Below the pieces are notes generated by a model that had not been told where the DNA came from, ran no database searches, and saw only the letters and a list, made by a program, of their open reading frames with translations. This document shows positions 1-64,000 of a stretch of 64,000 nucleotides of DNA, piece by piece. A program made the translations under genes and the position numbers. Each line of letters begins with the position of its first letter. The stretch's first letter is position 1. The DNA comes from Dechloromonas agitata is5 (GTDB lineage Bacteria; Pseudomonadota; Gammaproteobacteria; Burkholderiales; Rhodocyclaceae): assembly GCF_000519045.1 (NCBI RefSeq), contig NZ_KI912532.1, forward strand, positions 868,001 to 932,000, read 5' to 3'.

Positions 1-26
1 TCGGTAACCGGCAGAAGCCGGTCGTC

Positions 27-1649
27 TTACTCGACGCCCTGCGAAGCCAGGTAATCCTCGTAACCGCCCAGGTAATCGACGATCTTGCCGTCCCCCTTCA
101 CTTCGAAGACGCGGGTCGCCAGCGAGGAAACGAATTCGCGGTCGTGCGACACGAAGATCAGCGTACCGGGGAATTTTTCCAGGCCACTGTTCAGGGCTTC
201 GATCGATTCCATGTCGAGGTGGTTAGTCGGTTCGTCCATGACCAGCACGTTCGGCTTGGACAGCATCAGCTTGCCGAACAGCATGCGGCCCTGCTCGCCG
301 CCGGAGATGACGTTGACCGGCTTCTTGACTTCATCGCCGGAGAACAGCAGGCGGCCGAGGGTGCCGCGAACCAGGGTTTCCAGGTCGCCGCCGTCTTCCA
401 CCGAGGCGCGGGCGTAACCGACGATCCATTCGGTCAGGCTCTGGGTGCCGGCGAATTCGGCACTGTGATCCTGCGCGTAATAGCCCGGATTGGCCTTCTC
501 GGCCCACTTCAGCGTGCCGTAGGACGGTTGCAGCTCGCCCATCAGCAGCTTGAGGAAGGTCGTCTTGCCGACGCCGTTCTCGCCGATCACGGCGATGCGC
601 TCGCCGGCGTTGATGGTGATGGTCAGGTTGTCGAAGATCTTGCGGTCGCTGCCTTCGTAGACGAAGGTCAGGTTCTCGATCTCGACGGCCTGGCGGTGCA
701 GCTTCTGCTTCTCGTCGTAGTCGAAGCGGATCCACGGGTACTGGCGGGAAGACGGCTTGACGTCTTCCGGCTTCAGCTTGTCGATCAGCTTCAAACGGCT
801 GGTCGCCTGCTTGGCCTTGGACTTGTTGGCCGAGAAGCGGCGGACGAATTCCTGCAGCTCGGAGATGCGCTCCTTGGCCTTGCTGTTGGCGGCCTGCTGG
901 CGGGCGCGCGCCTGCGCCGAGGCTTCCATGAAGTCGTCGTAGTTGCCCGGGTAGATCTGGATCTTGCCGTAGTCCAGGTCGGCCATGTGGGTGCAGACCT
1001 GGTTCAGGAAGTGGCGGTCGTGCGAGATGATGATCATCGTCGAATCACGGTTGTTCAGCACGTCTTCCAGCCAGCGGATGGTGTTGATGTCGAGGTTGTT
1101 GGTCGGTTCGTCGAGGAGCAGGATGTCCGGATTGGCGAACAGCGCCTGGCAGAGCAGGACACGCAGCTTCCAGCCGGGCGCCACCTGGCTCATCGGGCCA
1201 TTGTGCTGTTCGGTCGGGATGCCGACACCGAGCAGCAGTTCGCCGGCTCGCGCCTCGGCGGTGTAGCCGTCGTATTCACCGACCTTGCCTTCCAGCTCGG
1301 CGGCACGCATGTAGTCGTCTTCGGTCGCTTCCGGGTTGGCATAGATGGCATCGCGTTCCTGGATGGCGGCCCACAGTTCCTCGTGACCCATCATCACCAC
1401 GTCGAGGACGCGCATGTCTTCGTAGGCGAACTGATCCTGGCGCAGGTAGGCCATGCGCTCGGTGACGTCTTTCGAGACGTTGCCGGCCGAGGGTTCCAGC
1501 ACGCCGGACAGAATCTTCATGAAGGTCGACTTGCCGGCGCCGTTGGCACCGATCAGGCCGTAGCGATAGCCTTCGCCGAACTTGACGTTGACGTTTTCAA
1601 ACAGGGGCTTGGCCCCGAACTGCATGGTGATATTGGCGGCGACGAGCAT
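27..1649 (-). CDS. ybiT: ABC-F family ATPase, YbiT type
   Basis: This is a 540-residue soluble protein with two ATP-binding cassettes and no membrane segment, the ABC-F layout. The first Walker A (GANGAGKST) is at residues 34-42 and the second (GENGVGKTT) near 360. DEPTNNLD and DEPTNHLD mark the two Walker B regions. The charged linker between the cassettes is typical of ribosome-associated ABC-F proteins. From memory the whole sequence follows E. coli YbiT closely (start MLV..NITMQFG, end [11 protein letters not shown]). ABC-F proteins act in the ribosomal E site to resolve stalling; the exact role of YbiT is less clear. It is transcribed alone, divergent from gshA. Confidence 0.93.
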
Positions 1650-1882
1650 GAAAATCCGTTCTGCTGGCTAGCGATGAAACAAAGGGGTGAATTTTACCTT
1701 TTTTCAAGCACTTGCCGCCATGCCAGCCGCCTGCGCGACGGATTGTGCTGCGCCAACCGGCACCGAGGTGGTCGCCCGCATGCTGGGCGCGAGCCGTACC
1801 AACGACCATCCGTGACCCGGTCCATGGCGCTGCGGTGTAAGATTTGCGGCCACCCCACTGACCGCCGACTGAGAAACAGCCC

Positions 1883-3175
1883 ATGGTTCCGCACCTCACC
1901 ACCGCCCTGACCGGGCCGCTCCTCGAACTGGAACGCCGCTTCCTCGCGGCCAGTCCGCAGATCGAACACTGGCTGCGCGGCCAGTGGCAGGAACACACGC
2001 CACCCTTCTACGCATCGTGCGACCTGCGCAATTCCGGCTTCAAGCTGGCACCAGTCGATACCAACCTGTTTCCCGGCGGCTTCAATAACCTGAACCCGGC
2101 CTTCCTGCCGCTCTGCGTGCAGGCAGCGATGAGCGCCATCGAGAAGTTCTGTCCGGAAGCCTGCAGCCTGCTGCTCATCCCGGAAAACCACACGCGCAAC
2201 CAGTTCTACCTGCAGAACGTCGCGCAGATTGCCGCCATCCTCAAGCAAACCGGCCTGACTGTCCGGATCGGCTCCCTGCTGCCGGAAATCAACCAGCCGA
2301 CAAACATCGACCTGCCCAACGGCCAGAGCCTGCTCCTCGAACCGCTCGTCCGCACCGCCGACCGGCTCGGCCTGGACGGCTTCGACCCCTGTGCCATCCT
2401 GCTCAACAACGACCTGTCGGCTGGCATCCCGGCCATCCTGCAGGGCCTGCGCAACCAGGTCGTGCTGCCGCCGCTGCACGCCGGCTGGGCCGTGCGCCGC
2501 AAGTCCAACCACTTCGCCGCCTACGACCAGGTCGCCAACGACTTCGCCAAGGCGATCGGCATCGACCCCTGGCGCATCAACCCGGCTTTCTCAGTCTGCC
2601 GCAGCATCAATTTCCACGAGCGGCAAGGCGAGGAATGCCTGGCCGCCAACGTCGCCGCCGTACTCGACATCGTCAAGGAAAAATACCGGGAATACGACAT
2701 CGACGAGACGCCTTACGTCGTCGTCAAAGCCGATGCCGGCACCTACGGCATGGGCGTCATGACCGTGCGCAACGTCGATGAAGTCATCGCGCTGAACCGC
2801 AAGCAGCGCAACAAGATGAGCGTGGTCAAGGAAGGCCTCGAGGTCAGCGAGGTACTGATCCAGGAAGGCGTCCATTCCTTCGAGACGGTGAAGGACGCGG
2901 TGGCCGAGCCGGTGATCTACATGATCGACCGCTACGTGGTCGGCGGCTTCTACCGCGTGCATACCGGGCGCGGCAAGGACGAGAACCTCAACGCGCCGGG
3001 CATGCACTTCGAGCCGCTCGCCTTCCAAACCGGCTGCAACCTGCCCGACTACCGTTGCGGCAATCCCGATTCGGCCCCCAACCGCTTCTACGCCTACGGC
3101 GTGGTCGGCCGCCTGGCCTGCCTGGCCGCCGCCATCGAACTGGAGCGGACAGCGCCGGAAACGAACGAGGCATAG
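1883..3175 (+). CDS. gshA: Glutamate-cysteine ligase, ferrooxidans type
   Basis: This 430-residue protein matches, from memory, the Acidithiobacillus ferrooxidans-type GshA family found in many betaproteobacteria, which is unrelated in sequence to E. coli GshA. It would join glutamate and cysteine with ATP to make gamma-glutamylcysteine in the cytoplasm. Supporting blocks are VDTNLFPGGFNNLNPAF near residue 55, the repeated small-residue segment around YVVVKADAGTYGMGVMT near 275, and QEGVHSFE. Glutathione synthetase follows at once, with only 3 bases after the stop, so the two pathway steps form one operon. The ATG start is 233 bp from the divergent ybiT gene. Confidence 0.88.
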   Translation: MVPHLTTALTGPLLELERRFLAASPQIEHWLRGQWQEHTPPFYASCDLRNSGFKLAPVDTNLFPGGFNNLNPAFLPLCVQAAMSAIEKFCPEACSLLLIPENHTRNQFYLQNVAQIAAILKQTGLTVRIGSLLPEINQPTNIDLPNGQSLLLEPLVRTADRLGLDGFDPCAILLNNDLSAGIPAILQGLRNQVVLPPLHAGWAVRRKSNHFAAYDQVANDFAKAIGIDPWRINPAFSVCRSINFHERQGEECLAANVAAVLDIVKEKYREYDIDETPYVVVKADAGTYGMGVMTVRNVDEVIALNRKQRNKMSVVKEGLEVSEVLIQEGVHSFETVKDAVAEPVIYMIDRYVVGGFYRVHTGRGKDENLNAPGMHFEPLAFQTGCNLPDYRCGNPDSAPNRFYAYGVVGRLACLAAAIELERTAPETNEA

Positions 3176-3178
3176 GGC

Positions 3179-4195
3179 TTGGCCCAACAGCTGCATTTCG
3201 AAAAGCACCTGCTCGGCGGCAGCAGCCAGTCGCTGAAGCTTGCCTTCATCGTCGATCCGCTCGACCACCTGAAAGCCTGGAAGGATTCGTCGGTGGCCAT
3301 GATGCGCGCCGCCGAAAAACACGGCCACGAAGTCTATGCCATCGATGCCGCCAGCCTCGGCTGGCGCAAGCCGGAAGCCGCACGCGGTGGCGTCTTCGGC
3401 GAGGCACTGCACCTCCACCTGCGGCCGGACGACCATGACTGGTATCGCGAAACCGGCCGCGAGTGGATGCCGCTCAAGGCTTTCGATGCGGTGATCATGC
3501 GCCGGGATCCGCCCTTCGATTTCGAATACCTCACCGCCACCTGGCTGCTCGAACGCGCCGAAGCGGATGGCGTGCGCGTCTTCAACCGGCCGCGTGCCCT
3601 GCGCGAGCATTCCGAAAAACTGGCGCTGATGGAATTTGCCGAATGGGTGCCGCCCACCCAGGTCAGCCGCAACATGCCGCAAGTCCAGCATTTCATCGAC
3701 GAGCAGCGCGACGTGATCCTCAAGCCGCTCGACGGCATGGGCGGCAGCCAGATTTTCCGCGTCCATCGCAACGACCCCAACCGCAACGTCATCGTCGAGA
3801 CGCTGACCCACAACGGCGCCCGCACCATCATGGCGCAGCGTTACCTGCCCGAAATCTCGGCCGGCGACAAACGCATCCTGCTCATCGCCGGCAAGCCGGT
3901 GCCCTGGTGCCTGGCGCGCATCCCCAAGGCCGGCGAGACGCGCGGCAACCTGGTGGCCGGTGGCACCGGCGTTGCCCAGGAGCTGTCGGCCCGCGACCGG
4001 CAGATCGCCGAGGCGCTCGGCCCCGTGCTCTACCAGCGCGGGCTGATGCTGGTCGGCCTCGACGTGATCGGCGACCATCTCACCGAAATCAATGTGACCA
4101 GCCCGACCTGCATGGTCGAAATCCGCCAGCAATCGGGTTTCGATGCGGCCGGCGCCTTCATCACCGCGATCGAGCACGCATGCGGACTTGCCTGA
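3179..4195 (+). CDS. gshB: Glutathione synthetase
   Basis: This ATP-grasp enzyme adds glycine to gamma-glutamylcysteine. Family signatures include KLAFIVDPLDHLKAWKDSS near the N-terminus, RRDPPFDFEYL, the DGMGGSQIFRV glycine loop, and the metal-binding EINVTSPT near the end. The start is uncertain: most family members begin at the KLAFIVDP block, but no ATG lies there. TTG at 3179 has GAGG at 3167-3170, about 8 bases upstream, and would add a leader of about 18 residues. CTG at 3233 is the other option, without a clear ribosome site. The gene overlaps apbE by 16 bases and lies 3 bases after gshA. Confidence 0.9.
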   Translation: MAQQLHFEKHLLGGSSQSLKLAFIVDPLDHLKAWKDSSVAMMRAAEKHGHEVYAIDAASLGWRKPEAARGGVFGEALHLHLRPDDHDWYRETGREWMPLKAFDAVIMRRDPPFDFEYLTATWLLERAEADGVRVFNRPRALREHSEKLALMEFAEWVPPTQVSRNMPQVQHFIDEQRDVILKPLDGMGGSQIFRVHRNDPNRNVIVETLTHNGARTIMAQRYLPEISAGDKRILLIAGKPVPWCLARIPKAGETRGNLVAGGTGVAQELSARDRQIAEALGPVLYQRGLMLVGLDVIGDHLTEINVTSPTCMVEIRQQSGFDAAGAFITAIEHACGLA

Positions 4196-5217
4196 GCCTG
4201 TGCCTCGCCATCCTGTTCGTGCTCGTCGCCGGTTGCGGCCGGACGCCGCTCCAGGAGCAGCAGGCCTACGTCTTCGGCACCCGGGTCGAGGTCATCGTCG
4301 TCAGCGAGCAACCGGAACAGGGGCGGCAGGCCATCGCCGCCGTGCTGCGCGAATTCGACCGCCTGCACCGTAGCTACCACGCCTGGCAGCCCTCCGAACT
4401 GAGCACCCTGAACGAGGCCATCGCCGCCGGCCGGTCGCATCCGGTCAGCCCTGAGCTGGCCGGCTTCATTGCTCAGGCGCAGGCCCTGGCCCGGCAGGGC
4501 GATAACCTGTTCGACCCCGGCATCGGCCGGCTGATCGCGCTGTGGGGCTTCCAGGCCGACGAATTCAAGGCCGAACTACCGGCCGCTGCCGACATCCAGG
4601 CCTGGCGGGCAAGCCAGCCGTCCATCGCCGACATCACGATCGACAACACCACAGTCCGTAGCCGCAACCCGCGGGTTGCCCTCGATTTCGGCGGCTATCT
4701 GAAGGGCGTCGCGCTCGACCGGGCGGCCAGCATCCTGCGCGGCATGGGTATCCACAACGCGCTGATCAACATCGGCGGCAACGTAATGGCGCTGGGCAGC
4801 AAGGAAGGCCGGAAATGGCGGGTCGGCATCCAGCATCCGCGCCAACCCGGGCCGCTCGCCACGGTGCTGCTCGACGACGGCGAAGCGATCGGTACCTCCG
4901 GCGACTACCAGCGCTTCTTCGAGGTGGACGGCAAGCGCTACCCGCACCTGCTCGATCCGCGCAGCGGCTATCCGGCCAGCCACACGCAGGCGGTGACAGT
5001 GCTCATCCCGGCCGGCGCACAGGCCGGCACCCTGTCGGACGCTGCCTCCAAGCCGATCTTCATCGCCGGCCCCGAGGCCTGGCGCGACATGGCCCGCCGC
5101 ATGGGTGTCGGCCTCGTCCTGCGCATCGATGGCGAGGGACGCATCCAGGTCAGCGAAGCCCTGCACAAGCGTCTGGAATTCCTCGGCAAGACGCCGGAAA
5201 TCACCATCCATCAATAG
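4180..5217 (+). CDS. apbE: FAD:protein FMN transferase (ApbE), lipoprotein
   Basis: This 345-residue protein has a lipoprotein signal: a hydrophobic stretch followed by the lipobox LVAGC, with the lipidated cysteine at about residue 19. Family blocks follow: FGTRVEVIV near 31, DPGIGRLIALWGF near 110, DFGGYLKGVALDRA near 170, NIGGNVMALG near 195, and the late block around YPHLLDPRSGYP and TLSDAASKPIFIAG. ApbE proteins use FAD and Mg to attach FMN covalently to threonine in periplasmic-facing subunits such as NqrB, NqrC and RnfG. No flavoprotein partner lies next to it. The ATG start overlaps the end of gshB, which suggests translational coupling. Confidence 0.92.
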   Translation: MRTCLSLCLAILFVLVAGCGRTPLQEQQAYVFGTRVEVIVVSEQPEQGRQAIAAVLREFDRLHRSYHAWQPSELSTLNEAIAAGRSHPVSPELAGFIAQAQALARQGDNLFDPGIGRLIALWGFQADEFKAELPAAADIQAWRASQPSIADITIDNTTVRSRNPRVALDFGGYLKGVALDRAASILRGMGIHNALINIGGNVMALGSKEGRKWRVGIQHPRQPGPLATVLLDDGEAIGTSGDYQRFFEVDGKRYPHLLDPRSGYPASHTQAVTVLIPAGAQAGTLSDAASKPIFIAGPEAWRDMARRMGVGLVLRIDGEGRIQVSEALHKRLEFLGKTPEITIHQ

Positions 5218-5234
5218 CTTCTCGGCATATTGGC

Positions 5235-5263
5235 TTGACACGCCCCGGCGCCAGCCGTATATC
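5235..5263 (+). promoter_or_regulatory. Probable sigma70 promoter for the hybrid kinase
   Basis: TTGACA at 5235-5240 is a perfect -35 box. After a 17-bp spacer, TATATC at 5258-5263 resembles a -10 box (4 of 6 bases). It sits in the 121-bp spacer between apbE and the hybrid kinase gene, about 75 bp before the kinase start, and points the right way. Confidence 0.55.
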
Positions 5264-5338
5264 CTGAACACCGCTGCGCCCCAATAAGAAAAATCTCACC
5301 GAACCGGCAGCGTACCGTCACCAAGCGAGGGAGGAGGA

Positions 5339-8300
5339 ATGCTGCACGGCGTTTCCTTCAGACAACCGGGCTTTGCCAACAGTCTGATACTGCGTATCGG
5401 CCTGCTCATCCTGTTCGCACTCGCCGCCTTCGCTGCCGCGCTCTACCTGTTGATCGGCCAGCCCACCGTGGACCGCCTGGCCCGCTCGCAGATGGAACGC
5501 GCCGCCGAGCAACTCGAGGTGCGCTTCAGCCGCCTGCTCAAGACCGTCGAAATCACGCTGCGCACCAGCCAGGGCTGGGGCAAGGCTGGCGATCTCGACC
5601 ATGACCAGCTGCTGCGCTTCAACGAATTCTTCTTTCCCATCATCGCCAATCACGGCGAAATCACCTCGGTCATCTTCGCCCATGAATCAGGCCGGGAAAT
5701 CCTGCTGCTGATGACCGATGACGGCCGCTGGATCAACCGGATATCCGATCCGGCCGACAGGGGCCGGCAGACCTACTGGATCACCTGGAATGCCCGGCGG
5801 CAGATCGAAAGCGTCGAGATGCGCGAGCGCGATTACGATGCCCGGGAACGCCCCTGGTTCAAGGGTGCCATGGCCCTGCCCGACGACCGTTCGGTGTTCT
5901 GGACCGAGCCCTACATCTTCTTCACCACCAAGGAACCCGGCATCACCGCAGCCATGCGCTGGCAGGGCAGCGACGGTTCGCACTATGTCATCGGCCACGA
6001 CGTGCGCCTGATTGACATGGCCGAATTCACCAGCCACCTCGAATTCAGCCCGCAGGGCAAGGCGGCATTCTTCCTCAAGGAGGGCCGACTGATCGCGCCG
6101 CCGCGCGATCCGCGCTTCACCCACCGCCAGGCGATCAACGACGCCTTGCTCAAGACCCCGGAGGACCTCGGCCTGCCCGAGCTGGCACGCGCCTTCCAGG
6201 CCTGGCAGGACAACCCGGCACCCGAACACGGCCTGCACGATCACACCCTGGACGACGGGCGCTGGCTCAGCCTGTTCAAGCCGATCAAGGGCAACACGAG
6301 CGGCATCTGGCTTGGCATCGTCGCGCCGGAGCGTGATTTCGTCCCGATCAGCAGCAACGACCTGTTGCTGCTCGGCCTGATCAGCCTGTCAGCCCTTGCC
6401 CTCGGTCTGATCGTCGCCATCCGCATCGCCCGGCGTTTCGGCGAGCCGCTGATGGCGCTGGCCGAGGAGAGCGCCCGGATCGGCGCCCAGGATCTCGACA
6501 CTCCGGTCTCCTGCGACGCCACGTGGCAGGAAGTGAGCCGCCTGGCCAGCGCCCTCGACGGCATGCGGCAGCACCTGCGTCAGGCGCGCAACGACATCCA
6601 GCAAGCCAACGCCAACCTGGAACTGACTGTCGCCCGGCGCACCCAGGCCCTGCGCGAGAGCCAGGACATCCTGCAAAAGCGGGAAGCCTTCTTCCGTGCC
6701 ATTTTCGACAATGCGGCGGTGGGCATCGTCAGCCTCGATCCGCAGCGCCGGGCGGTGCTGATCAACCCGGCCTTCGCCCGCTTCATCGACCAGCCGATCG
6801 ACCGCCTGCTGGCCCATCCGGAACGCATCGCGCTGCCCACCGAGTTACTCACCCGCATCGACGACCTGCTGCCCGGCGAGGGATCGGGGTCAGTGCCGAC
6901 GCACAGCCTGCGCCAGGAAATCCAGTTCGGCGAAGCGCCCGAGGCGGGCCGCTGGGGCGACGTGCAGATCGCCCCGGTATTCGGTCCCGATGGCAGCCTC
7001 GACTCGATCCTGATCACCGTGCTCGACGTTTCCGAGCGCCGCCACATCGAAGCCGAGCTGATCCGCCAGTTCGCCTTCCTGCAGGAGTTGCTCGATACCA
7101 TCCCGAATCCGATCTTCTACAAGGGTGCCGACAGCCGCTTCCTCGGCTGCAATGCCGCCTACGAACGCTTCTTCGGCATCCGGCGCCATGATCTGGCCGG
7201 CAAGCGTGTCCTTGATCTCGACTACCTGCCGATGGCGGCCCGGCTGGCCTACCAGGCCGAGGATGAACGGATCATCGCCGAGTGCGGCCGGGCATCGCGC
7301 GACATGCCGATGCCCGATGCCGACGGCCACTGGCACGACACCCTGTATTCCGTCACCGGCTTCCGGGCACCTGACGACACACCGGGCGGCCTGATCGGCG
7401 TCATCGTCGACATCTCCGCCCTCAAGGAAGCCGAGCGGGAAGCCGAACGCGCCCGCCGGGCCGCCGAGTCGGCCGCCGCCGCCAAGGCCGATTTCCTGGC
7501 CAACATGAGCCACGAAATCCGCACGCCGATGAACGCCATCGTCGGCATGACCCATCTCGCCCTGCAGACCGAACTGACGCCGCGCCAGCGCAACTACCTG
7601 GCCAAGGTCGACAACGCCGCCAAGAGCCTGCTCGGCATCATCAACGACATTCTCGACCTGTCCAAGATCGAGGCCGGCATGATGCGCTTCGAGCAGGCAC
7701 CGTTCAGTCTCGACACGGCCTTCCGCCACCTCAGCGACCTGTGCGGCATCAAGGCCCGCGAACGCGGCCTGGAGCTGATCTACGACATCGCACCGGAGGT
7801 GCCGGACCAGTTGCTCGGCGACTCGCTGCGCCTCGGCCAGGTCCTGCTCAACCTGGTCGGCAATGCCATCAAGTTCACCGAGGCGGGCGAAATCCGGGTC
7901 GCGGTGAAATGCCTGACGCGCAGCGAGAGCCAGGTCGAACTCGGCTTCGAGGTCATCGACAGCGGCATCGGCATGGATGCCGAGCAAATCGACAAGCTCT
8001 TCTCCGCCTTCACCCAGGCCGACACCTCGACGACGCGCAAATACGGTGGTACCGGGCTGGGCCTGTCGATCTGCAAGCGCATCGTCGACCTGCAGGGCGG
8101 CGAAATCGGCGTCACCAGCCAGCCCGGCGTCGGCAGCCGCTTCACCTTCCGCCTGCCCTTCGGCCTGCCGTCCGAGCAGGCACTCACCCCGCAGCACATC
8201 GGCCTGCCCGAGCCGTTGCACGCCCTGGTGGTCGACGACAGTCCCGGCGCCGCCGAAGTTTTCCTGCACATGCTGACCCTGCTCGGCATCGACGCCAAGG

Positions 8301-9643
8301 CGGTCGGCAGCGGCGAGGCAGCGCTGCGCGAACTGGCCGACAACGCGCGCTACGGCCTGTTGATCATCGACTGGAAGATGCCCGGCATGGACGGCGTCAG
8401 CCTGCTGCGTCGCATCCGGCAGGAACATCCCGGCCATGCGGCAGCCGTCGTCATGGCCACGGCCAACGATCCCGACGAACTGCACAGTGCGCTGGGCAAT
8501 CTCCCGGTCGGCGCCATCCTCGCCAAGCCGGCAACCCCCTCCTCGCTGTTCGACAGCATCATGCTCGCTCTCCATCGCGAGCAGGGCAGACGCCTGACGC
8601 CATCCCCGGCCGGCAACCGGCCGGCTGCCCGCTTCACCGGCCAGCGGGTACTGCTCGTCGAGGACAACGAGGTCAATCGCGAACTGGCGGAAGAGATGCT
8701 GACCAGCATCGGCCTCACCGTGGACTGCGCCGCGGATGGCGAGCAGGCGGTCGCCAGGGTCCGCCAGGCAGCCTACGACCTGGTGCTGATGGATTGCCAG
8801 ATGCCGGTCATGGACGGCTATGCCGCGACCGGCCTGATCCGCGCCGACCCGGCCCTGGCCGGTCTACCCATCGTCGCGATGACGGCCAACGCGCTGGCCC
8901 CCGACCGCCAGCGCTGCCTGGATGCCGGCATGAACGACCACATCCCGAAACCGATCGACGTCTCCGTCCTGCATGCCACCCTGGCGCGCTGGTTGGGCAC
9001 GCCGCCCGACATACCCGCCCCGCGCCCGGCGGAGGAGCGCACCACGCTAGCCGGAACAGCGGCCATCGACGCCGGCGAAGCGCTCGCCCGATTCGCCGGC
9101 AACCGGGCGATGTACGGCCGCCTGCTCAGTCGTTTCTGCACCAATCAGGCCGATGCCGCCGAGCAGCTACGGGCCGACCACCGGCGCCAGGACAGGGCAG
9201 CCATGATCCTGCGCGCCCACACCCTGCGCGGCCTGGCCGGCAATATCGGTGCCGCCGCCCTGGCCCGCCTGGCCGGCGAGCTGGAGGCATTGCTCAAGCA
9301 GGAACCGGCCGCCCAGGAGACAACCATCGCCCGTCATCTTGCCGAGTTGCAGGGCTGCCTGCCGGATATCGTCGCCCAGGCCGAAAACCTGGCCGCCGAG
9401 ATGAGTACACCACCGCCCACCGTGCCCGGCACCATGTCGAACGAGGCGCTATCCGATCTGCATCGGCTGCTGGATAATGCCGATGCATCGGCCGTCCGTC
9501 GCTTCGAGGAAATGTCCGGCCAGCTCACGCAGGTTTTCGGCCCGCATCCGGTCGATCAACTGGCCCGCCACATCGGCCAGTACGATTTCGACGAAGCCAA
9601 GGAACTGCTCGAGCAGATGATTGCGCAACGGCAGCCCACCTGA
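5339..9643 (+). CDS. Hybrid sensor histidine kinase (Cache-HAMP-PAS-PAS-HisKA-HATPase-REC-REC-Hpt)
   Basis: This is a 1434-residue membrane sensor with a full internal phosphorelay. A membrane helix at about 16-38 is followed by a large periplasmic Cache-like domain to about 340, a second helix at about 342-362, and a HAMP domain. Two PAS domains lie near 450-560 and 577-690. The phospho-accepting H725 sits in SHEIRTPMNAIVG, followed by the ATPase domain with DSGIGM and GGTGLGLSI. Two receiver domains carry D1011 and D1152, and an Hpt domain carries H1294 in AHTLRGLAGN. The signal is unknown; Cache domains usually bind small molecules. A REC-HD-GYP regulator follows 22 bp later and is the likely output partner. 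The start has a strong GAGGGAGGAGG upstream. Confidence 0.93.
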   Translation: MLHGVSFRQPGFANSLILRIGLLILFALAAFAAALYLLIGQPTVDRLARSQMERAAEQLEVRFSRLLKTVEITLRTSQGWGKAGDLDHDQLLRFNEFFFPIIANHGEITSVIFAHESGREILLLMTDDGRWINRISDPADRGRQTYWITWNARRQIESVEMRERDYDARERPWFKGAMALPDDRSVFWTEPYIFFTTKEPGITAAMRWQGSDGSHYVIGHDVRLIDMAEFTSHLEFSPQGKAAFFLKEGRLIAPPRDPRFTHRQAINDALLKTPEDLGLPELARAFQAWQDNPAPEHGLHDHTLDDGRWLSLFKPIKGNTSGIWLGIVAPERDFVPISSNDLLLLGLISLSALALGLIVAIRIARRFGEPLMALAEESARIGAQDLDTPVSCDATWQEVSRLASALDGMRQHLRQARNDIQQANANLELTVARRTQALRESQDILQKREAFFRAIFDNAAVGIVSLDPQRRAVLINPAFARFIDQPIDRLLAHPERIALPTELLTRIDDLLPGEGSGSVPTHSLRQEIQFGEAPEAGRWGDVQIAPVFGPDGSLDSILITVLDVSERRHIEAELIRQFAFLQELLDTIPNPIFYKGADSRFLGCNAAYERFFGIRRHDLAGKRVLDLDYLPMAARLAYQAEDERIIAECGRASRDMPMPDADGHWHDTLYSVTGFRAPDDTPGGLIGVIVDISALKEAEREAERARRAAESAAAAKADFLANMSHEIRTPMNAIVGMTHLALQTELTPRQRNYLAKVDNAAKSLLGIINDILDLSKIEAGMMRFEQAPFSLDTAFRHLSDLCGIKARERGLELIYDIAPEVPDQLLGDSLRLGQVLLNLVGNAIKFTEAGEIRVAVKCLTRSESQVELGFEVIDSGIGMDAEQIDKLFSAFTQADTSTTRKYGGTGLGLSICKRIVDLQGGEIGVTSQPGVGSRFTFRLPFGLPSEQALTPQHIGLPEPLHALVVDDSPGAAEVFLHMLTLLGIDAKAVGSGEAALRELADNARYGLLIIDWKMPGMDGVSLLRRIRQEHPGHAAAVVMATANDPDELHSALGNLPVGAILAKPATPSSLFDSIMLALHREQGRRLTPSPAGNRPAARFTGQRVLLVEDNEVNRELAEEMLTSIGLTVDCAADGEQAVARVRQAAYDLVLMDCQMPVMDGYAATGLIRADPALAGLPIVAMTANALAPDRQRCLDAGMNDHIPKPIDVSVLHATLARWLGTPPDIPAPRPAEERTTLAGTAAIDAGEALARFAGNRAMYGRLLSRFCTNQADAAEQLRADHRRQDRAAMILRAHTLRGLAGNIGAAALARLAGELEALLKQEPAAQETTIARHLAELQGCLPDIVAQAENLAAEMSTPPPTVPGTMSNEALSDLHRLLDNADASAVRRFEEMSGQLTQVFGPHPVDQLARHIGQYDFDEAKELLEQMIAQRQPT

Positions 9644-9665
9644 TCACCCGAATGAACCGATAGCC

Positions 9666-10802
9666 ATGTCCACCCTCTTGCCCAAGCAATGCGTCCTGGT
9701 CGTCGATGACAGCCCCGACAACATCGACCTGCTCAGCGAAATCCTGCGCGACGAATACCGCATCCGCATCGCCACCTCGGGCGAGAAGGCACTGAAGATC
9801 GTCTATTCCGACGAACCGCCGGATCTCATCCTGCTCGACATCATGATGCCCGGCATCAGCGGCCTGGAAATCTGCCGCCGTCTGAAGGCCAACCCCGACC
9901 GCCGGCGTATTCCGGTCATCTTCGTCACCGCCATGACCAGCCCGGAGGACGAGCGGCGCGGCCTGGAAACCGGCGCCGTCGACTACATCACCAAGCCGAT
10001 CAGTCCGCCCATCGTCAAGGCCCGGGTCCGCACCCACCTCGCCCTCTACGACCAGGCGCGCGAATTGGCCCGCATGGTGCAGCAGCGCACCCAGGAACTG
10101 CTCACCACCCGCCAGCAGATCATCCGCCGCCTCGGCCGGGCCGCCGAGTTCAAGGACAACGAAACCGGCAACCACGTGCTGCGCATGAGCCACTACGCCC
10201 GGCTCATCGCCCTCGCCCACGGCCTCGGCGAGGAGGCCGCCGACATCATCTTCAACACGGCGCCGATGCACGACATCGGCAAGATCGGCATTCCCGACGC
10301 CATCCTGCTCAAGCCCGGCAAGCTCGACGCGGCCGAGCGGGAGGTCATGTACCAGCACCCGATCATGGGGGCTGAGATCATCGGCAAGCACGACAACGAA
10401 CTGCTCGAAACCGCCCGCATCATCGCGCTGACCCATCATGAAAAGTGGGATGGCACCGGCTACCCGCAGGGCCTCAAGGGCGAAGCCATCCCGCTCGAAG
10501 GCCGCATCGTCGCCGTGGCCGACGTCTTCGATGCGCTGCTCTCGGTTCGTCCCTACAAACCGGCCTTGCCGCTGGAAACGGCCCTGCAGTATTTCGACGA
10601 CCAGTGCGGCCGCCATTTCGACCCGGCGCTGGTCGAGGCATTCCGCCAGGCACTGCCGGAAATCCTGCGCATCAAGGAAATCTACGCCGACGAAAACGGC
10701 GCACTGACCGACCTTGAATTCCATATCAAGGAAATATACGACCACAAGGACGATCCGCTGGGCTACCCACAGATCATCGCCAGCACCGACAGCGGCCTCT
10801 GA
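9666..10802 (+). CDS. Response regulator with HD-GYP c-di-GMP phosphodiesterase domain
   Basis: This 378-residue protein has an N-terminal receiver domain (acidic pocket VVDDSPDN, phospho-accepting D58 in LLDIMMPG) and an HD-GYP domain. The HD pair is H202-D203 in MHDIGKIGIPD, and the GTGYP motif is at 263-267, with HHEKWDG just before it, so the metal site looks intact. Such proteins hydrolyse cyclic di-GMP when phosphorylated. It follows the hybrid kinase with 22 bp between them and was probably co-transcribed, giving a signal-to-c-di-GMP route. ATG at 9666 was chosen because the receiver domain begins right after it; the longer frame adds unrelated residues. Confidence 0.93.
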   Translation: MSTLLPKQCVLVVDDSPDNIDLLSEILRDEYRIRIATSGEKALKIVYSDEPPDLILLDIMMPGISGLEICRRLKANPDRRRIPVIFVTAMTSPEDERRGLETGAVDYITKPISPPIVKARVRTHLALYDQARELARMVQQRTQELLTTRQQIIRRLGRAAEFKDNETGNHVLRMSHYARLIALAHGLGEEAADIIFNTAPMHDIGKIGIPDAILLKPGKLDAAEREVMYQHPIMGAEIIGKHDNELLETARIIALTHHEKWDGTGYPQGLKGEAIPLEGRIVAVADVFDALLSVRPYKPALPLETALQYFDDQCGRHFDPALVEAFRQALPEILRIKEIYADENGALTDLEFHIKEIYDHKDDPLGYPQIIASTDSGL

Positions 10803-10816
10803 TCGAGGTCAACGGC

Positions 10817-11647
10817 ATGTCCGACCCCGCCTTGCCGCTACGGCGCGCCGCCGACTGGCTGCGCGCGGCCGACGCCCTGCTCATCACGGCCGGAGCCGGC
10901 CTGGGCATTGATTCCGGCCTGCCCGACTTCCGTGGCCCAGCGGGTTTCTGGGGGGTCTATCCGGCCCTCGGCCGGGCCGGCATCGCCTTCGAGTCGATCG
11001 CCAACCCCGCTGCCTTCGCCCGCGATCCGCAACTCGCCTGGGGTTTCTACGGGCATCGCCTGAACCTCTACCGGCACACCGTGCCGCACGCCGGCTTCCG
11101 GCAATTGCTCGGCCTGGCCGCCGACAAGCCACACGGCGCCCGGGTATTCACCAGCAATGTCGACGGGCAATTCCAGAAAGCCGGGTTCGCCAGCAACACC
11201 ATGTGCGAAATCCACGGCTCCATCCATCATCTGCAATGTATCGACAACTGCCGGGGCGGGATCTGGCCAGCCGACGACTTTCAACCGCTGGTCGATGCCG
11301 AGCACTGCCGCTTGCTGAACGACGCACCGCGCTGCCCGCATTGCGGCGGCCTGGCGCGGCCCAACATCCTGATGTTCGGCGACAGCGACTGGGAGGAGCG
11401 GCGCACCGCCCTGCAATACCGGCGGCTGACCGAATGGCTGGCCGGGACCGAGCGCCTGTTGTGCATCGAGATCGGCGCCGGCAGCGCCATCCCGACCGTC
11501 CGCCGCTTTTCGGAACACTACGGCTGGCGGCTGATCCGCATCAACCCCCACGAGGCGCAGGTGCCCGATCCACAAACCGGCATCGGCCTGCCACTCGGCA
11601 GCCTGGCCGGGCTCGAACAACTCGGCCAGGCGCTCGCCGCCGGCTGA
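10817..11647 (+). CDS. Sir2-family NAD-dependent deacetylase-like protein
   Basis: This is a 276-residue sirtuin-like protein. The NAD-binding block is GAGLGIDSGLPDFRG near residue 28. The second block reads TSNVDGQFQKAG rather than the usual TQNID-LH-x-AG. The catalytic histidine is expected in EIHGSI. Two cysteine pairs (C-x3-C in CIDNC and C-x2-C in CPHC) would bind zinc. It would remove acyl groups from lysine using NAD, or act as an NAD hydrolase; the altered second block makes activity less certain. GAGG lies 8 bases before the ATG. It ends tail-to-tail with dtd. Confidence 0.82.
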   Translation: MSDPALPLRRAADWLRAADALLITAGAGLGIDSGLPDFRGPAGFWGVYPALGRAGIAFESIANPAAFARDPQLAWGFYGHRLNLYRHTVPHAGFRQLLGLAADKPHGARVFTSNVDGQFQKAGFASNTMCEIHGSIHHLQCIDNCRGGIWPADDFQPLVDAEHCRLLNDAPRCPHCGGLARPNILMFGDSDWEERRTALQYRRLTEWLAGTERLLCIEIGAGSAIPTVRRFSEHYGWRLIRINPHEAQVPDPQTGIGLPLGSLAGLEQLGQALAAG

Positions 11648-11653
11648 ACCGGG

Positions 11654-12106
11654 CTATTCCGGCTGGCGGGAATCGATGCTCAGCGTCACCGGCCCGTCGT
11701 TGATCAGCGCCACCTGCATGTCCGCGCCAAATACGCCGGTCGGCACCGGTTTGCCCAGTTCGGCCGACAGTTTGGCGACAAAGCGCGCGAACAGCGGCCC
11801 CGATACCTCGCCCCGCGCCGCCCGGCTCCACGACGGCCGGTTGCCCTTCTTCACCGAGGCGTAGAGGGTGAACTGCGAGACGGCAAGAATGTCGCCGCCG
11901 ACTTCCTGCACGCTGCGATTCATCACGCCGTTTTCATCGGCCATCAGGCGCAGACGGACGATCTTGCCGGCCATCCAGTCGAGATCGGCCTCGCCATCGT
12001 CCGCCTCGAAACCGGCGAGGACGAGCAGGCCGGGCCCGATGCTGGAGACGACGCTCCCCCCGACCGTCACCGACGCACTCGCCGCCCGCTGCACAACAAC
12101 CCGCAT
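11654..12106 (-). CDS. dtd: D-aminoacyl-tRNA deacylase
   Basis: This 150-residue enzyme frees tRNA from mischarged D-amino acids and from glycine on tRNA-Ala. It starts [15 protein letters not shown], the usual Dtd N-terminus. The catalytic block [10 protein letters not shown] lies near residue 77. A Gly-Pro motif would be expected near position 139; here the end reads [12 protein letters not shown]. The length matches the family. An in-frame extension upstream of this ATG exists but is not family-like. The gene is convergent with the sirtuin-like gene. Confidence 0.93.
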
Positions 12107-12184
12107 GGATTCGCCCCTTCGCTCAGAGAAGGGCGAATTCAAGCATGGAACTGGCCAGAAGATCAAAAACGCTAGTGCTGCCGG

Positions 12185-12811
12185 CTAATGCTGACAACCG
12201 GTTTGATGCACGAAATGCTCCAGACACCCGTTCTTGCCAAGCAGCAGCATGCGGGTATGGAACGCCTCCCGCATCGTCGGTGACACCTGCCGGCCCAGGA
12301 CGCGCAGCCGTTTGTCATGCAACTGCACGTAGTAAAGCGGGTAATCCGCTGCCAGCGAATGCCACAGTGCATGCGATGCCGGCGACTGGCGCACACCGGT
12401 GATCAGATTGCGACCACCATCCAGCCACCAGCGATAGACCAGCGAGGCGATGCCCTGCCGCCGGTAAGGCGGAGCGTACTTGGAATGCGGCGCGCGCAAA
12501 TGCGGATCGGTTCGCTTGTTCACCTCGATCAGGCGGTTGAACACGGTATAGCCGGCCAGGCAGGCGCCGGCCGGGTCCTCGGCATAGACGTAATGCTCGC
12601 CGTCCGCCTCCCGGTAGCGAAAACGCAGGCGGGGATGTTCGATATCGATCACCGCCATCGCATGCATCGGATCGACCGGCCGCTGCATGCGGCGATACAG
12701 TTTCTTCAACTCCAGGGCGATATCGTCTTCAGGCAACGCGACATCGATGCGCAATTCCGACAACCAGCCGACGATCCATGGCGGGAACGGAGAGATATTC
12801 ATGGCCAACAT
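12185..12811 (-). CDS. GNAT-like acetyltransferase
   Basis: This is a 208-residue protein with no clear family name. The segment YRRQGIASLVYRWWLDGGRN near residue 135 resembles the acetyl-CoA-binding motif of GNAT enzymes (R-x-x-G-x-A/S), and the following alternation of strands and helices fits that fold. The substrate is unknown. The start at 12811 was chosen because GGAG lies 6 bases before it; ATGs at 12802 and 12826 are alternatives. It is followed downstream by dtd, with a hairpin-forming repeat between them at 12109-12139. Confidence 0.5.
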   Translation of the reverse strand: MLAMNISPFPPWIVGWLSELRIDVALPEDDIALELKKLYRRMQRPVDPMHAMAVIDIEHPRLRFRYREADGEHYVYAEDPAGACLAGYTVFNRLIEVNKRTDPHLRAPHSKYAPPYRRQGIASLVYRWWLDGGRNLITGVRQSPASHALWHSLAADYPLYYVQLHDKRLRVLGRQVSPTMREAFHTRMLLLGKNGCLEHFVHQTGCQH

Positions 12812-12853
12812 GGCAAACTCCGGCAAGGGAAAAGGTAATCAGGCGCACGCGGC

Positions 12854-13726
12854 TCAGGATGCCGACGAACCGCGCCAGTGGCCGCTGAGCAAGCGGCTGG
12901 GCAGTGCCCGGGCACGCACCCAGGCACTGGCCTCCCAGACATCGACCGGCACGTTCAGCCCGGCATAAATGCCATAGCCCTCCCCCGCCGTGATGAACTC
13001 CCCGGCCTCCAGGCTCTCGCCCGCCTTGATCGCACCGCCTGCTGTGATCGACTCGCCCGCGACGATTCCCCAGCAAGCTTCCAGGTGATCCCGGACAGCG
13101 ATGCCTTCGCGGACTTCGATGCCCTGCCCGGCCCAGGCATTGCCGCGAACCTTCAGCCCGCCCCGGATACGAAGATGGCTCAGGCACTCCATGTTGCCAC
13201 CCACCGAAACATCGCCGCCAACAGCGGTCTGGCCACCAACCCGGCAGCCGGCGCCGACCTCGATATCCCGGCCGACGCGCAGATCACCGCCGCAATCCAG
13301 GCTCTCCTCGACGAGCAGGCTCCAGTCGGCGCGCACATCGCCATCCACCTTCAGCTTACCCATGGCGAGGATGTTGCCAGCTGCCCAGAGGTTTTCGCCG
13401 ATTTCGACGCGACGGCCGACGCGCAAGCCGGAATCGGCCCGCAAACTGCCACCGACACGCAGTACGGTGCCGATATCGATCGGTCCGCGCACATGCAGGC
13501 TGCCGGCAAACACCATGGCATCGACGTCCAGCGCATCGACCTCGAGAACGCTCTTGGTCGGGCCGAACTGATCCATCAGCCAGCAGGCATCCGATACCCG
13601 TCCGGCATCGACCAAGGCATCGAGCAGCGGCTGGTAATCCGATCCCCTTTCGAAATGCCGCAGGAACCAGCGAAAACCTTCGGCACAAGGCTGCTTTTGC
13701 CGAACGAACTGACGCGAGATATCCAT
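12854..13726 (-). CDS. Repetitive beta-helix (polymer-forming, bactofilin-like) protein
   Basis: This 290-residue protein starts with about 60 residues predicted to be helical (FLRHFERGSDYQPLLDAL). The remainder is built of short repeats such as GGDLRVGRDIEVGAGCRVGG, in which hydrophobic residues recur about every six positions. This pattern predicts a stacked beta-helix as in bactofilins and hexapeptide proteins. No catalytic motif is seen. A role as a scaffold or polymer is inferred only. ATG at 13726 is preferred because AGGGG lies about 8 bases upstream; GTG at 13732 overlaps the stop of the preceding stress-protein gene. The two genes are translationally coupled. Confidence 0.55.
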   Translation of the reverse strand: MDISRQFVRQKQPCAEGFRWFLRHFERGSDYQPLLDALVDAGRVSDACWLMDQFGPTKSVLEVDALDVDAMVFAGSLHVRGPIDIGTVLRVGGSLRADSGLRVGRRVEIGENLWAAGNILAMGKLKVDGDVRADWSLLVEESLDCGGDLRVGRDIEVGAGCRVGGQTAVGGDVSVGGNMECLSHLRIRGGLKVRGNAWAGQGIEVREGIAVRDHLEACWGIVAGESITAGGAIKAGESLEAGEFITAGEGYGIYAGLNVPVDVWEASAWVRARALPSRLLSGHWRGSSAS

Positions 13727-13728
13727 CG

Positions 13729-14748
13729 TCACCGCCCCTTTTCCGGCTGCAGCAAGGTTTCATCCACCACCCGCTCGACCGGCACAATCAGCGCCGCGCA
13801 TAGCGACTCCCGCAACAGATTCACCACCATGCGCTCGCGCAACCAGGCCGACAGGCCCGACCGCCGATGCCAGCCGAGTACCAGCAGCGATGCACCGCTA
13901 TCCGCCAGATGCTGCCGGATCCGGCTGCGTACATCGCCATGGACCATCGTCAGGCGCACCTCGACATCGGGCAGCGGCCGCACAGCACTCCCTGCCGACT
14001 CGAAGCCGGCGTGCACGGCCTGCCATTTTTCCTTGAGGTAGTCGGCCATCACACCGGGGGGCACATCGCCCAGCCGGGGCAGCGGGGTTTCCGGGTGGCG
14101 TGTGATATGGAGCAATTCCACTGCCTCCTGCGGCCCGAGACGGGACAGGGCAGCAAATTGCGTCTTGAGTGCACAGCGGGTCTTGGCCGCGAGCAAGGTC
14201 CGGTCGGCGGGAAGACTGCCATCGCCGGTCAGGGCCAGAACCTGTGCCCGAGCCTTGTCCAACAGCAGGCGAACCAGATTGGCGCGCCAGATCGGGTTGC
14301 GGTACAGCAATTGATCGCGATGCACGCACACCAGATCGTGCCTGGCAGCGAATCGGGCCAGATCCCGATCGCTCAGCTGGTGGTAGGCCGGTACTTCGAC
14401 CGGTATCTCGAACGCATTGCGCAAATGGCGCGCCCGTCTGATCAGCCGGACGATGGCCTGGGTGCCACTCGGGCCACCCTTCTGGTTGTAGTAGGCGATA
14501 GTCAGCGCAATGCCATTTGCCTTGGCCAACTGTGCGGCCTTTTCAAGAACGGCGTCGGCATCCTGCTGCAGATCGGTGATGGCCAGGATGGAACGGAGGG
14601 CCGACGACGCCGGGGAAGGGAGATTGACGACCTCCCTCGCTGCTGCCGCCGGTGCCAGCCGCGCATCAACCGGCCGGGCTGGATTCGGGGAAAGCGTGGA
14701 AACCGGCTGCTCCGGAGGCGGCCAGATGCTGTGGTAATTGACGTTCAT
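13729..14748 (-). CDS. Universal stress protein (UspA-fold)
   Basis: This 339-residue protein looks like two tandem Usp-type domains after a proline- and alanine-rich leader of about 45 residues. The first domain starts LRSILAITDLQQDADAVLEKA and the second ends with VHGDVRSRIRQHLADSGASLLVLG and LCAALIVP, the usual Usp C-terminal pattern. Such proteins bind nucleotides and respond to stress; no specific partner is visible. The start has GAGGAG 5 bases upstream, which settles the ATG at 14748. The stop overlaps the start region of the beta-helix gene downstream. Confidence 0.75.
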   Translation of the reverse strand: MNVNYHSIWPPPEQPVSTLSPNPARPVDARLAPAAAAREVVNLPSPASSALRSILAITDLQQDADAVLEKAAQLAKANGIALTIAYYNQKGGPSGTQAIVRLIRRARHLRNAFEIPVEVPAYHQLSDRDLARFAARHDLVCVHRDQLLYRNPIWRANLVRLLLDKARAQVLALTGDGSLPADRTLLAAKTRCALKTQFAALSRLGPQEAVELLHITRHPETPLPRLGDVPPGVMADYLKEKWQAVHAGFESAGSAVRPLPDVEVRLTMVHGDVRSRIRQHLADSGASLLVLGWHRRSGLSAWLRERMVVNLLRESLCAALIVPVERVVDETLLQPEKGR

Positions 14749-15231
14749 AAAACTCCTCGATGGCACGTGTCATCCCGCACCGTCCGGCGCGAGACAAAGG
14801 GAAAACAAGAAAATCCGCCCGATCTGCACGGCGTGCGGGCACCGGCTCCAGCCGGCGGGATGAACCGGGCGACGGAAAGCCGAAATGCCGCACGAGCGCG
14901 AACTCGATGCGAGGCAGGAAAAACAGGAAAAGTCCTCAAGGCGCGGCATCCCGGTGTGAGAGCCGCAATCGCGCTTCAGTTGAGCCCGGCGATCGTTTGT
15001 GTAGCGCTAAAAGGGGAAAAGCGTATCGCCGGGCTTAGGAATCTGCGGCGAGCGCGCCGATTCCTTCTCGGTCCGGTCTGAGCGACGCGGCACCACCCAT
15101 CCGCACAGCAGCGCAGGTTGCGAAGGCAAACAGGGTGGAAACCGGGAATTGAGTCATCCGGCGACTATAGTCCGCCAGTTGGAGGGCTGTCAAACCTGCC
15201 CTCCAATGGGCGGGATCGGCAGGACCGCCAG
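14749..15231. other. Intergenic region with two inverted repeats
   Basis: No convincing gene is seen in these 483 bp. One inverted repeat pairs 14981-14993 with 15024-15036 (12 of 13 bases). A second, perfect one pairs 15179-15187 with 15198-15206 around a 10-base loop and may end transcription from the HIT gene, though no T-run follows it. The region also holds the promoter of the stress-protein gene, not resolved. Confidence 0.5.
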
Positions 15232-15717
15232 TCAGCCGGCGGCCAGCGCCTGCCGCAATTGCGCCGCGTAGGCTTCCAGCTGGTCGCGCGCCGGGTCCTT
15301 GCGCGGCCACGAGAGGCCGACGCCATCGTCGACATGGCGCGGCACGACATGAATGTGAAAATGAAAGACCGTCTGGTCGCCAGCTTGGCCATTGCACTGC
15401 AGCAGGGTCAGGCCCGGTGGATCGAAAGCCTTCTTGACCGCTTGCGCAACGCGATGCGCCGTGCGCATCGCCGCCGCCGCCTCGTCAGCAGTCAAATCGA
15501 GCAGGTCGGTCGCATGGCGCTTGACGGCGACCAGCGTGTGTCCCGGATTGACTTGCCCGAGGTCCATGAAGGCCAGCGTCTGCTCGTCTTCATAAACCCG
15601 GGAAGCCGGAATTTCGCCGGCCACGAGGCGACAGAAGATGCACTGGCCGGCCGGGGAGGTATCGACGAAACCTGTAGGTTCCGGTTTCCGCTGAAAACCC
15701 GAACTCAACAAAATCAA
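15232..15717 (-). CDS. HIT-family hydrolase, 5' end replaced by transposon insertion
   Basis: The frame has the C-x-x-C block CIFC near residue 26 and the histidine triad H119-H121-H123 in HFHIHVVPR, so it is a HIT-family nucleotide hydrolase or transferase. The first 15 residues are encoded by the end of the Tn7-like element; chromosomal sequence begins at 15672. The only start codons upstream of the CIFC block are TTG (15717, 15711, 15708), without a clear ribosome site. Rejoining the gene to the gyrB side of the insertion gives MPGFVDTSPAGQC with an ATG overlapping the gyrB stop. The gene has therefore lost its natural start and its coupling to gyrB but keeps an open frame. Expression may be weak or lost. 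Confidence 0.85.
   Translation of the reverse strand: MILLSSGFQRKPEPTGFVDTSPAGQCIFCRLVAGEIPASRVYEDEQTLAFMDLGQVNPGHTLVAVKRHATDLLDLTADEAAAAMRTAHRVAQAVKKAFDPPGLTLLQCNGQAGDQTVFHFHIHVVPRHVDDGVGLSWPRKDPARDQLEAYAAQLRQALAAG
15668..15672. repeat. Left target-site duplication AAACC
   Basis: The 5 bases AAACC sit directly before TGTAGG, the left terminus. The same 5 bases directly follow the opposite terminus at 35587-35591. A 5-bp duplication is the known hallmark of Tn7-family insertion. Confidence 0.9.
15673..15682 (+). repeat. Left terminal inverted repeat
   Basis: TGTAGGTTCC forms the left tip. It matches the reverse complement of the right tip except at one base. Longer TnsB-binding repeats could not be identified with confidence; the tniQ stop lies only 52 bases inside. 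Confidence 0.88.
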
Positions 15718-15724
15718 TGACTAT

Positions 15725-17659
15725 CTAGCTGTGAAATGGACCTCGGTCATCAGCCAGGAGTCTTTTTTCGGATTTCCCTACTTTTCGCACAGCACTGCCT
15801 GTCGGCGTCAGTACAAAATCTTGGGACTGGCCTGATTCTAATATGAACGATTCGAGCTCCGGCGTTCGACGGTAAAGCAGCTTTTTCGCACCATCCACGC
15901 CGGGACCAGAAACCGGCATGATCGACTGCTCCTCCAGTCGCTTCCTGGCCACGATGGACATCACGCCTATGCGAGCGCCAATCTCACTCGCAAAGACATA
16001 GTCTCGAAAAAACGCTTCTATCGCTTTCCGGCTAAGCCACCAGCCGCCATGGCGCATATTCGGCAAGCGCTCTGCCTTGATGAAATCAAAGGTCACGAGT
16101 TCATAGGCCACCTGCTGGGACAGCGAATACTCGATGGCAAACTGGGGGCAAGTCAGCCATTGCCCGACACCTCTGGCGTTCGACTCAAACCAGTGTTTGA
16201 GTGCCGCTTCCTCAAATACCAGGCTGGCTACACCTCTGGCCGTATCGATCCGGGCTACCGGCCGCAGTTCTTTCGCCATGGCGGACTCTATTGCCGCCAC
16301 GATATCGAGACTCCGCCAGGTCCAGTACCGCAGGATGTGACTGACCGATACGCATCCCTCATCCGGAATACTCACAACCGGGAGGTCTTCGGTAAGCGCC
16401 AGCACCGCTTCGACGTCGGAACGCGGCACAAACCAGACACTACCTGGCAAATCCGACGATTTCGACGCATTCGGAAACAGCAGCTTCAACATGCTGCGCA
16501 TGCGCCGCCTAGAAAACCCAAGTAGTTCTGCGGCCGAAAGCATATCCATTCCACCGGACAGCTTTTCCTTTGCCTGGACCAGTTGATCGCGACGCACCAT
16601 GCAGAACTTCCGGCCGCTATCACTGACGAAAGACTCGCTGTCGAGCACACCTTCACGGATCAGGCGTTCCAGCCGTGGCTGCGAGATACCCAGTTCATCG
16701 CGGGCAATCTTGGCCGGAATCCAGACAGCCCGGTTCATCATCATGGTGGCCAGCCTGCGGTTGCGTTTTGCCACCCCACCTTTCCAGCGCGTACTGACCC
16801 ACTCCCCAAACTCATCCCGAATGACGTCGAACCCGTTGCCCTTGAGCCCCCGGAACAGATACTGATAAACCCAGCCGAAGGTTGTTTTCAGGGCATGGCC
16901 CTCTGCATCCACGACCTTCGACTGCAACTGGTCAAGGATCTGGTGGAATGCCGCAGGCCAGTCCATCAGGATTGCTGCGGCGGCCGAGGTGACTGCCCAG
17001 GAGATCTTCATGGCGCCCGAATCGGGAATCTTGAGTGGATGCCTGCCTTCCGTATTGACCGTGCCGGCCCCGAAAAACCGGATCAACTGCTGCATCTGGC
17101 CAAGACTCAAGACCTTCAAAGGCAACGGGACATTCTCGGCAGGCTGGCCAAACAACTTCGCCCTCAGAATCTCGGCCATCCTGACAACATCCTCCGGGCA
17201 GGCTGCCGCAACCTCCCGGCGCAGATCGGCGCCACAGTCACAACGGATAATCGATTTCCGGTGCCATGAAACCGGTTGCTGGCAGGACGAACAGTGATCC
17301 ACCAGCCAAACCCGATGTTCCGGACAGGCATCCTGAAAATAAAGCTCCCAGTCTGCGTGCCAAACGGGCTCGGCAGCCAGACATTCCGGACAGAATCTGG
17401 AAAATCGGTGGTTCCATAAGCCCTTTTCCGTATTCCAGAGGGCAGAAGTCCGGCGAATACGCGCAGATAGCTCCGGCTCGACCCTCGGATCAGGCATCAA
17501 ACCATGTCTTTGCAGGTTTTCTGCTTCGAAATGGATGTTCAGTCGGCCAATATCGTACAAAAGCAGATGATTCTCGGCAGCAAGACGCAGGAGATAGCCC
17601 TGCGGGCCTTCCATTGATCCGGGATGAGGATGAAACAGGAGGGATGGCAGGTTAGACAT
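15725..17659 (-). CDS. tniQ: TnsD-type TniQ target-selection protein
   Basis: This 644-residue protein has an N-terminal TniQ domain (FHPHPGSMEGPQGYLLRLAAEN) followed by zinc-binding residues C90, C93, C112, H115, C123, C126, C140 and C142. A long C-terminal region of about 450 residues contains several likely helix-turn-helix segments. That length is typical of TnsD-class proteins, which bind a fixed chromosomal site, rather than the short TniQ of CRISPR-associated elements. The inferred target is the 3' end of gyrB. ATG at 17659 was chosen for its GAGGAGG 7 bases upstream; the longer frame starts at TTG. It overlaps the end of tnsC. Confidence 0.9.
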   Translation of the reverse strand: MSNLPSLLFHPHPGSMEGPQGYLLRLAAENHLLLYDIGRLNIHFEAENLQRHGLMPDPRVEPELSARIRRTSALWNTEKGLWNHRFSRFCPECLAAEPVWHADWELYFQDACPEHRVWLVDHCSSCQQPVSWHRKSIIRCDCGADLRREVAAACPEDVVRMAEILRAKLFGQPAENVPLPLKVLSLGQMQQLIRFFGAGTVNTEGRHPLKIPDSGAMKISWAVTSAAAAILMDWPAAFHQILDQLQSKVVDAEGHALKTTFGWVYQYLFRGLKGNGFDVIRDEFGEWVSTRWKGGVAKRNRRLATMMMNRAVWIPAKIARDELGISQPRLERLIREGVLDSESFVSDSGRKFCMVRRDQLVQAKEKLSGGMDMLSAAELLGFSRRRMRSMLKLLFPNASKSSDLPGSVWFVPRSDVEAVLALTEDLPVVSIPDEGCVSVSHILRYWTWRSLDIVAAIESAMAKELRPVARIDTARGVASLVFEEAALKHWFESNARGVGQWLTCPQFAIEYSLSQQVAYELVTFDFIKAERLPNMRHGGWWLSRKAIEAFFRDYVFASEIGARIGVMSIVARKRLEEQSIMPVSGPGVDGAKKLLYRRTPELESFILESGQSQDFVLTPTGSAVRKVGKSEKRLLADDRGPFHS

Positions 17660-18695
17660 GAGCAATCCTCCTCATTTCATGGATGAGGCCCAGCCGCTTG
17701 GCGACCGGAGAACCGATCAGCGTGGAATTACCACCCTCTTCAAACGGCTCCCTGGCCTTGACCAGGGAGCGCTGAACGGCATTCGGCGAAAACGGATTCA
17801 GGCGCTCGGTGACATCGGCCCATACGGTTTCCCGGAATGCCCGGGCATACAGAGGCAAATCCAGCGTATCAAAGCCGGTCGCGCCGGCAACGGAAACCGC
17901 CCCTTCCAGAACTTTTCTCACGAAATCCAGCCGGCCATCGCTCCCAAACCAGAAACGACGGGCCAGATTCGCCTCATAAAGGGGAGTCACGACTGGCAAT
18001 GGCAGACGCTCCTGGAATCCGCGAAGAACCGACCGGAACTCCGCAAAATCCTCGGCGTCGTTCAACTCGAACGCCGAATACGTGATCCGGGAACTGAACC
18101 GGCGCCATAACTGGGGATTGGCCCGCACCACATTCTCACACTCCGGCAGGCCGGCAAGAACGAGTGCTACCCGGGTCGCATCCATCAGGCCCTTCAGCCA
18201 ATCGGAAATGTGCCGGAAATCCTTGAGGGTCTGGGCATAGAAGAAATGCTGGAAGTCATCGAGAACCAGGACCTCCACCTGGCAGCCACCGAGAAACAGG
18301 TGGATCCGCTGGGTTTTCTCCTCGGCCGAACCCCGATGGGCTGCAGGATCCCCCAGCGCCACCAGGATCGCCTGGGCCAGATTCTTGACAGTGGGGCCGG
18401 CTGGCGTGCCCACGCTCAACACGGGAATGCGTGTCCTGCCAGCCTCGCTAAGGCGCGGAAAACGATCCTGATAATGTTCGAGCAGCGTTGATTTACCGAC
18501 CCCGCTCGGGCCTACCACCACAAGGCCGGTACTCACACCATTGGTCCGGCTGTAGTGATGCTGTTCAGCCATCCGGCTGATGGCCGATACAAACCGGCGA
18601 TGCGGAAACAGGTGCTTTCTCAAGGAGAATCCCTCGAAGGCATGCGCCTGCCCTCCCGCGCGATACTGCCTGAGCACATCGAGCGGCGTATTCAT
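17652..18695 (-). CDS. tnsC: TnsC AAA+ ATPase, transposition regulator
   Basis: This 347-residue AAA+ ATPase has Walker A GPSGVGKST at 62-70 and Walker B VLVLDDFQHFF with D146-D147. In Tn7-family systems TnsC links the target-bound TniQ/TnsD to the TnsAB transposase and carries target immunity. The ATG overlaps the tnsB stop (ATGA), and tniQ overlaps its end, so tnsA-B-C-tniQ is one tightly coupled operon. Confidence 0.94.
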   Translation of the reverse strand: MNTPLDVLRQYRAGGQAHAFEGFSLRKHLFPHRRFVSAISRMAEQHHYSRTNGVSTGLVVVGPSGVGKSTLLEHYQDRFPRLSEAGRTRIPVLSVGTPAGPTVKNLAQAILVALGDPAAHRGSAEEKTQRIHLFLGGCQVEVLVLDDFQHFFYAQTLKDFRHISDWLKGLMDATRVALVLAGLPECENVVRANPQLWRRFSSRITYSAFELNDAEDFAEFRSVLRGFQERLPLPVVTPLYEANLARRFWFGSDGRLDFVRKVLEGAVSVAGATGFDTLDLPLYARAFRETVWADVTERLNPFSPNAVQRSLVKAREPFEEGGNSTLIGSPVAKRLGLIHEMRRIAHV

Positions 18696-20668
18696 GATGC
18701 CCCCCTCCTGCTCGCACCCAGTTCGATGGACTCCAGCATCGGCAGGTCATCATCGAGTCCTTCCGGCAGATCCTCAAGGGTCTCGCAAACCATGGAGTCC
18801 ACCGGCTGGCGGGCAACAGCCAGCGGATCCTCATTACGAAGTACGGACTCGCTATCAGTATGGAGCAAAGAGGCCCCGAGTTTGCGGCTGGCCATTTTCT
18901 TGTAATCAAGGCTCGCCCGGATCTTCTCCTCGATGGCTGCCCGGGCCTCTTCTATCTGGGCAATCGAATACTGCTCACCAAACGTGCGCCGGGCATGCTC
19001 CCGAACGAGCCTATGCACCCCTCGTGGCAGGCCGGAGGCGTAATCGCTGTTGATGGCCGGCACACGGATGTACTCCCTGGCATGGTCATCATAGACATGC
19101 ACATACTCGACACTGTCCTCGTAGAACTTCAGGGCAACCTTGCGGTTATCCCCGGTCCGCCGCCGCATTTCCTGCAACTGCCGGGAGTTGTAGTGAAGCC
19201 CCTCAAGTTCAATGCCGTAGTGAAACAGGGTTCGGGTTGCCGGGATGCCGGTGATCACGGCCAGTTGTTCCGGGTAGGCCGGCAACTCAATCACGCGCTG
19301 CATGGCTGACTCCCGCCATTTGAGGAGCGGCGTGGTCCCCAGACCGCGATGGTAGGTCACGCTGTAGATATCAACGATCCACCGGGTAATGACATGGGTC
19401 AGGGTTTCAAAATCAATGGCCGCTATCTCTTCAGCCGGATAATCCCCTCGCTCATCGACGGAGGAGAACACCGTTCCCGGCAGACGATGGATCAGTCCCT
19501 TGGCCAGCGTTCGGAAACAGCGCTCGACAGCCCCCTTGAACTGGGGACGGGCCGCCGGGCAGAACAGCTGCTGAATGCCGAGTTCCTGACAGGAGCGCTC
19601 CAGCGCCTCCGAATGCAGATCCATCCCGTTGTCGAGAGCGATGAGATCCATGATCCCGCAGGCCGGCCATTCCCCCTGAATGTCGGGGAAACGGGCCAGC
19701 CATTCAGCCTTGGGCAGGATCGCCTGGCGCAGGCATTGCAGCACCGAATAGCTGGACGGCGCATGGAACGACAGATAGAAACCGACGATCATCCGGCTAT
19801 ACCGGTCAATCGCCAGCGTCATCCAGGGGCGCCCGAGCGGAATCGTCGTGTTTTTGTCGATCACGATGATGTCGAGCGGCGTATGGTCGATTTCGATGCG
19901 CTCGAGGATGGCGCCGACCTTTAAGGTTCCGGTCACCATCCGGTATTTCACCCGGGCAGCCTCGGCCCCCAGCCGGGAGGAATCCACGACATCCTGCCTG
20001 AGATTGTCGATCCACTTGAAAATCGTCGTTCTAGCAGGCGGTTTGATCTGCTCATCCGGCCCGCGATTCGCATTCATCGCCAGAATCCTCTTCCGGACAG
20101 TGTCGTGAATCACGGTTTTTGGGAGCCGCTGGGCCGTCAGATACGACTCGGCAATCGTCTCCTCAAAGATCTGGAAGCGTGGATCGATGTTCTTCGGCTT
20201 TCCACCGAACACCTGCGGGATCAGGGTCATGATCGACCGGGTATTGCGGTAGCGCTTCCACCAGGCATGAACGCTGGATGGGCAGGGAGGCTTCGGATCA
20301 TTCATGATAGTCGCCGCTTCACGGATCCTTTCTGCCCACACTGGCCGCTGGAAAGGCGTGTTATCCGGGTCAACATAGCGGATATAGCGCTCACGACGCC
20401 TGGCCACAGCCTGCCAATGTGCAGGATAGGTGGCGAGATCACGTGGCGTTGCCAGATAGAGGACGTCCGCTGCAGAACTGAGGCTTCCCTCGTCGATCAC
20501 CCACTGACCTGACTGCCATTTGGCGAGCACTTCCCTGTCATCGAAGTTTTCGATTTCCCCGGTATCACGCTCGAACTGCAACTTCCCGGTCGCCAGGCGC
20601 CGTGCAAGTTCGCGCACGGTCTGGTTCTCCAGAAAACGTAGTCCTTTTTTAAAACAGAACCTGATCAT
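18692..20668 (-). CDS. tnsB: TnsB transposase (DDE)
   Basis: This is a 658-residue transposase of the Mu/Tn7 integrase group. The catalytic triad is read as D261 (EIDHTPL), D346 (ALDNGMD) and E382 (GAVERCFRT), matching the positions known for Tn7 TnsB. The N-terminal 240 residues would bind the element ends, and a C-terminal tail of about 100 residues would contact TnsC. TnsB cuts and joins the 3' ends. The start has GGAGGGG 4 bases upstream. It overlaps tnsA by 20 bases and tnsC by 4. Confidence 0.95.
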   Translation of the reverse strand: MIRFCFKKGLRFLENQTVRELARRLATGKLQFERDTGEIENFDDREVLAKWQSGQWVIDEGSLSSAADVLYLATPRDLATYPAHWQAVARRRERYIRYVDPDNTPFQRPVWAERIREAATIMNDPKPPCPSSVHAWWKRYRNTRSIMTLIPQVFGGKPKNIDPRFQIFEETIAESYLTAQRLPKTVIHDTVRKRILAMNANRGPDEQIKPPARTTIFKWIDNLRQDVVDSSRLGAEAARVKYRMVTGTLKVGAILERIEIDHTPLDIIVIDKNTTIPLGRPWMTLAIDRYSRMIVGFYLSFHAPSSYSVLQCLRQAILPKAEWLARFPDIQGEWPACGIMDLIALDNGMDLHSEALERSCQELGIQQLFCPAARPQFKGAVERCFRTLAKGLIHRLPGTVFSSVDERGDYPAEEIAAIDFETLTHVITRWIVDIYSVTYHRGLGTTPLLKWRESAMQRVIELPAYPEQLAVITGIPATRTLFHYGIELEGLHYNSRQLQEMRRRTGDNRKVALKFYEDSVEYVHVYDDHAREYIRVPAINSDYASGLPRGVHRLVREHARRTFGEQYSIAQIEEARAAIEEKIRASLDYKKMASRKLGASLLHTDSESVLRNEDPLAVARQPVDSMVCETLEDLPEGLDDDLPMLESIELGASRRGAS

Positions 20669-21284
20669 GATGCCCCTCCTCCGGAATGCTGATTTGAGAC
20701 TCCTGTGTCAGGGGCGAGGTCAGGTCGCAATGCACATGACCCCAGGCGATCAGGCGGTAGGCAACTGGAGATCCGACCCGCTCGCAAAGCGCACTCAGAG
20801 GCTGCCCGCCACTGGCCAGCCACTGCCCGACGTCGGATAGCACCTGCTCGACCGAGTCATCACGCCGCTGGTAACGGGCGAGAATGGCAAGATTCTGATG
20901 CAGGGGTTCCCGGCGGATGCTGCACTCAGTCAAGATCCGATAATCCCAGCCCAGCCGCCGGTAGTGATCAGCGACTGCGCGCAGTTTCCGGGCAACATCG
21001 GGCCTCGCCAGCATGGCTTCCGGTTTAACTTCCAGATGGATAACTCGACCGCTATTTCCGGTGATCTCGAAATCGGGGTAGTAGCGTCGCGTGGTCTCCT
21101 GATCCACGTAGCCGATCTCCTCGGGCTGCGCCCGGAATGTCCTCACCCCGGGTGAAAACTCGAACAGAAGGATGGCATCCCTTTCCAGAAGGGACTCCCA
21201 GGGCACCATGTGCCCCATTTTCAGGGACGGAAAATGGCCCCTGATCTTGCGACCGCTGCGGGTCACGACTTTGCGCGAAAGCAT
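20649..21284 (-). CDS. tnsA: TnsA 5'-strand endonuclease
   Basis: TnsA cuts the 5' ends of the element, so transposition is cut-and-paste. This 211-residue protein keeps the restriction-endonuclease-like active site: E30 (WESLLERD), D71 (YYPDFEI) and E85-V-K87 (LEVKPE). The second half is the helical TnsA C-terminal domain. The start at 21284 was chosen because GGAG lies 6 bases upstream; ATG at 21290 has no spacing from that site, and the longest frame would need TTG at 21308. Confidence 0.92.
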   Translation of the reverse strand: MLSRKVVTRSGRKIRGHFPSLKMGHMVPWESLLERDAILLFEFSPGVRTFRAQPEEIGYVDQETTRRYYPDFEITGNSGRVIHLEVKPEAMLARPDVARKLRAVADHYRRLGWDYRILTECSIRREPLHQNLAILARYQRRDDSVEQVLSDVGQWLASGGQPLSALCERVGSPVAYRLIAWGHVHCDLTSPLTQESQISIPEEGHHDQVLF

Positions 21285-21382
21285 CTGCATCTCCAGAAAT
21301 CCAGGCAACAGAAGTCCCTGCTAGCCCGGCATTCATGTTTTTTGAGGTGCCCTTCACCCGAAATGAGGAAAAAACTTCTCTC

Positions 21383-21404
21383 TCAGGCCGTAAAAATGGC
21401 CTGA
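21383..21404. promoter_or_regulatory. Perfect 7-bp inverted repeat upstream of tnsA
   Basis: TCAGGCC (21383-21389) and GGCCTGA (21398-21404) flank an 8-base A/T-rich loop, about 100 bp before the tnsA start. It could be an operator or part of the leader RNA. There is no direct evidence for either. Confidence 0.35.
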
Positions 21405-21451
21405 TGCGTCGGGAAAAGGATGGGGAGTTGGCTTGACGCCCGGAGGAGAGA

Positions 21452-21486
21452 TGCTGATACTTGGCTTGTCCAGAGCCGTATCAGCA
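21452..21486. promoter_or_regulatory. Long imperfect palindrome upstream of tnsABC
   Basis: TGCTGATAC (21452-21460) pairs with GTATCAGCA (21478-21486), and inside it GGCT (21463-21466) pairs with AGCC (21474-21477), making a 13-bp stem with a 2-base bulge. It lies between the Xre gene and tnsA. It may be the Xre operator controlling transposition or a leader hairpin. No T-run follows on the tns strand, so a simple terminator is less likely. Confidence 0.4.
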
Positions 21487-21521
21487 ATACCCATGGGGGC
21501 AAGCCGCGAGGTTTGCCCTTT

Positions 21522-21926
21522 TTACATGGTGGCTCTCCTTTCATGATCGCCATCGCTTGAACAGCAATGCGTCGGCGCAAAGGCCTGGAGTAAACCGAGG
21601 ATTGACTGAATCTGACGGGTATCCAGGCGTCCGCTTAGATCACGGAGCTCGTGCCAGAGGGCATATTCGTCAGGGGAGGCATTGGTGGGCAGCAGCACAC
21701 GCCGATCAGAGCATTTCAATGCCCGATCAAGCTCAGCCACTTCTTCGCTATTCAGGGCCAGCCGGCTGATCAGCCGATCAATGAACGCCCGCCGGGGGAG
21801 TCCCTTCAAGCCCTTTTCCAAGGACGACAGATAGCTCTGCTCGTATCCGAGCAGTTCTGCGACCTCCTTTTGCTTCAGGCCGCGCCGTTGTCGAAGTTCG
21901 CGCAAATAGCTCGCGAAGGGGCTCAT
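21522..21926 (-). CDS. Xre-family transcriptional regulator
   Basis: This is a 134-residue protein with an N-terminal Xre/Cro helix-turn-helix: LRELRQRRGLKQKEVAELLG, then YEQSYLSSLEKGLKG, at about residues 8-45. The rest is probably helical and has no recognised domain. It lies just upstream of tnsABC on the same strand and is divergent from the transposase-derived gene, a usual place for an element regulator. Control of tns is inferred. ATG at 21926 has no strong ribosome site. Confidence 0.85.
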   Translation of the reverse strand: MSPFASYLRELRQRRGLKQKEVAELLGYEQSYLSSLEKGLKGLPRRAFIDRLISRLALNSEEVAELDRALKCSDRRVLLPTNASPDEYALWHELRDLSGRLDTRQIQSILGLLQAFAPTHCCSSDGDHERRATM

Positions 21927-22231
21927 GGTGATATCCGGTGAATCACTACCCGGATAATAATCGGCGGAGATACAAGAAACAAACGTAACCTATTGATATA
22001 TATGTGAATACAAAATCAACGGGCTTTGGCTGAAAGCGGGGACGATAGGCAGGTCGGAAAAACTACGTTTGCTGATTTTGAAGTAATGAGCATTCTTATT
22101 TTTCTCTTGCAATAACCAGCTTTCTGTCGATTAGTCGATTTACTTGAATCGTGAATGGTTTCGTATTTTCCGTGTACGATACCGAGGGTTGATTTGGCGC
22201 ACTTTTCGAATACAAAGTGATACCCCCACCC
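21927..22231. other. AT-rich divergent promoter region inside the element
   Basis: These 305 bp separate the leftward Xre gene from the rightward transposase-derived gene and are clearly richer in A/T than the surroundings. No reading frame with family-like sequence is seen. It probably holds both promoters; exact boxes could not be assigned. Confidence 0.45.
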
Positions 22232-23332
22232 ATGGCCGAACGAAAAAAATCCCGCCCCGTTTTCTCTGCCGAGCAGAAGCTGGCCATCCTGCACATGCAG
22301 CCGTTGCTGTATCCCGAGATGCCGATCACGGCACTCTGCAAGCGGGTTGGCATCACACCCAAAACCTATTACGAGTGGGAAAAGGCGTACAAGGCTGACG
22401 GACTGGAGGGATTAAAACCAGTCATTCGTACCCCCTACAGCGCTGCGATAAGCAGCCCGGAGGTGATCCAGGGGATTCTGGCCCTGACCAAAGAACATCC
22501 GCAGTGGTCCTGTACGAGATTGCACAAGGAAATACAGAAACGTGGGGTAAAAACCAGTCGCTATGCTTTCGAAAGAGTCCTGGCCAATCACGGACTACTG
22601 ACTGTCGAATCTCGTGTTGCGGTTGTTGAGCAGGCCATTATCAAAGGCGAGATTTCGCCTAACTCCGAAGAGCTGGAATCGGTGTTCAACATCAATCCCT
22701 GTCTGGCTGACTGGTATCGGATGGGAGAACGACCTCGTTATCCGATAGGTATTGAAGCCGTCTCCTTGGGCCAGAAAAACCGGGCGCTACGGGGTCACTA
22801 CCTCGTTATCACCGTGGATTTCGACAGCCTCTATGTTCTCGGAATACTGGCAAAGGCCAGGGACTATTTGTCAGTGAAGAGACTCGTCAAACAATCACAG
22901 TCACTGTTTGCCAGACCACGCGGGTCGCCCGAAGGGCTATTCATATTCGGCAGCATCTCGGAATCGATCCTCACGGAGGCCTATCAGTGTGAAATCTCGA
23001 TCTACCAGGAAAGCAACAAATATCTGATGAGCACCTGCTTGGGCAGGTCGGAAGGTGCGCTGTCGGTGATCAGGCAAAAAATCAAAGAAACGCTTCTGCC
23101 GAAGCTCAAGGAAGCGAGCTCACTTCAAGCCGGCGAAACCCTCTTGGCCTCTTGGCTTGATGAGCATAACAAGGAATCCGGATATCCGATGTATCCGACT
23201 TTTGGACGAAAATCTATTGATCTGCTTTCTGTCCATACTCGACCTCTCGTGCGCAGCATTTCTGAAGCGCTTTCGCTCTTGAATAGCGGACGGGATTTTC
23301 GGAATCGCAAGCGGACCGTAATGAATCAATAG
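22232..23332 (+). CDS. Transposase-derived protein with degenerate catalytic core
   Basis: This is a 366-residue protein. Residues about 8-125 carry helix-turn-helix segments like those of IS481/IS3-type transposases (ALCKRVGITPKTYYEWEKAY, then WSCTRLHKEI, KTSRYAFERVLANHGLL). The rest resembles the integrase core (HYLVITVDFDSLYVLGI, and LLASWLDEHNKESGYP near the end). Where active enzymes have the first Asp, the D-N-G block and the Glu, this protein reads GIEAVSLGQ, FGSISES and GRSEGALSVI, so the triad appears lost. It may be a domesticated DNA-binding protein of the element. ATG at 22232 is preferred; GTG at 22217 is possible. The assignment is by eye. Confidence 0.6.
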   Translation: MAERKKSRPVFSAEQKLAILHMQPLLYPEMPITALCKRVGITPKTYYEWEKAYKADGLEGLKPVIRTPYSAAISSPEVIQGILALTKEHPQWSCTRLHKEIQKRGVKTSRYAFERVLANHGLLTVESRVAVVEQAIIKGEISPNSEELESVFNINPCLADWYRMGERPRYPIGIEAVSLGQKNRALRGHYLVITVDFDSLYVLGILAKARDYLSVKRLVKQSQSLFARPRGSPEGLFIFGSISESILTEAYQCEISIYQESNKYLMSTCLGRSEGALSVIRQKIKETLLPKLKEASSLQAGETLLASWLDEHNKESGYPMYPTFGRKSIDLLSVHTRPLVRSISEALSLLNSGRDFRNRKRTVMNQ

Positions 23333-23629
23333 GCTGGTATTCGGCCTTTGCCGCCGTTGGCTGATCGGTCAATGTTGGTCAGCAGTCTGGCAGTAAGCTG
23401 CCGTTGAGGCACGCATCACGGCGACCGGCAGCTAGCCGCCTAATTCTGGACCAATGTACAAGGTCGGCTCTGGCCGAGCTCCGACCTCATGCCAGTAGCA
23501 ACAGGCAATGGGTCGGCTAATCCGGCCCCTCTCCTGCCTATTTGAGAAAGTCCCCAATGAAGCCAATAGCAGATGATGCTGAATGTGAGCGAATGAGCAC
23601 TTTGTGATCCGAGTACCAGTATTTTTTCG
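23333..23629. other. Intergenic region between convergent genes
   Basis: No gene is supported here. AGGTCGG at 23461-23467 pairs with CCGACCT at 23481-23487, with CTC/GAG pairing inside, giving a hairpin that could stop transcription from either side, although no T-run is present. Confidence 0.4.
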
Positions 23630-24487
23630 TTACCACTTGCATCCCGTCACAACCAAACCAAAGGCAACGACGGATGCTCCAATCAACCGACGCTTCCAGT
23701 CCTGCTGCTCCTTGAACCAGGTTACGGAGAGAATGCTGGCAATGACGATGCCGGCATTGGTGTAGGTGACGACCTCTGCGGCTGGGAGCGTTCGCATTGC
23801 TTGAATCACCAAGGCATAGGCAGTGCCTATGCAAAGCCCGCCGACGAACATGGCTCTCACGTCGATTCGTTTTTCTGGCAACCAGCGGCCCGTTTTGCGT
23901 TTAAGCTCCCACGAAATGCTGAGCCATGCGGCGAGGTAGCCGACGGAGATGAAGCCGATCAATCCAGCAAAGCCAGGAATGCTCCCGGTTGCAGACTTGT
24001 CGCTCAAGGAGTAAACACTGGTTGCCAGCATCGCCACGACAGCCCAGGGCAGCGCTTTCCGGTCATGTGCGTTACGCAGCGCGCTCCAGGAAAGCAGCCA
24101 AAGCCCGAAGGCACTGATGCCGATTCCCAGCCAGGCGTTGGCGCTCAAAGATTCCCCTGTTAGCAAAACGCTCCACAAGGCAATGAGCAGAGGGGAACTG
24201 CGAACCAGCGGGTAAACCAATGCAACGGGTGCATGCTCGTAGGCCTTGCGAAGCCCCCAGAAATAAATGACGTTGGCCGTTGCCGACGTGATGAGCAGGA
24301 GCGTAAAACTGAAGGTCCAGGTTACGCTCGTGATCAAGGCGGGGAATCCGATTGGGCCTAGCAGGATCAGATGTGTCAGCAACACCCACCATAAGGGGAA
24401 TGCATCGCCAGGTTGCCGTCGGGCGATGAGATTCCAGGCGACATGCATCGCCACCGAGGCTGCTACGGCCAGTATTGCCTCATTCAT
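23630..24487 (-). CDS. EamA/DMT-family permease, last gene of the phn operon
   Basis: This 285-residue protein is hydrophobic throughout, with about ten predicted membrane helices in two similar halves, the EamA (DMT) fold. The N-terminus MNEAILAVAASVAMHVAWNLIA is typical. It overlaps phnP by 8 bases, so it is translationally coupled to the C-P lyase operon. The substrate is unknown; it could import a phosphonate or export a breakdown product, which is inference from position only. Confidence 0.82.
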   Translation of the reverse strand: MNEAILAVAASVAMHVAWNLIARRQPGDAFPLWWVLLTHLILLGPIGFPALITSVTWTFSFTLLLITSATANVIYFWGLRKAYEHAPVALVYPLVRSSPLLIALWSVLLTGESLSANAWLGIGISAFGLWLLSWSALRNAHDRKALPWAVVAMLATSVYSLSDKSATGSIPGFAGLIGFISVGYLAAWLSISWELKRKTGRWLPEKRIDVRAMFVGGLCIGTAYALVIQAMRTLPAAEVVTYTNAGIVIASILSVTWFKEQQDWKRRLIGASVVAFGLVVTGCKW

Positions 24488-25250
24488 TTCCCGTGCCCAG
24501 TTCTACGGTTTCACCATCTGAGGCGATAGAAACTCCCATCGGTGGCACTTGGCTTTCGTCAGAAAGTCTCCAAGCGTCGAAAGTGTGGCCAATATGCGTC
24601 AGCCAAGCATGTGCCGGCTGCACGCGTTCGATGATTTCCAGTGCCGCCGTCCAGTCGTTGTGGTTTTTCGGTATGCCGCCCGGCGGAAAGGAGCAGTCGA
24701 TGGCCAGATCGTATTTTCCCCAGCGACGCAGCCATGCCTCCGTTTTGGGGGGAAGGCCGAGGGTGTCGGTGAGATAGGCGAAGCGGCAGCCGTCTGAACC
24801 TTCAATGGCATAGCCGACGGTTGGCTTGGAATGGATCAGAGGCAAAGGGGTGACGAAGCAATCGCCTACTTGAAACCCTGTGAACTTCTCAACGGTTTTG
24901 AAGTTCAGTAGTCCAGGATTCCGATAGAGGTCTGCGCAGCCTTCGGTATCAGGAGGCCCCCAGACTTGGATAGACGCACCGACACCCCATCGGAGGTGAA
25001 ACAATCCCTGCACATGATCCGGATGGAAATGGGTCAGCGCGATTGCATCCAGGCTTCCCGAAGGAAAACGGTGATCCAGATCCATCAATCCGGCATCGAG
25101 CAGAATGCGGGTCGTGGCAGTTTCGATCAGGGCGCAGCAGGGCCGCCGAATGGCCTCTGGCTGCGTTCTAGCTCGCTCACACGCAGGGCATCTACACCCG
25201 TAAAGCGGAACGCCACCGGCAGCACCGGTGCCGAGGAAGGTCACGCGCAT
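24480..25250 (-). CDS. phnP: Phosphoribosyl cyclic phosphodiesterase PhnP
   Basis: This is a 256-residue metallo-beta-lactamase-fold enzyme. The metal motif is H74-x-H76-x-D78-H79 (THFHPDH). Cysteines C19, C21 and C24 match the extra zinc site known in PhnP. It opens 5-phosphoribosyl 1,2-cyclic phosphate, the product of C-P bond cleavage, to ribose 1,5-bisphosphate. It overlaps phnN by 10 bases, and the EamA permease gene overlaps its end. Confidence 0.93.
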   Translation of the reverse strand: MRVTFLGTGAAGGVPLYGCRCPACERARTQPEAIRRPCCALIETATTRILLDAGLMDLDHRFPSGSLDAIALTHFHPDHVQGLFHLRWGVGASIQVWGPPDTEGCADLYRNPGLLNFKTVEKFTGFQVGDCFVTPLPLIHSKPTVGYAIEGSDGCRFAYLTDTLGLPPKTEAWLRRWGKYDLAIDCSFPPGGIPKNHNDWTAALEIIERVQPAHAWLTHIGHTFDAWRLSDESQVPPMGVSIASDGETVELGTGNE

Positions 25251-25807
25251 GCCAATGCCTTGCTATGAGCCTGGATCAGACTGATCAGTGCTTCCCCTCC
25301 CGTTTCAAGGGTGTCTTCGTTGCGGATGATTTGAGAAAAGCTCCCACTCAATCGCAAATCACGATTGCGTTGCAGGCGTTGTTCGATTTGTTCAGCCGTC
25401 TCGCGGGAGCGGGCGCTCAGGCGGTCGCGCAACGTCGTTTCGGAAACCTCGACCAGCACAGGCAGCAGTTCGGGATAGCGCTGACGCGCCATGGGCAGGT
25501 ATTCGCGCGAACCGTTGACCACGACAGTTACCCCCTTAGCCAGCCATTGATTGATCTCGATGCCGATACCGTAGGAAAGTCCATGGCTTTGCCAGTACAG
25601 GGCAAACAGGTTCGCCTGAGTCCTGGCGGCAAACTCGTCTGTCGACAGGGCGATGTGATTTTCCCCGCCGGCATCGGCCGGTCGGGTGATGTAGCGATGT
25701 GCGAAGCAGATGCCCGGATGCTTCGCCAGTCTTTCGCGGGCGTATTGCATCAGGCTGTCCTTACCGCTGCCGGAGGCACCGACGACATAGATCAGGGGGG
25801 CTGGCAT
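25241..25807 (-). CDS. phnN: Ribose 1,5-bisphosphate phosphokinase PhnN
   Basis: This 188-residue P-loop kinase has Walker A GASGSGKD near residue 10 and a guanylate-kinase-like layout. It converts ribose 1,5-bisphosphate to PRPP, completing the C-P lyase pathway. The start MPAPLIYVVG has GAGGAG 7 bases upstream, so the longer in-frame extension is not used. It follows phnM by 11 bases. Confidence 0.92.
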   Translation of the reverse strand: MPAPLIYVVGASGSGKDSLMQYARERLAKHPGICFAHRYITRPADAGGENHIALSTDEFAARTQANLFALYWQSHGLSYGIGIEINQWLAKGVTVVVNGSREYLPMARQRYPELLPVLVEVSETTLRDRLSARSRETAEQIEQRLQRNRDLRLSGSFSQIIRNEDTLETGGEALISLIQAHSKALACA

Positions 25808-25818
25808 CGGGCATCTCC

Positions 25819-26973
25819 TCAAGCGTGGTCGAAATGGGCGGTCAAGGCCGGCTTGCCGCCGGACCACACCCGCTCGGCCTGTGGCAAACCGCCCATCTGC
25901 TTGACGGCGATCAGGTCAGCCCGCTTTCCGACGGCGATTTCTCCGCGATCCAGCAAGCCAGCGGCGCGTGCCGGGTTGCACGTGACCAGGGTGACGGCCT
26001 GGGGCAGCGTAATGCCGGCCAGCTCGGGCAGGCGCATCACAGACGGCAACAGGGCCGCCGGCGAATAATCGCCACAGAGACAATCGGCCACCCCGGCCAG
26101 AACAGCGTCGAGGGCGCGCATATTGCCTGACTGCGACTTGCCGCGCAGGATGTTGGGCGCACCGAACAGGGTCGCCAGTCCGGCAGATCGTGCCGCTTGT
26201 GCCGTTTCCAGATTGATCGGGAACTCGGAAACGACGGCGCCGAGCGCCTTGACCGCTGCGACTTTAGTCGGCGAATCATCGTCGTGGCTGGCAATGGCCA
26301 CGCCATGCATCCGCGCTTCGTCGGCCAGCACCTGCATGCGAGCTAGGGCGCCCTGGGCTGCCTCGGCCTTGCGCTGCAGAATCTCGTCGAGGGCAGCTTC
26401 GTCTGTTTTATAGGTCTTCGCGAGGTACTGGCGATAAGCCTCGACATCGCGAAACTGGCCCTGGCCCGGGCTGTGATCCATGAATGAAATCAGGTGGGCC
26501 AGCCCGTCGCGCAAAAGTCCCGAGAGATACGGAGGTGCGGTCTCGTCGGTGATCTCGTAACGGGCGTGCACCCGGTTGTCGATCAGGGCGTGCGGTTGCC
26601 AGTCGTGAATCCCCCGGGCGATTTCGGCGGCAAAGGCATTATTCCTGACCCCCAGTTCGTGATTGGCAAAGGACAGCGCATGAAACACGGTGGTGATGCC
26701 GGCAGCGGCATTACGCTTGTCGGCCTGGGCGCAGGCGAAATCCAGCGGGAAATGCACCCCAGGACGGGGTTCGACCTCCTTTTCCAGGGCATCGCAATGC
26801 AGGTCGATCAGGCCGGGCATCAGGAGGCGACCGGCAAGGTTCATTTCAAGCGCCCCGGTCGTTGTTTCGGGGTCGATGGCTACGATCCGTTCGCCTTCGA
26901 TCAACACTGCAAGATCGTCGCGGACTTCATCGGCCAGCACGACGCTGGCGTGTGTGAGCAAAATACGTTTCAT
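25819..26973 (-). CDS. phnM: Alpha-D-ribose 1-methylphosphonate 5-triphosphate diphosphatase PhnM
   Basis: This is a 384-residue amidohydrolase-fold enzyme. The block LMPGLIDLHCDALEKEVEPRPGVHFP near residues 50-75 is the PhnM signature, with the two metal-binding histidine and acidic positions in it. It removes pyrophosphate from the alkylphosphonate ribose triphosphate to give the substrate of PhnJ. It overlaps phnL by 4 bases (ATGA). Confidence 0.94.
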   Translation of the reverse strand: MKRILLTHASVVLADEVRDDLAVLIEGERIVAIDPETTTGALEMNLAGRLLMPGLIDLHCDALEKEVEPRPGVHFPLDFACAQADKRNAAAGITTVFHALSFANHELGVRNNAFAAEIARGIHDWQPHALIDNRVHARYEITDETAPPYLSGLLRDGLAHLISFMDHSPGQGQFRDVEAYRQYLAKTYKTDEAALDEILQRKAEAAQGALARMQVLADEARMHGVAIASHDDDSPTKVAAVKALGAVVSEFPINLETAQAARSAGLATLFGAPNILRGKSQSGNMRALDAVLAGVADCLCGDYSPAALLPSVMRLPELAGITLPQAVTLVTCNPARAAGLLDRGEIAVGKRADLIAVKQMGGLPQAERVWSGGKPALTAHFDHA

Positions 26974-27692
26974 GAGGCACAGGTCTCCAGAATGTCGGAT
27001 ACGGCCACAGGAGGGGCCAGTTCGATGACACGGTCGCCCAAGCGGCGAACCAGGTCGGGATGGTGAAAAATGGCGAGCATGGCGACGCCTTCGTGCTTGA
27101 TGGACTGCAGCAGATCCACGACTCGATCCGTCGTGGCAGGATCAAGGCTAGCCGTCGGTTCGTCGAGCAGCAGCAGGCGTGGCCGGGCGATCAGGCCGCG
27201 TGCCAGATTGACGCGCTGCTTCTCGCCACCGGAAAAGGTCGCCGGCGGCACGGCCCACAGGCGCTCGGGCACGTTGAGCAAGGCCAGCAGTTCGCGCGCC
27301 TTGGCCTGCGCGGCTTCCCGATGTTCGCCGCGGGTGATCAAGGGCTCTGCCACCACGTCGAGAGCCGACTTACGCGGCAGGCAATGCAGGAACTGCGTTA
27401 CGAAGCCTATCTCGGCATGGCGCAACTGAAGCATGTGGTGTTCAGAGGCCTGGGCCAGGTCGATCCTATGGCCGCCGGCATCGCGGTAGAGAATGCGTCC
27501 GCCGCTGGGCAAATAGGTGCGATAGACACATTTAAGCACGGAGGACTTGCCGGCGCCGGTCGGGCCGACCAACGCGGTCAGCTGGCCGGCATGAACGGAT
27601 AGGTCGACATTGGCACAGGAGGGAATGAGCTTGTTCTGGTCATACAACAGGAAATGCTTGCTCAGCCCTTCGATTTTCAGAATGGATTCCAT
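26970..27692 (-). CDS. phnL: C-P lyase system ATP-binding protein PhnL
   Basis: This 240-residue ABC ATPase has Walker A GPTGAGKSS, signature FSGGEKQRV and Walker B LLLLDEPTASLD. PhnL is needed for C-P lyase activity in vivo and, like PhnK, works with the core complex rather than a transporter. The start at 27692 is supported by AAGGAG 6 bases upstream; ATG at 27698 directly abuts that site. Confidence 0.93.
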   Translation of the reverse strand: MESILKIEGLSKHFLLYDQNKLIPSCANVDLSVHAGQLTALVGPTGAGKSSVLKCVYRTYLPSGGRILYRDAGGHRIDLAQASEHHMLQLRHAEIGFVTQFLHCLPRKSALDVVAEPLITRGEHREAAQAKARELLALLNVPERLWAVPPATFSGGEKQRVNLARGLIARPRLLLLDEPTASLDPATTDRVVDLLQSIKHEGVAMLAIFHHPDLVRRLGDRVIELAPPVAVSDILETCAS

Positions 27693-27702
27693 GGCCATCT
27701 CC

Positions 27703-28533
27703 TTACAAGGCCGAAGCCACCAGCCGCTGGGTATAGGCGTGCTGGGGGTCTTCGAGAATCTGGTCGGTGAGGCCGGACTCGATGATGCGGCCGTATTTCA
27801 TAACGATGGTTCGTCCGGCGAGTAGGCGAATAACACCCAGGTCGTGGGTCACGACGATCATGGCCGTGTTCAGTTCCTGCTGGATTTCGAGGATCAGGTC
27901 GAGAATGCGGGCTTGTACCGAGAGATCCAGGCCGGTTGTCACCTCGTCCAGGTAGAGCAGAGGCGGTTGTGTCGCCAGCGCTTTGGCAATCTGTACCCGC
28001 TGCTGCATCCCGCCGGAAAACTTCTTGGGCGATTCGTCCATCCGCTCAGGCAGGACTTCCGTGCGTTCCAGCAGGCGACGGGCGCGTTCACGGATTTCCC
28101 CGTAATGGGAGAGATCGCTCATCAGCAGGCGCTCGGCGATGTTGCCGCCGGCGGAGACATTGAAGTTGAGTCCCAGATGCGGGTTCTGATAGACCATGCC
28201 TAGCCGGTGATTACGCAACCATCGCTGTTCGGCGGCATTCAGGGAGAACAGATTCCACTGCCGCGCCTCGTCGAAGACGATAGCCTCGCCTGCGCTGGGC
28301 GCATCATCGAAATACAGGGTTTTGACGACCGTCGATTTGCCGCTGCCGGATTCACCCATGATGCCGAGAATCTCCCCCGCATGAAGGTCGAAGCTCACGC
28401 CATGGGCAGCGACCACGGAGCCACAGTGCGGGCAGATATTGGTATCTGCCTCGGGGCCGGTGCTGTCAATGCACTGCGGGCAGCCACGGCCGTGAATCTT
28501 GGTCAGGTTGCGGACTTCCAGTATTTTCTTCAT
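27703..28533 (-). CDS. phnK: C-P lyase complex ATP-binding protein PhnK with zinc-ribbon-like insert
   Basis: This 276-residue ABC ATPase resembles oligopeptide-type ATPases: Walker A GESGSGKST around K66, signature FSGGMQQRVQ, and Walker B LLYLDEVTTGLDL, where the usual P is V. Between the first strand and Walker A there is an insert with C18-x2-C21-x12-C34-x2-C37, a likely zinc ribbon that E. coli PhnK, as I recall it, lacks. PhnK docks on PhnJ in the C-P lyase complex. It overlaps phnJ by 4 bases. Confidence 0.92.
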   Translation of the reverse strand: MKKILEVRNLTKIHGRGCPQCIDSTGPEADTNICPHCGSVVAAHGVSFDLHAGEILGIMGESGSGKSTVVKTLYFDDAPSAGEAIVFDEARQWNLFSLNAAEQRWLRNHRLGMVYQNPHLGLNFNVSAGGNIAERLLMSDLSHYGEIRERARRLLERTEVLPERMDESPKKFSGGMQQRVQIAKALATQPPLLYLDEVTTGLDLSVQARILDLILEIQQELNTAMIVVTHDLGVIRLLAGRTIVMKYGRIIESGLTDQILEDPQHAYTQRLVASAL

Positions 28534-29426
28534 GCGCTCACCTCGTGGGAAGGCTCAGCTAGACGCTGGTTGCAGTAATCGGAATCGGAGCACTGCCAGA
28601 CCTTGCTACCATCGTCGGCGATTAGTTCGTCGAGGAAACTATCGTCGGCACCGCAGCGCCCGCAGGTACGTCGAGCCCCGTGTTCGTCACTAAAGTCCTC
28701 GGTGCGGAACGGCACGTCGTCGAAGGCCAGTGGCGCGGCCACGGTGTAAGGTGGCACGGCATAGATCTTCTTTTCCCGGCCGGCACCCAGCAGAACCAGC
28801 GCCTTCGAACGATGCAGGCGTGGAATGTCGTAGCGTGGGATCGGGCTGGGGTCGATGACGTAATGGCCGTTGATCCGCGTCGGATAGCGGTGCGAGATGG
28901 TGATTTCGTCAAACTGCACGATGTCCTCGTACAGTTTGGTCAGCAGCCGTGAATAGTCGCCTTCACCGTGCATTACCTTGCGCTTGGCTTCGGAGGGTTC
29001 AATCACAACTAGCGGGTCGGGATAAGGCACCTGCAGGATCAGCACTTGCGATTCGGACAGTTCAACTTCCGGAATGCGGTGACGCGACTGAATCAGCGTC
29101 GCCTCCGACGTCCGTTCCGTGGTATCGACGCCCGGGCAGGTCAGTTCGACGAAATGGCGCAGGTTGACCGCATTGACCGAGTCGTCCGAGCCTTGGTCGA
29201 TCACCTTCAGCGTATCGTCCTGGCCGATCAGCGATAGGGTCAGTTGCAGGCCGCCGGTACCAAATCCGCGCCCCATCGGCATTTCGCGCGAGGCGTAAGG
29301 CGTCTGGTAGCCGGGAATGGCAATGGCTTTCAGGATGGTGCGCCGGACTTCGCGCTTGGCGAACTCGTCGAGAAAACCGAAGCTGTAGTCGGCCTCGTCG
29401 AGCGGTAGTTCATAGTTCGGATTCAC
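28530..29426 (-). CDS. phnJ: Alpha-D-ribose 1-methylphosphonate 5-phosphate C-P lyase PhnJ
   Basis: PhnJ is the radical SAM enzyme that breaks the carbon-phosphorus bond. This 298-residue protein keeps the unusual cluster pattern C255-x2-C258-x20-C279-x5-C285, the last being the expected thiyl-radical cysteine. Other family blocks are YNFGFLDE-like YSFGFLDE and GRGFGTGGLQLTL. The start is GTG at 29426 with AAGGAG 7 bases upstream; it overlaps the phnI stop. The catalytic set looks complete. Confidence 0.95.
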   Translation of the reverse strand: MNPNYELPLDEADYSFGFLDEFAKREVRRTILKAIAIPGYQTPYASREMPMGRGFGTGGLQLTLSLIGQDDTLKVIDQGSDDSVNAVNLRHFVELTCPGVDTTERTSEATLIQSRHRIPEVELSESQVLILQVPYPDPLVVIEPSEAKRKVMHGEGDYSRLLTKLYEDIVQFDEITISHRYPTRINGHYVIDPSPIPRYDIPRLHRSKALVLLGAGREKKIYAVPPYTVAAPLAFDDVPFRTEDFSDEHGARRTCGRCGADDSFLDELIADDGSKVWQCSDSDYCNQRLAEPSHEVSA

Positions 29427-30559
29427 GCGTTTTCTCCTTGACGCCGGGGCTGGCTTTCTTGCGCGCACTGAGCAGCCTTGGCCTGGGTTGTCCGCAGGCG
29501 ATCCATGTCGGATTGGAAGGTGACGTAGTGCGGCATCTTGTAATGGCTGGCGAAACCCATGGAATCGACGCCATCGACGTGCAGCAGGACAAACTCAGGA
29601 TCTTCTGAGGGGTTGCGTGGCCCATCGCGCATTCCCTTTTGCAGGGCACGATCAAGGATGGCCATGGCAATCGCCTTCACCTCGTTGTGACCGAAGCAGG
29701 CACCGTAGCCCAGCGTGAAGACAGGAGGCCCGTCGGTGTCGGTACCTTCATACATGGCCACCACCTCGCACTCGGTCATCAGGACTTCACCCGCTTCGAT
29801 GGGTTCTCCCGTTACCGGATGCGGCAACATGATCGGCAGATAACCGACGCGCAACTCGGCGATGGTCGGATGCACATCACCATAACCGCGCATGTTGGAA
29901 TAGGCGATGGCCAGCAGGGAACCTGTTTCGGCGCGTGCCATCGTGGCCAGCGCGGCTGAGCGTGCGACCGGAAAGACCAGCGGATCGCGGGTAATGTCGA
30001 AAGGCGTTCCGGCCGGACCGTTGAGGGCGGGCAGCAACCCTTCGGCGCGCAGGGCGTCGACGACCTTCGGAAAGCAGTCGGGCAGATCGGTTTCCGGGGT
30101 GTTCGCCATGAAGTGACGGGCCACATCGCGGAAGGATTCCGGCGACTCGTTCGCCAGGTCGAGACGCATCAGGCGCAAGGCGTAATCGTTGGTCGGTCCA
30201 AGCATCTGGCCACCGGGAATGTCCTTGAAGGCACTTGATATGCGCCGGATCAGGCGCATTTTCCCGCTGTCCTGGATGGGGGCTTCGAGCAGTCGGGGTT
30301 TGGTCGAACGATAGGCGCGTAATGCGAAGGCCGCCTCCAGCGTGTCGCCCTGCATTTGCTTGACAGCCAGCGCCGCCAGACGTGGGTGATACAGCCCACC
30401 CTCGGAGACGATGCGTGAGGTAAGCAGTCGCAACTGGTTTTCGATGGTCGATAGCGACAGCGGTGTGCCGGTATCCCCCTCGGCGGTGCGCAGGGCTTCC
30501 AGGGCTGCTTCGGCGCCACGGATCGCACGGCCGCCGCCCTTGATGGCAACGTAACCCAT
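29423..30559 (-). CDS. phnI: C-P lyase core subunit PhnI
   Basis: This 378-residue subunit, with PhnG, PhnH and PhnL, couples the phosphonate to ATP, displacing adenine. It begins MGYVAIKGGGRAI, the usual PhnI N-terminus, and carries PTIAELRVGYLP and the late histidine-rich YKMPHYVTFQSDLDR-like block (YKMPHYVTFQSDMDRL). GGAG lies 7 bases upstream of the ATG. It overlaps phnH (TGATG) and phnJ (GTGA). Confidence 0.95.
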   Translation of the reverse strand: MGYVAIKGGGRAIRGAEAALEALRTAEGDTGTPLSLSTIENQLRLLTSRIVSEGGLYHPRLAALAVKQMQGDTLEAAFALRAYRSTKPRLLEAPIQDSGKMRLIRRISSAFKDIPGGQMLGPTNDYALRLMRLDLANESPESFRDVARHFMANTPETDLPDCFPKVVDALRAEGLLPALNGPAGTPFDITRDPLVFPVARSAALATMARAETGSLLAIAYSNMRGYGDVHPTIAELRVGYLPIMLPHPVTGEPIEAGEVLMTECEVVAMYEGTDTDGPPVFTLGYGACFGHNEVKAIAMAILDRALQKGMRDGPRNPSEDPEFVLLHVDGVDSMGFASHYKMPHYVTFQSDMDRLRTTQAKAAQCAQESQPRRQGENA

Positions 30560-31125
30560 CAGTTCGCTCCTTTCAGGTCGATGCGTGTGGTTCGGGGTAG
30601 CGCCAGCACCTGGCGTTCAGCCACGACGATCATGTCCACACCCAGCGGAAAGCCGGCATTCCATTGCTCGCGCTTCTGCCACCAGACAGGATCGACGCCC
30701 TGGACGGCAACCGTCGCAGTGCCGTCGATACCCGGCCCGCTCAGGTGAAGGCTGGCACCGGTGCCGAGACGTTCAGCAACGACGATCAGGGTGGCACCTT
30801 GTTCGGGGTTTTCTAGGCTACCCAGGATGGGCTGGAAATCAGGGGGGAGAACGCCAGGCTGGACGACGAATTGCGCCATTTCCGGTGTCCCTGAGTTGGC
30901 GCCCAGGCGGCGATGCTCGTCGTCGTCCAGTAAGCGATGCGGGTCAGCCAGGCGGTTGCTGCGGTCGACCAAGGTTGCCAGCAGAAGTGGCAGGCCATGC
31001 TTCGCTTCAGTCGCTAGTTGGCCCAGCCGGCCAGGATAGGCGAAGCAGTTCATGATCTGGCGAAATGCGCCCTGTTGCGCCACAGGTTGCCAGTCGGTAC
31101 CCGCGGAACGGATGTGATCAGGCAT
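30559..31125 (-). CDS. phnH: C-P lyase core subunit PhnH
   Basis: This is a 188-residue C-P lyase core subunit. Family features are FRQIMNCFAYPGR near residue 22 and the C-terminal GVDMIVVAERQVLALPRTTRI. The start at 31125 is set by GAGGAGG 6 bases upstream; the longer frame is an artefact of overlap with phnG. It overlaps phnG by 8 bases. Confidence 0.93.
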   Translation of the reverse strand: MPDHIRSAGTDWQPVAQQGAFRQIMNCFAYPGRLGQLATEAKHGLPLLLATLVDRSNRLADPHRLLDDDEHRRLGANSGTPEMAQFVVQPGVLPPDFQPILGSLENPEQGATLIVVAERLGTGASLHLSGPGIDGTATVAVQGVDPVWWQKREQWNAGFPLGVDMIVVAERQVLALPRTTRIDLKGAN

Positions 31126-31603
31126 CGTCATCCTCCTCATCAGTTGTTCCGAGCAGGGAGAAATCAACGCGGGTCGCCGCCATCAGCTTCTGGCGGTCGA
31201 CGGTGATTTCGCGGATTTTTTCAGCACCCTCGTTAAGCAGGGTGCGGGCCGTTTCGAACCCAGGCAGACCGGCGGCCAGAACACCGTCGAGAATGGCCAG
31301 CGAACGGGCCAAGCGGGCGCGGTCGTCCATGATGATCGCGCCACCTTCAACAGCCTTGCCGGCACCGTCGGCAATACGGACATGGGCGCGGGCCAGTGGG
31401 ATTTCTCCGAGGTAATACGCCTCGCCGAGCGCCCCGTCGTTGAGCGGTAACAAGCCGAGGCCCGACTGCGGCAGTTCGATATCTTCGACAACGTAGCGCT
31501 TGCTCAGCTCGTCGGCCGCAGTTCGAACTCGGTCGGCCGGAAGAGCCGTCCATAAACGCAGCCACTGGCTACGCGGTAAATCAGTGTGGGTCAGCATGAC
31601 CAT
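31118..31603 (-). CDS. phnG: C-P lyase core subunit PhnG
   Basis: This 161-residue subunit is the first gene of the phnG-to-P unit. Family features are the residues around GEAYYLGEIPLARAHVRI near 65 and the acidic C-terminus. AGGAG lies 4 bases before ATG 31603; ATG 31597 is an alternative. The 75-bp spacer to phnE upstream holds a candidate PhnF operator, so this may be a second transcription start. Confidence 0.92.
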   Translation of the reverse strand: MVMLTHTDLPRSQWLRLWTALPADRVRTAADELSKRYVVEDIELPQSGLGLLPLNDGALGEAYYLGEIPLARAHVRIADGAGKAVEGGAIIMDDRARLARSLAILDGVLAAGLPGFETARTLLNEGAEKIREITVDRQKLMAATRVDFSLLGTTDEEDDDA

Positions 31604-31611
31604 GGAACTCC

Positions 31612-31642
31612 TATAGACTTCGATTTATCTGGATGTCTAGAC
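31612..31642 (-). promoter_or_regulatory. Candidate PhnF operator before phnG
   Basis: GTCTAGAC at 31635-31642 is a perfect palindrome resembling the GT-N-TA-N-AC core known for HutC/GntR regulators. A related half-site (TATAGAC, 31612-31618) lies close by. The same TCTAGA core occurs before phnF. Regulation by PhnF is inferred. Confidence 0.5.
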
Positions 31643-31678
31643 GTGTTTGTTTGTGCTTGGCAAAAATGAAGCCAATGC

Positions 31679-32716
31679 TTAGATCAGCTTGTTGCGGATG
31701 CGCGCCGACAGTTGATCAAGGATGAAAACGAAGATGAAGATGGCGATCAGGATGGTCATGACGTGGCCGTACTGGAACATGTCGAAACGCCCCTTTAGTT
31801 CCTGCCCGATGCCACCCGCACCCACCAGACCAATGACGGTTGCCATACGCAGATTGCGATCCAGAATGTAGGCGGTGTAGGCTATGTACTGCGGCAGCAC
31901 TTGCGGTACGACGCCATACCAAAGCGTTTTCAGCTTGCCGGCACCAATCGCTTCGAGCGCCTCCTGCGGCTTCTTGTCAGCGTTCTCGATGTCTTCGGCG
32001 TAGAACTTGCCGAGAAAACCCGCCGCATGCAGCCCCAGGGCCAGCACACCGGCAATCGGCCCGAAACCGTAAGCCAGCACCAAGAAGAGTGCGACGATCA
32101 GTTCCGGAGCGGAACGCAGCAGACTGATGAAGCCTCTTGCTGCGGTGTAGCTCGCCTGGTTCGGGCTATAGTTGCGGGCCGCGAAGTAAGCGAGCGGCGC
32201 GGAAAGGATGACTGCGATGATCGTTCCCCAGAGAGCGATTTCCAGCGTTTCGATCATCTTGATGAACACCGACACTACATAGCCGACGGGTTTGACCAGC
32301 ACCTCGACCGATTCTGAGTGTGGTTCCAGTTGAAGCGTTTCAGTGTTCATGCGTTGCTCAACGCGCTCTTGAACTTCGATGCGCGAGAGAATCGGAAGCT
32401 GATCGCGTTTGAACTCTGGCAGGCGGGAGATTTCCTCCGTTTCACCGAGCACAGGCGGCCACATTGAGGTGGCAACCCGGGAGAGACCTCTTACCACCTG
32501 GGAATCGTCGGCAACGCCAAGCAACTTGCCAGCGGCCTCGGTCGTCATCATGACCATCTTGTCCATCTCGGTTCTCTGCCCCGTGAGGATTAGTACGATC
32601 AAGATGGCGGCAATGATCAGGAGATGTCTCAACGAATAAGGCGCATCAAGATGCCAATGCACCTGGCTGCCCGGCGCGGGAACGGGAATGGGTTTTTGCA
32701 TGGCAACCTTAGACAT
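31679..32716 (-). CDS. phnE: Phosphonate ABC transporter permease PhnE
   Basis: This is a 345-residue inner-membrane permease. One helix at about 30-48 is followed by a hydrophilic segment of about 95 residues and then the permease domain from about 130 on, with the EAA-like coupling loop EALEAIGAGKLKTLWYGVVPQ. It is longer than E. coli PhnE because of the hydrophilic segment. ATG at 32716 overlaps the phnC stop by 8 bases; ATG at 32701 is an alternative. Confidence 0.9.
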   Translation of the reverse strand: MSKVAMQKPIPVPAPGSQVHWHLDAPYSLRHLLIIAAILIVLILTGQRTEMDKMVMMTTEAAGKLLGVADDSQVVRGLSRVATSMWPPVLGETEEISRLPEFKRDQLPILSRIEVQERVEQRMNTETLQLEPHSESVEVLVKPVGYVVSVFIKMIETLEIALWGTIIAVILSAPLAYFAARNYSPNQASYTAARGFISLLRSAPELIVALFLVLAYGFGPIAGVLALGLHAAGFLGKFYAEDIENADKKPQEALEAIGAGKLKTLWYGVVPQVLPQYIAYTAYILDRNLRMATVIGLVGAGGIGQELKGRFDMFQYGHVMTILIAIFIFVFILDQLSARIRNKLI

Positions 32717-33503
32717 GTGCGAGTTCAAAACCGGCGGCTTCCGGTTCTGCCTTTTTGGGCGGATCTTCCCAATGTGCGCCGTGATACAGGGCGGATACGC
32801 GTTCATCGGTGAACTCAGCGGGCGTGCCGTCGAAAACGATCTTGCCGTCACGCATGCCAACGATGCGGTCACCGAACTCCCGCGCCAGATCGATCTGGTG
32901 CAAGCTGCACAGCACCGTCGTGTTGTGCTCACGTGCTGCATCGCGAATCAGCGTCAGGATGTCGCGTGAAATCTTGGGGTCGAGACTGGCCACCGGTTCA
33001 TCAGCAAGAACGACCTCCGGATCGAGCATGAAGGCTCGGGCAATACCGACCCGTTGTTGCTGGCCGCCAGAGAGATCGCCAGCACGGCGTTTCAGGTGGG
33101 TCGGTGCCAGCCCGACCCGTTGCAGCAATCCGCAAGCCTTGCGGCGGTGCTCCGACCGGAACCAGCCTGTCAGGGCGCGGGGTGTGGAAACTACCGGCAG
33201 CAAGCCCGACAGAACATTGGCGGCAACACTCAATCGCGAGGTTAGGTTGAAATGCTGGTGAATCATGGCAATGCGGCGGCGTAACTGCTTTTGGGTGGCG
33301 TGTGTCAGTGCCGTGCCGTCGATGCGCACCTGGCCTTGCGTTGGGTGCATCAGACCATTCACCGCACGCAGCAGGGTCGATTTGCCGGCACCCGAGGGGC
33401 CGAGGATGACGCAGAACTGACCGCGCGGAATATGCAGTGAAATGTCGCTCAGCGCTTTGGTGCCGTCTGGCCACGCTTTGCCGAGATTGTCGAAGTGGAT
33501 CAT
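32709..33503 (-). CDS. phnC: Phosphonate ABC transporter ATPase PhnC
   Basis: This 264-residue ATPase has Walker A GPSGAGKST near residue 35, signature LSGGQQQRV and Walker B VVLADEPVASLDP, typical of PhnC. It powers import through PhnE with PhnD. The start MIHFDNLGK has AAAGG 7 bases upstream. It follows phnD by 68 bp. Confidence 0.93.
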   Translation of the reverse strand: MIHFDNLGKAWPDGTKALSDISLHIPRGQFCVILGPSGAGKSTLLRAVNGLMHPTQGQVRIDGTALTHATQKQLRRRIAMIHQHFNLTSRLSVAANVLSGLLPVVSTPRALTGWFRSEHRRKACGLLQRVGLAPTHLKRRAGDLSGGQQQRVGIARAFMLDPEVVLADEPVASLDPKISRDILTLIRDAAREHNTTVLCSLHQIDLAREFGDRIVGMRDGKIVFDGTPAEFTDERVSALYHGAHWEDPPKKAEPEAAGFELAHV

Positions 33504-33571
33504 GGCTTCGCCTTTCAGAATCCTGTCCGGCACGACCGGAGTCGTGCCAGTTTTGTTATAGGCAAGGCGGA

Positions 33572-34519
33572 TCAGCGGGTGCTGGCCTTCTTCATGATGT
33601 CTTGCTTGACTTGGTCGGTGACCAGTTCAAACATCTTGCCGGCCTTTGCCATGTCGCCTTCGCTGACATTTGCGGTATAGCCGTCAACCTTGCCACCACC
33701 ATAGCCACGGATCTGATCTTTGGTGATGCCAGGCAGCTTGTCGACTTGGTTGAAAGCGTCCTTCAACTTGCCCTTGATGCCGGCATCGACCTTCGGGTGA
33801 ATAGCCAGCGGCGGATAGGGAATCGGCGAGCTCTTGACGATGACTTTGACCTTGCTCGGATCGATTGCCTTGCTGTTGACCGCTTTCTCAAAGGAGTCAA
33901 AAGAAGCGCCGCCAGCGTCGACCAACCCTTCGGCCATTGCCTTGAGAACGTTGGCGTGGCTGCCGGCCATGTTGATGCCGCCAAGGTCGCGGGCGGGTTG
34001 CAGGCCACTCTCGATCATCATCGCGACCGGTACGTTGAAGCTGGATGTCGAGTTCACGTCACCCAGGGCGACTTTCTTGCCCTTGAGGTCGGACAGCTTG
34101 TTGATGCCGCTATCGGTACGGGCAAAAATGCCGGAGTAGTAAACCGAGTCGCCATGACGAACCGCCAAAGCCAACAACTCGGCGCAACCTCGCCCCTTGG
34201 CCTGAAGATAAGAGGCCGGGCCATACCAGGCAATATCGGCAGCGCCATTGCACATGGCTTCAACGACAGCCGAATAGCTCTGACCAACCTTGAGATCGAA
34301 CTTCAGGCCGGTGGCCTGCTCGATGGCCGAGAAAATCGGCTGAAAATCCTTCTTGGTGCCGTCTTCCGTACCACCGTCGGCTGGAATGAGGATGACGCGC
34401 AGCGGCTTGGCGGCGCTGCCATCGTGCTGGACTTGGGCAAAGCCGGTGATCGGCAGTGCCGCAGCGGCGGCCATGCCAAGCGCCAGCAACTGGCGGCGAA
34501 GGGTGGATTTCAGATACAT
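33572..34519 (-). CDS. phnD: Phosphonate-binding periplasmic protein PhnD
   Basis: This 315-residue secreted protein has a signal peptide (positively charged start, hydrophobic core, cleavage after about GFAQ at residue 29). The PhnD-type binding fold shows in DFQPIFSAIEQATG, AMCNGAADIAWYGPASYL and DVNSTSSFNVP. It captures phosphonates in the periplasm for PhnCE. AGGAG lies 8 bases upstream of the ATG. Confidence 0.94.
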   Translation of the reverse strand: MYLKSTLRRQLLALGMAAAAALPITGFAQVQHDGSAAKPLRVILIPADGGTEDGTKKDFQPIFSAIEQATGLKFDLKVGQSYSAVVEAMCNGAADIAWYGPASYLQAKGRGCAELLALAVRHGDSVYYSGIFARTDSGINKLSDLKGKKVALGDVNSTSSFNVPVAMMIESGLQPARDLGGINMAGSHANVLKAMAEGLVDAGGASFDSFEKAVNSKAIDPSKVKVIVKSSPIPYPPLAIHPKVDAGIKGKLKDAFNQVDKLPGITKDQIRGYGGGKVDGYTANVSEGDMAKAGKMFELVTDQVKQDIMKKASTR

Positions 34520-34569
34520 TATTCAGGCTCCTGCAAGTGGGGTGACAAAAGGTGAGGTTTGAGCGACCT

Positions 34570-35298
34570 TCAGGGATTGATGCGCAGTTGGATCCGGTCT
34601 GCACGGAACCGGGTAATCGCGTATTCGACCGGGGCTCCATCCCGGTCGTCTACGTTGACACTCTTGACCCGCAGCACCGGCCGGTTCTGCGGCATTCCCA
34701 GACACTTGGCGTCATCTCCTTGCGGGAGCACCGCCGTCACCAGACTCTCGATGCGACGTAGCTGGCAGCCATACTCGGCGGCGAGAAAGGCATGCAGCGA
34801 ATCGCCGAGGTAGCGCGACAGCAGGTCAGGGAAGCGTTCTGCGGGAATGAAATGGGAAATGACGCACATGGGACGTTCGTCGACCGTGCGCAGCGTCTCG
34901 ATCCAGTGCACCGGGTCGCCTTCCCTAATGGCCAGTCGCTCGGCTACCCTCTTGATGGCAGGCAAGGTCTGTTTGCGGAGAATCCGGTTGGCCGTGAACA
35001 TGCCGAGGGCTGCCAGGTTTTCAGTGAAACGGGTGCCTGTACCAATCTGGTAGTCCAGTTGGCTATCCAAAACGACTACTCCCTTGCCATGACGGCGCTC
35101 GACCATCCCTGTATCGACCAGTTCGTCGATAGCTCGGCGCAAGGTATGGCGATTGACGCCAAATCGTGCTGCCAGATCACCTTCCGAAGGGAGGAAATCC
35201 CCGGGCGCGTACAGTCCGGATACTTCCTGTTCCAGTTGCCTCGCAATCTGGGCGTACAGGGCTTCACCGGATTCACGGGTGACGGCGTAAAGGCTCAT
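34570..35298 (-). CDS. phnF: GntR/HutC-family regulator PhnF
   Basis: This 242-residue regulator has an N-terminal winged helix (PSEGDLAARFGVNRHTLRRAIDELVDTGMVERR, about 38-70) and a C-terminal UTRA ligand-binding domain. As the first gene, upstream of phnDCE on the same strand, it probably represses the phn genes until phosphonate or phosphate starvation signals relieve it. A palindrome with a TCTAGA core lies 9 to 16 bp before its own start, consistent with autoregulation. Confidence 0.9.
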   Translation of the reverse strand: MSLYAVTRESGEALYAQIARQLEQEVSGLYAPGDFLPSEGDLAARFGVNRHTLRRAIDELVDTGMVERRHGKGVVVLDSQLDYQIGTGTRFTENLAALGMFTANRILRKQTLPAIKRVAERLAIREGDPVHWIETLRTVDERPMCVISHFIPAERFPDLLSRYLGDSLHAFLAAEYGCQLRRIESLVTAVLPQGDDAKCLGMPQNRPVLRVKSVNVDDRDGAPVEYAITRFRADRIQLRINP

Positions 35299-35303
35299 GT
35301 GTA

Positions 35304-35325
35304 GTCATCTAGATAAGTGGATGAC
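35304..35325 (-). promoter_or_regulatory. Candidate PhnF operator before phnF
   Basis: GTCATC (35304-35309) and GATGAC (35320-35325) form an outer inverted repeat. Inside it ATCTAGAT (35307-35314) is a perfect palindrome sharing the TCTAGA core seen before phnG. It overlaps the likely promoter of phnF. Confidence 0.5.
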
Positions 35326-35500
35326 CGGCACGATACCTATTGAGTGTTACGCTGATATGACGTTGCCGCGACAAACAGGTACTGCACAGGAGGAATGAGA
35401 ACCAGGCGAAAGCTGAGCTGATCTAGGTCTGTTGACTGATGAAAATCGCTCGTTCTTCAGAGTCAGACTCAACGGCCGGATTGGCCGAGAAGCAGAAGGT

Positions 35501-35529
35501 AAAAAAGCCGACCTGGGCGGTCGGCTTTT
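35501..35529 (-). terminator. Bidirectional intrinsic terminator inside the gyrB-side transposon end
   Basis: GCCGACC (35507-35513) pairs with GGTCGGC (35519-35525) around a 5-base loop. Six T follow on the minus strand and four on the plus strand. It lies 72 bp after the gyrB stop but inside the element, so it now ends gyrB transcription and shields the cargo from it. Confidence 0.8.
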
Positions 35530-35530
35530 C

Positions 35531-35576
35531 AAATCCAGCTAAATCCAGAAAAACTGGAAAAATCCAGACTTAAGCT
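35531..35576. repeat. Repeated AAATCCAG units near the gyrB-side end
   Basis: AAATCCAG occurs at 35531, 35541 and just before 35561, with CTGGA in inverse orientation between and after. They lie within 60 bp of the terminus, where TnsB-binding repeats would be expected. Similar units were not found at the other end, so the role is uncertain. Confidence 0.4.
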
Positions 35577-35586
35577 GGATCCTACA
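35577..35586 (-). repeat. Right terminal inverted repeat
   Basis: GGATCCTACA forms the gyrB-side tip; its reverse complement TGTAGGATCC matches the left tip at 9 of 10 bases. Confidence 0.88.
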
Positions 35587-35591
35587 AAACC
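35587..35591. repeat. Right target-site duplication AAACC
   Basis: AAACC directly follows the ACA tip and equals the 5 bases before the left tip. It begins 5 bases beyond the gyrB stop codon. Confidence 0.9.
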
Positions 35592-35596
35592 CGGCA

Positions 35597-39254
<3,658 letters not shown>

Positions 39255-39463
39255 AAATTAAATTCCTTTATAGACTATATCGGGAACAATTCTGTGGATA
39301 ACTGAAATTTTTCGTTTTACTTCAGTGTCTTGAAATCAAAAATTCGGTCTGCGAAAGTCTCTGGAATGCCTGTGGATGAAATCCGGATAATTTTCCCACA
39401 AAGCCGCTTTCGCCTGATGATTCACAAAGCGCCGACAAGTTCTGCACAGGTTTATCGACAGCC
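39255..39463. promoter_or_regulatory. dnaA-dnaN spacer with DnaA-box-like sites
   Basis: TGTGGATAA at 39293-39301 is a perfect DnaA box. One-mismatch boxes are at 39371-39379 (TGTGGATGA), 39418-39426 (TGATTCACA) and 39452-39460 (TTATCGACA). The spacer likely controls dnaN and may be part of the origin region. Confidence 0.6.
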
Positions 39464-40858
39464 CTAGCCTTTCAGTACTTGCAACAACACGTGCAAATCG
39501 TGGTTCAGCTCGTTTTCCTTGCTGCGTAGGCTATCGATGGTCTTCACTGCATGGATCACCGTCGTGTGGTCGCGCCCGCCGAAGGCATCGCCGATTTCCG
39601 GGAAGCTGTGCGAGGTCACTTCACGACATAGCCACATCGCCACCTGGCGCGGCCGGGCGATGGCCCGTGTCCGTTTCTTGGAGAACAGGTCGGCGACCTT
39701 GATCTTGTAATAGTCGGCCACCGTCTTCTGGATATTGTCGATGCCAACGTTACGTACCGAGCCGATGACGTCCTTCAATGCTTCCTTGGCCAGGTCCAGC
39801 GCAATGGCCCGGCCGTGGAAGGAGGAATAGGCCAGCACCTTCTTCAGGGCGCCTTCCAGTTCGCGCACATTGGAGCGCAGGTGCTTGGCGATGAAGAAGG
39901 CGACTTCGTCGTCGAGCTGGATGCCCTCCGCCTCGGCCTTCTTCTTCAGGATGGCGACACGCATCTCCAGTTCGGGCGGCTCGATCTGCACCGTCAGGCC
40001 CCAGTCGAACCGGGTGACCAGGCGGTCATCCAGGCCGTTGATATCCTTCGGATAGGTGTCGCAGGTAATGATGATCTGTTTGCGGGCCTCGATCAGCGCG
40101 TTGAACAGGAAGAAGAACTCCTCCTGCGAGCGGTTCTTGCCGTTGAAGAACTGCACGTCGTCAAGCAGCAGTACGTCGAGCGAACGGTAGTTGCGCTTGA
40201 AGCTGTCAAAGGATTTCTGCTGGTAGGCACGCACCACGTCGGAGTAATAATCCTCGGCATGGACATAACGGACGACCTTTTCCGGGTTCTCGGCCAGGAT
40301 GGTGTTGCCGATGGCGTGGATCAGGTGGGTCTTGCCAAGCCCGGCACCGCCATAGATGAACAGTGGGTTGTAGGCACCCCCCGGGTTGTGGGCGACCTGC
40401 ACGGCAGCGGCGCGGGCCAGGTCGTTGGCCTTGCCGACGACGAGGTTGTCGAAAGTGAAGGTCGGAAAGAGACGGGATTTTTCGTAGTTGTTCTTGCGGG
40501 TCCCCGGTTTTTCCTGGGCACTGCCCTTGCGCTCGACCGGCGCACCCGGCTTGGCTGGCTTGCTCTCGGCGACTTCCGGGGTCGTTTCGGCGCGGGGCGG
40601 TGCGACCTTGCCACTACCGATGACCAGGGCGATGGTGACCGGGCCGGCAAAGAAAGTCTGGCTGTAGTCCTCGATGCGTGACAGATAGCGGTCGCGCACC
40701 CATTTCAGGATGAAACCGTTCGGCGCCACCAGACGCAGCCCGCTTTCCAGCGCCGTGCTTTCGCCTTCAAGACGCAAGGGCCTGATCCAGGTGTTGAATT
40801 GCTGCGCGGGCAGTTCCTGCTCGAAGCGTTGCAGACAGGATTCCCAAAAACCGGCCAT
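39464..40858 (-). CDS. dnaA: Chromosomal replication initiator DnaA
   Basis: This is a 464-residue initiator. Domain I starts FWESCLQRFEQELPAQQFNTWI. A variable charged linker (about 90-130) follows, then the AAA+ domain with Walker A GGAGLGKTH and Walker B VLLLDDVQFF. Domain IV ends with the DNA-binding GDAFGGRDHTTVIHAVKTI. It opens oriC by binding TTATCCACA boxes. ATG at 40858 was chosen because the longer frame adds 44 residues not found in DnaA; GGAGGAG lies 11 bases upstream. Confidence 0.97.
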   Translation of the reverse strand: MAGFWESCLQRFEQELPAQQFNTWIRPLRLEGESTALESGLRLVAPNGFILKWVRDRYLSRIEDYSQTFFAGPVTIALVIGSGKVAPPRAETTPEVAESKPAKPGAPVERKGSAQEKPGTRKNNYEKSRLFPTFTFDNLVVGKANDLARAAAVQVAHNPGGAYNPLFIYGGAGLGKTHLIHAIGNTILAENPEKVVRYVHAEDYYSDVVRAYQQKSFDSFKRNYRSLDVLLLDDVQFFNGKNRSQEEFFFLFNALIEARKQIIITCDTYPKDINGLDDRLVTRFDWGLTVQIEPPELEMRVAILKKKAEAEGIQLDDEVAFFIAKHLRSNVRELEGALKKVLAYSSFHGRAIALDLAKEALKDVIGSVRNVGIDNIQKTVADYYKIKVADLFSKKRTRAIARPRQVAMWLCREVTSHSFPEIGDAFGGRDHTTVIHAVKTIDSLRSKENELNHDLHVLLQVLKG

Positions 40859-41092
40859 CGACGAAAACACTCCTCCCCGCGCATCCGATTCCGATTCGAT
40901 GGCGGTTAATAAATCTATGATTTGTATAAAATATTTTGGATTCGTCAGAAACCGTCCGATGCCTGACGAACAGATGATTTTACCCGCCATCCGGCGAGTT
41001 ATCCACAGCTTTGCGAAATAAATGGCCTTGACAAACCTGACCGGGACAAGGTCTAATCGCGTGTTTTTCTTAGCACATCAAGGGATTACGAC
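40859..41092. promoter_or_regulatory. Divergent dnaA-rpmH spacer with a perfect DnaA box
   Basis: TTATCCACA at 40999-41007 is a perfect DnaA box. The part next to dnaA (about 40905-40945) is A/T-rich and likely holds the dnaA promoter. Only one box is seen here, so this is more likely an autoregulatory site than the full origin. Confidence 0.6.
41028..41057 (+). promoter_or_regulatory. Promoter for rpmH-rnpA
   Basis: TTGACA at 41028-41033 is a perfect -35 box. After 18 bp, TCTAAT at 41052-41057 matches the -10 consensus at 5 of 6 bases. It lies 35 bp upstream of rpmH, a gene that needs strong transcription. Confidence 0.75.
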
Positions 41093-41227
41093 ATGAAACG
41101 CACGTATCAACCGTCGGTCGTGCGCCGCAAGCGCACCCATGGCTTCCTGGTTCGTTCGCGCACCAAGGGCGGCCGTGCCGTTCTCGCTGCTCGCCGCGCC
41201 AAGGGCCGCAAGCGCCTGGCTGTATAA
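41093..41227 (+). CDS. rpmH: 50S ribosomal protein L34
   Basis: The 44-residue protein starts [18 protein letters not shown] and ends [14 protein letters not shown] [12 protein letters not shown], a full match to L34. It is very basic and contacts 23S rRNA. It is the first gene of the rpmH-rnpA-yidD-yidC-mnmE run, preceded by a good promoter. Confidence 0.98.
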
Positions 41228-41243
41228 GCCGGAATCCGGCGAG

Positions 41244-41615
41244 GTGGATCAAAGCTTCGCCAGACGCTATCGCCTGACCAAAACGGATGAATTTTCATCC
41301 GTTTTTGGTTTCAGGAGGGCGATTCGTGGCAAGTTGCTGATGCTACATTATCAGCCGCGCGCCGCAGGCATGACCGATGCCAGGCTCGGCCTGGTGGTCG
41401 GCAAGAAGTTGCTCAAGCATGCGGTAGACCGCAACCGGCTGAAGCGTATTGTGCGCGAACAATTCCGGCTGCGCCGGGCCAGCCTGCCGGTGATGGATAT
41501 TGTTGTCCGGCTGGCGGTCAAACCCGCTCCGCTCGACGGTAAGCAGATTGCCGACGATATCGTCATGCTGTTCGACAAGCTGCAACGGCCACGGCCGAAG
41601 CGGGAGAATGAATGA
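41244..41615 (+). CDS. rnpA: Ribonuclease P protein component
   Basis: This 123-residue basic protein helps the RNase P RNA cut tRNA 5' leaders. The core motif [16 protein letters not shown] carries the conserved R-N-R-x-K-R residues. GTG at 41244 was chosen because [15 protein letters not shown] is the normal N-terminus and the gene begins just after rpmH; upstream in-frame sequence overlaps rpmH. It overlaps yidD by 4 bases (ATGA). Confidence 0.95.
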
Positions 41616-41821
41616 AGCGCCTGCTGGTCGGCCTGGTGCGTATCTATCAGTACGCGATCAGCCCCTGGCTCGGGCGCCGATGCCGGTATTTCCCGAGCTG
41701 TTCGGAATATACCGTCGAAGCAGTACAGAAGTACGGTGCCTGCAAGGGTGGCTGGCTGGGCGTCAAACGTGTCTGCCGCTGCCATCCCTGGCATCCTGGC
41801 GGGTATGATCCTGTACCCTGA
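41612..41821 (+). CDS. yidD: Membrane protein insertion efficiency factor YidD
   Basis: This 69-residue protein has the family cysteine pattern: [11 protein letters not shown] and [15 protein letters not shown]. An amphipathic N-terminus ([18 protein letters not shown]) would sit on the inner membrane. It assists YidC-dependent insertion and lies between rnpA and yidC as in most bacteria. Confidence 0.96.
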
Positions 41822-41847
41822 TTCAAGAATTTTTGCGTAGGCTGTTC

Positions 41848-43491
41848 ATGGATACTCGACGCCTGATACTGGTTTTGATCTTCACGTTCTCCAGCTTCAT
41901 GCTGTGGGAAAACTGGCAGAAGTACAACCAGCCGAAACCGGCTGCAGAAGTCGCGGCGGCCGGCCAGGCAGCGGGCGCTGCGCCAGTGCCGTCGGCCACC
42001 TTGCAGGGCAAGGCTGCGCCTGTCACGCCGACTGTCGCCGCTCCGGCAAGTACGGTCGAAACCTTCACGGTCAGTACCGACCTGCTGAAGGCGACCATCT
42101 CGGCGCAAGGCGGGGACGTGGTCAAGCTGGAACTGCTGAAATACCGGGAACACGACAAGAAGGACCAGAATTTCGTCCTGTTCGATGCACAGCACCAGTA
42201 TTTTGCCCAGTCCGGCCTGATTGGCGAAGGGTTGCCCACCCATCGCACGCTCTTCACCCGCATCGCCGGCGCTTCCGAACTGGCCGAGGGCAGCAATGAG
42301 CTGAAAGTGCGTCTGGAAGCCGAGCAAAACGGCATCAAGGTCGCCAAGCTGCTGACCTTCAAGCGCGGCTCCTACCTGATTGACGTCAGCTGGGAAATCG
42401 CCAACGGCAGCGACAAGGCCATTGCCCCCCACGCCTATTTCCAGCTGCAGCGCGACGACAAGGCACCGGCCGGCGAAACCGCGATGGTGTCCACCTTTAC
42501 CGGCCCGGCCGTGTATACCGAGGCCGAGAAATATCAGAAGGTGGATTTCGGCCATATTGCCGATAACAAAGCCAAGTTCGCCAAGACCGCCGATAACGGC
42601 TGGCTGGCCATGGTCCAGCACTATTTCGTTGCGGCGTTCGTACCCAAGGACAAGACGCCGCGCGAGTTCTACATGCGCAAGCTGGAAGGTGGCAATGTCT
42701 TCCAGACCGGCGTGATCGTGCCGGTGGCCGAAATTGCGCCGGGCGCCAAGGGGGAATCCGGTGTCAGTCTGTATGCCGGCCCGCAGGAACAGACCGCCCT
42801 CAAGCAGGTTGCCCCGGGTCTCGACCTGGTGGTCGACTACGGCTGGCTGACCGTCGTCGCCGCACCGATCTTCTGGGCGCTGGAAGCCATCCACAAGCTG
42901 GTCGGCAACTGGGGCTGGGCGATCGTCGTCCTGACCATTGGCATCAAGGCTGTGTTCTATCCGTTGTCTGCCGCGTCGTACAAGTCGATGGCCAAGATGA
43001 AGCTGCTCACGCCGCGCCTGATGCAGCTCAAGGAACGTTTCAGCGACGACAAGCAGCGCCTGAACCAGGAAATGATGAAGCTGTACCAGACGGAGAAGGT
43101 CAATCCGCTCGGCGGCTGCCTGCCCATCCTGATCCAGATTCCGGTCTTCATCGCGCTCTACTGGGTGCTGCTCGGCGCGGTCGAAATGCGCGATGCGCCG
43201 TGGATCGGCTGGATCACCGACCTGGCTTCGCCGGACCCCTACTTCATCCTACCAGTCATCATGATGGCGTCGATGTTCATCCAGACCAAGCTCAACCCGA
43301 CGCCGCCGGATCCGATTCAGGCCAAGGTCATGATGGCCATGCCGCTGATCTTCGGTGTGATGTTCTTCTGGTTCCCGGCCGGTCTGGTTCTCTACTGGGT
43401 GGTCAACAACGTATTGTCCATCGCCCAGCAGTGGCAGATCACCCGCATGATCGATGCGGGTGGCAAGGCTGCCAACGATGCGAAAGCCTAA
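41848..43491 (+). CDS. yidC: Membrane protein insertase YidC
   Basis: This 547-residue insertase has an N-terminal helix (LILVLIFTFSSFMLWENW), a large periplasmic domain (about 60-340), and the conserved five-helix core from about 355 (WGWAIVVLTIGIKAVFYPLS) to the end, including NPLGGCLPILIQIPVFIALYWVL. It folds and inserts inner-membrane proteins alone or with Sec. ATG at 41848 was chosen; an in-frame TTG at 41833 is less likely. Confidence 0.97.
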   Translation: MDTRRLILVLIFTFSSFMLWENWQKYNQPKPAAEVAAAGQAAGAAPVPSATLQGKAAPVTPTVAAPASTVETFTVSTDLLKATISAQGGDVVKLELLKYREHDKKDQNFVLFDAQHQYFAQSGLIGEGLPTHRTLFTRIAGASELAEGSNELKVRLEAEQNGIKVAKLLTFKRGSYLIDVSWEIANGSDKAIAPHAYFQLQRDDKAPAGETAMVSTFTGPAVYTEAEKYQKVDFGHIADNKAKFAKTADNGWLAMVQHYFVAAFVPKDKTPREFYMRKLEGGNVFQTGVIVPVAEIAPGAKGESGVSLYAGPQEQTALKQVAPGLDLVVDYGWLTVVAAPIFWALEAIHKLVGNWGWAIVVLTIGIKAVFYPLSAASYKSMAKMKLLTPRLMQLKERFSDDKQRLNQEMMKLYQTEKVNPLGGCLPILIQIPVFIALYWVLLGAVEMRDAPWIGWITDLASPDPYFILPVIMMASMFIQTKLNPTPPDPIQAKVMMAMPLIFGVMFFWFPAGLVLYWVVNNVLSIAQQWQITRMIDAGGKAANDAKA

Positions 43492-43494
43492 GGT

Positions 43495-44841
43495 GTGAAC
43501 AAGGGCACCATCGCCGCCATCGCCACGGCCCCCGGTCGTGGTGGTGTCGGCGTCATCCGCATCTCGGGCAGCAATTTGCTGCCCTTTGCTTTTGCGCTGA
43601 CCGGCAAGTCACCCAAGCCCCGTTACGCGACGCTGGCCGACTTCCTGGCGGCAGACGGCAGCACCATCGACACTGGCTTGCTGCTCTACTTCCCCAATCC
43701 CCATTCCTTTACCGGCGAGGATGTCCTCGAACTGCAGGGCCATGGCGGCCCGGTCGTCCTGCAACTGCTGCTTGCCCGCTGCCTGGATCTTGGCGCCCGG
43801 CTGGCCGAACCGGGTGAATTCAGCCGGCGTGCCTTCCTCAACGGCAAGATGGACCTTGCCCAGGCCGAGGCGGTGGCCGACCTGATCGACGCCGCGACGG
43901 CCAGCGCTGCCCGTTCGGCGGTGCGTTCGTTACAGGGCGAGTTCTCGCGCGCCATCGGCGAACTGAATGAGGAATTGATCAACCTGCGCATGCTGGTCGA
44001 AGCAACGCTCGACTTCCCCGAGGAAGACATCGATTTTCTCAAGGCCGCCGATGCCTTTGGCCGCCTGGAACGGCTGCAACGGAAGCTGGCCGAGATCTTC
44101 GACCGGGCCGGCCAGGGCAAGCTGCTGCAGGCGGGTCTTCATGTCGTGCTGGCGGGCCAGCCGAATGTCGGCAAATCCTCGCTACTCAACCGCCTGGCCG
44201 GCGATGACCTGGCCATCGTCACGCCGATTGCCGGCACGACACGCGATGCCCTGCGCTCAACCATCCAGATCGAGGGCATCCCGCTGCACATCATCGATAC
44301 CGCCGGTTTGCGCGAAACAGACGATGAAGTCGAGCGAATCGGTATCGAACGCAGCTGGAAAGAAATCGAGCGCTCCGACGTCGTCCTACTGCTGGTTGAT
44401 TCCCGAACCGGCGTAACCGAGGCCGACCGTGAAATTCTTGAGCGGCTGCCGAAAAACCTGCAACGCATCACCATCTACAACAAGATCGACCTCGCCGGAC
44501 GCCCGTCTGAAAGACATGACGAAGCCGATGGTGTTGCCATTTCGCTATCGGCCAAGGCCAATCAGGGAATCGACCTGCTGCGCCAGGAATTGCTGCGTAT
44601 CGCAGGCTGGCATCAGACCGAAGATGTGTTCATTGCCCGCGAACGACATTTGCGTGCCCTCGCTACAGCTCAGGAACACGTTGCCGGGGCCCGCAGCGTC
44701 GTCGAGGGCGTTCTGCCTGCCCTTGAACTCTTTGCCGAGGAACTGCGTCTGGCACAACAGGCACTGGGCGAAATCACGGGTGAATTCACTGCCGACGACC
44801 TTTTAGGCGTCATTTTCAGCCGTTTTTGCATTGGCAAGTAA
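43495..44841 (+). CDS. mnmE: tRNA uridine-5-carboxymethylaminomethyl modification GTPase MnmE
   Basis: This 448-residue GTPase works with MnmG to modify the wobble uridine of certain tRNAs. The N-terminal folate-binding domain has [21 protein letters not shown] and [21 protein letters not shown]. The GTPase domain has the G1 motif [10 protein letters not shown]2/G3 TTRDALRS and DTAGLRE, and NKID. The protein ends with the catalytic FCIGK. It starts with GTG, 3 bases after yidC. Confidence 0.97.
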
Positions 44842-45111
44842 GCCACTGACGGCTTGTCGATAAGCCTGTGCACAACTTGTCCATGCAATGTGGGCAAGTC
44901 ACTAGTTCCAGAAAATTGAAAAATTGTCCCGATTTCATCCACAGGCGATCCAGAGCCTTGCCAAGCCTGTGGATGAATCGATAAACAACTGATTCGTTTC
45001 GTTTATTCTGACTTATTCACAGACTTGTTAACGCTGTATTATCAGTATTAACCGTATACACGGTATTTATAAAAAGCTGTGTACAGCACATGCCGCCCTC
45101 CAGGCCGGCAT
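44842..45111. other. Candidate replication origin (oriC)
   Basis: This 270-bp gene-free stretch holds TTATTCACA at 45013-45021 (consensus DnaA box) and near-boxes at 44855-44863, 44867-44875, 44935-44943 and 44968-44976. Two of these lie in a perfect 13-bp inverted repeat (44934-44946 and 44965-44977). The right part (about 45025-45080) is A/T-rich and could unwind. Clustered boxes plus an unwinding-type segment next to mnmE make this the best origin candidate in the window. Confidence 0.65.
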
Positions 45112-45720
45112 TCAGGCTTCCTTGTTGCGTTCTGCTTCGAGGCGGTTACGCCGAACGATGGCACTGGCGATTTCCCGGCTCAGGGTTTCCGCGTCGGGTA
45201 ATTGATTCGGGCGATAGACAATCAATGGAATGCCGAGACTCTGCAGGGCATGCCGCTTTTCTTCCTCGGGCGAATTCTCGCCAGTACTGTCGGTTGGCCA
45301 GGCCAGTTCGATGGCGGCGATGATGGCAAATTCGCTATCGCAGACAATGAAGTCAACGCCGCGCCCGGCCATCCGGCTCAGGCGCTTCGCTTCCTGGCGG
45401 CCACGTAACTGGGCGAGTTGGGCCACGCCAACCTGAGCGAATATCAGCATGTTGGGCATTGCCTCGCATAGCCGGCAATAGAGGATCTGCTCGGCATCGT
45501 TGAGCAAACGATACTGCTTGCGACGCGAGGTGTCGGCCAGACGGGTTTGTGGATCGAGCTCGATGATGGACGGCTGATTCTTGCGCAGCCGTGTCCGGCT
45601 CGGCACGGCGATGATGGAATCGCTGCTGCCGGAATCGGGCGAATACCGGTTGCGACCACGCAACAGCACGACGGCCAGAACAGCCGTGGCGAGCAGGATG
45701 GCGATGATCAGAAGGTCCAT
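45112..45720 (-). CDS. DUF2726 domain protein, membrane-anchored
   Basis: This 202-residue protein has one N-terminal membrane helix (LLIIAILLATAVLAVVLL) and a soluble domain that looks like DUF2726 (LLNDAEQILYCRLCEAMPNMLIFAQVGVAQL, then GVDFIVCDSEFAIIAAIEL, GIPLIVYRPNQLP). The fold is thought to be nuclease-like (DFxVC and aIEL blocks), but its function is not established. It is convergent with mnmE across the origin candidate. Confidence 0.75.
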   Translation of the reverse strand: MDLLIIAILLATAVLAVVLLRGRNRYSPDSGSSDSIIAVPSRTRLRKNQPSIIELDPQTRLADTSRRKQYRLLNDAEQILYCRLCEAMPNMLIFAQVGVAQLAQLRGRQEAKRLSRMAGRGVDFIVCDSEFAIIAAIELAWPTDSTGENSPEEEKRHALQSLGIPLIVYRPNQLPDAETLSREIASAIVRRNRLEAERNKEA

Positions 45721-45896
45721 GTAATGGCCCAGGCGGAACGAGGGGTCATCATCATGGCATAAAAACGGCCATCAATCGTTTGTGGTAAACCCCATTGATG
45801 AATCTTTCAGCCAACCGCCGTATCGACGTTCGGGCAGAAAGGCTGGCGAACTGCGGAATTCTAATAAAATCACGGCACTTCGTTCGGACAATTGTC

Positions 45897-47525
45897 ATGC
45901 GCATTACGCTCGTTCATCCGGCTGGCTTCAATTTTGTTCCGGGGCAGCCGGATTTTTCGGTACTGGCCAACCGTATGCCGCCAATCGGCATCATGCAGCT
46001 CGCTTCCTGGCTGGAAAAATTCGGCCACTCGGTGCAATTGCACGATTGCCTGGGGCCGTATGCGCCGCCGACGACAGCAGAAAACGCCGAGATCGTGCTG
46101 GCCACCGAGCCGGACATGGTGGGTTTTTCGGCAACGACTTCCGGTTTCATGGATGCTTTCGAGATCGCCGCACATATCCGCCAGCGCCGGCCGGACATCA
46201 AGATCGTTTTTGGCAACGTGCATGTCTCGTCGCTGGGCGCGCCGATCCTGGAAAAATTCCCGGAAATCGACTACCTGGTCATTGGCGAGGGCGAAGGGGC
46301 GATGCTCGAACTGGCCGACGGCAAGCCTTTGGCCGAGATTGGCAACCTGATCTGGCGGAACGAAGCCGGGCAGATCATCGTCAATCCGCGCCGCGACCGT
46401 ATCGTCGACCTCGACGAACTGCCCTTCCCGGCCTACGAAAAGCTGGCCGGTTTTCCGCATGATTACCACCTGCCGCTGTTCGCCTACGAGAAGCGCCATG
46501 GCGCGACGATGATCACCTCGCGTGGTTGCCCCTACACCTGTTCATTTTGTGACCGCACGGTGTTCGAGCGGCTGTACAAGACCAACTCGCCGCAGTACAT
46601 CTACGATCACATGAAATACCTGCGGGACAGGTTCGGCGTCTGGCATATCAACATGTACGACGACCTGTTCACCGCCAAGAAGCAGCGGGTGATGGATCTG
46701 TGCGATCTGTTGATCGAGAAGCCGCTCGGCATGCAGTTCAACTGCGCCATCCGGGCCGGGCATACTTCGGACGAGATGCTGCACAAGCTGAAGCAGGCCG
46801 GCGCGTTGATGGTCTCGCTCGGTATCGAGTCGGCCGATCCGGCGATGATGGAACGTCACAAGGCCGGCGTGACGCTCGATACGGTGCGCGATACGGTGCG
46901 CCAGATCCACGCTGCCGGACTGCGCGCCAAGGGTCTGTTCATTTTCGGCATGCCCGGCGAGACGCCGGAAACGGTCCGCACGACCAGCGATTTCATCCTG
47001 TCGCTCGGGCTGGACGAGATGAACATGACCAAGTTCAGCCCGCTGCATGGCGCACCGATCTGGGACGAGTGCGTCAACGATCCGAAGGGCGACTTCATCG
47101 AGGACTGGCGCCTGATGAATTGCCTGAACTTCGTTTACAAACCGGAAGGTTTCGAAACGCGCGAGGAGATGGATGCGCTGTACAACTGGCACGTCAAACG
47201 CTTCTACGACAGCAAGGGGTATCGCCGACGCTTCGCGAAACGCCTGTGGCAGCACCGCTGGAGTTTGTGGCACGTCATGAAGCACCTGCCGGAAACCATC
47301 GCGGCGGCGCGCTATTTCAGCGCCAACAAGGCACAACTGGAGAAGGCCAAGCGGGAGTTCAAGCTGCATCCGCGCCAGCCCCTCGGCCTGAAGCCGCAGC
47401 TATCGACCGACCTGCAGATCGACAACATCGTGTCGATGTCGCCGATCAAGCTGACCCGGCGCGAAGCGGCCAAGCGGATCATCCCGGTCGCCTACGACAG
47501 TGCAGGCTGCGGGGCAGCGGTATAA
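45897..47525 (+). CDS. B12-binding radical SAM enzyme
   Basis: This 542-residue enzyme has an N-terminal cobalamin-binding-type domain (ITLVHPAGFNF, MPPIGIMQLASWLEKFGHSV, VGFSATT, and VIGEGEG) and a radical SAM domain with C211-x3-C215-x2-C218 (CPYTCSFC) binding the iron-sulfur cluster. A C-terminal extension of about 130 residues follows. Such enzymes often methylate unreactive carbons or rearrange rings. It lies just before the pigment genes, so a tailoring role is possible but unproven. ATG at 45897 was chosen because the B12 domain begins there. Confidence 0.85.
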   Translation: MRITLVHPAGFNFVPGQPDFSVLANRMPPIGIMQLASWLEKFGHSVQLHDCLGPYAPPTTAENAEIVLATEPDMVGFSATTSGFMDAFEIAAHIRQRRPDIKIVFGNVHVSSLGAPILEKFPEIDYLVIGEGEGAMLELADGKPLAEIGNLIWRNEAGQIIVNPRRDRIVDLDELPFPAYEKLAGFPHDYHLPLFAYEKRHGATMITSRGCPYTCSFCDRTVFERLYKTNSPQYIYDHMKYLRDRFGVWHINMYDDLFTAKKQRVMDLCDLLIEKPLGMQFNCAIRAGHTSDEMLHKLKQAGALMVSLGIESADPAMMERHKAGVTLDTVRDTVRQIHAAGLRAKGLFIFGMPGETPETVRTTSDFILSLGLDEMNMTKFSPLHGAPIWDECVNDPKGDFIEDWRLMNCLNFVYKPEGFETREEMDALYNWHVKRFYDSKGYRRRFAKRLWQHRWSLWHVMKHLPETIAAARYFSANKAQLEKAKREFKLHPRQPLGLKPQLSTDLQIDNIVSMSPIKLTRREAAKRIIPVAYDSAGCGAAV

Positions 47526-47653
47526 TTTTCGGTCTTGCGCCGCAAGAACCGGGGGTCGGGCGTGGGTAGACCAGCCGGGAGCCCTGGCACCCCTGACCGA
47601 TTGCGGCCATTGACCCAGGTCATCGCCACACCGGAAATCAACAAAAGGTTGCA

Positions 47654-48991
47654 ATGATGGAACAGCAGGCAAACAGGATCGAACGTCGGCAATGCGACGT
47701 GCTGGTCATCGGCGGCGGCCCGGCCGGCTGCACCGTGGCGCCCTTGCTGGCTGAGCAGGGGCATCGCGTCGTGATGCTGGAAAAAGCCCGCCATCCGCGT
47801 TTCCATATCGGCGAATCGCTGCTTCCGGCCAACCTGCCGCTGTTCGAGCGCATGGGCATTGCCGACGAAGTGAAGGCGATCGGCATGCTCAAGCCAGGCG
47901 CCGAATTCGTTTCGCCCCACCACGATGCGTCGTCGGTCTTTCATTTTGCCGAAGCCTGGGACAAGACGATGCCGTTCGCCTACCAGGTCAGGCGCGACGA
48001 GTTCGATACCATCCTGATCCGCAACGCGGCGCATCAGGGCGTCGAAGTCCATGAAGGCTGCAAGGCCAGGGGGGTCGATTTCCTGCCCGACCGGACGGTT
48101 CTCGTGCGGGCCCGCCACGACGATGGCAGCGAGATCGAATGGCACGCCCGTTTCCTGGTCGATGCCTCGGGCCGCGATACCTTCCTCGCCAACCGCTTCC
48201 AGATCAAGCATCGCAATCCCCGCCACAACAGTTCCGCCATTTACGGCCATTTCGCCGGGGCGAAGCGCAACCCGGGGCAGGCGGCCGGCAACATCACCAT
48301 CTTCTGGTTCGAACACGGCTGGTTCTGGTTCATCCCGATGCGCGACGACGTGACCAGCATCGGCATGGTGACCTGGCCGTACTACATGAAGACCAAGGGC
48401 GAGCGCAGCCTGGAGCAGTTCCTGCGCGACGGTATCGCGCAGTGCCCGAAACTGGCTGAACGCCTGGGCGAAGCCAAGCTGATCAACGAGGTCGAGGCGA
48501 CCGGTAATTTCTCCTACGTTTCCGAGCGCAACCACGGGGACAACTACGTGATGCTCGGCGACGCCTATGCCTTCATCGACCCGGTGTTTTCGTCCGGCGT
48601 GTTGCTCGCAATGAACAGCGGCGTGATCGCCGCCGAGGCGATCGACACCTGTCTGAAGACGCCGGCCAAGGCGGTAGCGGCGCTAAAGAAATTCGATGCC
48701 TTGATGAAGCACGGGCCGAAGGAGTTTTCCTGGTTCATCTACCGGGTGACCAATCCGATCATGCGCGACTTCTTCATGGGCCCGCGCAACCTGTTCCGCA
48801 CCAAGGAAGCCGTGCTCTCCATGCTGGCCGGCGACATATTCGGCAAGACGCCGATCTGGTCGTCGATCCGCGCCTTCAAGATGCTCTACTACATCGCCAA
48901 CATCCTGCAGCCCCGGCGCGCCTATCTGGGCTGGAAGCGGCGCCGTTTCAACATTCGCAAGGTCGACGACGACGTCGTTTACAACGCCTAG
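47654..48991 (+). CDS. FAD-dependent halogenase-like monooxygenase
   Basis: This 445-residue flavoprotein has the FAD-binding VIGGGPAGCTVAPLLAEQG near residue 18 and the motif WFWFIP near 218, which fits the W-x-W-x-I-P signature of flavin halogenases. A late block is DPVFSSGVLLAMNSG. Xanthomonadin pigments are brominated, and similar enzymes occur in those loci, so halogenation of the aryl head is plausible. AGG lies 6 bases before the ATG. The chorismatase-like gene overlaps its stop. A hydroxylase or reductase role cannot be excluded. Confidence 0.78.
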   Translation: MMEQQANRIERRQCDVLVIGGGPAGCTVAPLLAEQGHRVVMLEKARHPRFHIGESLLPANLPLFERMGIADEVKAIGMLKPGAEFVSPHHDASSVFHFAEAWDKTMPFAYQVRRDEFDTILIRNAAHQGVEVHEGCKARGVDFLPDRTVLVRARHDDGSEIEWHARFLVDASGRDTFLANRFQIKHRNPRHNSSAIYGHFAGAKRNPGQAAGNITIFWFEHGWFWFIPMRDDVTSIGMVTWPYYMKTKGERSLEQFLRDGIAQCPKLAERLGEAKLINEVEATGNFSYVSERNHGDNYVMLGDAYAFIDPVFSSGVLLAMNSGVIAAEAIDTCLKTPAKAVAALKKFDALMKHGPKEFSWFIYRVTNPIMRDFFMGPRNLFRTKEAVLSMLAGDIFGKTPIWSSIRAFKMLYYIANILQPRRAYLGWKRRRFNIRKVDDDVVYNA

Positions 48992-49992
48992 TGACGCTGC
49001 GACTCGTTTCTTCCCCGTCCGCCGTCGCCCGGCAAGCCGGTCACGAACTCGGCGGTGCGTTGCTCGGCGAACTGCCCGACGGTGCCGGCCCGGCTTGGCC
49101 AGTGCAGCGCATCTGCGCACCCCTGCTCGGCACCCGAGTGCCGGCAATGCACGAAACCTGGCTGAGCGATCTGCCGCTGCAGGCCGGGTGCAGTGAGGGT
49201 ATCGCCTGGTGCCGGACGGACGGCGTGCTCTACGGCGTACTCGAACTGGACGAAGCCGATTTTCCCGGAACGTCCGGCCGCTCGGCTTTGCAGGCGGCCA
49301 GCGCCGAAGCCTATCGCCGCCTGTTCCGCCTGCTCGACACACAGAACATGCCGCACCTGTGGCGGGTGTGGAACTACCTGGCCGACATCAACCTGGAAAC
49401 CGGCGGCCTGGAACGTTATCGTCAGTTCAATATCGGCCGCCAGGATGCCTTCCTCGCATGCCGGCGCGGTGCCACCGGCAACGTGCCGGCCGCCTGTGCC
49501 ATCGGCCTGGCCGGCGGGCCGCTCAGCATCGCCTTCATGGCCGGAACGACGCCCGCCGTGCCGGTCGAGAACCCGCGCCAGGTCAGCGCCTACAACTACC
49601 CGGCCGACTACGGCCCGCGCAGCCCGACCTTTTCCCGCGCTGTGCTGGCCTACCCGGCCGGTCAGGAGTTGCTGTTCGTTTCCGGTACGGCGAGCATTGT
49701 CGGGCACCAGACGGTGCACCCGGGCGACGTAGTCGCCCAGTGCCGGGAGAGCATGGCCAACATTGCCGCTGTCGTCGCCGAGGCCAACCGCTACTGCCGT
49801 TCGCCGGCCTTCGGCCTGGCTGCCCTGGGCTACCGGGTCTATGTCCGCCACGCCAACGATTTCGCCCGGGTGCGCGACACGCTGCAACCACTGATCGGCG
49901 GGGCCGAGGTGATTTATGTGCAGGCCGACATCTGCCGGGACGACCTGCTGCTCGAAATCGAGGCCTTTGCCTCGCATGCGCTGGAGAACTGA
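48991..49992 (+). CDS. Chorismatase-like enzyme (XanB2/FkbO/Hyg5 family)
   Basis: This 333-residue protein shows the chorismatase block: VENPRQVSAYNYPADYGPRS near residue 195, then ATFSR-like PTFSRA and LLFVSGTASIVGHQTVHPGD. Family members convert chorismate to 3- or 4-hydroxybenzoate, the starter of xanthomonadin-type aryl polyenes. The start is GTG overlapping the halogenase stop. Its position within the pigment locus supports a role in starter supply; the product (3- or 4-hydroxybenzoate) cannot be read from the sequence alone. Confidence 0.8.
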   Translation: MTLRLVSSPSAVARQAGHELGGALLGELPDGAGPAWPVQRICAPLLGTRVPAMHETWLSDLPLQAGCSEGIAWCRTDGVLYGVLELDEADFPGTSGRSALQAASAEAYRRLFRLLDTQNMPHLWRVWNYLADINLETGGLERYRQFNIGRQDAFLACRRGATGNVPAACAIGLAGGPLSIAFMAGTTPAVPVENPRQVSAYNYPADYGPRSPTFSRAVLAYPAGQELLFVSGTASIVGHQTVHPGDVVAQCRESMANIAAVVAEANRYCRSPAFGLAALGYRVYVRHANDFARVRDTLQPLIGGAEVIYVQADICRDDLLLEIEAFASHALEN

Positions 49993-49993
49993 C

Positions 49994-50839
49994 ATGGCTG
50001 GAAGGTGGATGACCGGCAAAGCGGCTGTGCTGCTTGCCCTGACCGGAATGATGGCGGCGGCCCAGGCAGCGGAAGACAAACCGCTGTGGGAACTCGGCGC
50101 CGGCGTCGCCGCCTTCAGTTTTCCGTCTTATCGCGGTTCGGACCAGAGCAACAATTTCCTGATGCCGGTGCCGCATTTCACCTACCACGGCCAATTCCTG
50201 AAGGCGGACCGGCATGGCGTGCGCGGCAGTTTCTTCGATTCCGACCGTCTCGACCTGACGGTGTCCGCCGCCCTGTCGCCGCCGGCAAACAGCGACGACA
50301 TCGCGGCGCGCACCGGGATGCCGGACCTCAAGGCAACCTTCGAGATCGGTCCGCAGATCGACCTCACCCTGTGGCGCTCGGCCAGCCGCGCCCGCTTCGT
50401 CAAGCTGCTGCTGCCCCTGCGCGCCGCCTTTACCGTCGAGGGTTCGCCCAAGGACATCGGCTGGGTGTTCCATCCCAAGCTGAACCTGGACATCACCGAC
50501 CTCCCCGGCCTGCCAGGCTGGAATCTGGGCCTGCTGGCTGGCCCGCTGTTTGGCGACCAGCGCCAGCATGCCTACTACTACTCGGTCGCCCCGCAATACG
50601 CCAGTGCTGCCCGTCCGGCCTACGAGGCGGGTGCCGGCTATGCCGGCATGCAATACCTGGCGGCCGTTTCCAAGCGCTTCCCGAGCTACTGGGTCGGTGC
50701 CTTCGTGCGCTACGACAACCTGGGCGGTGCCACCTTCGCCGACAGCCCGCTGGTTCGCCAGAAGGACTACGTGGCCGGCGGCATCGCCATCACCTGGATC
50801 CTCGGGGAATCCTCGACCCGCGTGAAGGTCGATGACTGA
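49994..50839 (+). CDS. MipA/OmpV-family outer membrane protein
   Basis: This 281-residue protein has a signal peptide (cleavage after AAQAA near residue 24) and alternating beta-strand sequence to a C-terminal aromatic/charged end, as in MipA/OmpV porin-like proteins. Early block WELGAGVAAFSFPSYRGSDQ is typical. It would sit in the outer membrane, where aryl polyenes are located. It follows the chorismatase gene by 1 base and overlaps the next gene by 8. Confidence 0.83.
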   Translation: MAGRWMTGKAAVLLALTGMMAAAQAAEDKPLWELGAGVAAFSFPSYRGSDQSNNFLMPVPHFTYHGQFLKADRHGVRGSFFDSDRLDLTVSAALSPPANSDDIAARTGMPDLKATFEIGPQIDLTLWRSASRARFVKLLLPLRAAFTVEGSPKDIGWVFHPKLNLDITDLPGLPGWNLGLLAGPLFGDQRQHAYYYSVAPQYASAARPAYEAGAGYAGMQYLAAVSKRFPSYWVGAFVRYDNLGGATFADSPLVRQKDYVAGGIAITWILGESSTRVKVDD

Positions 50840-51614
50840 TCGCCGCCCGGGCGGCAATCCGCTGTGGGCTGTGTACGAGACCATCGCGATGGTCATCGGG
50901 CTGGGCACGCTGGCGCTGATCTGCCTGGGCTGGCTGCCCTTTGCCCTGCTTCTGCGTCCGCTGCTGCCGCGCCGCCGGGCGCAGGCCATCGGGCGTGGCT
51001 TCATCGCGAACGGTTTCCGCTGCTATCTGCGCATCCTGGAAATCTGCTGTGCCTGCCGTTTCGATCTGGGCGAACTCGATCGCCTGCGCGATGAGGGCCC
51101 GCTGATCGTTGCCGCCAATCACCCCTCGCTGCTCGATGCGGTGATGATCGTCTCCCGTCTGCCCAATGCGGTGTGCGTCATGAAGGCGTCGCTGATGGAC
51201 AACCTGCTGTTCGGCGCGGCGGCCCGCCTCGCCCGCTACATCCGCAACGACGCGCCGCTGGCGATGATCCTCAATGCCCGCCAGGCCTTGCAGGACGGCG
51301 CCCGGCTGGTCATCTTCCCGGAGGGGACGCGCACCGGCAACTTCCCGCTCGATCCCTGTTCGCCGAGCACCGGCCTGATCGCCAATCGGGCGCGGGTGCC
51401 GGTGCAGACCGTGCTGATCGAGTTCTCGACGCCCTATCTCGGCAAGGCCTGGCCGCTTTTTCGCCGGCCGCAACTGCCGCTGACCTGCCGCATTCGCCTT
51501 GGCCGCCGGTTTGCGCCGCCAACCGACGTGCAGGCCTTTACCGGCGAACTGGAAGCCTATTTCCGGGCCGAACTGGGCGACAATGGCGGCTCGCCGGCCT
51601 GCCGCCCCGCCTGA
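50832..51614 (+). CDS. 1-acyl-glycerol-3-phosphate acyltransferase-like protein
   Basis: This 260-residue membrane acyltransferase has the N-H-x4-D motif (NHPSLLD near residue 97) and FPEGTR near 160. One strong N-terminal membrane helix anchors it. In aryl polyene loci such enzymes are thought to attach the polyene acyl chain to a lipid or sugar carrier. It overlaps the OmpV-type gene upstream. Confidence 0.85.
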   Translation: MTDRRPGGNPLWAVYETIAMVIGLGTLALICLGWLPFALLLRPLLPRRRAQAIGRGFIANGFRCYLRILEICCACRFDLGELDRLRDEGPLIVAANHPSLLDAVMIVSRLPNAVCVMKASLMDNLLFGAAARLARYIRNDAPLAMILNARQALQDGARLVIFPEGTRTGNFPLDPCSPSTGLIANRARVPVQTVLIEFSTPYLGKAWPLFRRPQLPLTCRIRLGRRFAPPTDVQAFTGELEAYFRAELGDNGGSPACRPA

Positions 51615-51625
51615 ATCCCGCCGCC

Positions 51626-52393
51626 ATGCCCGTCCGTTCATCGACCCATCTCGTCCTGATTCCCAGCTACAACCCCGGCCTGCCGGTGCTCGACACGGTG
51701 CGCGCCGCCCGGGCGCAGTGGGCACCGGTCTGGGTCGTGGTCGATGGCAGCACCGACGGCACGGCCGAGCAGTTGCAGGCCCTGGCGGCGGGCGACGACG
51801 ACCTGCGGGTGATCGTGCTGCCGGAAAACCGCGGCAAGGGCGCCGCCGTGCTCGAAGGCATCACGCAGGCTGCGGCATTGGGCTACACGCACGCCCTGAC
51901 CATGGATTCCGACGGCCAGCACCCGGCCGAGTTGATCCCCACCTTCATGGCCGCGTCGCAGGCCGCGCCGGAACGGATGGTGCTCGGCAAGCCGGTCTTC
52001 GGGCCGGAGGCGCCGGCCCTCCGCGTCAATGGCCGCAAGGTGTCGAACGGCTGGGCCAACCTCGAAACGCTGTGGATGGGCATCGGCGATTCGCTGTACG
52101 GCTTTCGCGTCTATCCCATCGCGCCGCTGGTCAGCATCATGCGCGGCAACCGCTTCATGCGCCGCTTCGACTTCGACCCCGAAGCCGTCGTCCGCCTGTG
52201 CTGGGCCGGCGTGCGGCCGCTCAACCTCGACGCGCCGGTACGCTACCTGTCCGCGGCGGAAGGCGGCGTCTCGCACTTCAAGTACCTGCGCGACAACGCA
52301 CTGCTCACCTGGATGCATACCCGGCTCTTCATCGGCTTCGTGCTGCGCCTGCCGCGCCTGCTGATCCGCTACCTGATGGCCGGCACCGAATGA
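51626..52393 (+). CDS. Glycosyltransferase family 2
   Basis: This 255-residue enzyme has the GT2 start VLIPSYNPG, the DGSTDGT block and the D-x-D-like DSDGQHP near residue 95. It would transfer a sugar onto a lipid or pigment carrier. In E. coli-type ape loci a similar glycosyltransferase is found with an acyltransferase, here as separate adjacent genes. The antiporter gene overlaps its stop by 4 bases. Confidence 0.88.
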   Translation: MPVRSSTHLVLIPSYNPGLPVLDTVRAARAQWAPVWVVVDGSTDGTAEQLQALAAGDDDLRVIVLPENRGKGAAVLEGITQAAALGYTHALTMDSDGQHPAELIPTFMAASQAAPERMVLGKPVFGPEAPALRVNGRKVSNGWANLETLWMGIGDSLYGFRVYPIAPLVSIMRGNRFMRRFDFDPEAVVRLCWAGVRPLNLDAPVRYLSAAEGGVSHFKYLRDNALLTWMHTRLFIGFVLRLPRLLIRYLMAGTE

Positions 52394-53589
52394 ATACGAC
52401 GGAAATCTTCCTGATCGCCATGACGATCATCTTCACCGTTCCCTGGCTGATCTGGCGCCTCGGACGGACCGATTACTACGCGCCGCTCGTCGTCGTCCAG
52501 ATCATCACTGGCATCCTGCTCGGGCCGGGCATCCTCGGCAAGGTCTTCCCCGACTACTACGGCTTCGTCTTCAACCCGGCCGTCGTCCAGTCGCTGAACG
52601 GCATCGCGTGGTGGGCGGTGATGCTGTTCGTGATGATCGCCGGCGTCGAGCTCGACCTCAGGAAGGCCTGGGCGCATCGCCGCGAGAGCGGCATCACCGC
52701 TGGCCTGGCGCTCGGCACGCCGCTCCTCTTCGGCTGTCTGGCTGCCGCGCTGCTGCTCGGCTTCGATGGCTGGATGGGGCGGCAGGCGCAGACCTGGCAA
52801 TTCGTCGTCGGCGTCGGCATGGCCTGTGCGGTGACCGCGCTGCCCATCCTGATCCTGCTTATGGAGAAGCTCGACATCCTGCGCCAGCCCATCGGCCAGC
52901 GCATCCTGCGCTATGCCAGCCTGGACGACATTGCCATCTGGGGCGTCCTGGCCCTGATCCTGATGGACTGGGAGCGCATCGGCCGGCAGGGGGCTTTCCT
53001 CGTCGCCTTTTCCGTCGCCGCCTGGGGTTTTCACCGGCTGATGGTCCGGCTGGCCGAGCGCGACCGCTGGTATATCGCGCTGATCTGGCTGGCCGCCGTG
53101 GCCTTCGGCGCCGACTGGGCCGGGCTCCACTTCATGGTCGGCGCTTTCCTGGCCGGAGCGAGCATGGAAGCCGAGTGGTTCGACCAGGAGAAGATGGACC
53201 TGCTGCGTCACCACGTGCTGCTCGTCATCATGCCGGTCTTCTTCCTGAGCACTGGCCTGCGGACCAACTGGGAGGTCGGCGGGGCCGCCGTCTTCGTCGC
53301 CGCCGGCCTGCTGCTGGTTGCCTCGATCGCCGGCAAGCTGCTCGGCGTGCAACTGGCCGGCCGCATCCTGAAATGGGAAGCGGGTGAGGCGGGTATCATC
53401 GGCTGGTTGTTGCAGACCAAGGCGCTGATCATGATCATCTTTGCCAACATCCTGCTCGACAAGCAGATCATCACCAGCGAAACCTTCACTGCGCTGCTGC
53501 TCATGGCGGTGGCCAGTACCATGCTCACCGTGCCGGTCGTCGCGCCGCGGCTGGCCCGCCTGCCATCGCTGATCCGGCGCAGCGCCTGA
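52390..53589 (+). CDS. Cation:proton antiporter (CPA2 family)
   Basis: This 399-residue protein has about 11-13 membrane helices and CPA2 features: VVQIITGILLGPGILG, MLFVMIAGVELDL and ASLDDIAIWG, the last holding the paired acidic residues of the transport site (DD near residue 179). It exchanges Na or K for protons. Why it lies in the pigment operon is unclear; it is coupled to the GT2 gene (ATGA). Confidence 0.9.
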   Translation: MNTTEIFLIAMTIIFTVPWLIWRLGRTDYYAPLVVVQIITGILLGPGILGKVFPDYYGFVFNPAVVQSLNGIAWWAVMLFVMIAGVELDLRKAWAHRRESGITAGLALGTPLLFGCLAAALLLGFDGWMGRQAQTWQFVVGVGMACAVTALPILILLMEKLDILRQPIGQRILRYASLDDIAIWGVLALILMDWERIGRQGAFLVAFSVAAWGFHRLMVRLAERDRWYIALIWLAAVAFGADWAGLHFMVGAFLAGASMEAEWFDQEKMDLLRHHVLLVIMPVFFLSTGLRTNWEVGGAAVFVAAGLLLVASIAGKLLGVQLAGRILKWEAGEAGIIGWLLQTKALIMIIFANILLDKQIITSETFTALLLMAVASTMLTVPVVAPRLARLPSLIRRSA

Positions 53590-53599
53590 GGAGGAACGC

Positions 53600-53917
53600 A
53601 TGCCCTATGCACCGGAAACCCTGAGCCGCGCCCAGGTGGACGCCCTGCCCGGCCCGACGCTGCTCGAATTTGGCGCCAACTGGTGCGGCCACTGCCAGGC
53701 GGCGCAGGCACCCATCACCGCAGCCCTGCAAGGCCTGGCGGGCCTGCGCCACATCCGGGTCGAGGACGGCCCCGGCCGGCCGCTCGGGCGCAGCTACCGC
53801 GTCAAGCTGTGGCCGACGCTGATCCTGTTGCGTGACGGGCAGGAGATCGAGCGCCTGGTGCGCCCGGCGGATGCCGCAACGATTGCGACAGCCCTCGCCC
53901 GCCTGACTGGCGTCTGA
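53600..53917 (+). CDS. Thioredoxin-family protein
   Basis: This is a 105-residue thioredoxin-fold protein with active-site C29-G-H-C32 in ANWCGHCQ and the cis-proline segment KLWPTLIL. No signal peptide is seen, so it is cytoplasmic. It is the last gene of the rightward pigment-side run, 10 bp after the antiporter, with GAGG before the ATG. Confidence 0.88.
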   Translation: MPYAPETLSRAQVDALPGPTLLEFGANWCGHCQAAQAPITAALQGLAGLRHIRVEDGPGRPLGRSYRVKLWPTLILLRDGQEIERLVRPADAATIATALARLTGV

Positions 53918-53920
53918 GAC

Positions 53921-54169
53921 TCAGGCCGGCGGGCGACGCGCCTGCCAGGCCGCCAGTTCGGCCGGATCGATGAAGGTTTCCAGCCGGTTGATATTGCCCG
54001 GCAGCTGGTTGCCTTCCCATTGTTCCGTCGCCCAGCGCTTGACGTTGGCGTGCAGGTCGCCGTGTTCGATGGCATGGGCGAGTTCGACTTCGATGGCGTG
54101 GATGTCATCCGCTGCCGAACTCAGGGATTTTGCCGCGTCATGCAGGCTCAGCTGGTTTGTCACATTCAT
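53921..54169 (-). CDS. Small conserved-looking protein of unknown function
   Basis: This is an 82-residue protein, acidic and helical, with no recognised motif or signal peptide. AAGGAG lies a few bases before the ATG. It is convergent with the thioredoxin-like gene. The reading frame, ribosome site and codon use look real, but no function is claimed. Confidence 0.6.
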   Translation of the reverse strand: MNVTNQLSLHDAAKSLSSAADDIHAIEVELAHAIEHGDLHANVKRWATEQWEGNQLPGNINRLETFIDPAELAAWQARRPPA

Positions 54170-54236
54170 GATGCGCTCCTTGCCCGATCGGGTTCAGCCA
54201 CTGTAGCAGAGTGGCTGGTACCCGCCGAGGCCGGGC

Positions 54237-54953
54237 TCAGTAACGCGGATAGCGGGCGTTCTCGGCCTCGATGCGGCGCAGCGTCGCCTTTTCCTGAGCT
54301 AGCCGGCGCTCGGCTTCGTACACGCGTTGCTGCTCCTCGCGCAGGCGTTCCTGTTCCTGGCGCTGTGCCTCACGCTGGCGTTCCCTTTCAGCCTGCTGCT
54401 CGGCGCGCTGCACGTCACGCGATACCTGCCGGCCGTAAGCCAGGTCGCGTTCATGTTCGAGCCGGGCCCGGGCTTCCTCGCGCTGGCGCTGGTATTCCGC
54501 ATCGCGGGCTGCCCGCCGGTCGCGTTCGGCCTGTTCCCGTTCCTGCTGGGCGGCGATCTCGGCCTGCCGGACGGCAGCCGCCGCAGCCGCCTGCTCCCGT
54601 TCAAGGGCAGCCCTCTCGCGGTCGGCCTGGTATTTGGCGTAGCCCAGGCCGCAGGCACCGATCAACACGGCGAGCACAGCCAGGCGCAGGCGCGGCGATA
54701 CGGCCGGTTCCGGTGGACCGTCATCGGCCGTACGGGCAGCGAGCCGGGCATCGTAGGCCTGGCGGCGGACCGGGTCGGAGAGCGTGGCGTAGGCCTCGCG
54801 CAGGGCGATCAACTGGTTGGTGGCATCCTCGCCGCGCTCCGGGTCGCTGACCAGCGCCGCCTGGGTGTCCTGCAAGCGCCGATAACTGGCCGCGATGCTC
54901 TCCGGGCTGGCCGTCTGGCTGACTTCGAGCAGGTCATAGAGGGTCTTTGCCAT
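54237..54953 (-). CDS. J-domain (DnaJ-like) membrane protein
   Basis: This 238-residue protein starts with a J-like domain (TLYDLLEVSQTASPESIAASYRRL, then REAYATLSDPVRRQAYD). The usual HPD motif is not visible: where it is expected the sequence reads around DTQAALVSDPERG. One membrane helix (AVLAVLIGACGLGYA) lies near 135. The rest is a long charged coiled coil rich in E, R and Q. A loss of HPD would mean it does not stimulate Hsp70 in the normal way. Confidence 0.75.
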   Translation of the reverse strand: MAKTLYDLLEVSQTASPESIAASYRRLQDTQAALVSDPERGEDATNQLIALREAYATLSDPVRRQAYDARLAARTADDGPPEPAVSPRLRLAVLAVLIGACGLGYAKYQADRERAALEREQAAAAAAVRQAEIAAQQEREQAERDRRAARDAEYQRQREEARARLEHERDLAYGRQVSRDVQRAEQQAERERQREAQRQEQERLREEQQRVYEAERRLAQEKATLRRIEAENARYPRY

Positions 54954-54962
54954 GGCGGTTCC

Positions 54963-55295
54963 TCAGCGCGGGCGACGCGGGATATCCGCCGGGCTGGCCG
55001 GGCCGGGGACGACCAGCACGCCACCCGGCGTCCGCCGGTCGCGTTCGGCCTTGTATTCGAGTTCCTTCAACTGCGAGTGATTGCGCATGTGCTGCACCTC
55101 CGCCTGCCGGAGCTGGCTGCGGCTCACCCGGTCGGCCTGATGGTCCACCCGGTTGGCGTCGGCGGCGCAGGGCAGGTCGGAAATGATCGTTTTGCCGGCC
55201 TGCGTGCACTTATAAGTGGCGGCTGCCGCATTGCCGGTGAGCAGGCAGGCGGTCAGCGCCAGGGTACAGCCAATATGGATGCGCATTATTCTCAT
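54963..55295 (-). CDS. DUF4124-type secreted protein
   Basis: This 110-residue protein has a signal peptide (cleavage after NAAAA near residue 26) and the short domain TYKCTQAGKTIISDLPCA, typical of DUF4124 with its paired cysteines. It ends in a proline-rich tail. M at 55286 is an alternative start. It is followed by the J-domain gene on the same strand. Confidence 0.7.
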   Translation of the reverse strand: MRIMRIHIGCTLALTACLLTGNAAAATYKCTQAGKTIISDLPCAADANRVDHQADRVSRSQLRQAEVQHMRNHSQLKELEYKAERDRRTPGGVLVVPGPASPADIPRRPR

Positions 55296-55360
55296 TTACC
55301 CAAGATGATTTGGCGCGATTCTAGAGATTCCCGAGCGGGTCGGCAATCGGTGGCTGAACG

Positions 55361-56080
55361 TCAGATCATCCCGCCGTTGATCGAAATTACCTGCCCGGAA
55401 ATGTACGCCGCCCGGTCGGAGGCGAGGAAAGCAACGAGGTCGGCGACTTCTTCCGGCTGGCCGGCGCGTTTCATCGGCACCAGTTGCTTGATGGCATCGG
55501 TGTCGAAGGCGTTTTCGCTCATGTCGGTGGTGATGATGCCGGGAGCGACGGCGTTGACCGTGATGCCGCGACTGGCCAGTTCCAGGGCCAGCGATTTGCT
55601 GGCGGCGTGCAGGGCGCCCTTGGCGGCCGAGTAGTTGACCTGGCCGCGATTGCCGGCCAGGCCGGCGACCGACGTAATGGTGACGATGCGGCCCCAGCGG
55701 GTGCGGATCATCGGCATGGTCAGCGGTTGCGTGACGTTGTAGAAGCCGTTCAGCGAGACAGCGATGACCGAATCCCACTGCGTGCCGGACATGCCGGGGA
55801 AAACGGCATCGGCGTGGATGCCGGCATTGTTGACCAGGATCTGGATGGCACCGCTTTCGAGCAGTTTTTCCAGCGCGGCGGCGGTGGCGGTGCGGTCGGT
55901 GACGTCGAAGGTGACCGCTTCGGCGCTGCCGCCTGCTTGCCGGATGGTGGCGACGACCGCTTCGGCTTTATCCAGGCTGCGGTTGGCGTGCACGATGACG
56001 TGATGGCCGTCGGTGGCGAGGCGCCGGCAGATGGCGGCACCGATGCCACCGCTACCGCCGGTGACGAGGGCGCGTTTCAT
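55361..56080 (-). CDS. fabG: 3-oxoacyl-ACP reductase (ApeQ-type ketoreductase)
   Basis: This is a 239-residue short-chain dehydrogenase with the NADPH loop TGGSGGIG at 8-15 and catalytic S137, Y150 and K154. It would reduce the beta-keto group during polyene chain building. It is the last gene of the KS-CLF-DH-KR run and overlaps the dehydratase gene by 4 bases, matching the type II PKS gene order of aryl polyene loci. Confidence 0.92.
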   Translation of the reverse strand: MKRALVTGGSGGIGAAICRRLATDGHHVIVHANRSLDKAEAVVATIRQAGGSAEAVTFDVTDRTATAAALEKLLESGAIQILVNNAGIHADAVFPGMSGTQWDSVIAVSLNGFYNVTQPLTMPMIRTRWGRIVTITSVAGLAGNRGQVNYSAAKGALHAASKSLALELASRGITVNAVAPGIITTDMSENAFDTDAIKQLVPMKRAGQPEEVADLVAFLASDRAAYISGQVISINGGMI

Positions 56081-56526
56081 GGTTGCTCCTGGCTCAGGAC
56101 CGTGGCGTCGAGGACGACGGCGGCGCGGCCTTCGAGCAGGCAGCGGCCGGCGTGGCTGACGGAAAACTGGTAGAGGATGTGGTTGGCGTCGCCGGACAGG
56201 CGCTCGGCCGCGACCCGCAGTTCGTCGGCCAGATCGTCGAGGCGGGCGACATGCAGCGTCACGCCGCGCACGCTGGTCAGGTAGCCCTGGCGCGGTGTGC
56301 CGTCATCGCCGGCGAGCAGCGCGCCATGCACGGCCATGGCCTGCGCGGCGTATTCGATGCCGTTGGCGGCGCCCAGGCGGCCGTCGGCGCGCAGCGGGTT
56401 GGCCGGGTCGGCATGGCTGGTGGCGCGGCAGGTGATGCGCGCGTCGTCCCAGTCGAGCACCGCATCGAGCAGGCACATGCTGCCCTGGTGCGGGATGCGG
56501 GCGGCGATTCCGGCGCGGTCTAGCAC
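56077..56526 (-). CDS. 3-hydroxyacyl-ACP dehydratase (ApeP-type hotdog)
   Basis: This 149-residue protein starts LDRAGIAARIPHQGSMCLLDAV; IPHQGSM..LLD is the signature of the aryl-polyene dehydratase family, with the histidine expected to be catalytic. It removes water to form each double bond. The start is GTG at 56526, overlapping the stop of the KS-like gene. The longer in-frame extension overlaps that gene and is not used. Confidence 0.85.
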   Translation of the reverse strand: MLDRAGIAARIPHQGSMCLLDAVLDWDDARITCRATSHADPANPLRADGRLGAANGIEYAAQAMAVHGALLAGDDGTPRQGYLTSVRGVTLHVARLDDLADELRVAAERLSGDANHILYQFSVSHAGRCLLEGRAAVVLDATVLSQEQP

Positions 56527-57341
56527 GGTTGCAGGGCGATGCTCAGTTGCATCGGCGGCAGATAGTCGACGACCAGCGAGCCGCCCTCGCCCAGCGCCAG
56601 CCGGTGCAGCAGCGGCAAGGCACGGAGGGCCGGGATGGCAATGCGCAGGGTTTCCAGCGCCGCGTCGGCCAGCGGTTCGGCAACGGCGGCGGTCGGACGG
56701 ACGGTGATCTGCGCCAGCGAGCGCGGCGTGCGATCCGGCGCCAGAACCAGCCCAATGCCGGCGCAATCCGGCACGGGGCGCGTCGCGAACAGGGGTTCGG
56801 GATATTCGCTGTCGTAGGCGATGAGCAGTGTCGTCTGCCGGTCGACGACGACCTGGCCGAGCGCGTCGAGCAGGCCGGCGCCGAAGCTGGCGTCGTAGGC
56901 GCAGATGACCTGGCAGGGCGCCATGGCGCCGGTGGCGATACCCCAGTAGCCGGCGGCGGCGTTGTGCACCGAATTGTGGAAGCGGGTCGGCGAAATCTGG
57001 CGGTCATCGCTGGCCAGTTGTTCGCACAGGGCGTGGCAGTTGTGGCCGTCGGCACCGGAGGCGGAAAAGACGGTAGCCAGTTGGGCGACATCGGCGCCAG
57101 CTTGGGCGACATCGGCGCCAGCTTGGGCGGCGGCTTCCAGCCCGACGGCGAGGGCGAGCTTGACGACCCGGCTGGCGCGGCGTCGTTCGGCCGGCGGCAG
57201 GATGGCCGGGGCGGGCAGGACGGTCGGCACATGGGCGTACACCTGCTCACCGCGCAGCACGGCGCGGGCGGTCGGCCAGTCGGGCAGGCCGGGGGCGAGA
57301 CAGCCGACGCCTTCGAGCCAGGCGGTCAGGGGCGGGTTCAT
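56520..57341 (-). CDS. Ketosynthase-like chain-length factor (ApeC-type)
   Basis: This 273-residue protein is a short beta-ketoacyl synthase-like protein. Where active ketosynthases have the catalytic cysteine in T-A-C-S-S, it reads CAYDASFGAGL, so the nucleophile appears missing, as in chain-length factors that pair with a KS. SPTRFHNSVHNAAAGYWGIA is a family block. The in-frame repeat AQAGADV occurs twice. It overlaps the KS gene by 4 bases and the dehydratase gene by 7. Confidence 0.8.
   Translation of the reverse strand: MNPPLTAWLEGVGCLAPGLPDWPTARAVLRGEQVYAHVPTVLPAPAILPPAERRRASRVVKLALAVGLEAAAQAGADVAQAGADVAQLATVFSASGADGHNCHALCEQLASDDRQISPTRFHNSVHNAAAGYWGIATGAMAPCQVICAYDASFGAGLLDALGQVVVDRQTTLLIAYDSEYPEPLFATRPVPDCAGIGLVLAPDRTPRSLAQITVRPTAAVAEPLADAALETLRIAIPALRALPLLHRLALGEGGSLVVDYLPPMQLSIALQPC
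57081..57122. repeat. Two tandem 21-bp units inside the chain-length-factor gene
   Basis: The 21-bp unit at 57081-57101 is repeated without change at 57102-57122. It adds seven residues (AQAGADV) in frame. The exact identity suggests a recent duplication. Confidence 0.9.
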
Positions 57342-58540
57342 GGTGCGACTCCGAAGATCAGGCTGCAGTTGCTGCCGCCGAAGCCGAAGGAATTGCTCAG
57401 CACATGACGGGGATGGGCGGGCCGGCCCTGCAGCAGGTAGTCGATGGGCAGGGCCGGATCGCGGCGGTGCGTTCCCGGGCTGCCGGGCAGGAAGCCGTCG
57501 GTCAGCGCCAGGGCGCAGATCACCGCTTCGACGGCCCCGGCGGCGCCCAGTGTGTGGCCGGTGGCGCCCTTGGTCGAACTGCACGGCACGCGGTCGCCGA
57601 ACAGCGCGGCGACGGCCTTGCCCTCGGCTGCGTCATTGGCTGGCGTGGCAGTGCCGTGCAGGTTGATGTAGTCGATGTCGGCGGTGCCCAGGCCGGCCGA
57701 GCGCAGTGCGGCCTGCATGGCCAGCCTGGCACCCAGCCCTTCCGGGTGCGGCGAGGACATGTGGTAGGCGTCGCTCGATTCGCCGGTGCCGAGCAGCAGG
57801 ACCGAGCCGGCTGCCGGCGTATTGGCAACCCCGTCGGCGCGTTCGAGCAGCGCGAAGGCGGCGCCTTCGCCGATCGAGATGCCGTCACGTTCGGCGTCGT
57901 AGGGGCGGCAGGGTTGCGGCGAGGTCAGCTGGAGCGAGGCGAAGCCGTACAGCGTGGTCAGGCACAGGGTATCGACGCCGCCGACGATGGCCGCGTCAAT
58001 GCTGCCGAGTGCCAGCTGGCGGGCAGCGGCGGCGAAGACCTTGGCGCTCGACGAGCAGGCAGTCGAAATGGCCATCGCCATGCCGGTGAGGCCGAAGTAG
58101 TCGCGGGTGAATTCGGCCAGCGAGAAGGAGTTGTGCGTCGTCCGGTAATGGAAGTCGGCGGGTAGCGCGCCGGTTTGTGGATCACGGCGGCGGTAGGCCA
58201 GTTCGGTCTGCAGGATGCCGGCCGTGCTGGTGCCGAGGAAGATGCCCACCCGGTCCCGGCCGTGCCGGGCAATGGCCTGACGCACCCGCTCGGCGAAACC
58301 GTCGGTTTCGAGCGCCATCTGCGTCAGGCGGTTGTTGCGGCAGTCGTAGGCGGCGAGCGGGGCCGGCAGGCGCTCGTTGTCGACGCCCGGTACCTCGCCG
58401 ATCCAGGTGGCGAGCTCGACCGTCTCGAAGGCGCACGGCGCCAGCCCGCTACGGCCCTCGCGCAAGGCTGAGCGGGTGGCGGCAAGGCCGCGCCCGAGGC
58501 AGGTCGTCGCGGTGGTGGCGGAAAGAAGCAGCGGGGTCAC
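57338..58540 (-). CDS. Beta-ketoacyl-ACP synthase (ApeO/ApeR-type)
   Basis: This is a 400-residue FabF-like ketosynthase with the full catalytic triad C162 (STACSSS), H295 (NLHGTATPAND) and H329 (GATGHTLGAAG). It would add malonyl units to the aryl starter, paired with the KS-like protein encoded next to it. The start is GTG at 58540. ApeO and ApeR types cannot be told apart with confidence by eye; pairing with a chain-length factor favours ApeO. Confidence 0.9.
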   Translation of the reverse strand: MTPLLLSATTATTCLGRGLAATRSALREGRSGLAPCAFETVELATWIGEVPGVDNERLPAPLAAYDCRNNRLTQMALETDGFAERVRQAIARHGRDRVGIFLGTSTAGILQTELAYRRRDPQTGALPADFHYRTTHNSFSLAEFTRDYFGLTGMAMAISTACSSSAKVFAAAARQLALGSIDAAIVGGVDTLCLTTLYGFASLQLTSPQPCRPYDAERDGISIGEGAAFALLERADGVANTPAAGSVLLLGTGESSDAYHMSSPHPEGLGARLAMQAALRSAGLGTADIDYINLHGTATPANDAAEGKAVAALFGDRVPCSSTKGATGHTLGAAGAVEAVICALALTDGFLPGSPGTHRRDPALPIDYLLQGRPAHPRHVLSNSFGFGGSNCSLIFGVAP

Positions 58541-58641
58541 GGTTCCGGTCCGTTTCGGTAAAAGGCGATTTTAACAGAGCCCCCCGGCCCGGCTCCCTGC
58601 CCCGGATGGCGCCCAGCGAGCCGCTGGCGAAGGGGGGCCGT

Positions 58642-59817
58642 TTAGCGGAAGTTGCCCCGCCCGAGGCAGGTCTTGTAGCGCCCCTCGACCCGGCGGGCGA
58701 ACCATTCGGTGGTCAGCTTGCGGCTGATCTTCGGGCTCTTCAGGTCGATCTGCGGCATGGCCTGGCGGGGTAGCGGCTTGCCCGCCTTGTCGGCCAGCGC
58801 GAAAACCCGGGTGAATAGCGGGCTGCGGCTGAAGGCCGCCGTCTTTTCGAGCAGCAGGTCGCGGCGGATTTGCGGCCGGCTCATCTCCAGCTGGTAGGCG
58901 ATACCCAGCGCTGCATCCTCGACGCTGCTCGCGACATTGGCCGGCAGGCCGTTCTCATAGCGCAGCAGGTCACCGTCCGGTGCCAGCGGCTTGCCGCTGA
59001 CCTTGCCCAGGGCGATCTGGAAAGCGGCGTTGCGGCTGCTGTAGCGGCCGGCGTTGAAATCGGCGAAGCGATAGACGACCTGGTCGTAAGGCACTTCGTA
59101 GTCGAGCAGGATGGCGCTGCCGAAATAGATGCCGCCGCGCCGGGTGAACACCTCGTTGCGCAGTTTTTTGGCGATCGGATACGGGTAGCTGCGTTCCTTG
59201 ACGTGCTGGCTGGCGAATTCGATGCTGACCTGCATCGGGCCGCCGGTGCGTACCGGGTTGTAGTCGGCGAAAAGCTGCCGGCCGAAAGGCAGTTCGCCGA
59301 TCATGTCCTCGAACAGGTCATTGAGCTGGGTTTCGGTCTTCAGTGCGTCGATCCGCTCGTTGTAGGTCTTGCCAGTCGGCGAGGTCTTGCTCAGCGCGGC
59401 GGTGACGAGCAGCGACGGCACGGCGAAGCGCCCGGCGCGCGCCTCCAGTTCCTTGCGCACGATGGCGGGCAGGCCGGGTACCACCGGCTCGGCCTGGAAG
59501 CTCGATTCCTGCTCGATGATGGCCATGGCCGCGCAATAGGTCTGCGTCGCGTGCGGCACGTCCAGCGCCTTGAAGGCGGTGTACAGGTCTTCTGCCCAGC
59601 CGGCCTTGTCCTTCACCGCCGCCGGCAGCAGGCGAACGATGCGCTTGCGGACTTCCGCCTCACTCAGTGCGGTCGGCCAGGCCCTCGCCGTCTTGCCGTC
59701 TGCCCGCCGCGCCATGTCGGGCGGCAGGGGCGGCCCTTCACCCTCGCCCTCCTCGAAGGTCGAACAACCGGCGAGCAGGAGGGCCGTCAGCAGGGCCGGG
59801 AGGAGCAGGCGGCGCAT
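58642..59817 (-). CDS. DUF1615 lipoprotein
   Basis: This 391-residue lipoprotein has the lipobox LLLAGC (cysteine near residue 18). It is like DUF1615 proteins; the segment AAMAIIEQESSFQAEP resembles the catalytic glutamate region (E-S-x-F) of lytic transglycosylases, so a cell-wall role is possible. It lies in the leftward pigment run, with 101 bp to the ketosynthase gene downstream. Confidence 0.8.
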   Translation of the reverse strand: MRRLLLPALLTALLLAGCSTFEEGEGEGPPLPPDMARRADGKTARAWPTALSEAEVRKRIVRLLPAAVKDKAGWAEDLYTAFKALDVPHATQTYCAAMAIIEQESSFQAEPVVPGLPAIVRKELEARAGRFAVPSLLVTAALSKTSPTGKTYNERIDALKTETQLNDLFEDMIGELPFGRQLFADYNPVRTGGPMQVSIEFASQHVKERSYPYPIAKKLRNEVFTRRGGIYFGSAILLDYEVPYDQVVYRFADFNAGRYSSRNAAFQIALGKVSGKPLAPDGDLLRYENGLPANVASSVEDAALGIAYQLEMSRPQIRRDLLLEKTAAFSRSPLFTRVFALADKAGKPLPRQAMPQIDLKSPKISRKLTTEWFARRVEGRYKTCLGRGNFR

Positions 59818-59821
59818 TGGA

Positions 59822-60544
59822 TCAGCCCGGAACGCGGCAAACCAGCATGACGTTGGCGAAGGGCTTGCCTTCGTTCATCGGGTCGGTTTCCACCGTGAAG
59901 CCATGGCTTTCGAGAAGTGCCACCCAGTCGGCGAGCGTCCGGCAGTAAAGACGCGGCAGGCGGTGGCCGCGGACGAAGGTGACGGCATGGTCGACCCAGT
60001 TGCACAGGTGGTAGGGCAGCCCGGCCGAGGCGTCGCCGACGCGGGTGAGGAACAGGCCGCCCGGCGGCAGGGCGGCGCGGATGCGGCGGATGACGTCCGT
60101 CTGGCGGGCGTGGTCGAAGTAATGCAGGGCGTCGAGGATGGTGATCACGTCGGCGTGGCCGAAATCGGCCGTCGTCATGTCGCCCTGCTCGATGCGGACG
60201 ATCGGGTGGTGCGCTCCGAAGGCCAGGGCGGCGCGGTCCACGTCCTTCTGCATCAGCTCGATGCCATGCAGCAGCAGCGGCTTCGGGGCGGCCGGCCAGT
60301 CCTTCGGCCAGTGGCCGGCTTCGTACAGCTGGCGGGCGGCGAGCAGCCAGGCGAACAGGCTGCCCTGGCCGCAGCCGAGGTCGAGGTAGCGGCCCGGCGC
60401 GGTGAACAGGCCGCGCTTGAGGATTTCACGGAAGATGCTGTCGGAGGACAGCTTGCCGCGCGCGTAGTGGTAGGCGAAATGGCCGCCGGGGCGGAAGGGG
60501 CGGCTGGCTTCGTCGAGCAGTTGGTTGAGGAAACGCTTGGTCAT
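59822..60544 (-). CDS. Class I SAM-dependent methyltransferase
   Basis: This 240-residue protein has the SAM-binding motif I YLDLGCGQGSL near residue 53 and motif IV-like ADVITILDALHYFD. Aryl polyene loci commonly have a methyltransferase that may modify the aryl head. It overlaps the deacetylase gene by 4 bases and is 4 bases from the DUF1615 gene. Confidence 0.88.
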   Translation of the reverse strand: MTKRFLNQLLDEASRPFRPGGHFAYHYARGKLSSDSIFREILKRGLFTAPGRYLDLGCGQGSLFAWLLAARQLYEAGHWPKDWPAAPKPLLLHGIELMQKDVDRAALAFGAHHPIVRIEQGDMTTADFGHADVITILDALHYFDHARQTDVIRRIRAALPPGGLFLTRVGDASAGLPYHLCNWVDHAVTFVRGHRLPRLYCRTLADWVALLESHGFTVETDPMNEGKPFANVMLVCRVPG

Positions 60545-61341
60545 GAAATGGCTTGGTTCAGCGTGACGGGGTTGAGTTCCTTTTCGCGCAGCACGGCGAG
60601 CAGGCGGGGTAGCACGGCGAGGATGACCGGCTGGCCGTCCGCCGTGCGGGCGGCGTGGCCGTCGTGCAGGAGCAGGATGTCGCCGGGGGCGAGATCACGG
60701 GTCAGGCGGGCCAGGACGGTGTCCGGGTCGCCGCAGCGCGTATCGTAGGGGCGGCGCGTCCAGGCGGCGAGCCGGATGCCGAGCCGGTGCAGCACCGGGT
60801 CGAGGAAGGGGTTGCGCAAACCGGCGGTGGCGCGGAAATAGCGCGGCGGTTGGCCGGTGATGCCGGCCAAGGTGGCCTGGCCGGCGGCGATGTCGGCCCG
60901 CATGCGGCGCGGCCCGAAAAAAGCGAAGGCCTTGGAATGGCTGTCGCCATGGTTCTCGACCTGATGGCCGCGGGCGACGATGTCCCGGCACAGGGCCGGA
61001 TTTTCGCGGGCGCGCCAGCCGATGCAGAAGAACGTGGCGCGGGCACCGGCTGCGTCGAGGATGTCGAGCACCTGCGGCGTGACGTCCGGGTCTGGTCCGT
61101 CGTCGATGGTGATCGCCACCTCGCGCAGCGCGACGGAAGCCGGCGGCAGGCGGGTCAGGTTGGGGCCGAGCAGGGTTGAGCGCGGCAGCAGGCCGGCGAC
61201 GGTGATCACCGCATGGTTGATGACCAGCGCGCCGAGTGCCCAGGGCCAGATGGCCGGCGCGAGCAGGCAGCCGACTGCGGCGCCGGCGTGGATGGCGAAG
61301 GTGGCGCGGAGGGCGGGCGAGGGTTTCCAGCGGTTCGGCAT
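60541..61341 (-). CDS. Polysaccharide deacetylase (NodB domain)
   Basis: This 266-residue protein has two N-terminal membrane helices (about 12-50) and a NodB domain with T-x-D80-D81-G and NH131GDSH135, the metal-binding set, and DILLLHDGHA near the end. It would remove acetyl or another group from a sugar. The ATG at 61341 sits 2 bases after the hydrolase stop. The longer frame to 62082 crosses other genes and is not used. Confidence 0.88.
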   Translation of the reverse strand: MPNRWKPSPALRATFAIHAGAAVGCLLAPAIWPWALGALVINHAVITVAGLLPRSTLLGPNLTRLPPASVALREVAITIDDGPDPDVTPQVLDILDAAGARATFFCIGWRARENPALCRDIVARGHQVENHGDSHSKAFAFFGPRRMRADIAAGQATLAGITGQPPRYFRATAGLRNPFLDPVLHRLGIRLAAWTRRPYDTRCGDPDTVLARLTRDLAPGDILLLHDGHAARTADGQPVILAVLPRLLAVLREKELNPVTLNQAIS

Positions 61342-61343
61342 GC

Positions 61344-61985
61344 TCAGGCAGTCAGGAGGCTGCGGTCGAGAAAATGTTCCCACAATCGGCCCCAGGCCGG
61401 CCAATCGTGGCCGCCGGCCACCACCTGCCGGGCAGCCGGCGGAAAGCGGTCGGCGATGGCCTGCATGCCGGGCGCGAAGCGGTCCTCGCGGCCATGGCCG
61501 ACGAAAACCGGCAGGTCGGCCGGTGGCGCCTTGAGCCAGCGGTAGGCGCGGAATTCCGGGTCGGCCAGTTCCGCGGCTGTCGGCGTCCAGGCGTCCAGTC
61601 CGCCGGCCCGGGCGATGGCATTGGTGGTCAGCCGGCTGCCCGGATACGGTGCGATCAGGCACAGGCCGTCGGCCAGGCCGGGGTGGTCGGCATTCAGGCA
61701 AAGGGCGAGCAGGCCGCCGAGCGAAATGCCGCCCAGCCAGAGCCGGGCGTATCGGGCGCGGGCCGGGCGGAGAATCTGGTCGACGACGGCCGGGATCGCT
61801 TCGCCGCTGGTCACCGCATCGACGCCGAGGTCGATGGCCTGCAGGTCGACCGCAAGGCGGCGGGCGGCGACGGTCGGGAAGCAATGCTCGGCATAGTGCT
61901 CGGGCGTCATGTAGGCGCCCGGTAGCAGGACGAGCAGCGTATCGCCGCCGGAGGTCTGATGCAGGCTGCGCAGGGGCTGGCTCAT
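61344..61985 (-). CDS. Alpha/beta hydrolase
   Basis: This 213-residue protein has the nucleophile elbow G-I-S-L-G (LGGISLGGLLAL) near residue 87 and a late GGHDW histidine. It may release or edit acyl chains in the pathway, but the substrate is not known. It overlaps the MMPL gene stop by 4 bases. Confidence 0.8.
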   Translation of the reverse strand: MSQPLRSLHQTSGGDTLLVLLPGAYMTPEHYAEHCFPTVAARRLAVDLQAIDLGVDAVTSGEAIPAVVDQILRPARARYARLWLGGISLGGLLALCLNADHPGLADGLCLIAPYPGSRLTTNAIARAGGLDAWTPTAAELADPEFRAYRWLKAPPADLPVFVGHGREDRFAPGMQAIADRFPPAARQVVAGGHDWPAWGRLWEHFLDRSLLTA

Positions 61986-64000
61986 GCCTGCTCCGGCCGG
62001 CTGACGAAACAGGCGGCGAGCAGCAGCGCCAGGATGGCGCCGGGGCCAACCGTGGCGCCGACTGCATGCAGCACCGGCACATCGGACAGGGCCAGCGTGC
62101 CGAAGCCGATGGCCGTGGTCAGGTTGGCGACGACCATCGAGACCAGCGTCGCGTCGTCCAGCTCACCGGTCTGCCCGGCATGGTCGAAGAACAGCGCGTA
62201 GTTGGAGCCGACGGCGACGATGAGCAGCATGCCGATCAGGTGCAGCAGGTGGAGTTGCTCGCCGGCCAGGTGCAGGCTGGCGATGACCAGGGCGACCGAA
62301 GCGAGCAGCGGCAGGAGCAGGCGGCCGAGGCGGCGGGCCGAGCGCAGCGTGGTGGCGAGCAGGCCGACGATGGCGACGAAGCCGGCCAGCGAGAGCAGCG
62401 TCGCTTCGTCCAGGTAGTCGTTGTACAGCGTGTCGAACTCGTGCTTCATGTCCACGAACAGTGCGCCGGAACCGGCCAGCGCGGCGCGCACCGGCTCGAT
62501 GGCGATATCGACGCCCTGCTCGCCGCCCGGCGGGCGCAAGGGCAGCAGTACGCTCCAGCCGGTCGACCGCTGCAACAGCAGGGAATCGACGGCCAGCGCC
62601 AGGCCGGTGCCGTCCAGCGTGGCGCGGTCGATATGGCCGTGCAGCCGGGTCTGCTCGAGGTCGGCGAGGAAGCCCCCCAGCTTGTGGGCGGCCAGCGGCG
62701 AATCGGCCAGCGCGGCCTTCAGGCGCGGCTGCAGCTCGGTCGTGGGCGGCAGGCTGGCGCGGCGTTCGGCCTGCCGGGCAGCGGAGGGCAGGAAGCGGGC
62801 CGGACTGTCGTAGCCGCCGATGAGGCCGGTAGCGATCAGGCCATCCAGCTGCTCGCCGGCCCGCTCGGCGGCCTGCAGGGCCGATTCGCGGTCGGCGGCG
62901 GTGATCACCACCATGTAGCGGGCATCCGGGGCGGAAATGTCGGCGCGCAAGGCCTGGTCGATGGCGCCATCCTCGGCGCTGACCGTGCTCAGGGCCGACA
63001 AGTTGGGGTGCCACAGGTGGTCGCGGTTGACGGCAAGCAGTATGGCAGCAGCCACGGTGAGCGCGAGTACCGGCCAGCGCAGGACCTGGAGCAGTGCAAT
63101 GCCGCGCTTGAGGACGGGACCGAAATGGCTCAGGTCGCGCAGCCGGATGTCGCTGCCGGCCAGCGGTGGCAGGATGTAGCGGGTGACCAGCGCGGCGGTC
63201 AGTACCCCGCTCAAGGCGTAGAGGCCGAGCTGGGCGAGTCCGGGAAAACCGGAAAAAAGCAGCGCGGCGAAACCGCCGACCGAGGTCAGTACGCCGAGGC
63301 GGATGGTCGGCCAGAAGCGCGCCCGCCACGGGTCGACGCCGAGCCGGCCAGACTGCACGAAATAGTAGATGGAGTAATCGACCGCCTCGCCGATCAGGGC
63401 CGAGCCGAAGCCGACCGTGATGCCGAATACCGTGCCGTAAGCCAGGCTGACGGCGACGATGCCGGCCAGCGCACCGCTCACCACCGGCAGCAGGCCGAGG
63501 GTCATCAGGCGCGGCGAGCGATAGACGAAGAACAGCACGGCGACGATGGCCAGCGTGCTGATCAGGGTCAGGCGGCTGACTTCGTGCTGGATGGTCGTCC
63601 GCGACTTGACGGCGAACAGGCCGGGACCGGAGAGCTGCAGGCGGAGTTCGCCGGCCGGGGCAAGGGCGGCGAAGGTGCTGCGGATCAGGCCAATGGCCCT
63701 CTCCTGGCCGTCGGTGTCGGAGCCGAGCGCCGCGGTCTGGATGAGCAGCATGGCCCGCTCGCCATCGCGCGAAGCCCACACGCCGTCCCGCACATTGGGC
63801 TGGGCGCCGGCGTTGAGGCCGGCGATCATCTCGACCAGTTCGCCGGTCGGGTCGCGCGGCAGCAGCGGCTTGAGCATCAGGCCGGCCGGCGAGGCGAGCA
63901 GGTCGATGCTGTTGGCGACGGCCGCGCGCAGGCCCTCCTCGGTGAAGCGCGCCGGGGTGACGGCCGGGCTGAGCAGGTAGCGGTGGGCAAACAGGAAATC
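61982..64000 (-). CDS. MMPL-family exporter (RND-like), 5' end outside the window
   Basis: At least 672 residues are visible; the frame is open to the window edge, so the N-terminus is missing. Membrane helices cluster near the start of the visible part (LISTLAIVAVLFFVYRS, GIVAVSLAYGTVFGITVGFGSALIGEAVDYSIYY) and at the end (LLLPLLASVALVIASLHLAGEQLHLLHLIGMLLIVAVGSNYALFFDH). Such exporters occur in aryl polyene loci and would move the lipid-linked pigment toward the outer membrane. Confidence 0.9.
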   Translation of the reverse strand, partial: DFLFAHRYLLSPAVTPARFTEEGLRAAVANSIDLLASPAGLMLKPLLPRDPTGELVEMIAGLNAGAQPNVRDGVWASRDGERAMLLIQTAALGSDTDGQERAIGLIRSTFAALAPAGELRLQLSGPGLFAVKSRTTIQHEVSRLTLISTLAIVAVLFFVYRSPRLMTLGLLPVVSGALAGIVAVSLAYGTVFGITVGFGSALIGEAVDYSIYYFVQSGRLGVDPWRARFWPTIRLGVLTSVGGFAALLFSGFPGLAQLGLYALSGVLTAALVTRYILPPLAGSDIRLRDLSHFGPVLKRGIALLQVLRWPVLALTVAAAILLAVNRDHLWHPNLSALSTVSAEDGAIDQALRADISAPDARYMVVITAADRESALQAAERAGEQLDGLIATGLIGGYDSPARFLPSAARQAERRASLPPTTELQPRLKAALADSPLAAHKLGGFLADLEQTRLHGHIDRATLDGTGLALAVDSLLLQRSTGWSVLLPLRPPGGEQGVDIAIEPVRAALAGSGALFVDMKHEFDTLYNDYLDEATLLSLAGFVAIVGLLATTLRSARRLGRLLLPLLASVALVIASLHLAGEQLHLLHLIGMLLIVAVGSNYALFFDHAGQTGELDDATLVSMVVANLTTAIGFGTLALSDVPVLHAVGATVGPGAILALLLAACFVSRPEQA

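Follow-up and report, generated by a model that had tools for sequence, protein, structure and literature searches.

A complete Tn7-like transposon with a phosphonate operon just past gyrB, and its likely target selector

Structure of the element, its junctions and its cargo

In the window, i.e., the whole stretch of 64,000 nucleotides that was analysed, a Tn7-like transposon lies between a HIT-family gene and an intact gyrB, and its features are collected in Table 1. The genes dnaA and dnaN adjoin gyrB here. The terminal inverted repeats agree at 9 of 10 bases between TGTAGGTTCC at 15673 and GGATCCTACA at 35586, and the TGT...ACA ends, together with the 5-bp target duplication, are those of a Tn7-like transposon. 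When the whole window was scanned for TGTAGG...CCTACA pairs that are separated by over 3 kb and have identical 5-bp flanks, this pair was the sole one returned, and a chance pairing of the ends was for this reason discarded. The coordinates, ends, repeats and flanking AAACC copies given in the initial annotation are exact to the base. By eye, TGGATTT-type repeats, which are candidate TnsB binding sites, are seen at the right end, for which a script yields only one further weak copy and a repeat tool zero direct repeats.

Table 1. Coordinates of the transposon, its genes and the neighbouring genes in the window
Feature	Position	Strand	Remark
HIT-family gene	15232..15717	-	start displaced by insertion; listed ORF now starts at TTG inside the element
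Target-site duplication AAACC, left copy	15668..15672	.	reads GGTTT on the gyrB strand
Tn7-like transposon, complete	15673-35586		19,914 bp (~19.9 kb); TGTAGG/CCTACA ends, AAACC duplication
Left (distal) transposon end, TGTAGGTTCC	15673..15702	.	G009 (second species) departs from the element here
tnsD / TniQ target selector, 646 aa	15725..17665	-	TniQ domain and predicted HTH modules
tnsC, AAA ATPase (TniB family), 347 aa	17652..18695	-	
tnsB, DDE transposase, 658 aa	18692..20668	-	
tnsA, TnsA-like endonuclease, 219 aa as listed	20649..21308	-	
Xre-type HTH protein	21522..21926	-	relative precedes tnsA in many related elements
IS481/IS630-like ORF	22217..23332	+	N-terminal HTH part alone matches; DDE domain unmatched
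EamA-type membrane protein	23630..24487	-	phn_DUF6 match just under NCBIfam cut-off
phnP	24480..25250	-	
phnN	25241..25867	-	
phnM	25819..26973	-	
phnL	26970..27698	-	
phnK	27703..28533	-	top NCBIfam match, under its cut-off
phnJ, C-P lyase catalytic subunit	28530..29468	-	
phnI	29423..30559	-	
phnH	30559..31167	-	
phnG	31118..31603	-	
phnE permease	31679..32941	-	ORF as listed; true start probably further in
phnC ATP-binding protein	32709..33533	-	
phnD phosphonate-binding protein	33572..34519	-	
phnF regulator (GntR/UTRA)	34570..35298	-	
Terminator-like hairpin in gyrB direction	35503..35529	-	near the gyrB-side end
Right (gyrB-proximal) transposon end, GGATCCTACA	35557..35586	.	G009 departs from the element here
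Target-site duplication AAACC, right copy	35587..35591	.	
gyrB, intact	35597..38074	-	last codons EPRREFIETNALNARIDI, inferred recognition site

The insertion point is located 10 bp past the gyrB stop. Removal of the element rejoins gyrB (...ATC TGA) to the HIT-family gene (ATG CCG GGT TTC; MPGFVDTSPAGQ), with the HIT start overlapping the gyrB stop as TGATG, which is indeed the sensible junction that had been described. In the present arrangement, the element leaves 11 nt of the HIT frame (ATG CCG GGT TT) stranded beyond its gyrB-proximal end; the HIT gene is therefore without its native start, and the junction is not neutral. A comparison with element-free relatives, as had been proposed, is provided by G007 and G021, in which gyrB adjoins the HIT gene and which have a short gyrB-HIT spacer that is absent from the window's host. 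Weak HIT matches (L018-L032 and similar ones) were excluded here.

The reading frames of the four tns genes are all intact. The adjacent TnsA-like endonuclease, DDE TnsB, AAA TnsC and TniQ/TnsD, which were recognized by Pfam and by solved relatives (the TnsB rve match being below the Pfam cut-off), constitute a TnsABCD set, so that every component named in the initial annotation is found within the element. The catalytic residues likewise appear intact on a by-eye reading, namely the D-D-E of TnsB in alignment to Tn6677 TnsB, the D...E-x-K of TnsA and the Walker A/B motifs of TnsC, and the evidence supports the assignment as a Tn7-like transposon that is complete and has exact ends. The scan of the element ORFs, which covered the larger listed ones, gave zero matches to the TnsE family; the Cas families also gave zero matches among the element ORFs scanned, 8 of which were run against PADLOC as well.

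A low-GC stretch and the IS-like ORF separate the tns genes from the cargo. The latter comprises the phnGHIJKLM core of the C-P lyase pathway, with PhnK below its NCBIfam cut-off, and the phnCDE transporter. As predicted from sequence, this gene set would allow the host to use phosphonates.

The same element in a second species

The same element is held at its own gyrB by G009, another species of the genus, with 2 mismatches in 19,886 compared bp. The DNA identity between the two copies is 99.98-100%, the IS-like ORF included, while the gyrB genes are 90% identical. The G009 assembly is a metagenome assembly, 89% complete with 5% contamination, and has the element on two contigs. In this copy the duplication is GTAAC instead of AAACC, and the far neighbour is different. 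Both ends were tested against it, and the flanks diverge from those of the window at both, one base beside the left end agreeing by chance. Since the same element is accompanied in G009 by another duplication and another far neighbour, both ends are proven and the insertion is a separate one. At the level of sequence comparison, the two sites in two species show that the element has moved in the past.

It is unlikely, on this evidence, that we are dealing with a defunct remnant that has lost its mobility. Such a reading would be in line with the IS-like ORF lacking a matched DDE domain and the low-GC stretch beside it, with TnsE and CRISPR genes being unmatched among the element ORFs scanned, and with plasmid or viral copies not having been found; however, both ends are undamaged, as are the four tns frames, and another species has a near-identical copy.

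Related elements at gyrB and likely recognition of the site

The element is one of a set located at the gyrB 3′ end in fixed orientation, a target that the initial annotation did not identify as such. In 14 of the 19 genomes of the order having this TnsD type, TnsD lies at most 26 kb downstream of gyrB on the same strand, a placement with a chance of ~7e-29 if placements are random and independent. The TnsD match is away from gyrB or on another contig in the other five (G137, G210, G283, G341, G424); of the two copies in G085, one is at gyrB and the other elsewhere. At 18 gyrB loci the called end is 2-11 bp past the gyrB stop, and wherever tns genes were found at related loci, 16 in all, they point the same way as gyrB. 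Related elements occupy the same spot in the same orientation in eight families of the order. For eleven elements both ends and a 5-bp duplication were found, two of these being stacked at one gyrB, while the distal end has no credible call at 9 of the 18 loci. G071 has a transposon end at gyrB, with tns genes absent from the 9.8 kb examined. The cargo of the set varies, consisting of defence genes in the related elements and of the C-P lyase operon here.

A nine-row TnsD profile applied at 1e-40 to 369 genomes drawn from the class, members of the order among them, gave 2 positives (G000 and G108), both from the same order, and a scan of named genomes with a three-row alignment gave 4 loci. 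For Rhodocyclus tenuis (L133), the 10 kb covered do not reach gyrB. End pairs were sought for elements away from gyrB, and none were found. The possibility that the TnsD copies away from gyrB sit at parE was rejected, parE being hundreds of kb from TnsD in G424 and G071, and on another contig in G341 and G085. Plasmids and viral contigs were also discarded as carriers: no plasmid record covers 80% of the element, the matches falling on phn genes; TnsD relatives occur in 11 plasmid records, each of them below 60% identity; and 16 pattern matches in viral contigs contained zero relatives.

With a score cut-off that was chosen within the same script as the test, the terminator-like hairpin is present in 12 of 18 gyrB-side ends, as compared with 12 among 540 internal segments and none among 9 distal ends. 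A strong hairpin in the gyrB direction is missing from 6 of the 18, and 11 of the 18 also score on the other strand. Presumably, the hairpin replaces the displaced terminator of gyrB.

As to how the site is found, the EPRRxFIExNAL codons are conserved at the gyrB 3′ end, and the called end at the 18 loci is 32-44 nt past the NAL codons, exactly 36 at seven of them. In the TnsD tree, one clade (support 99/98) consists of nine TnsDs, every one of them located at gyrB; G293 is placed among copies from other sites, and gyrB targeting requires three changes rather than falling on one side of a branch. We consider it highly probable that this complete TnsABCD transposon, 10 bp past the gyrB stop, has a TnsD that recognizes the last gyrB codons and directs insertion, leaving GyrB intact. 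We infer that TnsD itself binds gyrB, which the targeting protein is likely to recognize as a safe site for insertion. About five HTH modules, predicted to stand in a row in TnsD, would read the EPRRxFIExNAL codons, the TniQ domain would recruit the TnsC ATPase, TnsC would set the side and distance of insertion, and cut-and-paste insertion by TnsA and TnsB would place the cargo end toward gyrB and generate the 5-bp duplication.

An alternative in which TnsD has no part in finding gyrB, this being done instead by an unrecognized selector in the variable cargo or through DNA structure at the gyrB terminator, is very unlikely. It could accommodate the 9-bp variation in distance from the stop and the differences in gyrB downstream DNA between genomes, but HTH-tnsABCD is the part common to the elements while the cargo differs, the distance from the conserved codons clusters at 36, and TnsD has the targeting job in Tn7 (PMC2918618). 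The least probable of the explanations weighed, namely ancient vertical inheritance or a hotspot for islands in general, without site-specific targeting by TnsD, agrees with the stable gene order around gyrB, dnaA and dnaN and with some gyrB ends having no nearby TnsD, but is opposed by the element being far more similar than gyrB between the two species with differing duplications, by the narrow range of end positions with different 5-bp duplications and a fixed orientation, and by the empty gyrB ends of relatives.

Returning to recognition by TnsD, we regard it, on balance and with more reserve, as probable that the gyrB 3′ end is an unrecorded Tn7-like attachment site in at least eight families, used by several TnsD lineages with stacking and mostly with the elements' own terminators, which would keep the essential gyrB locus functional, and that defence islands are exchanged through this site, as is, in the present case, a whole nutrient pathway carried from one species to another on a single element.

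Relation to known transposons

The element resembles Tn7 in its TnsA/TnsB/TnsC and TniQ-domain TnsD, in its TGT...ACA ends and 5-bp duplication, and in its insertion, in a single orientation, immediately after the stop of an essential and conserved gene. It differs in that TnsE, which Tn7 (TnsABCDE) has, is unmatched among the element ORFs scanned, in having its cargo between the target-side end and tnsA, where Tn7 is not known to have it, and in lying after gyrB, whereas attTn7, the site of Tn7, is at glmS. In Tn7, the binding site of TnsD is the last 36 bp of the glmS frame, with insertion ~25 bp beyond it (PMC2918618).

The closest solved relative is the CRISPR-associated I-F3 transposon Tn6677 (TnsB 4.5e-53, TnsC 2.6e-25), the TnsB of Tn7 being a more distant match than that of Tn6677. 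One I-F3 branch uses a TnsD targeting parE, a homologue of gyrB (PMC11406308). The present element differs from the I-F3 type in having no matched Cas genes among the ORFs scanned, in its site being gyrB rather than parE, and in its single long TnsD with HTH modules in place of a short TniQ joined to Cascade. Surveyed Tn7-like transposons (PMC8649781, PMC10293859) are of the same kind, their cargo being defensive or metabolic and their target selectors diverse. In the main texts of these two papers, the words gyrB and gyrase have 0 occurrences, and a literature search covering abstracts and main texts found no gyrB attachment site.

These results suggest a new programmed site of insertion, located behind a gene that is essential and highly conserved, with a natural TnsD likely reading it, and from this pair a tool for site-specific integration other than attTn7 could be developed. 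Targeting of gyrB would also explain the island hotspot beside this gene, with different defence genes in each species.

The element is further an example of a nutrient operon carried whole by a Tn7-like transposon. The word phosphonate has 0 occurrences in the main text of PMC8649781, and a paper on A. ferrooxidans (PMC2621215) reports both Tn7-like copies and phn genes, with no link drawn between them in the part consulted. Of 76 genomes of the genus, 4 have PhnJ; the two that carry this element have a single PhnJ each, located inside the element.

Boundaries of the element and its second occurrence

The window sequence reads TGTAGGTTCC from the left, tnsD-side end of the element and GGATCCTACA up to the right, gyrB-proximal end, enclosing 19,914 bp. 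This is the only TGTAGG...CCTACA pair in the whole window that lies more than 3 kb apart and has equal 5-bp flanks. The complete Tn7-like element with exact ends claimed by the initial annotation is borne out by its termini, its duplicated AAACC and its tns genes (see the table below), and by a second genome, G009, the flanks of which diverge at both ends. The observation holds, with exact boundaries, and by the features tested the element is a Tn7-like transposon. A tnsB of this type occurs once in the window's genome, the second match being distant (25% identical). Among solved structures, Tn6677 is the closest for both TnsB and TnsC.

Features of the element and its surroundings (window coordinates)
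Feature	Position	Strand	Remark
HIT-family ORF	15232-15717		listed start is a TTG in frame within the element, shortly after the tnsD stop
AAACC, left flank	15668-15672		5-bp duplication
Tn7-like element	15673-35586		
tnsA, tnsB, tnsC, TniQ/TnsD gene	inside element	minus	all open reading frames
Low-GC stretch	21300-24000		GC about 0.52-0.53
Hairpin, gyrB side	35503-35529		
AAACC, right flank	35587-35591		5-bp duplication
gyrB	35597-38074	minus	

Among 100 genomes searched as relatives, one, G009, a metagenome assembly of another Dechloromonas species, has a TnsD identical over 646 residues; a scan of named genomes found a 100% identical TnsD in CAMKYP010000067.1, an uncultured Dechloromonas sp. 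metagenome assembly. Contig C67 of G009 follows the first 12,800 bp of the element with 2 mismatches and departs at the left end, while contig C200 follows the last 7,086 bp with none and departs at the right end, the 28 bp between them being uncovered. On C200 the last gyrB codons and TGA CAAACGGTAAC precede the element, and the gyrB contig C259 shares an exact overlap of 55 bases with C200. On C67, GTAAC comes directly after the element end, then a terminator-like hairpin and a gene taken by eye for dtd (D-aminoacyl-tRNA deacylase). The flanks are unlike those of the window, the duplication is GTAAC as against GGTTT (gyrB strand), and the gyrB genes are 90.1% identical in DNA. The near-identical element in such different surroundings therefore stems from separate and recent landings at gyrB in the two species.

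gyrB as the probable attachment site

A three-row profile of TnsD, the probable TniQ-domain target selector, matched 19 of 399 Burkholderiales genomes at E <=1e-20. In 14 of these, from eight families and including the window, TnsD shares the strand of gyrB and lies downstream of it, at most 26 kb away, a placement with a chance of about 7e-29 if random and independent. Five genomes depart from this pattern: G137, in which TnsD occupies a short contig of its own, G210, in which TnsD contains stops and is on a different contig, and G283, G341 and G424. The ends called at 18 loci lie 2-11 bp past the gyrB stop and 32-44 nt past the conserved NAL codons, exactly 36 in seven loci. Where no TnsD is near, the gyrB ends of G341, G424, G283, G137, G007, G021, G028 and G008 have no such element end, and that of G210 has a TGTCGG-type end. 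In G071 (L094 from 5225), also with no TnsD close by, a TGTAGG end stands 2 bp past the stop and no tns genes occur in the 9.8 kb examined at gyrB, so that this end is either a remnant or belongs to a very long element. Related TnsABCD loci also occur away from gyrB (L151 and L152 in G424, L153 in G341, L059 in G085); target genes and element ends were looked for there and not found.

At nine of the 18 loci (window, G336, G434, G183, G311, G006, G058, G069 and G029) a distal end could be called credibly and has the matching 5-bp duplication, and these elements measure roughly 12 to 24 kb. The remaining nine (G445, G217, G108, G293, G219, G398, G176, G085 and G071) gave no distal end or only an unconvincing match. 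With the G009 copy and a second element in G006, eleven elements have both ends and the duplication. At each of the 16 related loci that yielded tns genes in the search, these genes are oriented like gyrB. In two of them, G029 and G445, the matches were weak and covered only part of the set of four, and these two are therefore a distant lineage.

Two elements are stacked at gyrB in G006 (C143 32161-66094; L049, L050, L083), each with its own duplication, the first 7 bp past the stop with GGCTT and the second adjoining it with CTTGT. Since their TnsBs are related, target immunity between them seems absent. In G398 (L127/L148) two element ends follow gyrB 54 nt apart, which may record a second insertion. 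Another type of end, TGTCGGATGCCACAG, occurs at gyrB in G069 and G022 (L073, L075). Besides a long TnsD, G069 encodes a TniQ-like protein that is shorter, and two selectors may therefore share one element.

Consequences for HIT and possibly for gyrB termination

With the element removed, the window reads GACATCTGATGCCGGGTTTCGTCGATACC, and the gyrB stop overlaps the ATG opening MPGFVDTSPAGQCIFCR, the start of the HIT-family gene. The sensible junction noted initially is thereby confirmed. In the relatives G007 and G021, which lack the insertion, gyrB adjoins HIT across a short spacer. The insertion leaves gyrB whole and deprives HIT of its native start; the in-frame TTG in the element might serve as a restart codon.

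A strong hairpin followed by T, in the gyrB direction, occurs in the first 250 bp of 12 of the 18 gyrB-side ends; of 540 internal segments 12 have one, and of nine distal ends none (Fisher p 2.6e-14, for rows related to one another). The opposite strand scores in 11 of the 18 as well, so the count does not distinguish direction. The window hairpin folds with -19.7 kcal/mol (z -6.2). Tn7 itself reportedly inserts into the glmS terminator region (Gay et al., 1986). The hairpin beyond the far end in G009 is taken as gyrB's own terminator, and we infer that a replacement for it comes with the element.

Relation to known work and cargo

A TnsD that targets parE is described in I-F3 elements by a review (PMC11406308) in which gyrB is not mentioned. 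No gyrB attachment site was found in the literature searched, nor by word search of the main texts of PMC8649781 and PMC10293859; PMC12452197 uses gyrB as a marker gene only, and the word is absent from PMC10702557. Subscription papers and supplements were outside this search, so it is likely, not certain, that three features are new: a gyrB homing site common to a wide set of elements, a putative terminator carried by most of them, and cargo in the form of a C-P lyase operon.

This cargo comprises phnF, D, C, E, G, H, I, J, K, L, M, N and P with a phn-associated membrane protein. Within the genus, four of 76 genomes encode PhnJ, and in both the window's host and G009 the sole copy lies inside this element. 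Ten cargo proteins from four other gyrB elements were scanned with PADLOC; three had no match, and the matches were QatABCD in G006, LmuB in G183, and a type II methyltransferase and a helicase in G336. The low-GC stretch of the window element holds an IS481/IS630-like ORF, the C-terminal half of which matches no family, and is unchanged in G009.
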